NCBI GenBank assembly: GCA_032622095.1
Contig: CP136062.1
Coordinates: 33,666,918-33,730,917, forward strand
From: Siphonodentalium dalli
Taxonomy: Eukaryota > Mollusca > Scaphopoda > Gadilida > Siphonodentaliidae
Length of the DNA stretch: 64,000 bases
Reading direction: 5' to 3'
The notes under the pieces were generated by a model that saw only the letters and a list, made by a program, of their open reading frames with translations, did not search any database and was not told the origin of the DNA. Numbering within the stretch: the stretch's first letter is position 1; each line of letters opens with the position of its first letter. This document shows positions 1 to 64,000 of this stretch, piece by piece. The translations under genes and the position numbers were made by a program.

Positions 1-1150
1 GACACTGATGTTGGTTAATTTACTAGCCTGGGTTGATGGAGTTGTGTGATGACTATGAGGTTCGTTAATTTACTAGCCTGGATTGATGGAGTTGTGTGAT
101 GACTATCAGGTTCGTTAATTTACTAGCCTGGGTTGATGGAGTTGTGTGATGACTATGATGTTGGTTAATTTACTAGCCTGGGTTGATGAAGTTGTGTTAT
201 GACTATGAGGTTGGTTAATTTACTAGCCTGGGTTGATTGAGTTGTGTGATGACTATGAGGTTCGTTAATTTACTAGCCTGGGTTGATGGAGTTGTGTTAT
301 GACTATGAGGTTCGTTAATTTACTAGCCTGGGTTGATGGAGTTGAGTGATGACTATGAGTTTGGTTAATTTACTAGCCTGGGTTGATGTAGTTGTGTGAT
401 GACTATGAGGTTGGTTCATTTACTAGCCTGGGTTGATGGAGTTGTGTGATGACTATGAGTTTGGTTAATTTACTAGCCTGGGTTGATGGAGTTGTGTTAT
501 GACTATGATGTTCGTTAATTTACTAGCCTGTGTTGATGGAGTTGTGTGATGACTATGAGGTTGGTTAATTTACTAGCCTGTGTTGATGGAGTTGTGTGAT
601 GACTATGAGGTTGGTTAATTTACTAGCCTGGGTTGATGGAGTTGTGTTATGACTATGAGGTTGGTTAATTTACTAGTCTGGGTTGATGGAGTTGTGTGAT
701 GACTATGATGTTGGTTAATTTACTAGCCTGTGTTGATGAAGTTGTGTTATGACTATGAGGTTGGTTAATTTACTAGCCTGGGTTGATTGAGTTGTGTGAT
801 GACTATGAGGTTCGTTAATTTACTAGCCTGGGTTGATGGAGTTGTGTTATGACTATGAGGTTCGTAAATTTACTAGCCTGGGTTGATGGAGTTGTGTGAT
901 GACTATGAGTTTGGTTAATTTACTAGCCTGGGTTGATGTAGTTGTGTGATGACTATGAGGTTGGTTCATTTACTAGCCTGGGTTGATGGAGTTGTGTGAT
1001 GACTATGAGTTTGGTTAATTTACTAGCCTGGGTTGATGGAGTTGTGTGATGACCATGAGGTTGGTTAATTTACTAGCCTGGGTTGATGGAGTTGTGTGAT
1101 GACTATGATGTTGGTTAATTTACTAGCCTGGGTTGGTGGAGTTGTGTGAT
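1..1150. repeat. Left-edge satellite segment, partial superunit
   Basis: Twenty-three 50-bp monomers with no length variants. Bases 1-200 match 1251-1450 nearly base for base, including the rare opening GACACTGATG, which is also seen at 1251 and 5252. The rest does not follow the neighbouring superunit and contains its own local duplication (see 151-1050). It is probably the truncated or rearranged end of a further superunit to the left of the window. Confidence 0.8.
151..1050. repeat. Local 550-bp-offset duplication (11 monomers)
   Basis: Monomers at 151-500 recur in the same order at 701-1050. Shared private features include the T38 monomer (GATTGA) at 201 and 751, the GATGTA monomer at 351 and 901, and the rare TTGGTTCATT at 411 and 961. 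The copies differ at a few bases, for example CTGTGTTG versus CTGGGTTG at about 731, TTCGTAAATT at about 861 and GTTGAGTGAT at about 341. The offset is exactly 11 monomers, as expected from an in-register exchange. Confidence 0.85.
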
Positions 1151-4100
1151 GACTATGAGGTTCGTTAAATTACTAGCCTGGATTGATGGAGTTGTGTGAT
1201 GACTATGAGGTTCGTTAATTTAATAGCCTGGGTTGATGGAGTTGTTTGATGACACTGATGTTGGTTAATTTACTAGCCTGGGTTGATGGAGTTGTGTGAT
1301 GACTATGAGGTTCGTTAATTTACTAGCCTGGATTGATGGAGTTGTATGATGACTATGAGGTTCGTTAATTTACTAGCCTGGGTTGATGGAGTTGTGTGAT
1401 GACTATGATGTTGGTTAATTTACTAGCCTGGGTTGATGAAGTTGTGTGATGGCTATGAGGTTGGTTAATTTACTAACCTGGGTTGATGGAGTTGTGTAAT
1501 GACTATGAGGTTGGTTAATATTCTAGCCTGGGTTGATGGAGTTGTGTGATGACTATGAGGTTGGTTAATTTACTAGTCTGGATTGATGGAGTTGTGTGAT
1601 GACTATGAGGTTGGTTAATTTACTATCCTGGGTTGATGGAGTTGTGTTATGACTATGATTGTGGTTAATTTACTAGCCTGGGTTGATGGAGTTGTGTGAT
1701 GACTATGAGGTTGGTTAATTTACTAGCCTGGGTTGATGGAGTTGTGTTATGACTATGAGGTTGGTTAATTTACTAGTCTGGGTTGATGGAGTTGTGTGTT
1801 GACTATGATTGTGGTTAATTTACTAGCCTGGGTTGATGGAGTTGTGTGATGACTATGAGGTTGGTTAATTTACTAGCCTGGGTTGATGTAGTTGTGTTAT
1901 GACTATGAGGTTGGTTAATTTACTAGCCTGGGTTGATGGAGTTGTGTAATGACTATGAGGTTCGTTAATTTACTAGCCTGGGTTGATGGAGTTGTGTGAT
2001 GACTATGAGGTTGGTTAATTTACTAGCCTGGGTTGATGGAGTTGTGTGATGACTATGAGGTTGGTTAATTTACTAGCCTGGGTTGATGGAGTTGTGTTAT
2101 GACTATGAGGTTGGTTAATTTACTAGCCTGGGTTGATGGAGTTGTGTGATGACTATGAGTTTGGTTAGTTTACTAGCCTGGGTTGATGAAGTTGTGTGAT
2201 GACTATGAGGTTCGTTAATTTACTAGCCTGGGTTGATGGAGTTGTGTTATGACTATGAGGTTCGTTAATTTACTAACCTGGGTTGATGGAGTTGTGTGAT
2301 GACTATGAGGTTCGTTAATTTACTAGCCTGGGTTGATGGAGTTGTGTTATGAATATGATTGTGGTTAATTTACTAGCCTGGGTTGATGGAGTTGTGTGAT
2401 GACTATGAGGTTGGTTAATTTACTAGCCTGGGTTGATGGAGTTGTGTGATGACTATGAGGTTCGTTAATTTACTAGCCTGGGTTGATGAAGTTGTGTGAT
2501 GACTATGAGGTTCGTTAATTTACTAGCCTGGGTTGATGGAGTTGTGTTATGACTATGAGGATCGTTAATTTACTAGCCTGGGTTGATGAAGTTGTGTTAT
2601 GAATATGAGGTTGGTTAATTTACTAGCCTGGGTTGATGGAGTTGTGTGATGACTATGAGGTTGGTTAATTTACTAGCCTGGGTTGATGGAGTTGTGTTAT
2701 GACTATGAGGTTGGTTAATTTACTAGCCTGGGTTGATGGAGTTGTGTTATGACTATGAGGTTCGTTAATTTACTAGCCTGGGTTGATGGAGTTGTGTGAT
2801 GACTATGAGGTTGGTTAATTTACTAGCCTGGGTTGATGGAGATGTGTGATGACCATGAGGTTGGTTAATTTACTAGCCTGTGTTGATGGAGTTGTGTGAT
2901 GACTATGATGTTGGTTAATTTACTAGCCTGGGTTGATGGAGTTGTGTGATGACTATGAGGTTCGTTAATTTACTAGCCTGGATTGATGGAGTTGTGTAAT
3001 GACTATGATGTTCGTTAATTTACTAGCCTGGGTTGATGGAGTTGTTTGATGACTATGATGTTCGTTAATTTACTAGCCTGGATTGATGGAGTTGTGTGAT
3101 GACTATGAGGTTCGTTAATTTACTAGCCTGGGTTGATGGAGTTGTGTTATGACTATGAGGTTGGTTAATTTACTAGCCTGGATTGATTGAGTTGTGTGAT
3201 GACTATGAGGTTCGTTAATTTACTAGCCTGGGTTGATGGAGTTGTGTTATGACTATGAGGTTCGTTAATTTACTAGCCTGGGTTGATGGAGTTGTGTGAT
3301 GACTATGCGTTTGGTTAATTTACTAGCCTGGCTTGATTGAGTTGTGTGATGACTATGAGGTTGGTTAATTTACTAGCCTGGGTTGATGGAGTTGTGTGAT
3401 GACTATGAGTTTGGTTAATTTACTAGCCTGGGTTGATGGAGTTGTGTTATGACTATAATGTTCGTTAATTTACTAACCTGTGTTGATGGAGTTGTGTGAT
3501 GACTATGAGGTTGTTTAATTTACTAGCCTGGGTTGATGTAGTTGTGTGATGACTATGAGGTTGGTTAATTTACTAGCCTGGGTTGATGGAGTTGTGTGAT
3601 GACTATGAGGTTGGTTAATTTACTAGCCTGGGTTGATGGACTTGTGTGATGACTATGAGGTTGGTTAATTTACTAGCCTGGATTGATGGAGTTGTGTGAT
3701 GACTATGATTGTGGTTATTTTACTAGCCTGGGTTGATGGAGTTGTGTGATGACTATGAGGTTGGTTAATTTACTAGCCTGGATTGAAGGAGTTGTGTTAT
3801 GACTATGAGGTTGGTTAATTTACTATCCTGGGTTGATGGAGTTGTGTTATGACTATGAGGTTGGTTAATTTACTAGTCTGGGTTGATGGAGTTGTGTGAT
3901 GACTATGAGGTTGGTTAATTTACTAGCCTGGGTTGATGGAGTTGTGTAATGACTATGAGGTTGGTTAATATACTAGCCTGGGTTGATGGAGTTGTGTGAT
4001 GACTATGATGTTGGTTAATTTACTAGTCTGGATTGATGGAGTTGTGTGATGACTATGAGGTTGGTTAATTTACTATCCTGGGTTGATGGAGTTGTGTTAT

Positions 4101-5151
4101 GACTATGATTGTGGTTAATTTACTAGCCTGGGTTGATGGAGTTGTGTGATGACTATGAGGTTGGTTAATTTACTAGCCTGGGTTGATGGAGTTGTGTGAT
4201 GACTATGAGGTTGGTTAATTTACTATCCTGGGTTGATGGAGTTGTGTTATGACTATGATTGTGGTTAATTTACTAGCCTGGGTTGATGGAGTTGTGTGAT
4301 GACTATGAGGTTGGTTAATTTACTAGCCTGGGTTGATGGAGTTGTGTTATGACTATGAGGTTGGTTAATTTACTAGTCTGGGTTGATGGAGTTGTGTGTT
4401 GACTCTGATTGTGGTTAATTTACTAGCCTGGGTTAATGGAGTTGTGTGATGACTATGAGGTTGGTTAATTTACTAGCCTGGGTTGATGTAGTTGTGTTAT
4501 GACTATGAGGTTGGTTAATTTACTAGCCTGGGTTGATGGAGTTGAGTAATGACTATGAGGTTCGTTAATTTACTAGCCTGGGTTGATGGAGTTGTGTGAT
4601 GACTATGAGGTTGGTTAATTTACTAGCCTGGGTTGATGGAGTTGTGTGATGACTATGAGGTTGGTTAATTTACTAGCCTGGGTTGATGGAGTTGTGTTAT
4701 GACTATGAGGTTGGTTAATTTACTAGCCTGGGTTGATGGAGTTGTGTGATGACTATGAGTTTGGTTAATTTACTAGCCTGGGTTGATGAAGTTGTGTGAT
4801 GACTATGAGGTTCGTTAATTTACTAGCCTGGGTTGATGGAGTTGAGTTATGACTATGAGGTTCGTTAAATTACTAACCTGGATTGATGGAGATGTGTGAT
4901 GACTATGAGGTTCGTTAATTTACTAGCCTGGGTTGATGGGAGTTGTGTTATGAATATGATTGTGGTTAATTTACTAGCCTGGGTTGATGAAGTTGTGTGA
5001 TGACTATGAGGTTGGTTAATTTACTAGCCTGGGTTGATGGAGTTGTGTTATGACTATGAGGATCGTTAATTTACTAGCCTGGGTTGATGAAGTTGTGTTA
5101 TGAATATGAGGTTGGTTAATTTACTAGCCTGGGTTGATGGAGTTGTGTGAT
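1151..5151. repeat. Higher-order superunit A1 (4,001 bp)
   Basis: Eighty monomers' worth plus 1 bp. It starts at a monomer with TTCGTTAAAT, followed by the rare TTTAATAGCC and then GACACTGATG, and repeats as A2 with an offset of 4,001 and then 3,901. It holds one 51-bp monomer (GATGGGAG at 4935-4942). At about 2,860-2,960 it carries two monomers, including GACCATGAGG, that A2 lacks. Internally it shows an older, weaker periodicity: 1501-1700 resembles 3951-4150 at an offset of 2,450, and the GTGTGTTGAC marker at 1795 recurs at 4395. Confidence 0.88.
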
Positions 5152-8100
5152 GACTATGAGGTTCGTTAAATTACTAGCCTGGATTGATGGAGTTGTGTGA
5201 TGACTATGAGGTTCGTTAATTTAATAGCCTGGGTTGATGGAGTTGTTTGATGACACTGATGTTGGTTAATTTACTAGCCTGGGTTGATGGAGTTGTGTGA
5301 TGACTATGAGGTTCGTTAATTTACTAGCCTGGATTGATGGAGTTGTATGATGACTATGAGGTTCGTTAATTTACTAGCCTGGGTTGATGGAGTTGTGTGA
5401 TGACTATGATGTTGGTTAATTTACTAGCCTGGGTTGATGAAGTTGTGTGATGGCTATGAGGTTGGTTAATTTACTAACCTGGGTTGATGGAGTTGTGTAA
5501 TGACTATGAGGTTGGTTAATATTCTAGCCTGGGTTGATGGAGTTGTGTGATGACTATGAGGTTGGTTAATTTACTAGTCTGGATTGATGGAGTTGTGTGA
5601 TGACTATGAGGTTGGTTAATTTACTATCCTGGGTTGATGGAGTTGTGTTATGACTATGATTGTGGTTAATTTACTAGCCTGGGTTGATGGAGTTGTGTGA
5701 TGACTATGAGGTTGGTTAATTTACTAGCCTGGGTTGATGGAGTTGTGTTATGACTATGAGGTTGGTTAATTTACTAGTCTGGGTTGATGGAGTTGTGTGT
5801 TGACTATGATTGTGGTTAATTTACTAGCCTGGGTTGATGGAGTTGTGTGATGACTATGAGGTTGGTTAATTTACTAGCCTGGGTTGATGTAGTTGTGTTA
5901 TGACTATGAGGTTGGTTAATTTACTAGCCTGGGTTGATGGAGTTGTGTAATGACTATGAGGTTCGTTAATTTACTAGCCTGGGTTGATGGAGTTGTGTGA
6001 TGACTATGAGGTTGGTTAATTTACTAGCCTGGGTTGATGGAGTTGTGTGATGACTATGAGGTTGGTTAATTTACTAGCCTGGGTTGATGGAGTTGTGTTA
6101 TGACTATGAGGTTGGTTAATTTACTAGCCTGGGTTGATGGAGTTGTGTGATGACTATGAGTTTGGTTAGTTTACTAGCCTGGGTTGATGAAGTTGTGTGA
6201 TGACTATGAGGTTCGTTAATTTACTAGCCTGGGTTGATGGAGTTGTGTTATGACTATGAGGTTCGTTAATTTACTAACCTGGGTTGATGGAGTTGTGTGA
6301 TGACTATGAGGTTCGTTAATTTACTAGCCTGGGTTGATGGAGTTGTGTTATGAATATGATTGTGGTTAATTTACTAGCCTGGGTTGATGGAGTTGTGTGA
6401 TGACTATGAGGTTGGTTAATTTACTAGCCTGGGTTGATGGAGTTGTGTGATGACTATGAGGTTCGTTAATTTACTAGCCTGGGTTGATGAAGTTGTGTGA
6501 TGACTATGAGGTTCGTTAATTTACTAGCCTGGGTTGATGGAGTTGTGTTATGACTATGAGGATCGTTAATTTACTAGCCTGGGTTGATGAAGTTGTGTTA
6601 TGAATATGAGGTTGGTTAATTTACTAGCCTGGGTTGATGGAGTTGTGTGATGACTATGAGGTTGGTTAATTTACTAGCCTGGGTTGATGGAGTTGTGTTA
6701 TGACTATGAGGTTGGTTAATTTACTAGCCTGGGTTGATGGAGTTGTGTTATGACTATGAGGTTCGTTAATTTACTAGCCTGGGTTGATGGAGTTGTGTGA
6801 TGACTATGAGGTTGGTTAATTTACTAGCCTGGGTTGATGGAGATGTGTGATGACTATGAGGTTCGTTAATTTACTAGCCTGGATTGATGGAGTTGTGTAA
6901 TGACTATGATGTTCGTTAATTTACTAGCCTGGGTTGATGGAGTTGTTTGATGACTATGATGTTCGTTAATTTACTAGCCTGGATTGATGGAGTTGTGTGA
7001 TGACTATGAGGTTCGTTAATTTACTAGCCTGGGTTGATGGAGTTGTGTTATGACTATGAGGTTGGTTAATTTACTAGCCTGGATTGATTGAGTTGTGTGA
7101 TGACTATGAGGTTCGTTAATTTACTAGCCTGGGTTGATGGAGTTGTGTTATGACTATGAGGTTCGTTAATTTACTAGCCTGGGTTGATGGAGTTGTGTGA
7201 TGACTATGCGTTTGGTTAATTTACTAGCCTGGCTTGATTGAGTTGTGTGATGACTATGAGGTTGGTTAATTTACTAGCCTGGGTTGATGGAGTTGTGTGA
7301 TGACTATGAGTTTGGTTAATTTACTAGCCTGGGTTGATGGAGTTGTGTTATGACTATAATGTTCGTTAATTTACTAACCTGTGTTGATGGAGTTGTGTGA
7401 TGACTATGAGGTTGTTTAATTTACTAGCCTGGGTTGATGTAGTTGTGTGATGACTATGAGGTTGGTTAATTTACTAGCCTGGGTTGATGGAGTTGTGTGA
7501 TGACTATGAGGTTGGTTAATTTACTAGCCTGGGTTGATGGACTTGTGTGATGACTATGAGGTTGGTTAATTTACTAGCCTGGATTGATGGAGTTGTGTGA
7601 TGACTATGATTGTGGTTATTTTACTAGCCTGGGTTGATGGAGTTGTGTGATGACTATGAGGTTGGTTAATTTACTAGCCTGGATTGAAGGAGTTGTGTTA
7701 TGACTATGAGGTTGGTTAATTTACTATCCTGGGTTGATGGAGTTGTGTTATGACTATGAGGTTGGTTAATTTACTAGTCTGGGTTGATGGAGTTGTGTGA
7801 TGACTATGAGGTTGGTTAATTTACTAGCCTGGGTTGATGGAGTTGTGTAATGACTATGAGGTTGGTTAATATACTAGCCTGGGTTGATGGAGTTGTGTGA
7901 TGACTATGATGTTGGTTAATTTACTAGTCTGGATTGATGGAGTTGTGTGATGACTATGAGGTTGGTTAATTTACTATCCTGGGTTGATGGAGTTGTGTTA
8001 TGACTATGATTGTGGTTAATTTACTAGCCTGGGTTGATGGAGTTGTGTGATGACTATGAGGTTGGTTAATTTACTAGCCTGGGTTGATGGAGTTGTGTGA

Positions 8101-9052
8101 TGACTATGAGGTTGGTTAATTTACTATCCTGGGTTGATGGAGTTGTGTTATGACTATGATTGTGGTTAATTTACTAGCCTGGGTTGATGGAGTTGTGTGA
8201 TGACTATGAGGTTGGTTAATTTACTAGCCTGGGTTGATGGAGTTGTGTTATGACTATGAGGTTGGTTAATTTACTAGTCTGGGTTGATGGAGTTGTGTGT
8301 TGACTCTGATTGTGGTTAATTTACTAGCCTGGGTTAATGGAGTTGTGTGATGACTATGAGGTTGGTTAATTTACTAGCCTGGGTTGATGTAGTTGTGTTA
8401 TGACTATGAGGTTGGTTAATTTACTAGCCTGGGTTGATGGAGTTGAGTAATGACTATGAGGTTCGTTAATTTACTAGCCTGGGTTGATGGAGTTGTGTGA
8501 TGACTATGAGGTTGGTTAATTTACTAGCCTGGGTTGATGGAGTTGTGTGATGACTATGAGGTTGGTTAATTTACTAGCCTGGGTTGATGGAGTTGTGTTA
8601 TGACTATGAGGTTGGTTAATTTACTAGCCTGGGTTGATGGAGTTGTGTGATGACTATGAGTTTGGTTAATTTACTAGCCTGGGTTGATGAAGTTGTGTGA
8701 TGACTATGAGGTTCGTTAATTTACTAGCCTGGGTTGATGGAGTTGAGTTATGACTATGAGGTTCGTTAAATTACTAACCTGGATTGATGGAGATGTGTGA
8801 TGACTATGAGGTTCGTTAATTTACTAGCCTGGGTTGATGGGAGTTGTGTTATGAATATGATTGTGGTTAATTTACTAGCCTGGGTTGATGAAGTTGTGTG
8901 ATGACTATGAGGTTGGTTAATTTACTAGCCTGGGTTGATGGAGTTGTGTTATGACTATGAGGATCGTTAATTTACTAGCCTGGGTTGATGAAGTTGTGTT
9001 ATGAATATGAGGTTGGTTAATTTACTAGCCTGGGTTGATGGAGTTGTGTGAT
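5152..9052. repeat. Higher-order superunit A2 (3,901 bp), nearly identical to A1
   Basis: In the stretches compared I found no substitution relative to A1. Shared rare monomers include GTTGTATGAT, GGCTATGAGG, TAATATTCTAG, TTAGTTTACTAG, GACTTGTGTG, GACTCTGATT and GGTTAATGG. The only clear difference is loss of 100 bp at about 6,850, where GATGTGTGATGACTATGAGG runs straight into a TTCGTT monomer. The 51-bp monomer recurs at 8836. The part from about 6.8 to 9.05 kb also aligns with about 13.5-15.8 kb at an offset of 6,667, so A and the middle-domain superunits share one ancestor. Confidence 0.88.
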
Positions 9053-9431
9053 GACTATGAGGTTGGTTAATTTACTAGCGTGGGTTGATGAAGTTGTGTT
9101 ATGACTATGAGGTTGGTTAATTTACTAGCCTGGGTTGATGGAGTTGTGTGATGACTATGAGTTTGGTTAATTTACTAGCCTGGGTTGATGGAGTTGTGTA
9201 ATGACTATGAGTTTGGTTAATTTACTAGCCTGGGTTGATGGAGTTGTGTAATGACTATGAGTTTGGTTAATTTACTAGCCTGGGTTGATGGAGTTGTGTG
9301 ATGACTATGAGGTTGGTTAATTTACTAGCCTGGGTTGATGGAGTTGTGTGATGACTATGAGGTTGGTTAATTTACTAACCTGGGTTGATGGAGTTGTGTA
9401 ATGACTATGAGGTTGGTTAATTTACTAGCCT
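9053..9431. repeat. Lead-in satellite segment before the first 58-bp monomer
   Basis: Regular 50-bp monomers that include TAGCGTGGG (about 9,080), a run with GAGTTTGG and GTGTAAT, and TAACCTGGG at about 9,380. This order matches 15,819-16,198 at an offset of 6,767. The homology of the middle-domain superunit therefore begins here, right after A2, rather than at the marker monomer itself. Confidence 0.78.
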
Positions 9432-10840
9432 GGGTTGATGGGTTGATGGAGTTGTGTGATGACTATGAGGTTGGTTAAATTACTAGCCTGGGTTGATGGA
9501 GTTGTGTGATGACTATGAGGTTCGTTGATTTACTAGCCTGGGTTGATGGAGTTGTGTTATGACTATGAGGTTGGTTAATTTACTAGCCTGGGTTGATGGA
9601 GTTGTGTTATGACTATGAGTTTGGTTAATTTACTAGCCTGGGTTGATGGAGTTGTGCTATGACTATGATGTTCGTTAATTTACTAGCCTGTGTTGATGGA
9701 GTTGTGTGATGACTATGAGGTTGGTTAATTTACTAGCCTGGGTTGATGGAGTTGTGTGATGACTATGAGGTTGGTTAATATACTAGCCTGGGTTGATGGA
9801 GTTGTGTTATGACTATGAGGTTGGTTAATTTACTAGTCTGGGTTGATGGAGTTGTGTGATGACTATGAGGTTGGTTAATTTACTAGTCTGGGTTGATGGA
9901 GTTGTGTGATGACTATGAGGTTGGTTAATTTACTAGCCTGGGTTGATGGAGTTGTGTTATGACTATGAAGTTGGTTAATTTACTAGCCTGGGTTGATGGA
10001 GTTGTGTGATGACTATGAGTTTGGTTAATTTACTAGCCTGGGTTGATGAAGTTGTGTGATGACTATGAGGTTCGTTAATTTACTAGCCTGGGTTGATGGA
10101 GTTGTGTTATGACTATGAGGTTCGTTAATTTACTAACCTGGATTGATGGAGTTGTGTGATGACTATGAGGTTCGTTAATTTACTAGTCTGGGTTGATGGG
10201 AGTTGTGTTATGAATATGATTGTGGTTAATTTACTAGCCTGGGTTGATGGAGTTGTGTGATGACTATGAGGTTGGTTAATTTACTAGCCTGGGTTGATGG
10301 AGTTGTGTGATGACTATGAGGTTCGTTAATTTACTAGCCTGGGTTGATGAAGTTGTGTGATGACTATGAGGTTCGTTAATTTACTAGCCTGGGTTGATGG
10401 AGTTGTGTTATGACTATGAGGATCGTTAATTTACTAGCCTAGGTTGATGAAGTTGTGTTATGAATATGAGGTTGGTTAATTTACTAGCGTGGGTTGACGA
10501 AGTTGTGTTATGACTATGAGGTTGGTTAATTTACTAGCCTGTGTTGATGGAGTTGTGTGATGACTATGAGTTTGGTTAATTTACTAGCCTGGGTTGATGG
10601 AGTTGTGTAATGACTATGCGTTTGGTTAATTTACTAGCCTGGGTTGATGGAGTTGTGTAATGACTATGAGTTTGGTTAATTTACTAGCCTGGGTTGATGG
10701 AGTTGTATGATCACTATGAGGTTGGTTAATTTACTAGCCTGGGTTGATGGAGTTGTGTGATGACTATGAGGTTGGTTAATTTACTAACCTGGGTTGATGG
10801 AGTTGTGTAATGACTATGAGGTTGGTTAATTTACTAGCCT
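9432..10840. repeat. Block M1, 1,409 bp, first 58-bp monomer
   Basis: Opens with GGGTTGATGGGTTGATGG, a monomer lengthened to 58 bp by duplication of GGTTGATG. The next monomer carries TTAAATTACTAG (T19A), a pairing that is nearly universal in the array. The length equals 28x50+8+1, the extra base being the 51-mer at 10198. The same 1,409-bp block recurs at 16199 and 31086. It ends in TAACCTGGG plus GTGTAAT monomers leading to the next 58-mer. Private changes include TTGTGCTAT (about 9,656), CCTAGGTTGA (about 10,439), GTTGACGAAG (about 10,495) and GATCACTATG (about 10,710). Confidence 0.88.
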
Positions 10841-13800
10841 GGGTTGATGGGTTGATGGAGTTGTGTGATGACTATGAGGTTGGTTAAATTACTAGCCTGG
10901 GTTGATGGAGTTGTGTAATGACTATGAGTTTGGTTAATTTACTAGCCTGGGTTGATGGAGTTGTGTAATGACTATGAGTTTGGTTAATTTACTAGCCTGG
11001 GTTGATGGAGTTGTGTTATGACTATGAGTTTGGTTAATTTACTAGCCTGGGTTGATGGAGTTGTGTTATGACTATGATGTTCGTTAATTTACTAGCCTGT
11101 GTTGATGGAGTTGTGTGATGACTATGAGGTTGGTTAATTTACTAGCCTGGGTTGATGGAGTTGTGTGATGACTATGAGGTTGGTTAATTTACTAGCCTGG
11201 GTTGATGGAGTTGTGTTATGACTATGAGGTTGGTTAATTTACTAGTCTGGGTTGATGGAGTTGTGTGATGACTATGAGGTTGGTTAATTTACTAGCCTGG
11301 ATTGATGTAGTTGTGTTATGACTATGAGGATGGTTAATTTACTAGCCTGGGTTGATGGAGTTGTGTGATGACTATGAGGTTGGTTAATTTACTAGCCTGG
11401 GTTGATGGAGTTGTGTGATGACTATGAGGTTGGTTAATTTACTAGCCTGGATTGATGGAGTTGTGTGATGACTATGATTGTGGTTAATTTACTAGCCTGG
11501 GTTGATGGAGTTGTGTGATGACTATGAGGTTGGTTAATTTACTAGCCTGGATTGATGGAGTTGTGTCATGACTATGAGGTTGGTTAATTTACTATCCTGG
11601 CTTGATGGAGTTGTGTTATGACTATGATGTTGGTTAATTTACTAGTCTGGGTTGATGGAGTTGTGTGATGACTATGAGGTTGGTTAATTTACTATCCTGG
11701 GTTGCTGGAGTTGTGTAATGACTATGAGGTTGGTTAATATACTAGCCTGGGTTGATGGAGTTGTGTGATGACTATGAGGTTGGTTAATTTACTAGTCTGG
11801 ATTGATGGAGTTGTGTGATGACTATGAGGTTGGTTAATTTACTATCCTGGGTTGATGGAGTTGTGTTATGACTATGATTGTGGTTAATTTACTAGCCTGG
11901 GTTGATGGAGTTGTGTGATGACTATGAGGTTGGTTAATTTACTAGCCTGGGTTGATGGAGTTGTGTTATGACTATGAGGTTGGTTAATTTACTAGTCTGG
12001 GTTGATGGAGTTGTGTGTTGACTATGATTGTGGTTAATTTACTATCCTGGGTAGATGGAGTTGTATGATGACTATGAGGTTGGTTAATTTACTATCCTGG
12101 GTTGATGGAGTTGTGTTATGACTATGATTGTGGTTAATTTACTAGCCTGGGTTGATGGAGTTGTGTGATGACTATGAGGTTGGTTAATTTACTAGCCTGG
12201 GTTGATGGAGTTGTGTTATGACTATGAGGTTGGTTAATTTACTAGTCTGAGTTGATGGAGTTGTGTGTTGACTATGATTGTGGTTAATTTACTAGCCTGT
12301 GTTGATGGAGTTGTGTGATGACTATGAGGTTGGTTAATTTACTAGCCTGGGTTGATGTAGTTGTGTTATGACTATGAGGTTGGTTAATTTACTAGCCTGG
12401 GTTGATGGAGTTGTGTAATGACTATGAGGTTCGTTAATTTACTAGCCTGGGTTGATGGAGTTGTGTGATGCTATGAGGTTGGTTAATTTACTAGCCTGGG
12501 TTGATGGAGTTGTGTGATGACTATGAGGTTGGTTAATTTATTAGCCTGGGTTGATGGAGTTGTGTTATGACTATGAGGTTGGTTAATTTACTAGCCTGGG
12601 TTGATGGAGTTGTGTGATGACTATGAGTTTGGTTAATTTACTAGCCTGGATTGATGAAGTTGTGTGATGACTATGAGGTTCGTTAATTTACTAGCCTGGG
12701 TTGATGGAGTTGTGTTATGACTATGAGGTTCGTTAATTTACTAACCTGGTTTGATGGAGTTGTGTGATGACTATGAGGTTCGTTAATTTACTAGCCTGGG
12801 TTGATGGAGTTGTGTTATGAATATGATTGTGGTTAATTTACTAGCCTGGGTTGATGGAGTTGTGTGATGACTATGAGGTTGGTTAATTTACTAGCCTGGG
12901 TTGATGGAGTTGTGTGATGACAATGAGGTTCGTTAATTTACTAGCCTGGGTCGATGAAGTTGTGTGATGACTATGAGGTTCGTTAATTTACTAGCCTGGG
13001 TTGATGGAGTTGTGTTATGACTATGAGGATCGATAATTTACTAGCCTGGGTTGATGAAGTTGTGTTATGAATATGAGGTTGGTTAATTTACTAGCCTGGG
13101 TTGATGGAGTTGTGTGATGACTATGAGGTTGGTTAATTTACTAGCCTGGGTTGATGGAGTTGTGTTATGACTATGAGGTTGGTTAATTTACTAGCCTGGG
13201 TTGATGGAGTTGTGTTATGACTATGAGGTTCGTTAATTTACTAGCCTGGGTTGATGGAGTTGTGTGATGACTATGAGGTTGGTTAATTTACTAGCCTGGG
13301 TTGATGGAGTTGTGTGATGACCATGAGGTTGGTTAATTTACTAGCCTGTGTTGATGGAGTTGTGTGATGACTATGATGTTGGTTAATTTACTAGCCTGGG
13401 TTGATGGAGTTGTGTGATGACTATGAGGTTCGTTAATTTACTAGCCTGGATTGATGGAGTTGTGTAATGACTATGATGTTCGTTAATTTACTAGCCTGGG
13501 TTGATGGAGTTGTTTGATGACTATGATGTTCGTTAATTTACTAGCCTGTGTTGATGGAGTTGTGTGATGACTATGAGGTTCCTTAATTTACTAGCCTGGA
13601 TTGATGGAGTTGTGTGATGACTATGAGGTTCGTTAATTTACTAGCCTGGGTTGATGGAGTTGTGTGATGACTATGAGGTTGGTTAATTTACTAGCCTGGG
13701 TTGATGGAGTTGTGTGATGACTATGAGTTTGGTTAATTTACTAGCCTGGGTTGATGGAGTTGTGTTATGACTATAATGTTCGTTAATTTACTAACCTGTG

Positions 13801-16198
13801 TTGATGGAGTTGTGTTATGACTATGAGGTTCGTTAATTTACTAGCCTGGGTTGATGGAGTTGTGTGATGACTATGCGTTTGGTTAATTTACTAGCCTGGC
13901 TTGATTGAGTTGTGTGATGACTATGAGGTTGGTTAATTTACTAGCCTGGGTTGATGGAGTTGTGTGATGACTATGAGTTTGGTTAATTTACTAGCCTGGG
14001 TTGATGGAGTTGTGTTATGACTATAATGTTCGTTAATTTACTAACCTGTGTTGATGGAGTTGTGTGATGACTATGAGGTTGGTTAATTTACTAGCCTGGG
14101 TTGATGTAGTTGTGTGATGACTATGAGGTTGGTTAATTTACTAGCCTGGGTTGATGGAGTTGTGTGATGACTATGAGGTTGGTTAATTTACTAGCCTGGG
14201 TTGATGGAGTTGTGTGATGACTATGAGGTTGGTTAATTTACTAGCCTGGATTGATGGAGTTGTGTGATGACTATGATTGTGGTTATTTTACTAGCCTGGG
14301 TTGATGGAGTTGTGTGATGACTATGAGGTTGGTTAATTTACTAGCCTGGATTGAAGGAGTTGTGTTATGACTATGAGGTTGGTTAATTTACTATCCTGGG
14401 TTGATGGAGTTGTGTTATGACTATGAGGTTGGTTAATTTACTAGTCTGGGTTGATGGAGTTGTATGATGACTATGAGGTTGGTTAATTTACTAGCCTGGG
14501 TTGATGGAGTTGTGTAATGACTATGAGGTTGGTTAATATACTAGCCTGGGTTGATGGAGTTGTGTGATGACTATGAGGTTGGTTAATTTACTAGTCTGGA
14601 TTGATGGAGTTGTGTGATGACTATGAGGTTGGTTAATTTACTATCCTGGGTTGATGGAGTTGTGTTATGACTATGATTGTGGTTAATTTACTAGCCTGGG
14701 TTGATGGAGTTGTGTGATGACTATGAGGTTGGTTAATTTACTAGCCTGGGTTGATGGAGTTGTGTGATGACTATGAGGTTGGTTAATTTACTATCCTGGG
14801 TTGATGGAGTTGTGTTATGACTATGATTGTGGTTAATTTACTAGCCTGGGTTGATGGAGTTGTGTGATGACTATGAGGTTGGTTAATTTACTAGCCTGGG
14901 TTGATGGAGTTGTGTTATGACTATGAGGTTGGTTAATTTACTAGTCTGGGTTGATGGAGTTGTGTGTTGACTATGATTGTGGTTAATTTACTAGCCTGGG
15001 TTAATGGAGTTGTGTGATGACTATGAGGTTGGTTAATTTACTAGCCTGGGTTGATGTAGTTGTGTGATGACTATGAGGTTGGTTAATTTACTAGCCTGGG
15101 TTGATGGAGTTGTGTAATGACTATGAGGTTCGTTAATTTACTAGCCTGGGTTGATGGAGTTGTGTGATGACTATGAGGTTGGTTAATTTACTAGCCTGGG
15201 TTGATGGAGTTGTGTGATGACTATGAGGTTGGTTAATTTACTAGCCTGGGTTGATGGAGTTGTGTTATGACTATGAGGTTGGTTAATTTACTAGCCTGGG
15301 TTGATGGAGTTGTGTGATGACTATGAGTTTGGTTAATTTACTAGCCTGGGTTGATGAAGTTGTGTGATGACTATGAGGTTCGTTAATTTACTAGCCTGGG
15401 TTGATGGAGTTGAGTTATGACTATGAGGTTCGTTAATTTACTAACCTGGATTGATGGAGATGTGTGATGACTATGAGGTTCGTTAATTTACTAGCCTGGG
15501 TTGATGGGAGTTGTGTTATGAATATGATTGTGGTTAATTTACTAGCCTGGGTTGATGGAGTTGTGTGATGACTATGAGGTTGGTTAATTTACTAGCCTGG
15601 ATTGATGGAGTTGTGTGATGACTATGAGGTTCGTTAATTTACTAGCCTGTGTTGATGAAGTTGTGTGATGACTATGAGGTTCGTTAATTTACTAGCCTGG
15701 GTTGATGGAGTTGTGTTATGACTATGAGGATCGTTAATTTACTAGCCTGGGTTGATGAAGTTGTGTTATGAATATGAGGTTGGTTAATTTACTAGCCTGG
15801 GTTGATGGAGTTGTGTGATGACTATGAGGTTGGTTAATTTACTAGCGTGGGTTGATGAAGTTGTGTTATGACTATGAGGTTGGTTAATTTACTAGCCTGT
15901 GTTGATGGAGTTGTGTGATGACTATGAGTTTGGTTAATTTACTAGCCTGGGTTGATGGAGTTGTGTAATGACTATGAGTTTGGTTAATTTACTAGCCTGT
16001 GTTGATGGAGTTGAGTAATGACTATGAGTTTGGTTAATTTACTAGCCTGGGTTGATGGAGTTGTGTGATGACTTTGAGGTTGGTTAATTTACTAGCCTGG
16101 GTTGATGGAGTTGTGTGATGACTATGAGGTTGGTTAATTTACTAACCTGGGTTGATGGAGTTGTGTAATAACTATGAGGTTGGTTAATTTACTAGCCT
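10841..16198. repeat. Block M2, 5,358 bp
   Basis: Starts at a 58-mer and aligns with block M4 (17608 onward) at an offset of 6,767, changing to 7,468 once M4's extra 700 bp is passed. Landmarks are GAGGATGG with GATGTAG (about 11,300), GTGTCATGAC (about 11,565), TATCCTGGCTTG (11,594), GTTGCTGGAG (11,701), CGTTTGG followed by GGCTTGATTG (13,876 on) and the 51-mer at 15506. It contains the array's only 49-bp monomer, at about 12,470. The 51-mer and 49-mer cancel, which explains the 50n+8 length. Confidence 0.85.
12462..12475. other. 49-bp monomer (single-base deletion)
   Basis: GTGTGATGCTATGAGG lacks the A of the usual GATGACTATG. The paralogous position in M4 (about 19,938) has the full 50-bp form, so the deletion arose after the superunits separated, or is a sequencing error. 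Confidence 0.85.
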
Positions 16199-17607
16199 GG
16201 GTTGATGGGTTGATGGAGTTGTGTGATGACTATGAGGTTGGTTAAATTACTAGCCTGGGTTGATGGAGTTGTGTGATGACTATGAGGTTCGTTGATTTAT
16301 TAGCCTGGGTTGATGGAGATGTGTTATGACTATGAGGTTGGTTAATTTGCTAGCCTGGGTTGATGGAGTTGTGTTATGACTATGAGTTTGGTTAATTTAC
16401 TAGCCTGGGTTGATGGAGTTGTGTTATGACTATGATGTTCGTTAATTTACTAGCCTGTGTTGATGGAGTTGTGTGATGACTATGAGGTTGGTTAATTTAC
16501 TAGCCTGGGTTGATGGAGTTGTGTGATGACTATGAGGTTGGTTAATTTACTAGCCTGGGTTGATGGAGTTGTGTTATGACTATGAGGTTGGTTAATTTAC
16601 TAGTCTGGGTTGATGGAGTTGTGTGTTGACTATGAGGTTGGTTAATTTACTAGCCTGGATTGATGTAGTTGTGTTATGACTATGAGGATGGTTAATTTAC
16701 TAGCCTGGGTTGATGGAGTTGTGTAATGACTATGAGGTTCGTTAATTTACTAGCCTGGGTTGATGGAGTTGTGTGATGACTATGAGGTTGGTTAATTTAC
16801 TAGCCTGTGTTGATGGAGTTGTGTGATGACTATGAGGTTGGTTAATTTACTAGCCTGGGTTGATGGAGTTGTGTTATGACTATGAGGTTGGTTAATTTAC
16901 TAGCCTGGATTGATGGAGTTGTGTGATGACTATGAGTTTGGTTAATTTACTAGCCTGGGTTGATGAAGTTGTGTGATGACTATGAGGTTCGTTAATTTAC
17001 TAGCCTGGGTTCATGGAGTTGTGTTATGACTATGAGGTTCGTTAATTTACTAACCTGGATTGATGGAGTTGTGTGATGACTATGAGGTTCGTTAATTTAC
17101 TAGCCTGGGTTGATGGGAGTTGTGTTATGAATATGATTGTGGTTAATTTACTAGCCTGTGTTGATGGAGTTGTGTGATGACTATGAGGTTGGTTAATTTA
17201 CTAGCCTGGGTTGATGGAGTTGTGTGATGACTATGAGGTTGGTTAATTTACTAGCGTGGGTTGATGAAGTTGTGTTATGACTATGAGGTTGGTTAATTTA
17301 CTAGCCTGTGTTGATGGAGTTGTGTGATGACTATGAGTTTGGTTAATTTATTAGCCTGGGTTGATGGAGTTGTGTAATGACTATGAGTTTGGTTAATTTA
17401 CTAGCCTGGGTTGATGGAGTTGTGTAATGACTATGAGTTTGGTTAATTTACTAGCCTGGGTTGATGGAGTTGTATGATGACTATGAGGTTGGTTAATTTA
17501 CTAGCCTGGGTTGATGGAGTTGTGTGATGACTATGAGGTTGGTTAATTTACTAACCTGGGTTGATGGAGTTGTGTAATGACTATGAGGTTGGTTAATTTA
17601 CTAGCCT
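16199..17607. repeat. Block M3, 1,409 bp, copy of M1
   Basis: Same order and length as 9432-10840 (28x50+8+1), with the 51-mer at 17115. Private variants include TTTATTAGCC (about 16,297), GGAGATGTGTTATG (16,315) and TTTGCTAGCC (16,347). Compared with M1 it carries GTGTGTTGAC (about 16,622) and a TTCATGGAG monomer (about 17,010), so M1 and M3 are diverged copies rather than an exact duplication. Confidence 0.85.
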
Positions 17608-20600
17608 GGGTTGATGGGTTGATGGAGTTGTGTGATGACTATGAGGTTGGTTAAATTACTAGCCTGGGTTGATGGAGTTGTGTAATGACTATGAGTTTGG
17701 TTAATTTACTAGCCTGGGTTGATGGAGTTGTGTAATGACTATGAGTTTGGTTAATTTACTAGCCTGGGTTGATGGAGTTGTGTTATGACTATGAGTTTGG
17801 TTAATTTACTAGCCTGGGTTGATGGAGTTGTGTTATGACTATGATGTTCGTTAATTTACTAGCCTGTGTTGATGGAGTTGTGTGATGACTATGAGGTTGG
17901 TTAATTTACTAGCCTGGGTTGATGGAGTTGTGTGATGACTATGAGGTTGGTTAATTTACTAGCCTGGGTTGATGGAGTTGTGTTATGACTATGAGGTTGG
18001 TTAATTTACTAGTCTGGGTTGATGGAGTTGTGTGATGACTATGAGGTTGGTTAATTTACTAGCCTGGATTGATGTAGTTGTGTTATGACTATGAGGATGG
18101 TTAATTTACTAGCCTGGGTTGATGGAGTTGTGTGATGACTATGAGGTTGGTTAATTTACTAGCCTGTGTTGATGGAGTTGTGTGATGACTATGAGGTTGG
18201 TTAATTTACTAGCCTGGCTTGATGGAGTTGTGTGATGACTATGATTGTGGTTAATTTACTAGCCTGGGTTGATGGAGTTGTGTGATGACTATGAGGTTGG
18301 TTAATTTACTAGCCTGGATTGATGGAGTTGTGTCATGACTATGAGGTTGGTTAATTTACTATCCTGGCTTGATGGAGTTGTGTTATGACTATGATGTTGG
18401 TTAATTTACTAGTCTGGGTTGATGGAGTTGTGTGATGACTATGAGGTTGGTTAATTTACTATCCTGGGTTGCTGGAGTTATGTAATGACTATGAGGTTGG
18501 TTAATATACTAGCCTGGGTTGATGGAGTTGTGTGATGACTATGAGGTTGGTTAATTTACTAGTCTGGATTGATGGAGTTGTGTGATGACTATGAGGTTGG
18601 TTAATTTACTATCCTGGGTTGATGGAGTTGTGTTATGACTATGATTGTGGTTAATTTACTAGCCTGGGTTGATGGAGTTGTGTGATTACTATGAGGTTGG
18701 TTAATTTACTAGCCTGGGTTGATGGAGTTGTGTGATGACTATGAGGTTGGTTAATTTACTATCCTGGGTTGATGGAGTTGTGTAATGACTATGATTGTGG
18801 TTAATTTACTAGCCTGGGTTGATGGAGTTGTGTGATGACTATGAGGTTGGTTAATTTACTAGCCTGGGTTGATGGAGTTGTGTTATGACTATGAGGTTGG
18901 TTAATTTACTATCCTGGCTTGATGGAGTTGTGTTATGACTATGATGTTGGTTAATTTACTAGTCTGGGTTGATGGAGTTGTGTGATGACTATGAGGTTGG
19001 TTAATTTACTATCCTGGGTTGCTGGAGTTGTGTAATGACTATGAGGTTGGTTAATATACTAGCCTGGGTTGATGGAGTTGTGTGATGACTATGAGGTTGG
19101 TTAATTTACTAGTCTGGATTGATGGAGTTGTGTGATGACTATGAGGTTGGTTAATTTACTATCCTGGGTTGATGGAGTTGTGTTATGACTATGATTGTGG
19201 TTAATTTACTAGCCTGGGTTGATGGAGTTGTGTGATTACTATGAGGTTGGTTAATTTACTAGCCTGGGTTGATGGAGTTGTGTGATGACTATGAGGTTGG
19301 TTAATTTACTATCCTGGGTTGATGGAGTTGTGTAATGACTATGATTGTGGTTAATTTACTAGCCTGGGTTGATGGAGTTGTGTGATGACTATGAGGTTGG
19401 TTAATTTACTAGCCTGGGTTGATGGAGTTGTGTTATGACTATGAGGTTGGTTAATTTACTAGTCTGGGTTGATGGAGTTGTGTGTTGACTATGATTGTGG
19501 TTAATTTACTATCCTGGGTTGATGGAGTTGTGTGATGACTATGAGGTTGGTTAATTTACTATCCTGGGTTGATGGAGTTGTGTTATGACTATGATTGTGG
19601 TTAATTTACTAGCCTGGGTTGATGGAGTTGTGTGATGACTATGAGGTTGGTTAATTTACTAGCCTGGGTTGATGGAGTTGTGTTATGACTATGAGGTTGG
19701 TTAATTTACTAGTCTGAGTTGATGGAGTTGTGCGTTGACTATGATTGTGGTTAATTTACTAGCCTGGGTTGATGGAGTTGTGTGATGACTATGAGGTTGG
19801 TTAATTTACTAGCCTGGGTTGATGTAGTTGTGTTATGACTATGAGGTTGGTTAATTTACTAGCCTGGGTTGATGGAGTTGTGTAATGACTATGAGGTTCG
19901 TTAATTTACTAGCCTGGGTTGATGGAGTTGTGTGATGACTATGAGGTTGGTTAATTTACTAGCCTGGGTTGATGGAGTTGTGTGATGACTATGAGGTTGG
20001 TTAATTTACTAGCCTGGGTTGATGGAGTTGTGTTATGACTATGAGGTTGGTTAATTTACTAGCCTGGGTTGATGGAGTTGTGTGATGACTATGAGTTTGG
20101 TTAATTTACTAGCCTGGATTGATGAAGTTGTGTGATGACTATGAGGTTCGTTAATTTACTAGCCTGGGTTGATGGAGTTGTGTTATGACTATGAGGTTCG
20201 TTAATTTACTAACCTGGTTTGATGGAGTTGTGTGATGACTATGAGGTTCGTTAATTTACTAGCCTGGGTTGATGGAGTTGTGTTATGAATATGATTGTGG
20301 TTAATTTACTAGCCTGGGTTGATGGAGTTGTGTGATGACTATGAGGTTGGTTAATTTACTAGCCTGGGTTGATGGAGTTGTGTGATGACTATGAGGTTCG
20401 TTAATTTACTAGCCTGGGTCGATGAAGTTGTGTGATGACTATGAGGTTCGTTAATTTACTAGCCTGGGTTGATGGAGTTGTGTTATGACTATGAGGATCG
20501 TTAATTTACTAGCCTGGGTTGATGAAGTTGTGTTATGAATATGAGGTTGGTTAATTTACTAGCCTGGGTTGATGGAGTTGTGTGATGACTATGAGGTTGG

Positions 20601-23600
20601 TTAATTTACTAGCCTGGGTTGATGGAGTTGTGTTATGACTATGAGGTTGGTTAATTTACTAGCCTGGGTTGATGGAGTTGTGTTATGACTATGAGGTTCG
20701 TTAATTTACTAGCCTGGGTTGATGGAGTTGTGTGATGACTATGAGGTTGGTTAATTTACTAGCCTGGGTTGATGGAGTTGTGTGATGACCATGAGGTTGG
20801 TTAATTTACTAGCCTGTGTTGATGGAGTTGTGTGATGACTATGATGTTGGTTAATTTACTAGCCTGGGTTGATGGAGTTGTGTGATGACTATGAGGTTCG
20901 TTAATTTACTAGCCTGGATTGATGGAGTTGTGTAATGACTATGATGTTCGTTAATTTACTAGCCTGGGTTGATGGAGTTGTTTGATGACTATGATGTTCG
21001 TTAATTTACTAGCCTGGGTTGATGGAGTTGTGTGATGACTATGAGGTTCGTTAATTTACTAGCCTGGATTGATGGAGTTGTGTGATGACTATGAGGTTCG
21101 TTAATTTACTAGCCTGGGTTGATGGAGTTGTGTGATGACTATGATGTTGGTTAATTTACTTGCCTGGGTTGATGAAGTTGTGTTATGACTATGAGGTTGG
21201 TTAATTTACTAGCCTGGATTGATTGAGTTGTGTGATGACTATGAGGTTCGTTAATTTACTAGCCTGGGTTGATGGAGTTGTGTTATGACTATGAGGTTCG
21301 TTAATTTACTAGCCTGGGTTGATGGAGTTGTGTGATGACTATGCGTTTGGTTAATTTACTAGCCTGGCTTGATTGAGTTGTGTGATGACTATGAGGTTGG
21401 TTAATTTACTAGCCTGGGTTGATGGAGTTGTGTGATGACTATGAGTTTGGTTAATTTACTAGCCTGGGTTGATGGAGTTGTGTTATGACTATAATGTTCG
21501 TTAATTTACTAACCTGTGTTGATGGAGTTGTGTGATGACTATGAGGTTGGTTAATTTACTAGCCTGGGTTGATGTAGTTGTGTGATGACTATGAGGTTGG
21601 TTAATTTACTAGCCTGGGTTGATGGAGTTGTGTGATGACTATGAGGTTGGTTAATTTACTAGCCTGGGTTGATGGAGTTGTGTGATGACTATGAGGTTGG
21701 TTAATTTACTAGCCTGGATTGATGGAGTTGTGTGATGACTATGATTGTGGTTATTTTACTAGCCTGGGTTGATGGAGTTGTGTGATGACTATGAGGTTGG
21801 TTAATTTACTAGCCTGGATTGAAGGAGTTGTGTTATGACTATGAGGTTGGTTAATTTACTATCCTGGGTTGATGGAGTTGTGTTATGACTATGAGGTTGG
21901 TTAATTTACTAGTCTGGGTTGATGGAGTTGTGTGATGACTATGAGGTTGGTTAATTTACTAGCCTGGGTTGATGGAGTTGTGTAATGACTATGAGGTTGG
22001 TTAATATACTAGCCTGGGTTGATGGAGTTGTGTGATGACTATGAGGTTGGTTAATTTACTAGTCTGGATTGATGGAGTTGTGTGATGACTATGAGGTTGG
22101 TTAATTTACTATCCTGGGTTGATGGAGTTGTGTTATGACTATGATTGTGGTTAATTTACTAGCCTGGGTTGATGGAGTTGTGTGATGACTATGAGGTTGG
22201 TTAATTTACTAGCCTGGGTTGATGGAGTTGTGTGATGACTATGAGGTTGGTTAATTTACTATCCTGGGTTGATGGAGTTGTGTTATGACTATGATTGTGG
22301 TTAATTTACTAGCCTGGGTTGATGGAGTTGTGTGATGACTATGAGGTTGGTTAATTTACTAGCCTGGGTTGATGGAGTTGTGTTATGACTATGAGGTTGG
22401 TTAATTTACTAGTCTGGGTTGATGGAGTTGTGTGTTGACTATGATTGTGGTTAATTTACTAGCCTGGGTTAATGGAGTTGTGTGATGACTATGAGGTTGG
22501 TTAATTTACTAGCCTGGGTTGATGTAGTTGTGTGATGACTATGAGGTTGGTTAATTTACTAGCCTGGGTTGATGGAGTTGTGTAATGACTATGAGGTTCG
22601 TTAATTTACTAGCCTGGGTTGATGGAGTTGTGTGATGACTATGAGGTTGGTTAATTTACTAGCCTGGGTTGATGGAGTTGTGTGATGACTATGAGGTTGG
22701 TTAATTTACTAGCCTGGGTTGATGGAGTTGTGTTATGACTATGAGGTTGGTTAATTTACTAGCCTGGGTTGATGGAGTTGTGTGATGACTATGAGTTTGG
22801 TTAATTTACTAGCCTGGGTTGATGAAGTTGTGTGATGACTATGAGGTTCGTTAATTTACTAGCCTGGGTTGATGGAGTTGAGTTATGACTATGAGGTTCG
22901 TTAATTTACTAACCTGGATTGATGGAGATGTGTGATGACTATGAGGTTCGTTAATTTACTAGCCTGGGTTGATGGGAGTTGTGTTATGAATATGATTGTG
23001 GTTAATTTACTAGCCTGGGTTGATGGAGTTGTGTGATGACTATGAGGTTGGTTAATTTACTAGCCTGGATTGATGGAGTTGTGTGATGACTATGAGGTTC
23101 GTTAATTTACTAGCCTCTGTTGATGAAGTTGTGTGATGACTATGAGGTTCGTTAATTTACTAGCCTGGGTTGATGGAGTTGTGTTATGACTATGAGGATC
23201 GTTAATTTACTAGCCTGGGTTGATGAAGTTGTGTTATGAATATGAGGTTGGTTAATTTACTAGCCTGGGTTGATGGAGTTGTGTGATGACTATGAGGTTG
23301 GTTAATTTACTAGCGTGGGTTGATGAAGTTGTGTTATGACTATGAGGTTGGTTAATTTACTAGCCTGTGTTGATGGAGTTGTGTGATGACTATGAGTTTG
23401 GTTAATTTACTAGCCTGGGTTGATGGAGTTGTGTAATGACTATGAGTTTGGTTAATTTACTAGCCTGTGTTGATGGAGTTGTGTAATGACTATGAGTTTG
23501 GTTAATTTACTAGCCTGGGTTGATGGAGTTGTGTGATGACTATGAGGTTGGTTAATTTACTAGCCTGGGTTGATGGAGTTGTGTGATGACTATGAGGTTG

Positions 23601-23666
23601 GTTAATTTACTAACCTGGGTTGATGGAGTTGTGTAATGACTATGAGGTTGGTTAATTTACTAGCCT
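17608..23666. repeat. Block M4, 6,059 bp, expanded copy of M2
   Basis: Length is 121x50+8+1 (51-mer at 22974). It follows M2 at an offset of 6,767 for its first part and 7,468 for the rest; 550 of the extra bases are an exact local duplication (18361-19460). The CGTTTGG plus GGCTTGATTG marker is at 21,344. A CCTCTGTTG monomer (about 23,115) replaces the CCTGTGTTG seen in M2. Confidence 0.85.
18361..19460. repeat. Clean tandem duplication of 550 bp (11 monomers)
   Basis: 18361-18910 is repeated as 18911-19460. Both copies start at ATCCTGGCTTG and include the rare GTTGCTGGAG, GTGTGATTAC and GTGTAATGACTATGATTG monomers. The only difference noticed is GCTGGAGTTA (first copy) versus GCTGGAGTTG. 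M2 has one copy, and so does the related segment at 33541, so the duplication is private to M4 and recent. Confidence 0.92.
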
Positions 23667-26600
23667 GGGTTGATGGGTTGATGGAGTTGTGTGATGACTA
23701 TGAGGTTGGTTAAATTACTAGCCTGGGTTGATGGAGTTGTGTGATGACTATGAGGTTCGTTGATTTACTAGCCTGGGTTGATGGAGTTGTGTTATGATTA
23801 TGAGGTTGGTTAATTTACTAGCCTGGGTTGATGGAGTTGTGTTATGACTATGAGTTTGGTTAATTTACTAGCCTGGGTTGATGGAGTTGTGTTATGACTA
23901 TGATGTTCGTTAATTTACTAGCCTGTGTTGATGGAGTTGTGTGATGACTATGAGGTTGGTTAATTTACTAGCCTGGGTTGATGGAGTTGTGTGATGACTA
24001 TGAGGTTGGTTAATTTACTAGCCTGGGTTGATGGAGTTGTGTTATGACTATGAGGTTGGTTAATTTACTAGTCTGGGTTGATGGAGTTGTGTGATGACTA
24101 TGAGGTTGGTTAATTTACTAGCCTGGATTGATGTAGTTGTGTTATGACTATGAGGATGGTTAATTTACTAGCCTGGGTTGATAGAGTTGTGTAATGACTA
24201 TGAGGTTCGTTAATTTACTAGCCTGGGTTGATGGAGTTGTGTGATGACTATGAGGTTGGTTAATTTACTAGCCTGTGTTGATGGAGTTGTGTGATGACTA
24301 TGAGGTTGGTTAATTTACTAGCCTGGGTTGATGGAGTTGTGTTATGACTATGAGGTTGGTTATTTTACTAGCCTGGATTGATGGAGTTGTGTGATGACTA
24401 TGAGTTTGGTTAATTTACTAGCCTGGGTTGATGAAGTTGTGTGATGACTATGAGGTTCGTTAATTTACTAGCCTGGGTTCATGGAGTTGTGTTATGACTA
24501 TGAGGTTCGTTAATTTACTAACCTGGATTGATGGAGTTGTGTGATGACTATGAGGTTCGTTAATTTACTAGCCTGGGTTGATGGGAGTTGTGTTATGAAT
24601 ATGATTGTGGTTAATTTACTAGCCTGTGTTGATGGAGTTGTGTGATGACTATGAGGTTGGTTAATTTACTAGCCTGGGTTGATGGAGTTGTGTGATGACT
24701 ATGAGGTTGGTTAATTTACTAGCGTGGGTTGATGAAGTTGTGTTATGACTATGAGGTTGGTTAATTTACTAGCCTGTGTTGATGGAGTTGTGTGATGACT
24801 ATGAGTTTGGTTAATTTATTAGCCTGGGTTGATGGAGTTGTGTAATGACTATGAGTTTGGTTAATTTACTAGCCTGGGTTGATGGAGTTGTGTAATGACT
24901 ATGAGTTTGGTTAATTTACTAGCCTGGGTTGATGGAGTTGTATGATGACTATGAGGTTGGTTAATTTACTAGCCTGGGTTGATGGAGTTGTGTGATGACT
25001 ATGAGTTTGGTTAATTTACTAGCCTGGGTTGATGGAGTTGTGTAATGACTATGAGTTTGGTTAATTTACTAGCCTGTGTTGATGGAGTTGTGTAATGACT
25101 ATGAGGTTCGTTAATTTACTAGCCTGTGTTGATGGAGTTGTGTGATGACTATGATGTTGGTTAATTTACTAGCCTGGGTTGATGGAGTTGTGTGATGACT
25201 ATGAGGTTCGTTAATTTACTAGCCTGGATTGATGGAGTTGTGTAATGACTATGATGTTCGTTAATTTACTAGCCTGGGTTGATGGAGTTGTTTGATGACT
25301 ATGATGTTCGTTAATTTACTAGCCTGGGTTGATGGAGTTGTGTGATGACTATGAGGTTCGTTAATTTACTAGCCTGGATTGATGGAGTTGTGTGATGACT
25401 ATGAGGTTCGTTAATTTACTAGCCTGGGTTGATGGAGTTGTGTGATGACTATGATGTTGGTTAATTTACTTGCCTGGGTTGATGAAGTTGTGTTATGACT
25501 ATGAGGTTGGTTAATTTACTAGCCTGGATTGATTGAGTTGTGTGATGACTATGAGGTTCGTTAATTTACTAGCCTGGGTTGATGGAGTTGTGTTATGACT
25601 ATGAGGTTCGTTAATTTACTAGCCTGGGTTGATGGAGTTGTGTGATGACTATGCGTTTGGTTAATTTACTAGCCTGGCTTGATTGAGTTGTGTGATGACT
25701 ATGAGGTTGGTTAATTTACTAGCCTGGGTTGATGGAGTTGTGTGATGACTATGAGTTTGGTTAATTTACTAGCCTGGGTTGATGGAGTTGTGTTATGACT
25801 ATAATGTTCGTTAATTTACTAACCTGTGTTGATGGAGTTGTGTGATGACTATGAGGTTGGTTAATTTACTAGCCTGGGTTGATGTAGTTGTGTGATGACT
25901 ATGAGGTTGGTTAATTTACTAGCCTGGGTTGATGGAGTTGTGTGATGACTATGAGGTTGGTTAATTTACTAGCCTGGGTTGATGGAGTTGTGTGATGACT
26001 ATGAGGTTGGTTAATTTACTAGCCTGGATTGATGGAGTTGTGTGATGACTATGATTGTGGTTATTTTACTAGCCTGGGTTGATGGAGTTGTGTGATGACT
26101 ATGAGGTTGGTTAATTTACTAGCCTGGATTGAAGGAGTTGTGTTATGACTATGAGGTTGGTTAATTTACTATCCTGGGTTGATGGAGTTGTGTTATGACT
26201 ATGAGGTTGGTTAATTTACTAGTCTGGGTTGATGGAGTTGTGTGATGACTATGAGGTTGGTTAATTTACTAGCCTGGGTTGATGGAGTTGTGTAATGACT
26301 ATGAGGTTGGTTAATATACTAGCCTGGGTTGATGGAGTTGTGTGATGACTATGAGGTTGGTTAATTTACTAGTCTGGATTGATGGAGTTGTGTGATGACT
26401 ATGAGGTTGGTTAATTTACTATCCTGGGTTGATGGAGTTGTGTTATGACTATGAGGTTGGTTAATTTACTAGCCTGTGTTGATGGAGTTGTGTGATGACT
26501 ATGAGTTTGGTTAATTTACTAGCCTGGGTTGATGGAGTTGTGTAATGACTATGAGTTTGGTTAATTTACTAGCCTGTGTTGATGGAGTTGTGTAATGACT

Positions 26601-26775
26601 ATGAGTTTGGTTAATTTACTAGCCTGGGTTGATGGAGTTGTGTGATGACTATGAGGTTGGTTAATTTACTAGCCTGGGTTGATGGAGTTGTGTGATGACT
26701 ATGAGGTTGGTTAATTTACTAACCTGGGTTGATGGAGTTGTGTAATGACTATGAGGTTGGTTAATTTACTAGCCT
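23667..26775. repeat. Block M5, 3,109 bp, with two internal deletion junctions
   Basis: Length is 62x50+8+1 (51-mer at 24583). It begins like M3, but at about 25,000-25,110 it passes directly from the GAGTTTGG/GTGTAAT run to sequence matching about 20,810 of M4, skipping the next 58-mer. At about 26,450 it again jumps, from a TATCCTGGG monomer to material equivalent to about 23,340 of M4. That second jump omits about 1,200 bp, including the expected 51-mer, relative to block M6. Confidence 0.85.
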
Positions 26776-29700
26776 GGGTTGATGGGTTGATGGAGTTGTG
26801 TGATGACTATGAGGTTGGTTAAATTACTAGCCTGGGTTGATGGAGTTGTGTGATGACTATGAGGTTCGTTGATTTACTAGCCTGGGTTGATGGAGTTGTG
26901 TTATGATTATGAGGTTGGTTAATTTACTAGCCTGGGTTGATGGAGTTGTGTTATGACTATGAGTTTGGTTAATTTACTAGCCTGGGTTGATGGAGTTGTG
27001 TTATGACTATGATGTTCGTTAATTTACTAGCCTGTGTTGATGGAGTTGTGTGATGACTATGAGGTTGGTTAATTTACTAGCCTGGGTTGATGGAGTTGTG
27101 TGATGACTATGAGGTTGGTTAATTTACTAGCCTGGGTTGATGGAGTTGTGTTATGACTATGAGGTTGGTTAATTTACTAGTCTGGGTTGATGGAGTTGTG
27201 TGATGACTATGAGGTTGGTTAATTTACTAGCCTGGATTGATGTAGTTGTGTTATGACTATGAGGATGGTTAATTTACTAGCCTGGGTTGATAGAGTTGTG
27301 TAATGACTATGAGGTTCGTTAATTTACTAGCCTGGGTTGATGGAGTTGTGTGATGACTATGAGGTTGGTTAATTTACTAGCCTGTGTTGATGGAGTTGTG
27401 TGATGACTATGAGGTTGGTTAATTTACTAGCCTGGGTTGATGGAGTTGTGTTATGACTATGAGGTTGGTTATTTTACTAGCCTGGATTGATGGAGTTGTG
27501 TGATGACTATGAGTTTGGTTAATTTACTAGCCTGGGTTGATGAAGTTGTGTGATGACTATGAGGTTCGTTAATTTACTAGCCTGGGTTCATGGAGTTGTG
27601 TTATGACTATGAGGTTCGTTAATTTACTAACCTGGATTGATGGAGTTGTGTGATGACTATGAGGTTCGTTAATTTACTAGCCTGGGTTGATGGGAGTTGT
27701 GTTATGAATATGATTGTGGTTAATTTACTAGCCTGTGTTGATGGAGTTGTGTGATGACTATGAGGTTGGTTAATTTACTAGCCTGGGTTGATGGAGTTGT
27801 GTGATGACTATGAGGTTGGTTAATTTACTAGCGTGGGTTGATGAAGTTGTGTTATGACTATGAGGTTGGTTAATTTACTAGCCTGTGTTGATGGAGTTGT
27901 GTGATGACTATGAGTTTGGTTAATTTATTAGCCTGGGTTGATGGAGTTGTGTAATGACTATGAGTTTGGTTAATTTACTAGCCTGGGTTGATGGAGTTGT
28001 GTAATGACTATGAGTTTGGTTAATTTACTAGCCTGGGTTGATGGAGTTGTATGATGACTATGAGGTTGGTTAATTTACTAGCCTGGGTTGATGGAGTTGT
28101 GTGATGACTATGAGTTTGGTTAATTTACTAGCCTGGGTTGATGGAGTTGTGTAATGACTATGAGTTTGGTTAATTTACTAGCCTGTGTTGATGGAGTTGT
28201 GTAATGACTATGAGGTTCGTTAATTTACTAGCCTGTGTTGATGGAGTTGTGTGATGACTATGATGTTGGTTAATTTACTAGCCTGGGTTGATGGAGTTGT
28301 GTGATGACTATGAGGTTCGTTAATTTACTAGCCTGGATTGATGGAGTTGTGTAATGACTATGATGTTCGTTAATTTACTAGCCTGGGTTGATGGAGTTGT
28401 TTGATGACTATGATGTTCGTTAATTTACTAGCCTGGGTTGATGGAGTTGTGTGATGACTATGAGGTTCGTTAATTTACTAGCCTGGATTGATGGAGTTGT
28501 GTGATGACTATGAGGTTCGTTAATTTACTAGCCTGGGTTGATGGAGTTGTGTGATGACTATGATGTTGGTTAATTTACTTGCCTGGGTTGATGAAGTTGT
28601 GTTATGACTATGAGGTTGGTTAATTTACTAGCCTGGATTGATTGAGTTGTGTGATGACTATGAGGTTCGTTAATTTACTAGCCTGGGTTGATGGAGTTGT
28701 GTTATGACTATGAGGTTCGTTAATTTACTAGCCTGGGTTGATGGAGTTGTGTGATGACTATGCGTTTGGTTAATTTACTAGCCTGGCTTGATTGAGTTGT
28801 GTGATGACTATGAGGTTGGTTAATTTACTAGCCTGGGTTGATGGAGTTGTGTGATGACTATGAGTTTGGTTAATTTACTAGCCTGGGTTGATGGAGTTGT
28901 GTTATGACTATAATGTTCGTTAATTTACTAACCTGTGTTGATGGAGTTGTGTGATGACTATGAGGTTGGTTAATTTACTAGCCTGGGTTGATGTAGTTGT
29001 GTGATGACTATGAGGTTGGTTAATTTACTAGCCTGGGTTGATGGAGTTGTGTGATGACTATGAGGTTGGTTAATTTACTAGCCTGGGTTGATGGAGTTGT
29101 GTGATGACTATGAGGTTGGTTAATTTACTAGCCTGGATTGATGGAGTTGTGTGATGACTATGATTGTGGTTATTTTACTAGCCTGGGTTGATGGAGTTGT
29201 GTGATGACTATGAGGTTGGTTAATTTACTAGCCTGGATTGAAGGAGTTGTGTTATGACTATGAGGTTGGTTAATTTACTATCCTGGGTTGATGGAGTTGT
29301 GTTATGACTATGAGGTTGGTTAATTTACTAGTCTGGGTTGATGGAGTTGTGTGATGACTATGAGGTTGGTTAATTTACTAGCCTGGGTTGATGGAGTTGT
29401 GTAATGACTATGAGGTTGGTTAATATACTAGCCTGGGTTGATGGAGTTGTGTGATGACTATGAGGTTGGTTAATTTACTAGTCTGGATTGATGGAGTTGT
29501 GTGATGACTATGAGGTTGGTTAATTTACTATCCTGGGTTGATGGAGTTGTGTTATGACTATGATTGTGGTTAATTTACTAGCCTGGGTTGATGGAGTTGT
29601 GTGATGACTATGAGGTTGGTTAATTTACTAGCCTGGGTTGATGGAGTTGTGTGATGACTATGAGGTTGGTTAATTTACTATCCTGGGTTGATGGAGTTGT

Positions 29701-31085
29701 GTTATGACTATGATTGTGGTTAATTTACTAGCCTGGGTTGATGGAGTTGTGTGATGACTATGAGGTTGGTTAATTTACTAGCCTGGGTTGATGGAGTTGT
29801 GTTATGACTATGAGGTTGGTTAATTTACTAGTCTGGGTTGATGGAGTTGTGTGTTGACTATGATTGTGGTTAATTTACTAGCCTGGGTTAATGGAGTTGT
29901 GTGATGACTATGAGGTTGGTTAATTTACTAGCCTGGGTTGATGTAGTTGTGTGATGACTATGAGGTTGGTTAATTTACTAGCCTGGGTTGATGGAGTTGT
30001 GTAATGACTATGAGGTTCGTTAATTTACTAGCCTGGGTTGATGGAGTTGTGTGATGACTATGAGGTTGGTTAATTTACTAGCCTGGGTTGATGGAGTTGT
30101 GTGATGACTATGAGGTTGGTTAATTTACTAGCCTGGGTTGATGGAGTTGTGTTATGACTATGAGGTTGGTTAATTTACTAGCCTGGGTTGATGGAGTTGT
30201 GTGATGACTATGAGTTTGGTTAATTTACTAGCCTGGGTTGATGAAGTTGTGTGATGACTATGAGGTTCGTTAATTTACTAGCCTGGGTTGATGGAGTTGA
30301 GTTATGACTATGAGGTTCGTTAATTTACTAACCTGGATTGATGGAGATGTGTGATGACTATGAGGTTCGTTAATTTACTAGCCTGGGTTGATGGGAGTTG
30401 TGTTATGAATATGATTGTGGTTAATTTACTAGCCTGGGTTGATGGAGTTGTGTGATGACTATGAGGTTGGTTAATTTACTAGCCTGGATTGATGGAGTTG
30501 TGTGATGACTATGAGGTTCGTTAATTTACTAGCCTGTGTTGATGAAGTTGTGTGATGACTATGAGGTTCGTTAATTTACTAGCCTGGGTTGATGGAGTTG
30601 TGTTATGACTATGAGGATCGTTAATTTACTAGCCTGGGTTGATGAAGTTGTGTTATGAATATGAGGTTGGTTAATTTACTAGCCTGGGTTGATGGAGTTG
30701 TGTGATGACTATGAGGTTGGTTAATTTACTAGCGTGGGTTGATGAAGTTGTGTTATGACTATGAGGTTGGTTAATTTACTAGCCTGTGTTGATGGAGTTG
30801 TGTGATGACTATGAGTTTGGTTAATTTACTAGCCTGGGTTGATGGAGTTGTGTAATGACTATGAGTTTGGTTAATTTACTAGCCTGTGTTGATGGAGTTG
30901 TGTAATGACTATGAGTTTGGTTAATTTACTAGCCTGGGTTGATGGAGTTGTGTGATGACTATGAGGTTGGTTAATTTACTAGCCTGGGTTGATGGAGTTG
31001 TGTGATGACTATGAGGTTGGTTAATTTACTAACCTGGGTTGATGGAGTTGTGTAATGACTATGAGGTTGGTTAATTTACTAGCCT
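26776..31085. repeat. Block M6, 4,310 bp, sister of M5
   Basis: Length is 86x50+8+2 (51-mers at 27692 and 30393). The first 2.7 kb repeats M5 at an offset of 3,109, including rare forms such as GTTATGATTATG (26,902), GATAGAGTTG (27,290) and the fusion junction at about 28,200. From about 29,550 it retains the 1,200 bp that M5 lacks; this stretch follows M4 at an offset of 7,419. The CGTTTGG marker is at 28,763. Confidence 0.87.
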
Positions 31086-32494
31086 GGGTTGATGGGTTGA
31101 TGGAGTTGTGTGATGACTATGAGGTTGGTTAAATTACTAGCCTGGGTTGATGGAGTTGTGTGATGACTATGAGGTTCGTTGATTTACTAGCCTGGGTTGA
31201 TGGAGTTGTGTTATGATTATGAGGTTGGTTAATTTACTAGCCTGGGTTGATGGAGTTGTGTTATGACTATGAGTTTGGTTAATTTACTAGCCTGGGTTGA
31301 TGGAGTTGTGTTATGACTATGATGTTCGTTAATTTACTAGCCTGTGTTGATGGAGTTGTGTGATGACTATGAGGTTGGTTAATTTACTAGCCTGGGTTGA
31401 TGGAGTTGTGTGATGACTATGAGGTTGGTTAATTTACTAGCCTGGGTTGATGGAGTTGTGTTATGACTATGAGGTTGGTTAATTTACTAGTCTGGGTTGA
31501 TGGAGTTGTGTGATGACTATGAGGTTGGTTAATTTACTAGCCTGGATTGATGTAGTTGTGTTATGACTATGAGGATGGTTAATTTACTAGCCTGGGTTGA
31601 TAGAGTTGTGTAATGACTATGAGGTTCGTTAATTTACTAGCCTGGGTTGATGGAGTTGTGTGATGACTATGAGGTTGGTTAATTTACTAGCCTGTGTTGA
31701 TGGAGTTGTGTGATGACTATGAGGTTGGTTAATTTACTAGCCTGGGTTGATGGAGTTGTGTTATGACTATGAGGTTGGTTATTTTACTAGCCTGGATTGA
31801 TGGAGTTGTGTGATGACTATGAGTTTGGTTAATTTACTAGCCTGGGTTGATGAAGTTGTGTGATGACTATGAGGTTCGTTAATTTACTAGCCTGGGTTCA
31901 TGGAGTTGTGTTATGACTATGAGGTTCGTTAATTTACTAACCTGGATTGATGGAGTTGTGTGATGACTATGAGGTTCGTTAATTTACTAGCCTGGGTTGA
32001 TGGGAGTTGTGTTATGAATATGATTGTGGTTAATTTACTAGCCTGTGTTGATGGAGTTGTGTGATGACTATGAGGTTGGTTAATTTACTAGCCTGGGTTG
32101 ATGGAGTTGTGTGATGACTATGAGGTTGGTTAATTTACTAGCGTGGGTTGATGAAGTTGTGTTATGACTATGAGGTTGGTTAATTTACTAGCCTGTGTTG
32201 ATGGAGTTGTGTGATGACTATGAGTTTGGTTAATTTATTAGCCTGGGTTGATGGAGTTGTGTAATGACTATGAGTTTGGTTAATTTACTAGCCTGGGTTG
32301 ATGGAGTTGTGTAATGACTATGAGTTTGGTTAATTTACTAGCCTGGGTTGATGGAGTTGTATGATGACTATGAGGTTGGTTAATTTACTAGCCTGGGTTG
32401 ATGGAGTTGTGTGATGACTATGAGGTTGGTTAATTTACTAACCTGGGTTGATGGAGTTGTGTAATGACTATGAGGTTGGTTAATTTACTAGCCT
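31086..32494. repeat. Block M7, 1,409 bp, third copy of the M1/M3 block
   Basis: Length is 28x50+8+1, with the last 51-mer of the window at 32002. It shares GTTATGATTATG, GATAGAGTTG and GGTTATTTTAC with M5 and M6 rather than with M1 or M3, so it belongs to the younger cluster. Unlike M5 and M6 it ends at an intact 58-mer instead of fusing into other material. Confidence 0.85.
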
Positions 32495-35252
32495 GGGTTG
32501 ATGGGTTGATGGAGTTGTGTGATGACTATGAGGTTGGTTAAATTACTAGCCTGGGTTGATGGAGTTGTGTAATGACTATGAGTTTGGTTAATTTACTAGC
32601 CTGGGTTGATGGAGTTGTGTAATGACTATGAGTTTGGTTAATTTACTAGCCTGGGTTGATGGAGTTGTGTTATGACTATGAGTTTGGTTAATTTACTAGC
32701 CTGGGTTGATGGAGTTGTGTTATGACTATGATGTTCGTTAATTTACTAGCCTGTGTTGATGGAGTTGTGTGATGACTATGAGGTTGGTTAATTTACTAGC
32801 CTGGGTTGATGGAGTTGTGTGATGACTATGAGGTTGGTTAATTTACTAGCCTGGGTTGATGGAGTTGTGTTATGACTATGAGGTTGGTTAATTTACTAGT
32901 CTGGGTTGATGGAGTTGTGTGATGACTATGAGGTTGGTTAATTTACTAGCCTGGATTGATGTAGTTGTGTTATGACTATGAGGATGGTTAATTTACTAGC
33001 CTGGGTTGATGGAGTTGTGTGATGACTATGAGGTTGGTTAATTTACTAGCCTGGGATGATGGAGTTGTGTGATGACTATGAGGTTGGTTAATTTACTAGC
33101 CTGGCTTGATGGAGTTGTGTGATGACTATGATTGTGGTTAATTTACTAGCCTGGGTTGATGGAGTTGTGTGATGACTATGAGGTTGGTTAATTTACTAGC
33201 CTGGATTGATGGAGTTGTGTCATGACTATGAGGTTGGTTAATTTACTAGCCTGGATTGATGTAGTTGTGTTATGACTATGAGGATGGTTAATTTACTAGC
33301 CTGGGTTGATGGAGTTGTGTGATGACTATGAGGTTGGTTAATTTACTAGCCTGGGTTGATGGAGTTGTGTGATGACTATGAGGTTGGTTAATTTACTAGC
33401 CTGGCTTGATGGAGTTGTGTGATGACTATGATTGTGGTTAATTTACTAGCCTGGGTTGATGGAGTTGTGTGATGACTATGAGGTTGGTTAATTTACTAGC
33501 CTGGATTGATGGAGTTGTGTCATGACTATGAGGTTGGTTAATTTACTATCCTGGCTTGATGGAGTTGTGTTATGACTATGATGTTGGTTAATTTACTAGT
33601 CTGGGTTGATGGAGTTGTGTGATGACTATGAGGTTGGTTAATTTACTATCCTGGGTTGCTGGAGTTGTGTAATGACTATGAGGTTGGTTAATATACTAGC
33701 CTGGGTTGATGGAGTTGTGTGATGACTATGAGGTTGGTTAATTTACTAGTCTGGATTGATGGAGTTGTGTGATGACTATGAGGTTGGTTAATTTACTATC
33801 CTGGGTTGATGGAGTTGTGTTATGACTATGATTGTGGTTAATTTACTAGCCTGGGTTGATGGAGTTGTGTGATTACTATGAGGTTGGTTAATTTACTAGC
33901 CTGGGTTGATGGAGTTGTGTGATGACTATGAGGTTGGTTAATTTACTATCCTGGGTTGATGGAGTTGTGTAATGACTATGATTGTGGTTAATTTACTAGC
34001 CTGGGTTGATGGAGTTGTGTGATGACTATGAGGTTGGTTAATTTACTAGCCTGGGTTGATGGAGTTGTGTTATGACTATGAGGTTGGTTAATTTACTAGT
34101 CTGGGTTGATGGAGTTGTGTGTTGACTATGATTGTGGTTAATTTACTATCCTGGGTTGATGGAGTTGTGTGATGACTATGAGGTTGGTTAATTTACTAGC
34201 CTGGGTTGATGTAGTTGTGTTATGACTATGAGGTTGGTTAATTTACTAGCCTGGGTTGATGGAGTTGTGTAATGACTATGAGGTTCGTTAATTTACTAGC
34301 CTGGATTGATGGAGTTGTGTGATGACTATGAGGTTGGTTAATTTACTAGCCTGGGTTGATGGAGTTGTGTGATGACTATGAGGTTGGTTAATTTACTAGC
34401 CTGGGTTGATGGAGTTGTGTTATGACTATGAGGTTGGTTAATTTACTAGCCTGGGTTGATGGAGTTGTGTGATGACTAAGAGTTTGGTTAATTTACTAGC
34501 CTGGGTTGATGAAGTTGTGTGATGACTATGAGGTTCGTTAATTTACTAGCCTGGGTTGATGGATTTGTGTTATGAATATGATTGTGGTTAATTTACTAGC
34601 CTGGGTTGATGGAGTTGTGTGATGACTATGAGGTTGGTTAATTTACTAGCCTGGGTTGATGGAGTTGTGTGATGACTATGAGGTTCGTTAATTTACTAGC
34701 CTGGGTTGATGAAGTTGTGTTATGAATATGATTGTGGTTAATTTACTAGCCTGGGTTGATGGAGTTGTGTTATGACTATGAGGATCGTTAATTTACTAGC
34801 CTGGGTTGATGAAGTTGTGTTATGAATATGAGGTTGGTTAATTTACTAGCCTGGGTTGATGGAGTATTGTGATGACTATGAGGTTGGTTAATTTACTAGC
34901 GTGGGTCGATGAAGTTGTGTTATCACTATGAGGTTGGTTAATTTACTAGCATGTGTTGATGGAGTTGTGTGATGACTATGAGTTTGGTTAATTTACTAGC
35001 CTGGCTTGATGGAGTTGTGTAATGACTATGAGTTTGGTTAATTTACTAGCCTGGGTTGATGGAGTTGTGTAATGACTATGAGTTTGGTTAATTTACTAGC
35101 CTGGGTTGATGGAGTTGTGTGATGACTATGAGGTTGGTTAATTTACTAGCCTGGGTTGATGGAGTTGTGTGATGACTATGAGGTTGGTTAATTTACTAAC
35201 CTGGGTTGATGAAGTTGTGTAATGACTATGAGGTTGGTTAATTTACTAGCCT
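32495..35252. repeat. Block R1, 2,758 bp, transition into the right domain
   Basis: Length is 55x50+8. The first part follows M2 and M4 (GTGTCATGAC, TATCCTGGCTTG, GTTGCTGGAG and GTGTGATTAC all present). The end carries new markers: GACTAAGAGT (34,475), GGATTTGTG (34,561), GGAGTATTGTG (34,861) and TAGCATGTG (about 34,949). From about 34,050 to the block end it is repeated at an offset of 4,124 (38,180-39,376). The CGTTTGG-bearing segment of the middle domain is absent from here onward. Confidence 0.83.
32941..33540. repeat. Clean tandem duplication of 300 bp (6 monomers)
   Basis: 32941-33240 and 33241-33540 align base for base, each with CTGGATTGATGTAG, GAGGATGG, GGCTTGATGG and the rare GTGTCATGAC. 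The one difference noticed is CTGGGATGAT (33,051) against CTGGGTTGAT (33,351). M2 and M4 have a single copy. Confidence 0.9.
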
Positions 35253-36560
35253 GGGTTGATGGGTTGATGGAGTTGTGTGTTGACTATGAGGTTGGTTAAA
35301 TTACTAGCCTGGGTTGATGGAGTTGTGTGATGACTATGAGGTTCGTTAATTTACTAGCCTGGATTGATGGAGTTGTGTTATGACTATGATTGTGGTTAAT
35401 TTACTAGCCTGGGTTGAAGGAGTTGTGTGATGACTATGAGTTTGGTTAATTTACTAGCCTGGGTTGATGGAGTTGTGTTATGACTATGATGTTCGTTAAT
35501 TTACTAGCCTGTGTTGATGGAGTTGTGTGATGACTATGAGGTTGGTTAATTTACTAGCCTGGGTTGATGGAGTTGTGTGATGACTATGAGGTTGGTTAAT
35601 TTACTAGCCTGGGTTGATGGAGTTGTGTGATGACTATGAGGTTGGTTAATATACTAGCTTGGGTTGATGTAGTTGTGTTATGACTATGAGGTTGGTTAAT
35701 TTACTAGCCTGGGTTGATGGAGTTGTGTGATGACTATGAGGTTGGTTAATTTACTAGCCTGGGTTGATGGAGTTGTGTGATGACTATGAGGTTGGTTAAT
35801 TTACTAGCCTGGATTGATGGAGTTGTGTGATGACTATGATTGTGGTTAATTTACTAGCCTGGGTTGATGGAGTTGTGTGATGACTATGAGGTTGGTTAAT
35901 TTACTAGCCTGGATTGATGGAGTTGTGTTATGACTATGAGGTTGGTTAATTTACTATCCTGGGTTGATGGAGTTGTGTTATGACTATGAGGTTGGTTAAT
36001 TTACTAGTCTGGGTTGATGGAGTTGTGTGATGGCTATGAGGTTGGTTAATTTACTATCCTGGGTTGATGGAGTTGTGTGATGACTATGAGGTTGGTTAAT
36101 ATTCTAGCCTGGGTTGATGGAGTTGTGTGATGACTATGAGGTTGGTTAATTTACTAGCCTGTGTTGATGGAGTTGTGTGATGACTATGAGGTTGTTTAAT
36201 TTACTAGTCTGGATTGATGGAGTTGTGTGATGACTATGAGGTTGGTTAATTTACTATCCTGGGTTGATGGAGTTGTGTGATGACTATGAGGTTGGTTAAT
36301 TTACAAGCCTGGGTTGATGGAGTTGTGTTATGACTATGATTGTGGTTAATTTACTAGCCTGGGTTGATGGAGTTGTGTGATGACTATGAGGTTGGTTAAT
36401 TTACTAGCCTGGGTTGATGGAGTTGTGTTATGACTATGAGGTTGGTTAATTTACTAGCCTGGGTTGATGGAGTTGTGTGATGACTATGAGGTTGGTTAAT
36501 TTACTAACCTGGGTTGATGAAGTTGTGTAATGACTATGAGGTTGGTTAATTTGCTAGCCT
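35253..36560. repeat. Block R2, 1,308 bp
   Basis: Twenty-six monomers plus 8 bp. Opens with a 58-mer whose end reads GTGTGTTGAC, otherwise shared only with the opening of R4 (39377... at 39404). It aligns with block 39377-40684 at an offset of 4,124. Landmarks are TTGAAGGAG (35,415), TAGCTTGGG on a TTAATAT monomer (about 35,650) and GATGGCTATG (36,030). The close is a TTTGCTAGCC monomer before the next 58-mer, shared with R3. Confidence 0.82.
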
Positions 36561-38068
36561 GGGTTGATGGGTTGATGGAGTTGTGTGATGACTATGAGGT
36601 TGGTTAAATTACTAGCCTGGGTTGATGGAGTTGTGTGATGACTATGAGGTTGGTTAATTTACTAGCCTGGGTTGATGGAGTTGTGTTATGACTATGAGGT
36701 TGTTTAATTTACTAGTCTGGGTTGATGGAGTTGTGTGTTGACTATGATTGTGGTTAATTTACTATCCTGGGTTGATGGAGTTGTGTGATGACTATGAGGT
36801 TGGTTAATTTACTAGCCTGGGTTGATGTAGTTGTGTTATGACTATGAGGTTGGTTAATTTACTAGCCTGGGTTGATGGAGTTGTGTAATGACTATGAGGT
36901 TCGTTAATTTACTAGCCTGGGTTGATGGAGTTGTGTGATGACTATGATGTTGGTTAATTTACTAGCCTGGGTTGATGGAGTTGTGTGATGACTATGAGGT
37001 TGGTTAATTTACTAGCCTGGGTTGATGGAGTTGTGTGATGACTATGAGGTTGGTTAATTTACTAGCCTGGGTTGATGGAGTTGTGTGATGACTATGAGGT
37101 TGGTTAATTTACTAGCCTGGATTGATGGAGTTGTGTGATGACTATGATTGTGGTTAATTTACTAGCCTGGGTTGATGGAGTTGTGTGATGACTATGAGGT
37201 TGGTTAATTTACTAGCCTGGATTGATGGAGTTGTGTTATGACTATGAGGTTGGTTAATTTACTATCCTGGGTTGATGGAGTTGTGTTATGACTATGAGGT
37301 TGGTTAATTTACTAGTCTGGGTTGATGGAGTTGTGTGATGGCTATGAGGTTGGTTAATTTACTAGCCTGGGTTGATGGAGTTGTGTAATGACTATGAGGT
37401 TGGTTAATATTCTAGCCTGGGTTGATGGAGTTGTGTGATGACTATGAGGTTGGTTAATTTACTAGTCTGGATTGATGGAGTTGTGTGATGACTATGAGGT
37501 TGGTTAATTTACTATCCTGGGTTGATGGAGTTGTGTTATGACTATGATTGTGGTTAATTTACTAGCCTGGGTTGATGGAGTTGTGTGATGACTATCAGGT
37601 TGGTTAATTTACTAGCCTGGGTTGATGGAGTTGTGTTATGACTATGATTGTGGTTAATTTACTAGCCTGGGTTGATGGAGTTGTGTGATGACTATGAGGT
37701 TGTTTAATTTACTAGTCTGGATTGATGGAGTTGTGTGATGACTATGAGGTTGGTTAATTTACTATCCTGGGTTGATGGAGTTGTGTGATGACTATGAGGT
37801 TGGTTAATTTACTAGCCTGGGTTGATGGAGTTGTGTTATGACTATGATTGTGGTTAATTTACTAGCCTGGGTTGATGGAGTTGTGTGATGACTATGAGGT
37901 TGGTTAATTTACTAGCCTGGGTTGATGGAGTTGTGTTATGACTATGAGGTTGGTTAATTTACTAGCCTGGGTTGATGGAGTTGTGTGATGACTATGAGGT
38001 TGGTTAATTTACTAACCTGGGTTGATGAAGTTGTGTAATGACTATGAGGTTGGTTAATTTGCTAGCCT
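36561..38068. repeat. Block R3, 1,508 bp
   Basis: Thirty monomers plus 8 bp. Its ending (TTGTTTAATTTACTAGTC on, then TTTGCTAGCC) repeats the end of R2 at an offset of 1,508, and its beginning is repeated in block 38069-39376 at the same offset. GACTATCAGG at 37,591 recurs at 40,407. It is a mosaic of neighbouring blocks cut in register. Confidence 0.82.
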
Positions 38069-39376
38069 GGGTTGATGGGTTGATGGAGTTGTGTGATGAC
38101 TATGAGGTTGGTTAAATTACTAGCCTGGGTTGATGGAGTTGTGTGATGACTATGAGGTTGGTTAATTTACTAGCCTGGGTTGATGGAGTTGTGTTATGAC
38201 TATGAGGTTGTTTAATTTACTAGTCTGGGTTGATGGAGTTGTGTGTTGACTATGATTGTGGTTAATTTACTATCCTGGGTTGATGGAGTTGTGTGATGAC
38301 TATGAGGTTGGTTAATTTACTAGCCTGGGTTGATGTAGTTGTGTTATGACTATGAGGTTGGTTAATTTACTAGCCTGGGTTGATGGAGTTGTGTAATGAC
38401 TATGAGGTTCGTTAATTTACTAGCCTGGGTTGATGGAGTTGTGTGATGACTATGATGTTGGTTAATTTACTAGCCTGGGTTGATGGAGTTGTGTGATGAC
38501 TATGAGGTTGGTTAATTTACTAGCCTGGGTTGATGGAGTTGTGTTATGACTATGAGGTTGGTTAATTTACTAGCCTGGGTTGATGGAGTTGTGTGATGAC
38601 TAAGAGTTTGGTTAATTTACTAGCCTGGGTTGATGAAGTTGTGTGATGACTATGAGGTTCGTTAATTTACTAGCCTGGGTTGATGGATTTGTGTTATGAA
38701 TATGATTGTGGTTAATTTACTAGCCTGGGTTGATGGAGTTGTGTGATGACTATGAGGTTGGTTAATTTACTAGCCTGGGTTGATGGAGTTGTGTGATGAC
38801 TATGAGGTTCGTTAATTTACTAGCCTGGGTTGATGAAGTTGTGTTATGAATATGATTGTGGTTAATTTACTAGCCTGGGTTGATGGAGTTGTGTTATGAC
38901 TATGAGGATCGTTAATTTACTAGCCTGGGTTGATGAAGTTGTGTTATGAATATGAGGTTGGTTAATTTACTAACCTGGGTTGATGGAGTATTGTGATGAC
39001 TATGAGGTTGGTTAATTTACTAGCGTGGGTCGATGAAGTTGTGTTATGACTATGAGGTTGGTTAATTTACTAGCATGTGTTGATGGAGTTGTGTGATGAC
39101 TATGAGTTTGGTTAATTTACTAGCCTGGCTTGATGGAGTTGTGTAATGACTATGAGTTTGGTTAATTTACTAGCCTGGGTTGATGGAGTTGTGTAATGAC
39201 TATGAGTTTGGTTAATTTACTAGCCTGGGTTGATGGAGTTGTGTGATGACTATGAGGTTGGTTAATTTACTAGCCTGGGTTGATGGAGTTGTGTGATGAC
39301 TATGAGGTTGGTTAATTTACTAACCTGGGTTGATGAAGTTGTGTAATGACTATGAGGTTGGTTAATTTACTAGCCT
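38069..39376. repeat. Block R3b, 1,308 bp
   Basis: Twenty-six monomers plus 8 bp. The first 480 bp or so copies the start of R3. The remainder copies the end of R1 at an offset of 4,124, with GACTAAGAGT (38,600), GGATTTGTG (38,685), GGAGTATTGTG (38,985) and TAGCATGTG (39,071). It has TAACCTGGG at 38,971 where R1 has TAGCCTGGG. Confidence 0.82.
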
Positions 39377-40684
39377 GGGTTGATGGGTTGATGGAGTTGT
39401 GTGTTGACTATGAGGTTGGTTAAATTACTAGCCTGGGTTGATGGAGTTGTGTGATGACTATGAGGTTCGTTAATTTACTAGCCTGGATTGATGGAGTTGT
39501 GTTATGACTATGATTGTGGTTAATTTACTAGCCTGGGTTGAAGGAGTTGTTTGATGACTATGAGTTTGGTTAATTTACTAGCCTGGGTTGATGGAGTTGT
39601 GTTATGACTATGATGTTCGTTAATTTACTAGCCTGTGTTGATGGAGTTGTGTGATGACTATGAGGTTGGTTAATTTACTAGCCTGGGTTGATGGAGTTGT
39701 GTGATGACTATGAGGTTGGTTAATTTACTAGCCTGGGTTGATGGAGTTGTGTGATGACTATGAGGTTGGTTAATATACTAGCTTGGGTTGATGTAGTTGT
39801 GTTATGACTATGAGGTTGGTTAATTTACTAGCCTGGGTTGATGGAGTTGTGTGATGACTATGAGGTTGGTTAATTTACTAGCCTGGGTTGATGGAGTTGT
39901 GTGATGACTATGAGGTTGGTTAATTTACTAGCCTGGATTGATGGAGTTGTGTGATGACTATGATTGTGGTTAATTTACTAGCCTGGGTTGATGGAGTTGT
40001 GTGATGACTATGAGGTTGGTTAATTTACTAGCCTGGATTGATGGAGTTGTGTTATGACTATGAGGTTGGTTAATTTACTATCCTGGGTTGATGGAGTTGT
40101 GTTATGACTATGAGGTTGGTTAATTTACTAGTCTGGGTTGATGGAGTTGTGTGATGGCTATGAGGTTGGTTAATTTACTAGCCTGGGTTGATGGAGTTGT
40201 GTAATGACTATGAGGTTGGTTAATATTCTAGCCTGGGTTGATGGAGTTGTGTGATGACTATGAGGTTGGTTAATTTACTAGTCTGGATTGATGGAGTTGT
40301 GTGATGACTATGAGGTTGGTTAATTTACTATCCTGGGTTGATGGAGTTGTGTTATGACTATGATTGTGGTTAATTTACTAGCCTGGGTTGATGGAGTTGT
40401 GTGATGACTATCAGGTTGGTTAATTTACTAGCCTGGGTTGATGGAGTTGTGTTATGACTATGATTGTGGTTAATTTACTAGCCTGGGTTGATGGAGTTGT
40501 GTGATGACTATGAGGTTGTTTAATTTACTAGCCTGGGTTGATGGAGTTGTGTTATGACTATGAGGTTGGTTAATTTACTAGCCTGGGTTGATGGAGTTGT
40601 GTGATGACTATGAGGTTGGTTAATTTACTAACCTGGGTTGATGAAGTTGTGTAATGACTATGAGTTTGGTTAATTTACTAGCCT
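39377..40684. repeat. Block R4, 1,308 bp, copy of R2
   Basis: Aligns with R2 at an offset of 4,124 at its start and with R3 at an offset of 2,816 toward its end (GACTATCAGG). A private TTGTTTGATG monomer follows TTGAAGGAG at about 39,540. The last monomers read TAACCTGGG, GTGTAATGACTATGAGTTTGG, then the next 58-mer. Confidence 0.8.
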
Positions 40685-41492
40685 GGGTTGATGGGTTGAT
40701 GGAGTTGTGTGATGACTATGAGGTTGGTTAAATTACTAGCCTGGGTTGATGGAGTTGTGTGATGACTATGAGGTTCGTTAATTTACTAGCCTGGATTGAT
40801 GGAGTTGTGTTATGACTATGATTGTGGTTAATTTACTAGCCTGGGTTGATGGAGTTGTGTGATGACTATGAGTTTGGTTAATTTACTAGCCTGGGTTGAT
40901 GGAGTTGTGTTATGACTATGATGTTCGTTAATTTACTAGCCTGTGTTGATGGAGTTGTGTGATGACTATGATGTTGGTTAATTTACTAGCCTGCGTTGAT
41001 GGAGTTGTGTGATGACTATGATGTTGGTTAATTTACTAGCCTGGGTTGATGGAGTTGTGTTATGACTATGAGGTTGGTTAATTTACTAGTCTGGGTTGAT
41101 GGAGTTGTGTGATGACTATGAGGTTGGTTAGTTTACTAGCCTGGGTTGATGTAGTTGTGTTATGACTATGAGGTTGGTTAATTTACTAGCATGGGTTGAT
41201 GGAGTTGTGTGATGACTATGAGGTTGGTTAATTTACTAGCCTGGGTTGATGGAGTTGTGTGATGACGATGAGGTTGGTTAATTTACTATCCTGGGTTGAT
41301 GGAGTTGTGTTATGACTATGATTGTGGTTAATTTACTAGCCTGGGTTGATGGAGTTGTGTGATGACTATGAGGTTGGTTAATTTACTAGCCTGGGTTGAT
41401 GGAGTTGTGTGATGACTATGAGGTTGGTTAATTTACTAACCTGGGTTGATGAAGTTGTGTAATGACTATGAGGTTGGTTAATTTACTAGCCT
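40685..41492. repeat. Block R5, 808 bp, truncated Q-type block
   Basis: Sixteen monomers plus 8 bp, the shortest regular block of this type apart from the 258-bp one at 55091. It shows the Q signature: CTGCGTTGATG (about 41,040), two GATGTTGG monomers and TAGCATGGG (about 41,189). After GACGATGAGG with TATCCTGGG it jumps to the terminal TAACCTGGG/GTGTAAT monomers, losing most of a Q block. Confidence 0.8.
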
Positions 41493-43650
41493 GGGTTGAT
41501 GGGTTGATGGAGTTGTGTGATGACTATGAGGTTGGTTAAATTACTAGCCTGGGTTGATGGAGTTGTGTGATGAATATGAGGTTCGTTAATTTACTAGCCT
41601 GGATTGATGGAGTTGTGTTATGACTATGATTGTGGTTAATTTACTAGCCTGGGTTGAAGGAGTTGTGTGATGACTATGAGTTTGGTTAATTTACTAGCCT
41701 GGGTTGATGGAGTTGTGTTATGACTATGATGTTCGTTAATTTACTAGCCTGTGTTGATGGAGTTGTGTGATGACTATGAGGTTGGTTAATTTACTAGCCT
41801 GGGTTGATGGAGTTGTGTGATGACTATGAGGTTGGTTAATTTACTAGCCTGGGTTGATGGAGTTGTGTTATGACTATGAGGTTGGTTAATTTACTAGTCT
41901 GGGTTGATGGAGTTGTGTGATGACTATGAGGTTGGTTAATATACTAGCTTGGGTTGATGTAGTTGTGTTATGACTATGAGGTTGGTTAATTTACTAGCCT
42001 GGGTTGATGGAGTTGTGTGATGACATTGAGGTTGGTTAATTTACTAGCCTGGGTTGATGGAGTTGTGTGATGACTATGAGGTTGGTTAATTTACTAGCCT
42101 GGATTGATGGAGTTGTGTGATGACTATGATTGTGGTTAATTTACTAGCCTGGGTTGATGGAGTTGTGTGATGACTATGAGGTTGGTTAATTTACTAGCCT
42201 GGATTGATGGAGTTGTGTTATGACTATGAGGTTGGTTAATTTACTATCCTGGGTTGATGGAGTTGTGTTATGACTATGAGGTTGGTTAATTTACTAGTCT
42301 GGGTTGATGGAGTTGTGTGATGGCTATGAGGTTGGTTAATTTACTAGCCTGGGTTGATGGAGTTGTGTAATGACTATGAGATTGGTTAATATTCTAGCCT
42401 GGGTTGATGGAGTTGTGTGATGACTATGAGGTTGGTTAATTTACTAGTCTGGATTGATGGAGTTGTGTGATGACTATGAGGTTGGTTAATTTACTATCCT
42501 GGGTTGATGGAGTTGTGTTATGACTATGATTGTGGTTAATTTACTAGCCTGGGTTGATGGAGTTGTGTGATGACTATGAGGTTGGTTAATTTACTAGCCT
42601 GGGTTGATGGAGTTGTGTGATGACTATGAGGTTGGTTAATATACTAGCTTGGGTTGATGTAGTTGTGTTATGACTATGAGGTTGGTTAATTTACTAGCCT
42701 GGGTTGATGGAGTTGTGTGATGACTATGAGGTTGGTTAATTTACTAGCCTGGGTTGATGGAGTTGTGTGATGACTATGAGGTTGGTTAATTTACTAGCCT
42801 GGATTGATGGAGTTGTGTGATGACTATGATTGTGGTTAATTTACTAGCCTGGGTTGATGGAGTTGTGTGATGACTATGAGGTTGGTTAATTTACTAGCCT
42901 GGATTGATGGCGTTGTGTTATGACTATGAGGTTGGTTAATTTACTATCCTGGGTTGATGGAGTTGTGTTATGACTATGAGGTTGGTTAATTTACTAGTCT
43001 GGGTTGATGGAGTTGTGTGATGGCTATGAGGTTGGTTAATTTACTAACCTGGGTTGATGGAGTTGTGTAATGACTATGAGGTTGGTTAATATTCTAGCCT
43101 GGGTTGATGGAGTTGTGTGATGACTATGAGGTTGGTTAATTTACTAGTCTGGATTGATGGAGTTGTGTGATGACTATGAGGTTGGTTAATTTACTATCCT
43201 GGGTTGATGGAGTTGTGTTATGACTATGATTGTGGTTAATTTACTAGCCTGGGTTGATGGAGTTGTGTGATGACTATGAGGTTGGTTAATTTACTAGCCT
43301 GGGTTGATGGAGTTGTGTGATGACTATGAGGTTGGTTAATATACTAGCTTGGGTTGATGTAGTTGTGTTATGACTATGAGGTTGGTTAATTTACTAGCCT
43401 GGGTTGATGGAGTTGTGTGATGACTATGAGGTTGGTTAATTTACTAGCCTGGGTTGATGGAGTTGTGTGATGACTATGAGGTTGTTTAATTTACTAGCCT
43501 GGGTTGATGGAGTTGTGTTATGACTATGAGGTTGGTTAATTTACTAGCCTGGGTTGATGGAGTTGTGTGATGACTATGAGGTTGGTTAATTTACTAACCT
43601 GGGTTGATGAAGTTGTGTAATGACTATGAGGTTGGTTAATTTACTAGCCT
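41493..43650. repeat. Block R6, 2,158 bp, P-type block with internal 700-bp amplification
   Basis: Forty-three monomers plus 8 bp. The start has the P signature (TTGAAGGAG at 41,654) and a unique TGAATATGAGGTTCG (about 41,571). Three TTAATATACTAGCTTGGG segments, at 41,939, 42,639 and 43,339, lie 700 bp apart. Private changes are GACATTGAGG (42,021), GAGATTGG (42,379) and GGCGTTGTG (42,909). Confidence 0.83.
41941..43480. repeat. Tandem 700-bp (14-monomer) units, two full and one truncated
   Basis: Unit boundaries fall at about 41,941, 42,641 and 43,341, each starting ATACTAGCTTGGGTTGATGTAG. The first two run through GATTGTGG, TATCCTGGG, TAGTCTGGG, GATGGCTATG and TAATATTCTAG in the same order. 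The third stops after about 150 bp and joins the block's terminal monomers through a TTGTTTAATT monomer. Confidence 0.85.
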
Positions 43651-43980
43651 GGGTTGATGGGTTGATGGAGTTGTGTGATGACTATGAGGTTGGTTAAATT
43701 ACTAGCCTGGGTTGATGGAGTTGTGTGATGACTATGAGGTTCGTTAATTTACTAGCCTGGATTGATGGAGTTGTGTTATGACTATGATTGTGGTTAATTT
43801 ACTAGCCTGGGTTGATGGAGTTGTGTGATGACTATGAGGTTGGTTAATTTACTAGCCTGGGTTGATGGAGTTGTGTGATGACTATGAGGTTGGTTAATTT
43901 ACTAGCCTGGATTGATGGAGTTGTGTGATGACTATGATTGTGGTTAATTTACTAGCCTGGGTTGATGGAGTTGTGTGATG

Positions 43981-45240
43981 ACTATGAGGTTGGTTAATTT
44001 ACTAGCCTGGGTTGATGGAGTTGTGTAATGACTATGAGGTTGGTTAATATACTAGCCTGGGTTGATGGAGTTGTGTGATGACTATGAGGTTGGTTAATTT
44101 ACTAGTCTGGATTGATGGAGTTGTGTGATGACGATGAGGTTGGTTAATTTACTATCCTGGGTTGATGGAGTTGTGTTATGACTATGATTGTGGTTAATTT
44201 AATAGCCTGGGTTGATGGAGTTGTGTGATGACTATGAGGTTGGTTAATTTACTAGTCTGGATTGATGGAGTTGTGTGATGACTATGAGGTTGGTTAATTT
44301 ACTATCCTGGGTTGATGGAGTTGTGTTATGACTATGATTGTGGTTAATTTACTAGCCTGGGTTGATGGAGTTGTGTGATGACTATGAGGTTGGTTAATTT
44401 ACTAGCCTGGGTTGATGGAGTTGTGTTATGACTATGATTGTGGTTAATTTACTAGCCTGGGTTGATGGAGTTGTGTGATGACTATGAGGTTGTTTAATTT
44501 ACTAGCCTGGGTTGATGGAGTTGTGTTATGACTATGAGGTTGGTTAATTTACTAGCCTGGATTGATGGAGTTGTGTTATGACTATGAGGTTGGTTAATTT
44601 ACTATCCTGGGTTGATGGAGTTGTGTTATGACTATGAGGTTGGTTAATTTACTAGTCTGGGTTGAAGGAGTTGTGTGATGACTATGAGGTTGGTTAATTT
44701 ACTAGCCTGGGTTGATGGAGTTGTGTAATGACTATGAGGTTGGTTAATATACTAGCCTGGGTTGATGGAGTTGTGTGATGACTATGAGGTTGGTTAATTT
44801 ACTAGTCTGGATTGATGGAGTTGTGTGATGACGATGAGGTTGGTTAATTTACTATCCTGGGTTGATGGAGTTGTGTTATGACTATGATTGTGGTTAATTT
44901 AATAGCCTGGGTTGATGGAGTTGTGTGATGACTATGAGGTTGGTTAATTTACTAGTCTGGATTGATGGAGTTGTGTGATGACTATGAGGTTGGTTAATTT
45001 ACTATCCTGGGTTGATGGAGTTGTGTTATGACTATGATTGTGGTTAATTTACTAGCCTGGGTTGATGGAGTTGTGTGATGACTATGAGGTTGGTTAATTT
45101 ACTATCCTGGGTTGATGGAGTTGTGTTATGACTATGATTGTGGTTAATTTACTAGCCTGGGTTGATGGAGTTGTGTGATGACTATGAGGTTGGTTAATTT
45201 ACTAGCCTGGGTTGATGGAGTTGTGTTATGACTATGAGGT
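43981..45240. repeat. 700-bp-offset duplication (14 monomers)
   Basis: 43,981-44,530 recurs as 44,681-45,230. Both copies contain GACGATGAGG (44,131 and 44,831) and TTTAATAGCC (44,199 and 44,899). The copies differ near the end (TAGCC versus TATCC; TTGTTTAA versus TTGGTTAA). The length matches the 700-bp unit at 41,941 but the monomers are different, so it is an independent event of the same size. Confidence 0.82.
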
Positions 45241-45540
45241 TGGTTAATTTACTAGTCTGGGTTGATGGAGTAGTGTGTTGACTATGATTGTGGTTAATTT
45301 ACTATCCTGGGTTGATGGAGTTGTGTGATGACTATGTGGTTGGTTAATTTACTAGCCTGGGTTGATGTAGTTGTGTTATGACTATGAGGTTGGTTAATTT
45401 ACTAGCCTGGGTTGATGGAGTTGTGTAATGACTATGAGGTTCGTTAATTTACTAGCCTGGGTTGATGAAGTTGCGTGATGACTATGAGGTTGGTTAATTT
45501 ACTAGCCTGGGTTGATGGAGTTGTGTGATGACTATGAGGT

Positions 45541-46640
45541 TGGTTAATTTACTAGCCTGGGTTGATGGAGTTGTGTTATGACTATGAGGTTGGTTAATTT
45601 ACTAGCCTGGGTTGATGGAGTTGTGTGATGACTAAGAGTTTGGTTAATTTACTAGCCTGGGTTGATGAAGTTGTGTGATGACTATGAGGTTCGTTAATTT
45701 ACTAGCCTGGGTTGATGGAGTTGTGTTATGACTATGAGGTTCGTTAATTTACTAACCTGGGTTGATGGAGTTGTGTGATGACTATGAGGTTCGTTAATTT
45801 ACTAGCCTGGGTTGATGGAGTTGTGTTATGAATATGATTGTGGTTAATTTACTAGCCTGGGTTGATGGAGTTGTGTGATGACTATGGTGTTGGTTAATTT
45901 ACTAGCCTGGGTTGATGGAGTTGTGTGATGACTATGAGGTTCGTTAATTTACTAGCCTGGGTTGATGGAGTTGTGTTATGACGATGAGGATCGTTAATTT
46001 ACTAGCCTGGGTTGATGAAGTTGTGTTATGAATATGAGGTTGGTTAATTTACTAGCCTGGGTTGATGGAGTTGTGTTATGACTATCAGGTTGGTTAATTT
46101 ACTAGCCTGGGTTGATGGAGTTGTGTTATGACTATGAGGTTGGTTAATTTACTAGCCTGGGTTGATGGAGTTGTGTGATGACTAAGAGTTTGGTTAATTT
46201 ACTAGCCTGGGTTGATGAAGTTGTGTGATGACTATGAGGTTCGTTAATTTACTAGCCTGTGTTGATGGAGTTGTGTTATGACTATGAGGTTCGTTAATTT
46301 ACTAACCTGGGTTGATGGAGTTGTGTGATGACTATGAGGTTCGTTAATTTACTAGCCTGGGTTGATGGAGTTGTGCTATGAATATGATTGTGGTTAATTT
46401 ACTAGCCTGGGTTGATGGAGTTGTGTGATGACTATGGTGTTGGTTAATTTACTAGCCTGGGTTGATAGAGTTGTGTGATGACTATGAGGTTCGTTAATTT
46501 ACTAGCCTGGGTTGATGGAGTTGTGTTATGACTATGAGGATCGTTAATTTACTAGCCTGGGTTGATGAAGTTGTGTTATGAATATGAGGTTGGTTAATTT
46601 ACTAGCCTGGGTTGATGGAGTTGTGTTATGACTATGAGGT
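45541..46640. repeat. 550-bp duplication (11 monomers) inside the Q-type end
   Basis: 45,541-46,090 is repeated as 46,091-46,640. Both copies have GACTAAGAGT (45,631 and 46,181) and CTATGGTGTTGG (45,881 and 46,431). Distinguishing bases are GTGCTATGAATATG, GATAGAG and CTGTGTTG in copy 2, and GACGATGAGGATCG and GACTATCAGG in copy 1. The pair recurs with the same differences at 49,807 and, shortened, at about 53,670 and 63,140, so it predates amplification of Q. Confidence 0.9.
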
Positions 46641-46908
46641 TGGTTAATTTACTAGCGTGGGTTGATGAAGTTGTGTTATGACTATGAGGTTGGTTAATTT
46701 ACTAGCCTGTGTTGATGGAGTTGTGTGATGACTATGAGTTTGGTTAATTTACTAGCCTGGGTTGATGGAGTTGTGTGATGACTATGAGGTTGGTTAATTT
46801 ACTAGCCTGGGTTGATGGAGTTGTGTGATGACTATGAGGTTGGTTAATTTACTAACCTGGGTTGATGAAGTTGTGTAATGACTATGAGGTTGGTTAATTT
46901 ACTAGCCT

Positions 46909-48266
46909 GGGTTGATGGGTTGATGGAGTTGTGTGATGACTATGAGGTTGGTTAAATTACTAGCCTGGGTTGATGGAGTTGTGTGATGACTATGAGGTTC
47001 GTTAATTTACTAGCCTGGATTGATGGAGTTGTGTTATGACTATGATTGTGGTTAATTTACTAGCCTGGGTTGAAGGAGTTGTGTGATGACTATGAGTTTG
47101 GTTAATTTACTAGCCTGGGTTGATCGAGTTGTGTTATGACTATGATGTTCGTTAATTTACTAGCCTGTGTTGATGGAGTTGTGTGATGACTATGAGGTTG
47201 GTTAATTTACTAGCCTGGGTTGATGGAGTTGTGTGATGACTATGAGGTTGGTTAATTTACTAGCCTGGGTTGATGGAGTTGTGTTATGACTATGAGGTTG
47301 GTTAATTTACTAGTCTGGGTTGATGGAGTTGTGTGATGACTATGAGGTTGGTTAATTTACTAGCTTGGGTTGATGTAGTTGTGTTATGACTATGAGGTTG
47401 GTTAATTTACTAGCCTGGGTTGATGGAGTTGTGTGATGACTATGAGGTTGGTTAATTTACTAGCCTGGGTTGATGGAGTTGTGTGATGACTATGAGGTTG
47501 GTTAATTTACTAGCCTGGATTGATGGAGTTGTGTGATGACTATGATTGTGGTTAATTTACTAGCCTGGGTTGATGGAGTTGTGTGATGACTATGAGGTTG
47601 GTTAATTTACTAGCCTGGATTGATGGAGTTGTGTTATGACTATGAGGTTGGTTAATTTACTATCCTGGGTTGATGGAGTTGTGTTATGACTATGAGGTTG
47701 GTTAATGTACTAGTCTGGGTTGATGGAGTTGTGTGATGGCTATGAGGTTGGTTAATTTACTAGCCTGGGTTGATGGAGTTGTGTAATGACTATGAGGTTG
47801 GTTAATATTCTAGCCTGGGTTGATGGAGTTGTGTGATGACTATGAGGTTGGTTAATTTACTAGTCTGGATTGATGGAGTTGTGTGATGACTATGAGGTTG
47901 GTTAATTTACTATCCTGGGTTGATGGAGTTGTGTTATGACTATGATTGTGGTTAATTTACTAGCCTGGGTTGATGGAGTTGTGAGATGACTATGAGGTTG
48001 GTTAATTTACTAGCCTGGGTTGATGGAGTTGTGTTATGACTATGATTGTGGTTAATTTACTAGCCTGGGTTGATGGAGTTGTGTGATGACTATGAGGTTG
48101 TTTAATTTACTAGCCTGGGTTGATGGAGTTGTGTTATGACTATGAGGTTGGTTAATTTACTAGCCTGGGTTGATGGAGTTGTGTGATGACTATGAGGTTG
48201 GTTAATTTACTAACCTGGGTTGATGAAGTTGTGTAATGACTATGAGGTTGGTTAATTTACTAGCCT
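46909..48266. repeat. P block, 1,358 bp (subtype P1, first copy)
   Basis: Twenty-seven monomers plus 8 bp. Order of landmarks: 58-mer, T19A monomer, GATTGTGG, TTGAAGGAG, GATCGAG, TAGCTTGGG with GATGTAG, TAATGTACTAGTC, GATGGCTATG, TAATATTCTAG, GTGAGATG (47,981), TTGTTTAATT, TAACCTGGG, GTGTAAT. It repeats at 51175 with four differences noticed, giving a composite P+Q spacing of 4,266 bp. Confidence 0.9.
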
Positions 48267-51174
48267 GGGTTGATGGGTTGATGGAGTTGTGTGATGACTA
48301 TGAGGTTGGTTAAATTACTAGCCTGGGTTGATGGAGTTGTGTGATGACTATGAGGTTCGTTAATTTACTAGCCTGGATTGATGGAGTTGTGTTATGACTA
48401 TGATTGTGGTTAATTTACTAGCCTGGGTTGATGGAGTTGTGTGATGACTATGAGTTTGGTTAATTTACTAGCCTGGGTTGATGGAGTTGTGTTATGACTA
48501 TGATGTTCGTTAATTTACTAGCCTGTGTTGATGGAGTTGTGTGATGACTATGATGTTGGTTAATTTACTAGCCTGCGTTGATGGAGTTGTGTGATGACTA
48601 TGATGTTGGTTAATTTACTAGCCTGGGTTGATGGAGTTGTGTTATGACTATGAGGTTGGTTAATTTACTAGTCTGGGTTGATGGAGTTGTGTGATGACTA
48701 TGAGGTTGGTTAATTTACTAGCCTGGGTTGATGTAGTTGTGTTATGACTATGAGGTTGGTTAATTTACTAGCATGGGTTGATGGAGTTGTGTGATGACTA
48801 TGAGGTTGGTTAATTTACTAGCCTGGGTTGATGGAGTTGTGTGATGACTATGAGGTTGGTTAATTTACTAGCCTGTATTGATGGAGTTGTGTGATGACTA
48901 TGATTGTGGTTAATTTACTAGCCTGGGTTGATGGAGTTGTGTGATGACTATGAGGTTGGTTAATTTACTAGCCTGGATTGATGGAGTTGTGTTATGACTA
49001 TGAGGTTGGTTAATTTACTATCCTGGGTTGATGGAGTTGTGTTATGACTATGAGGTTGGTTAATTTACTAGTCTGGGTTGAAGGAGTTGTGTGATGACTA
49101 TGAGGTTGGTTAATTTACTAGCCTGGGTTGATGGAGTTGTGTAATGACTATGAGGTTGGTTAATATAATAGCCTGGGTTGATGGAGTTGTGTGATGACTA
49201 TGAGGTTGGTTAATTTACTAGTCTGGATTGATGGAGTTGTGTGATGACGATGAGGTTGGTTAATTTACTATCCTGGGTTGATGGAGTTGTGTTATGACTA
49301 TGATTGTGGTTAATTTAATAGCCTGGGTTGATGGAGTTGTGTGATGACTATGAGGTTGGTTAATTTACTATCCTGGGTTGATGGAGTTGTGTTATGACTA
49401 TGATTGTGGTTAATTTACTAGCCTGGGTTGATGGAGTTGTGTGATGACTATGAGGTTGGTTAATTTACTAGCCTGGGTTGATGGAGTTGTGTTATGACTA
49501 TGAGGTTGGTTAATTTACTAGTCTGGGTTGATGGAGTAGTGTGTTGACTATGATTGTGGTTAATTTACTATCCTGGGTTGATGGAGTTGTGTGATGACTA
49601 TGTGGTTGGTTAATTTACTAGCCTGGGTTGATGTAGTTGTGTTATGACTATGAGGTTGGTTAATTTACTAGCCTGGGTTGATGGAGTTGTGTAATGACTA
49701 TGAGGTTCGTTAATTTACTAGCCTGGGTTGATGGAGTTGCGTGATGACTATGAGGTTGGTTAATTTACTAGCCTGGGTTGATGGAGTTGTGTGATGACTA
49801 TGAGGTTGGTTAATTTACTAGCCTGGGTTGATGGAGTTGTGTTATGACTATGAGGTTGGTTAATTTACTAGCCTGGGTTGATGGAGTTGTGTGATGACTA
49901 AGAGTTTGGTTAATTTACTAGCCTGGGTTGATGAAGTTGTGTGATGACTATGAGGTTGGTTAATTTACTAGCCTGGGTTGATGGAGTTGTGTTATGACTA
50001 TGAGGTTCGTTAATTTACTAACCTGGGTTGATGGAGTTGTGTGATGACTATGAGGTTCGTTAATTTACTAGCCTGGGTTGATGGAGTTGTGTTATGAATA
50101 TGATTGTGGTTAATTTACTAGCCTGGGTTGATGGAGTTGTGTGATGACTATGGTGTTGGTTAATTTACTAGCCTGGGTTGATGGAGTTGTGTGATGACTA
50201 TGAGGTTCGTTAATTTACTAGCCTGGGTTGATGGAGTTGTGTTATGACGATGAGGATCGTTAATTTACTAGCCTGGGTTGATGAAGTTGTGTTATGAATA
50301 TGAGGTTGGTTAATTTACTAGCCTGGGTTGATGGAGTTGTGTTATGACTATCAGGTTGGTTAATTTACTAGCCTGGGTTGATGGAGTTGTGTTATGACTA
50401 TGAGGTTGGTTAATTTACTAGCCTGGGTTGATGGAGTTGTGTGATGACTAAGAGTTTGGTTAATTTACTAGCCTGGGTTGATGAAGTTGTGTGATGACTA
50501 TGAGGTTCGTTAATTTACTAGCCTGTGTTGATGGAGTTGTGTTATGACTATGAGGTTCGTTAATTTACTAACCTGGGTTGATGGAGTTGTGTGATGACTA
50601 TGAGGTTCGTTAATTTACTAGCCTGGGTTGATGGAGTTGTGCTATGAATATGATTGTGGTTAATTTACTAGCCTGGGTTGATGGAGTTGTGTGATGACTA
50701 TGGTGTTGGTTAATTTACTAGCCTGGGTTGATAGAGTTGTGTGATGACTATGAGGTTCGTTAATTTACTAGCCTGGGTTGATGGAGTTGTGTTATGACTA
50801 TGAGGATCGTTAATTTACTAGCCTGGGTTGATGAAGTTGTGTTATGAATATGAGGTTGGTTAATTTACTAGCCTGGGTTGATGGAGTTGTGTTATGACTA
50901 TGAGGTTGGTTAATTTACTAGCGTGGGTTGATGAAGTTGTGTTATGACTATGAGGTTGGTTAATTTACTAGCCTGTGTTGATGGAGTTGTGTGATGACTA
51001 TGAGTTTGGTTAATTTACTAGCCTGGGTTGATGGAGTTGTGTGATGACTATGAGGTTGGTTAATTTACTAGCCTGGGTTGATGGAGTTGTGTGATGACTA
51101 TGAGGTTGGTTAATTTACTAACCTGGGTTGATGAAGTTGTGTAATGACTATGAGGTTGGTTAATTTACTAGCCT
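48267..51174. repeat. Q block, 2,908 bp (fullest copy)
   Basis: Fifty-eight monomers plus 8 bp. Landmarks in order: CTGCGTTG (48,571), TAGCATGGG (48,768), CTGTATTG (48,875), TTGAAGGAG, TAATATAATAG (49,161, a double variant), GACGATGAGG, TTTAATAGCC, GGAGTAGTG, TATGTGGTTGG, then the 550-bp duplicated segment (49,807-50,906), TAGCGTGGG and TAACCTGGG. It is the most complete of three Q copies. Confidence 0.9.
49807..50906. repeat. 550-bp duplication within Q (second occurrence)
   Basis: Same pair as at 45,541, shifted 4,266 bp. GACTAAGAGT lies at 49,897 and 50,447 and CTATGGTGTTGG at 50,148 and 50,698. One change against the earlier pair is a TTGGTT monomer at about 49,951 where 45,685 has TTCGTT. 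Confidence 0.88.
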
Positions 51175-52532
51175 GGGTTGATGGGTTGATGGAGTTGTGT
51201 GATGACTATGAGGTTGGTTAAATTACTAGCCTGGGTTGATGGAGTTGTGTGATGACTATGAGGTTCGTTAATTTACTAGCCTGGATTGATGGAGTTGTGT
51301 TATGACTATGATTGTGGTTAATTTACTAGCCTGGGTTGAAGGAGTTGTGTGATGACTATGAGTTTGGTTAATTTACTAGCCTGGGTTGATCGAGTTGTGT
51401 TATGACTATGATGTTCGTTAATTTACTAGCCTGTGTTGATGGAGTTGTGTGATGACTATGAGGTTGGTTAATTTACTAGCCTGGGTTGATGGAGTTGTGT
51501 GATGACTATGAGGTTGGTTAATTTACTAGCCTGGGTTGATGGAGTTGTGTTATGACTATGAGGTTGGTTAATTTACTAGTCTGGGTTGATGGAGTTGTGT
51601 GATGACTATGAGGTTGGTTAATTTACTAGCTTGGGTTGATGTAGTTGTGTTATGACTATGAGGTTGGTTAATTTACTAGCCTGGGTTGATGGAGTTGTGT
51701 GGTGACTATGAGGTTGGTTAATTTACTAGCCTGGGTTGATGGAGTTGTGTGATGACTATGAGGTTGGTTAATTTACTAGCCTGGATTGATGGAGTTGTGT
51801 GATGACTATGATTGTGGTTAATTTACTAGCCTGGTTTGATGGAGTTGTGTGATGACTATGAGGTTGGTTAATTTACTAGCCTGGATTGATGGAGTTGTGT
51901 TATGACTATGAGGTTGGTTAATTTACTATCCTGGGTTGATGGAGTTGTGTTATGACTATGAGGTTGGTTAATGTACTAGTCTGGGTTGATGGAGTTGTGT
52001 GATGGCTATGAGGTTGGTTAATTTACTAGCCTGGGTTGATGGAGTTGTGTAATGACTATGAGGTTGGTTAATATTCTAGCCTGGGTTGATGGAGTTGTGT
52101 GATGACTATGAGGTTGGTTAATTTACTAGTCTGGATTGATGGAGTTGTGTGATGACTATGAGGTTGGTTAATTTACTATCCTGGGTTGATGGAGTTGTGT
52201 TATGACTATGATTGTGGTTAATTTACTAGCCTGGGTTGATGGAGTTGTGAGATGACTATGAGGTTGGTTAATTTACTAGCCTGGGTTGATGGAGTTGTGT
52301 TATGACTATGATTGTGGTTAATTAACTAGCCTGGGTTGATGGAGTTGTGTGATGACTATGCGGTTGTTTAATTTACTAGCCTGGGTTGATGGAGTTGTGT
52401 TATGACTATGAGGTTGGTTAATTTACTAGCCTGGGTTGATGGAGTTGTGTGATGACTATGAGGTTGGTTAATTTACTAACCTGGGTTGATGAAGTTGTGT
52501 AATGACTATGAGGTTGGTTAATTTACTAGCCT
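51175..52532. repeat. P block, 1,358 bp (subtype P1, second copy)
   Basis: Copy of 46909-48266 at an offset of 4,266. Differences noticed are GTGTGGTGAC (51,698), CTGGTTTGAT (51,831), TTAATTAACTAG (52,319) and TATGCGGTTG (52,357). All four are absent from the other P copies, so they arose after this duplication. Confidence 0.9.
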
Positions 52533-55090
52533 GGGTTGATGGGTTGATGGAGTTGTGTGATGACTATGAGGTTGGTTAAATTACTAGCCTGGGTTGATGG
52601 AGTTGTGTGATGACTATGAGGTTCGTTAATTTACTAGCCTGGATTGATGGAGTTGTGTTATGACTATGATTGTGGTTAATTTACTAGCCTGGGTTGATGG
52701 AGTTGTGTGATGACTATGAGTTTGGTTAATTTACTAGCCTGGGTTGATGGAGTTGTGTTATGACTATGATGTTCGTTAATTTACTAGCCTGTGTTGATGG
52801 AGTTGTGTGATGACTATGATGTTGGTTAATTTACTAGCCTGCGTTGATGGAGTTGTGTGATGACTATGATGTTGGTTAATTTACTAGCCTGGGTTGATGG
52901 AGTTGTGTTATGACTATGAGGTTGGTTAATTTACTAGTCTGGGTTGATGGAGTTGTGTGATGACTATGAGGTTGGTTAATTTACTAGCCTGGGTTGATGT
53001 AGTTGTGTTATGACTATGAGGTTGGTTAATTTACTAGCATGGGTTGATGGAGTTGTGTGATGACTATGAGGTTGGTTAATTTACTAGCCTGGGTTGATGG
53101 AGTTGTGTGATGACTATGAGGTTGGTTAATTTACTAGCCTGGATTGATGGAGTTGTGTTATGACTATGAGGTTGGTTAATTTACTATCCTGGGTTGATGG
53201 AGTTGTGTTATGACTATGAGGTTGGTTAATTTACTAGTCTGGGTTGAAGGAGTTGTGTGATGACTATGAGGTTGGTTAATTTACTAGCCTGGGTTGATGG
53301 AGTTGTGTAATGACTATGAGGTTGGTTAATATACTAGCCTGGGTTGATGGAGTTGTGTGATGACTATGAGGTTGGTTAATTTACTAGTCTGGATTGATGG
53401 AGTTGTGTGATGACGATGAGGTTGGTTAATTTACTATCCTGGGTTGATGGAGTTGTGTGATGACTATGTGGTTGGTTAATTTACTAGCCTGGGTTGATGT
53501 AGTTGTGTTATGACTATGAGGTTGGTTAATTTACTAGCCTGGGTTGATGGAGTTGTGTAATGACTATGAGGTTCGTTAATTTACTAGCCTGGGTTGATGG
53601 AGTTGTGTGATGACTATGAGGTTGGTTAATTTACTAGCCTGGGTTGATGGAGTTGTGTGATGACTATGAGGTTGGTTAATTTACTAGCCTGGGTTGATGG
53701 AGTTGTGTTATGACTATGAGGTTGGTTAATTTACTAGCCTGGGTTGATGGAGTTGTGTGATGACTAAGAGTTTGGTTAATTTACTAGCCTGGGTTGATGA
53801 AGTTGTGTGATGACTATGAGGTTCGTTAATTTACTAGCCTGGGTTGATGGAGTTGTGTTATGACTATGAGGTTCGTTAATTTACTAACCTGGGTTGATGG
53901 AGTTGTGTGATGACTATGAGGTTCGTTAATTTACTAGCCTGGGTTGATGGAGTTGTGTTATGAATATGATTGTGGTTAATTTACTAGCCTGGGTTGATGG
54001 AGTTGTGTGATGACTATGGTGTTGGTTAATTTACTAGCCTGGGTTGATGGAGTTGTGTGATGACTATGAGGTTCGTTAATTTACTAGCCTGTGTTGATGG
54101 AGTTGTGTTATGACGATGAGGATCGTTAATTTACTAGCCTGGGTTGATGGAGTTGTGTTATGACTATCAGGTTGGTTAATTTACTAGCCTGGGTTGATGG
54201 AGTTGTGTTATGACTATGAGGTTGGTTAATTTACTAGCCTGGGTTGATGGAGTTGTGTGATGACTAAGAGTTTGGTTAATTTACTAGCCTGGGTTGATGA
54301 AGTTGTGTGATGACTATGAGGTTCGTTAATTTACTAGCCTGTGTTGATGGAGTTGTGTTATGACTATGAGGTTCGTTAATTTACTAACCTGGGTTGATGG
54401 AGTTGTGTGATGACTATGAGGTTCGTTAATTTACTAGCCTGGGTTGATGGAGTTGTGCTATGAATATGATTGTGGTTAATTTACTAGCCTGGGTTGATGG
54501 AGTTGTGTGATGACTATGGTGTTGGTTAATTTACTAGCCTGGGTTGATAGAGTTGTGTGATGACTATGAGGTTCGTTAATTTACTAGCCTGGGTTGATGG
54601 AGTTGTGTTATGACTATGAGGATCGTTAATTTACTAGCCTGGGTTGATGAAGTTGTGTTATGAATATGAGGTTGGTTAATTTACTAGCCTGGGTTGATGG
54701 AGTTGTGTTATGACTATGAGGTTGGTTAATTTACTAGCGTGGGTTGATGAAGTTGTGTTATGACTATGAGGTTGGTTAATTTACTAGCCTGTGTTGATGG
54801 AGTTGTGTGATGACTATGAGTTTGGTTAATTTACTAGCCTGGGTTGATGGAGTTGTGTAATGACTATGAGTTTGGTTAATTTACTAGCCTGGGTTGATGG
54901 AGTTGTGTAATGACTATGACTATGGTTAATTTACTAGCCTGGGTTGATGGAGTTGTGTGATGACTATGAGGTTGGTTAATTTGCTAGCCTGGGTTGATGG
55001 AGTTGTGTGATGACTATAAGGTTGGTTAATTTACTAACCTGGGTTGATGAAGTTGTGTAATGACTATGAGGTTGGTTAATTTACTAGCCT
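52533..55090. repeat. Q block, 2,558 bp (shortened copy)
   Basis: Starts as 48267 does. Against that copy it lacks 100 bp at about 53,145 (including the CTGTATTG monomer), 300 bp at about 53,450 (including GGAGTAGTG) and 50 bp at about 54,135. It has gained 100 bp at about 54,850-54,950, which accounts for the 350-bp shortfall. The gained part includes a unique GACTATGACTATGG monomer (54,911). Near its end are TTTGCTAGCC (54,981) and GACTATAAGG (55,013). Confidence 0.88.
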
Positions 55091-55348
55091 GGGTTGATGG
55101 GTTGATGGAGTTGTGTGATGACTATGAGGTTGGTTAAATTACTAGCCTGGGTTGATGGAGTTGTGTGATGACTATGAGGTTCGTTAATTTACTAGCCTGG
55201 ATTGATGGAGTTGTGTTATGACTATGATTGTGGTTAATTTACTAGCCTGGGTTGATGGAGTTGTGTTATGACTATGAGGTTGGTTAATTTACTAACCTGG
55301 GTAGATGAAGTTGTGTAATGACTATGAGGTTGGTTAATGTACAAGCCT
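55091..55348. repeat. Residual 258-bp block
   Basis: Five monomers plus 8 bp between two marker monomers. It keeps the opening of a P or Q block (58-mer, T19A, TTCGTT, GATTGTGG) and jumps to a degenerate ending with CTGGGTAGATG (55,297) and TAATGTACAAGCC (55,336). It looks like a block that lost its interior in register. Confidence 0.82.
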
Positions 55349-56315
55349 GGGTTGATGGGTTGATGGGTTGATGGAGTTGTGTGATGACTATGAGGTTGGA
55401 TAAATTTACTAGCCTGGGTTGATGGAGTTGTGTTATGACTATGATTGTGGTTAATTTACTAGCCTGGGTTGATGGAGTTGTGTGATGACTATGAGGTTGG
55501 TTAATTTACTAGCCTGGGTTGATGGAGTTGTGTGATGACTAAGAGTTTGGTTAATTTACTAGCCTGGGTTGATGAAGTTGTGTGATGACTATGAGGTTCG
55601 TTAATTTACTAGCCTGGGTTGATGGATTTGTGTTATGAATATGATTGTGGTTAATTTACTAGCCTGGGTTGATGGAGTTGTGTGATGACTATGAGGTTGG
55701 TTAATTTACTAGCCTGGGTTGATGGAGTTGTGTGATGACTATGAGGTTCGTTAATTTACTAGCCTGGGTTGATGAAGTTGTGTTATGAATATGATTGTGG
55801 TTAATTTACTAGCCTGGGTTGATGGAGTTGTGTTATGACTATGGGGATCGTTAATTTACTAGCCTGGGTTGATGAAGTTGTGTTATGAATATGAGGTTGG
55901 TTAATTTACTAGCCTGGGTTGATGGAGTATTGTGATGACTATGAGGTTGGTTAATTTACTAGCGTGGGTTGATGAAGTTGTGTTATGACTATGAGGTTGG
56001 TTAATTTACTAGCATGTGTTGATGGAGTTGTGTGATGACTATGAGTTTGGTTAATTTACTAGCCTGGCTTGATGGAGTTGTGTAATGACTATGAGTTTGG
56101 TTAATTTACTAGCCTGGGTTGATGGAGTTGTGTAATGACTATGAGTTTGGTTAATTTACTAGCCTGGGTTGATGGAGTTGTGTGATGACTATGAGGTTGG
56201 TTAATTTACTAGCCTGGGTTGATGGAGTTGTGTGATGACTATGAGGTTGGTTAATTTACTAACCTGGGTTGATGAAGTTGTGTAATGACTATGAGGTTGG
56301 TTAATTTACTAGCCT
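55349..56315. repeat. Block with a 66-bp triple-marker monomer, 967 bp
   Basis: Opens with three consecutive GGTTGATG units where other marker monomers have two, making a 66-bp monomer (55,349-55,374). The next monomer is 51 bp, with TTGGATAAATTTAC replacing the usual T19A form. The total is 19x50+16+1. The rest copies the R1/R3b ending (GACTAAGAGT, GGATTTGTG, GGAGTATTGTG, TAGCATGTG), with a private GACTATGGGGATCG at about 55,841. Confidence 0.88.
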
Positions 56316-57673
56316 GGGTTGATGGGTTGATGGAGTTGTGTGATGACTATGAGGTTGGTTAAATTACTAGCCTGGGTTGATGGAGTTGTGTGATGACTAT
56401 GAGGTTCGTTAATTTACTAGCCTGGATTGATGGAGTTGTGTTATGACTATGATTGTGGTTAATTTACTAGCCTGGGTTGAAGGAGTTGTGTGATGACTAT
56501 GAGTTTGGTTAATTTACTAGCCTGGGTTGATCGAGTTGTGTTATGACTATGATGTTCGTTAATTTACTAGCCTGTGTTGATGGAGTTGTGTGATGACTAT
56601 GAGGTTGGTTAATTTACTAGCCTGGGTTGATGGAGTTGTGTGATGACTATGAGGTTGGTTAATTTACTAGCCTGGGTTGATGGAGTTGTGTTATGACTAT
56701 GAGGTTGGTTAATTTACTAGTCTGGGTTGATGGAGTTGTGTGATGACTATGAGGTTGGTTAATTTACTAGCTTGGGTTGATGTAGTTGTGTTATGACTAT
56801 GAGGTTGGTTAATTTACTAGCCTGGGTTGATGGAGTTGTGAGATGACTATGAGGTTGGTTAATTTACTAGCCTGGGTTGATGGAGTTGTGTGATGACTAT
56901 GAGGTTGGTTAATTTACTAGCCTGGATTGATGGAGTTGTGTAATGACTATGATTGTGGTTAATTTACTAGCCTGGGTTGATGGAGTTGTGTGATGACTAT
57001 GAGGTTGATTAATTTACTAGCCTGGATTGATGGAGTTGTGTTATGACTATGAGGTTGGTTAATTTACTATCCTGGGTTGATGGAGTTGTGTTATGACTAT
57101 GAGGTTGGATAATGTACTAGTCTGGGTTGATGGAGTTGTGTGATGGCTATGAGGTTGGTTAATTTACTAGCCTGTGTTGATGGAGTTGTGTAATGACTAT
57201 GAGGTTGGTTAATATTCTAGCCTGGGTTGATGGAGTTGTGTGATGACTATGAGGTTGGTTAATTTACTAGTCTGGATTGATGGAGTTGTGTGATGACTAT
57301 GAGGTTGGTTAATTTACTATCCTGGGTTGATGGAGTTGTGTTATGACTATGATTGTGGTTAATTTACTAGCCTGGGTTGATGGAGTTGTGTGATGACTAT
57401 GAGGTTGGTTAATTTACTAGCCTGGGTTGATGGAGTTGTGTTATGACTATGATTGTGGTTAATTTACTAGCCTGGGTTGATGGAGTTGTGTGATGACTAT
57501 GAGGTTGTTTAATTTACTAGCCTGGGTTGATGGAGTTGTGTTATGACTATGAGGTTGGTTAATTTACTAGCCTGGGTTGATGGAGTTGTGTGATGACTAT
57601 GAGGTTGGTTAATTTACTAACCTGGGTTGATGAAGTTGTGTAATGACTATGAGGTTGGTTAATTTACTAGCCT
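56316..57673. repeat. P block, 1,358 bp (subtype P2, first copy)
   Basis: Same skeleton as P1, but with GTGAGATG placed earlier (56,839), TTGATTAATT (57,005), TTGGATAATGTAC (57,106) and CTGTGTTG after GATGGCTATG. These define subtype P2, shared with 58882 and 60240. A private GTGTAATGACTATGATTG occurs at 56,938. Confidence 0.9.
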
Positions 57674-58881
57674 GGGTTGATGGGTTGATGGAGTTGTGTG
57701 ATGACTATGAGGTTGGTTAAATTACTAGCCTGGGTTGATGGAGTTGTGTGATGACTATGAGGTTCGTTAATTTACTAGCCTGGATTGATGGAGTTGTGTT
57801 ATGACTATGATTGTGGTTAATTTACTAGCCTGGGTTGAAGGAGTTGTGTGATGACTATGAGTTTGGTTAATTTACTAGCCTGGGTTGATCGAGTTGTGTT
57901 ATGACTATGATGTTCGTTAATTTACTAGCCTGTGTTGATGGAGTTGTGTGATGACTATGAGGTTGGTTAATTTACTAGCCTGGGTTGATGGAGTTGTGTT
58001 ATGACTATGATTGTGGTTAATTTACTAGCCTGGGTTGATGGAGTTGTGTGATGACTATGAGGTTGGTTAATTTACTAGCCTGGGTTGATGGAGTTGTGTG
58101 ATGACTAAGAGTTTGGTTAATTTACTAGCCTGGGTTGATGAAGTTGTGTGATGACTATGAGGTTCGTTAATTTACTAGCCTGGGTTGATGGATTTGTGTT
58201 ATGAATATGATTGTGGTTAATTTACTAGCCTGGGTTGATGGAGTTGTGTGATGACTATGAGGTTGGTTAATTTACTAGCCTGGGTTGATGGAGTTGTGTG
58301 ATGACTATGAGGTTCGTTAATTTACTAGCCTGGGTTGATGAAGTTGTGTTATGAATATGATTGTGGTTAATTTACTAGCCTGGGTTGATGGAGTTGTGTT
58401 ATGACTATGAGGATCGTTAATTTACTAGCCTGGGTTGATGAAGTTGTGTTATGAATATGAGGTTGGTTAATTTACTAGCCTGGGTTGATGGAGTATTGTG
58501 ATGACTATGAGGTTGGTTAATTTACTAGCGTGGGTTGATGAAGTTGTGTTATGACTATGAGGTTGGTTAATTTACTAGCATGTGTTGATGGAGTTGTGTG
58601 ATGACTATGAGTTTGGTTAATTTACTAGCCTGGCTTGATGGAGTTGTGTAATGACTATGAGTTTGGTTAATTTACTAGCCTGGGTTGATGGAGTTGTGTA
58701 ATGACTATGAGTTTGGTTAATTTACTAGCCTGGGTTGATGGAGTTGTGTGATGACTATGAGGTTGGTTAATTTACTAGCCTGGGTTGATGGAGTTGTGTG
58801 ATGACTATGAGGTTGGTTAATTTACTAACCTGGGTTGATGAAGTTGTGTAATGACTATGAGGTTGGTTAATTTACTAGCCT
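57674..58881. repeat. Chimeric block, 1,208 bp: P start joined to the 55.4-kb block
   Basis: The first 310 bp or so is P (TTGAAGGAG, GATCGAG). At about 57,985 it switches to sequence matching 55,419-56,315 at an offset of 2,566, with GACTAAGAGT, GGATTTGTG, GGAGTATTGTG (58,490) and TAGCATGTG. The switch lies in a shared GTTATGACTATGATTGTGG monomer, so the exact crossover base cannot be placed. Length is 24x50+8. Confidence 0.88.
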
Positions 58882-60239
58882 GGGTTGATGGGTTGATGGA
58901 GTTGTGTGATGACTATGAGGTTGGTTAAATTACTAGCCTGGGTTGATGGAGTTGTGTGATGACTATGAGGTTCGTTAATTTACTAGCCTGGATTGATGGA
59001 GTTGTGTTATGACTATGATTGTGGTTAATTTACTAGCCTGGGTTGAAGGAGTTGTGTGATGACTATGAGTTTGGTTAATTTACTAGCCTGGGTTGATCGA
59101 GTTGTGTTATGACTATGATGTTCGTTAATTTACTAGCCTGTGTTGATGGAGTTGTGTGATGACTATGAGGTTGGTTAATTTACTAGCCTGGGTTGATGGA
59201 GTTGTGTGATGACTATGAGGTTGGTTAATTTACTAGCCTGGGTTGATGGAGTTGTGTTATGACTATGAGGTTGGTTAATTTACTAGTCTGGGTTGATGGA
59301 GTTGTGTGATGACTATGAGGTTGGTTAATTTACTAGCTTGGGTTGATGTAGTTGTGTTATGACTATGAGGTTGGTTAATTTACTAGCCTGGGTTGATGGA
59401 GTTGTGAGATGACTATGAGGTTGGTTAATTTACTAGCCTGGGTTGATGGAGTTGTGTGATGACTATGAGGTTGGTTAATTTACTAGCCTGGATTGATGGA
59501 GTTGTGTGATGACTATGATTGTGGTTAATTTACTAGCCTGGGTTGATGGAGTTGTGTGATGACTATGAGGTTGATTAATTTACTAGCCTGGATTGATGGA
59601 GTTGTGTTATGACTATGAGGTTGGTTAATTTACTATCCTGGGTTGATGGAGTTGTGTTATGACTATGAGGTTGGATAATGTACTAGTCTGGGTTGATGGA
59701 GTTGTGTGATGGCTATGAGGTTGGTTAATTTACTAGCCTGTGTTGATGGAGTTGTGTAATGACTATGAGGTTGGTTAATATTCTAGCCTGGGTTGATGGA
59801 GTTGTGTGATGACTATGAGGTTGGTTAATTTACTAGTCTGGATTGATGGAGTTGTGTGATGACTATGAGGTTGGTTAATTTACTATCCTGGGTTGATGGA
59901 GTTGTGTTATGACTATGATTGTGGTTAATTTACTAGCCTGGGTTGATGGAGTTGTGTGATGACTATGAGGTTGGTTAATTTACTAGCCTGGGTTGATGGA
60001 GTTGTGTTATGACTATGATTGTGGTTAATTTACTAGCCTGGGTTGATGGAGTTGTGTGATGACTATGAGGTTGTTTAATTTACTAGCCTGGGTTGATGGA
60101 GTTGTGTTATGACTATGAGGTTGGTTAATTTACTAGCCTGGGTTGATGGAGTTGTGTGATGACTATGAGGTTGGTTAATTTACTAACCTGGGTTGATGAA
60201 GTTGTGTAATGACTATGAGGTTGGTTAATTTACTAGCCT
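58882..60239. repeat. P block, 1,358 bp (subtype P2, second copy)
   Basis: Matches 56316-57673 at an offset of 2,566, with GTGTGATGACTATGATTG at 59,504 where the earlier copy has GTGTAAT. It is followed directly by another P2 copy, making the one place in the window where complete P blocks sit in tandem. Confidence 0.91.
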
Positions 60240-61597
60240 GGGTTGATGGGTTGATGGAGTTGTGTGATGACTATGAGGTTGGTTAAATTACTAGCCTGGG
60301 TTGATGGAGTTGTGTGATGACTATGAGGTTCGTTAATTTACTAGCCTGGATTGATGGAGTTGTGTTATGACTATGATTGTGGTTAATTTACTAGCCTGGG
60401 TTGAAGGAGTTGTGTGATGACTATGAGTTTGGTTAATTTACTAGCCTGGGTTGATCGAGTTGTGTTATGACTATGATGTTCGTTAATTTACTAGCCTGTG
60501 TTGATGGAGTTGTGTGATGACTATGAGGTTGGTTAATTTACTAGCCTGGGTTGATGGAGTTGTGTGATGACTATGAGGTTGGTTAATTTACTAGCCTGGG
60601 TTGATGGAGTTGTGTTATGACTATGAGGTTGGTTAATTTACTAGTCTGGGTTGATGGAGTTGTGTGATGACTATGAGGTTGGTTAATTTACTAGCTTGGG
60701 TTGATGTAGTTGTGTTATGACTATGAGGTTGGTTAATTTACTAGCCTGGGTTGATGGAGTTGTGAGATGACTATGAGGTTGGTTAATTTACTAGCCTGGG
60801 TTGATGGAGTTGTGTGATGACTATGAGGTTGGTTAATTTACTAGCCTGGATTGATGGAGTTGTGTGATGACTATGATTGTGGTTAATTTACTAGCCTGGG
60901 TTGATGGAGTTGTGTGATGACTATGAGGTTGATTAATTTACTAGCCTGGATTGATGGAGTTGTGTTATGACTATGAGGTTGGTTAATTTACTATCCTGGG
61001 TTGATGGAGTTGTGTTATGACTATGAGGTTGGATAATGTACTAGTCTGGGTTGATGGAGTTGTGTGATGGCTATGAGGTTGGTTAATTTACTAGCCTGTG
61101 TTGATGGAGTTGTGTAATGACTATGAGGTTGGTTAATATTCTAGCCTGGGTTGATGGAGTTGTGTGATGACTATGAGGTTGGTTAATTTACTAGTCTGGA
61201 TTGATGGAGTTGTGTGATGACTATGAGGTTGGTTAATTTACTATCCTGGGTTGATGGAGTTGTGTTATGACTATGATTGTGGTTAATTTACTAGCCTGGG
61301 TTGATGGAGTTGTGTGATGACTATGAGGTTGGTTAATTTACTAGCCTGGGTTGATGGAGTTGTGTTATGACTATGATTGTGGTTAATTTACTAGCCTGGG
61401 TTGATGGAGTTGTGTGATGACTATGAGGTTGTTTAATTTACTAGCCTGGGTTGGTGGAGTTGTGTTATGACTATGAGGTTGGTTAATTTACTAGCCTGGG
61501 TTGATGGAGTTGTGTGATGACTATGAGGTTGGTTAATTTACTAACCTGGGTTGATGAAGTTGTGTAATGACTATGAGGTTGGTTAATTTACTAGCCT
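60240..61597. repeat. P block, 1,358 bp (subtype P2, third copy)
   Basis: Tandem copy of 58882-60239 at an offset of 1,358. The only difference noticed is GTTGGTGGAG at 61,451 in place of GTTGATGGAG. Confidence 0.91.
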
Positions 61598-64000
61598 GGG
61601 TTGATGGGTTGATGGAGTTGTGTGATGACTATGAGGTTGGTTAAATTACTAGCCTGGGTTGATGGAGTTGTGTGATGACTATGAGGTTCGTTAATTTACT
61701 AGCCTGGATTGATGGAGTTGTGTTATGACTATGATTGTGGTTAATTTACTAGCCTGGGTTGATGGAGTTGTGTGATGACTATGAGTTTGGTTAATTTACT
61801 AGCCTGGGTTGATGGAGTTGTGTTATGACTATGATGTTCGTTAATTTACTAGCCTGTGTTGATGGAGTTGTGTGATGACTATGATGTTGGTTAATTTACT
61901 AGCCTGCGTTGATGGAGTTGTGTGATGACTATGATGTTGGTTAATTTACTAGCCTGGGTTGATGGAGTTGTGTTATGACTATGAGGTTGGTTAATTTACT
62001 AGTCTGGGTTGATGGAGTTGTGTGATGACTATGAGGTTGGTTAATTTACTAGCCTGGGTTGATGTAGTTGTGTTATGACTATGAGGTTGGTTAATTTACT
62101 AGCATGGGTTGATGGAGTTGTGTGATGACTATGCGGTTGGTTAATTTACTAGCCTGGGTTGATGGAGTTGTGTGATGACTATGAGGTTGGTTAATTTACT
62201 GGCCTGTATTGATGGAGTTGTGTGATGACTATGATTGTGGTTAATTTACTAGCCTGGGTTGATGGAGTTGTGTGATGACTATGAGGTTGGTTAATTTACT
62301 AGCCTAGATTGATGGAGTTGTGTTATGACTATGAGGTTGGTTAATTTACTATCCTGGGTTGATGGAGTTGTGTTATGACTATGAGGTTGGTTAATTTACT
62401 AGTCTGGGTTGAAGGAGTTGTGTGATGACTATGAGGTTGGTTAATTTACTAGCCTGGGTTGATGGAGTTGTGTAATGACTATGAGGTTGGTTAATATACT
62501 AGCCTGGGTTGATGGAGTTGTGTGATGACTATGAGGTTGGTTAATTTACTAGTCTGGATTGATGGAGTTGTGTGATGACGATGAGGTTGGTTAATTTACT
62601 ATCCTGGGTTGATGGAGTTGTGTTATGACTATGATTGTGGTTAATTTACTAGCCTGGGTTGATGGAGTTGTGTGATGACTATGAGGTTGGTTAATTTACT
62701 ATCCTGGGTTGATGGAGTTGTGTTATGACTATGATTGTGGTTAATTTACTAGCCTGGGTTGATGGAGTTGTGTGATGACTATGAGGTTGGTTAATTTACT
62801 AGCCTGGGTTGATGGAGTTGTGTTATGACTATGAGGTTGGTTAATTTACTAGTCTGGGTTGATGGAGTAGTGTGTTGACTATGATTGTGGTTAATTTACT
62901 ATCCTGGGTTGATGGAGTTGTGTGATGACTATGTGGTTGGTTAATTTACTAGCCTGGGTTGATGTAGTTGTGTTATGACTATGAGGTTGGTTAATTTACT
63001 AACCTGGGTTGATGGAGTTGTGTAATGACTATGAGGTTCGTTAATTTACTAGCCTGGGTTGATGGAGTTGTGTGATGACTATGAGGTTGGTTAATTTACT
63101 AGCCTGGGTTGATGGAGTTGTGTGATGACTATGAGGTTGGTTAATTTACTAGCCTGGGTTGATGGAGTTGTGTTATGACTATGAGGTTGGTTAATTTACT
63201 AGCCTGGGTTGATGGAGTTGTGTGATGACTAAGAGTTTGGTTAATTTACTAGCCTGGGTTGATGAAGTTGTGTGATGACTATGAGGTTCGTTTAATTTAC
63301 TAGCCTGGGTTGATGGAGTTGTGTTATGACTATGAGGTTCGTTAATTTACTAACCTGGGTTGATGGAGTTGTGTGATGACTATGAGGTTCGTTAATTTAC
63401 TAGCCTGGGTTGATGGAGTTGTGTTATGAATATGATTGTGGTTAATTTACTAGCCTGGGTTGATGGAGTTGTGTGATGACTATGGTGTTGGTTAATTTAC
63501 TAGCCTGGGTTGATGGAGTTGTGTGATGACTATGTGGTTCGTTAATTTACTAGCCTGGGTTGATGGAGTTGTGTTATGACGATGAGGATCGTTAATTTAC
63601 TAGCCTGGGTTGATGGAGTTGTGTTATGACTATCAGGTTGGTTAATTTACTAGCCTGGGTTGATGGAGTTGTGTTATGACTATGAGGTTGGTTAATTTAC
63701 TAGCCTGGGTTGATGGAGTTGTGTGATGACTAAGAGTTTGGTTAATTTACTAGCCTGGGTTGATGAAGTTGTGTGATGACTATGAGGTTCGTTAATTTAC
63801 TAGCCTGTGTTGATGGAGTTGTGTTATGACTATGAGGTTCGTTAATTTACTAACCTGGGTTGATGGAGTTGTGTGATGACTATGAGGTTCGTTAATTTAC
63901 TAGCCTGGGTTGATGGAGTTGTGCTATGAATATGATTGTGGTTAATTTACTAGCCTGGGTTGATGGAGTTGTGTGATGACTATGGTGTTGGTTAATTTAC
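61598..64000. repeat. Q block, cut by the window end (2,403 bp present)
   Basis: Third Q copy, with CTGCGTTG (61,902), TAGCATGGG, CTGTATTG, GACGATGAGG, GGAGTAGTG, TATGTGGTTGG and the paired GACTAAGAGT segments 501 bp apart. As in the 52533 copy, the 50-bp GATGAAG/GAATATGAGG monomer between them is missing. Private changes are TATGCGGTTGG (62,132), TACTGGCC (62,198), CCTAGATTG (62,305), TAACCTGGG (63,000), an extra T at about 63,291 and TATGTGGTTCG (63,532). Confidence 0.88.
63286..63302. other. 51-bp monomer from an extra T
   Basis: TTCGTTTAATTTAC has one T more than the usual TTCGTTAATTTAC. No other copy of this Q monomer has it, so it is a private insertion or a homopolymer sequencing error. 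Confidence 0.85.

Follow-up and report, generated by a model that had tools for sequence, protein, structure and literature searches.

Organization of the 50-bp Array

The window, that is, the whole 64,000-base stretch of DNA analyzed here, consists from its first to its last position of a head-to-tail array of one 50-bp unit, as determined by wrap-around alignment (Table 1). In this alignment, 1,275 units plus 23 bases account for all 64,000 bases. The 63,772 aligned bases and one deletion make up 63,773 consensus positions (1,275 x 50 + 23), and the inserted bases total 228, composed of 25 insertions of 8 bases and one of 16 bases of TGGGTTGA, ten additional Gs, one A and one C; the extra TGGGTTGA eights therefore number 27 (25 single, one double). 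An earlier, sequence-only reading had proposed this register of 1,275 monomers and 23 bases, with 27 eight-base duplications, ten +G, two +1 and one -1 changes, and the alignment reproduced it exactly, with the same counts. It had also named a monomer-by-monomer parse leaving unaligned sequence as the outcome that would speak against it, and all 64,000 bases were fitted. The Tandem Repeats Finder run proposed as a further check returned a 50-bp period along nearly all of the window, in one row over 6-55,362 (1,103.8 copies, 92% matches, 0% indels) and another over 55,364-64,000 (171.9 copies, 91% matches). The other rows mostly describe a weak 22-bp sub-period within the 50-bp array, and single rows of 8, 117 and 150 bp were reported at 55.2-56.2 kb. 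Moreover, the self-identity of the window peaks at a 50-base shift, reaching 0.911 as compared to approximately 0.30 predicted from base composition alone, and declines slowly at multiples of 50.

Individual copies stay close to the consensus. Full monomers (n = 1,275) differ from it at 0-6 of 50 positions, with 173, 278, 412, 269, 103, 36 and 4 monomers showing 0, 1, 2, 3, 4, 5 and 6 substitutions, respectively. As every full monomer falls within this range, a foreign insert is absent from the window, in agreement with what had been claimed for it. When insertions are counted as differences, 208 distinct monomers are found among 1,276. At monomer column 3 (columns are counted from 0 throughout), C replaces G in 244 of the 1,276 monomers, which generates a CpG (TTCGTT) that is not in the consensus. 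One strand is G+T-rich throughout (T 25,272, G 20,117, A 13,368 and C 5,243), with a GC skew of 0.56-0.61 in 16 of 16 4-kb bins, and this uniform bias implies that the monomers all point in the same direction.

Table 1. Features of the array in the 64-kb window (window coordinates).
Feature	Coordinates	Strand	Details
50-bp satellite array	1..64000	+	Consensus GTTGGTTAATTTACTAGCCTGGGTTGATGGAGTTGTGTGATGACTATGAG; every copy in the same orientation
Extra TGGGTTGA, 26 places	First 9431..9438; next starts 10840, 16198, 17607, 23666, 26775, 31085, 32494	+	
Extra TGGGTTGA, further starts	35252, 36560, 38068, 39376, 40684, 41492, 43650, 46908, 48266	+	
Extra TGGGTTGA, remaining starts	51174, 52532, 55090, 55348, 56315, 57673, 58881, 60239, 61597	+	
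Double insertion of TGGGTTGA	55348..55363	+	Two extra copies (three in a row); the only one
+G insertions, ten	4938, 8839, 10198, 15506, 17115, 22974, 24583, 27692, 30393, 32002	+	
+A insertion	55400..55400	+	
+C insertion	63289..63289	+	
1-base deletion	12471..12471	+	The only one
Tandem duplication, lag 3,109 bp	23127..29830	+	23127-26721 vs 26236-29830, 99.3%
Three successive related ~7.4-kb blocks	12471..35170	+	12471-17608 vs 19939-25076, 99.4%
~7.4-kb blocks, second pair	12471..35170	+	20274-25076 vs 27693-32495, 99.3%
~7.4-kb blocks, third pair	12471..35170	+	12806-20283 vs 27693-35170, 97.5%
Duplication, lag 3,901 bp	1683..9421	+	1683-5520 vs 5584-9421, 97.6%
Duplication, lag 4,266 bp	44262..54363	+	44262-50097 vs 48528-54363, 97.6%
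Duplication, lag 2,566 bp	55403..60876	+	55403-58310 vs 57969-60876, 99.2%
27-monomer tandem unit, lag 1,358 bp	58584..62868	+	58584-61510 vs 59942-62868, 98.8%

Coding Content and Class of DNA

No open reading frame of at least 60 amino acids (table 11), tRNA or tmRNA, Rfam match at gathering score or four-run G motif was detected in the 64-kb window. Telomere units are TTAGGG or TTTAGGG, and their 0 occurrences on both strands of the window rule out telomeric DNA. The CENP-B box (NTTCGNNNNANNCGGGN) is absent from the window at 0-1 mismatches, which rules out a CENP-B-box centromeric satellite; at 2 mismatches it has 6 matches, as compared to 26.35 expected. None of three 100-base pieces tested for strand folding did better than most of its shuffled versions (z of 1.30, 1.30 and -0.26).

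Pattern scans of viral contig and genome contig collections (non-eukaryotic) returned no match, nor did BLAST with one 1-kb piece each against phages and plasmids (distant) and E. coli genomes (near). A prokaryotic, phage or plasmid origin was rejected on the absence of matches in those collections and of open reading frames; to our knowledge, no pure array of 64 kb occurs in such genomes. Altogether, the window is almost certainly non-coding satellite DNA of a eukaryotic chromosome. Any role of the array would be structural, as bulk subtelomeric or pericentromeric heterochromatin, or it may have none.

Higher-Order Block Architecture

We then focused our attention on how the monomers are arranged relative to each other, a level of organization that the sequence-only reading did not mention and that proved to be the most informative one. 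Blocks on the kilobase scale, of 27 to approximately 150 monomers and at lags of 1.36 to 7.5 kb, have been duplicated with the 50-bp register kept, at identities of up to 100%. Ungapped self-match pairs in the window number 127 when each had to score at least 400 and to contain 300 or more consecutive identical bases at its lag. Fourteen ungapped pairs are 800 bp or longer with an identity of at least 98.5%. Among pairs reaching 1 kb, the six with an identity of at least 99% cover 45% of the window, and the 54 with at least 97% cover 92%. The longest exact repeat in the window, of 3,128 bp, lies within the duplication of lag 3,109 bp. The duplications are nested: a unit of approximately 27 monomers (1,358 bp) is visible from the 8-bp markers, successive ones of which lie 26-30 monomers apart in 12 of 25 cases, and larger blocks repeat at lags of 51, 62, 78, 82, 85, 86, 148 and 149 monomers. 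No single regular higher-order period spans the window.

The same organization is observed when monomers are compared pairwise. Those located 27, 85 and 149 monomers apart differ on average at 3.18, 3.15 and 3.12 positions, respectively, and true neighbors differ at 3.57 positions as compared to 3.454 in shuffled order (sd 0.026, 300 shuffles); as the shuffles ignore block structure, this sd is too small, and only the direction of the difference is used. Multi-monomer blocks are thus more alike than adjacent monomers, which is the hallmark of higher-order structure. A fainter similarity was observed at lags of 550 and 700 bp, corresponding to 11 monomers (3.26 differences) and 14 monomers (3.31 differences), as compared to 3.454 in shuffled order; several pairs of 2-4.6 kb show about 94-95% identity there. 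It may be a trace left by a shorter higher-order unit that existed earlier.

Probable Origin and Spread of the Indel Markers

The sequence context of the indels is highly uniform. All 26 monomers carrying the 8-bp insertion follow a left neighbor of the same type, with A at columns 16 and 38, and in 25 of the 26 the right neighbor starts with GTTGGTTAAATT. Since carriers have this neighborhood in common, the 8-bp duplication probably arose once and was then spread by block copying. Two TGG triplets placed 8 bp apart appear to flank the duplication, as slippage would produce, and the insertion appears to have been generated by slippage between them before the copying of blocks spread it. Likewise, nine of the ten +G carriers are of the same monomer type and the tenth has a single change, with the surrounding context also in common.

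The 26th 8-bp carrier, starting at 55,329, stands out in having the 8-mer three times, as well as extra private changes, and the monomer beside it looks like a hybrid of two neighboring monomers. Private changes cluster from 55,303 to 55,401. They comprise two T>A changes (55,303 and 55,343) separated by a T>G, the third TGGGTTGA, and the +A with an adjacent T>A. This cluster is possibly the scar of an error-prone break repair. Considering substitutions only, with indels outside the test, 593 of 2,000 random placements attained the density of 3 rare substitutions per 300 bp seen at 55.30-55.40 kb, which is not significant.

Mode of Array Growth

The intervals between successive monomer starts (n = 1,275) are of 50 bp in 1,236 cases, 58 bp in 25, 51 bp in 12, and 49 and 66 bp in one case each, from which it follows that the 50-bp phase is never lost. 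In addition, no truncated monomers were found at block borders. Growth monomer by monomer was rejected, as neighbors are no more alike than monomers in shuffled order, a comparison of which, again, only the direction was used. We infer instead that the array has grown by in-register homologous copying of blocks; copying guided by monomer homology would best explain both the kept phase and the intact monomers at the borders. Blocks may have been made when sister chromatids or homologues exchanged homologous DNA out of phase, and break-induced replication, or rolling-circle copying followed by re-insertion of the circles, could represent alternative sources. Every one of these routes would be guided by monomer homology, so that the register would be kept.

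The architecture could also have been created by the assembler, in the sense that the array is real and its length or its block duplications are not. Near-perfect duplications of several kilobases, such as the exact repeat mentioned above, are indeed where assemblers err. However, block divergence is graded, from about 94 to 100%, the markers are nested and mutually consistent, and very few indels occur as singletons (+A, +C and -1), which makes such an artefact very improbable. A more far-reaching proposal can be put forward tentatively: that the family is in no database, that it is homogenized almost only by in-register copying of blocks of 27 to ~150 monomers, or 1.36 to 7.5 kb, with single-monomer turnover playing hardly any part, and that its rare indels are single-origin tags tracing each duplication. 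Taken as a whole, we consider this proposal rather unlikely.

Overall, few parts of genomes are read as little as satellite arrays, and the one described here is a clean, ungapped record of growth, in which indel tags trace duplication of kilobase blocks with the register kept, and not monomer slippage. The kind of sequence is ordinary, and the record of block-wise growth is its most useful part. Existing knowledge of satellites is unchanged by it, and it could help, as a model array, in measuring duplication sizes.

Recent Substitutions and Methylation-Type Decay

Substitutions private to one monomer were evaluated at three settings. At the strict one, 844 of the 1,268 examined monomers had at least two near-identical contexts, and 40 private substitutions were identified, 16 transitions and 24 transversions, numbers that are small and in which a change copied into two blocks may count twice. 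C>T/G>A changes were observed at 0 of 1,655 CHG opportunities and 10 of 14,558 CHH opportunities. The loosest setting gave 1 of 1,961 and 14 of 17,104, respectively, with 25 transitions vs 31 transversions, and transversions exceeded transitions at all three settings. Among the private changes, T>A was also more frequent than T>C (7 to 2, 10 to 1 and 10 to 2 at the three settings). Moreover, the consensus CTG (CHG) site at columns 18 and 20 is well preserved, with C in 1,241 of 1,276 monomers at column 18 and G in at least 98% at column 20. Decay driven by CHG methylation therefore left no sign among the private recent changes or at the consensus CTG site. As CHG-site decay together with an excess of transitions could be anticipated in the heterochromatin of a plant, this pattern is mildly against a plant origin, given the small numbers.

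Identity of the Satellite Family

The sequence-only reading did not recognize the monomer and considered an undescribed family; non-recognition, however, is no evidence of novelty, and at least two repeats already described share the 50-bp period. In our assessment, the window most probably represents PisTR-B of pea or a close relative of it among legumes, a reading to which we give somewhat better than even chances and which is grounded on background knowledge and prior expectation, and not on a match of bases. PisTR-B is reportedly abundant and built from a 50-bp unit, and the monomer of the window agrees with that length. As pea has a very large genome in which PisTR-B is plentiful, a random window made entirely of satellite is likelier to come from it than from trypanosome expression sites. 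According to PMC6304655, PisTR-B (GenBank AF300830.1) is mostly subtelomeric, and also pericentromeric on pea chromosomes 3, 4 and 5. Searches of literature text with pieces of the consensus returned no paper naming PisTR-B, in a search that variants or another spacing would escape, and no match that was a satellite paper by its title, in one that papers with a lone piece, variant monomers or another spacing would escape. These results, together with the absence of matches in the searched collections, are also in line with a satellite family, perhaps undescribed, from a different eukaryote. Such a family would share the same block-copying mechanism under another name, and the weak CHG signal, which is not plant-like, points in this direction too. 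Nevertheless, the absent match says little, as the searched collections hold no eukaryotic genomes, and we regard this second possibility as a serious one that falls short of even chances.

Far less probable is that the window corresponds to the 50-bp repeat upstream of the VSG expression sites of Trypanosoma brucei, a non-transcribed repeat proposed as a boundary. A lack of 5-methylcytosine-type decay would need no explanation there; however, the trypanosome genome is small, which makes an array window unlikely a priori. PMC3486875, PMC11739655 and PMC9352583 describe this repeat as forming large non-transcribed arrays of imperfect copies upstream of all known expression sites and of their promoters, with a proposed boundary function. 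The period of 50 bp is the same in both, and imperfect copies in large non-transcribed arrays are a further parallel with these descriptions, but the likeness in sequence terms is limited to the period, and consensus pieces were found in no trypanosome repeat paper in the literature text search, which lone pieces, variants or another spacing would escape. The centromere arrays of T. brucei are built on other periods, of which 49 bp comes closest (Table 1 of PMC11666725). PisTR-B or a close legume relative remains the name that we prefer.

Comparison with Known Repeat Systems

The resemblance to PisTR-B lies in a tandem, non-coding array with a 50-bp monomer (the length of PisTR-B being the reported one), and the resemblance to the repeats of T. 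brucei VSG expression sites lies in the 50-bp period and the imperfect copies; in both cases, the likeness is one of description. The window differs from the latter in that no expression-site promoter, gene or flank is located within its 64 kb. Regarding higher-order organization, primate alpha satellite has a 171-bp monomer, and its monomers are diverged within a block while the blocks are nearly identical. The array described here differs from it in its shorter monomer (50 bp vs 171 bp), in having no dominant higher-order period, and in having no CENP-B box at 0-1 mismatches. Nevertheless, it resembles alpha satellite in that a multi-monomer unit, of approximately 27 monomers, has been copied in register into blocks that are nearly identical.
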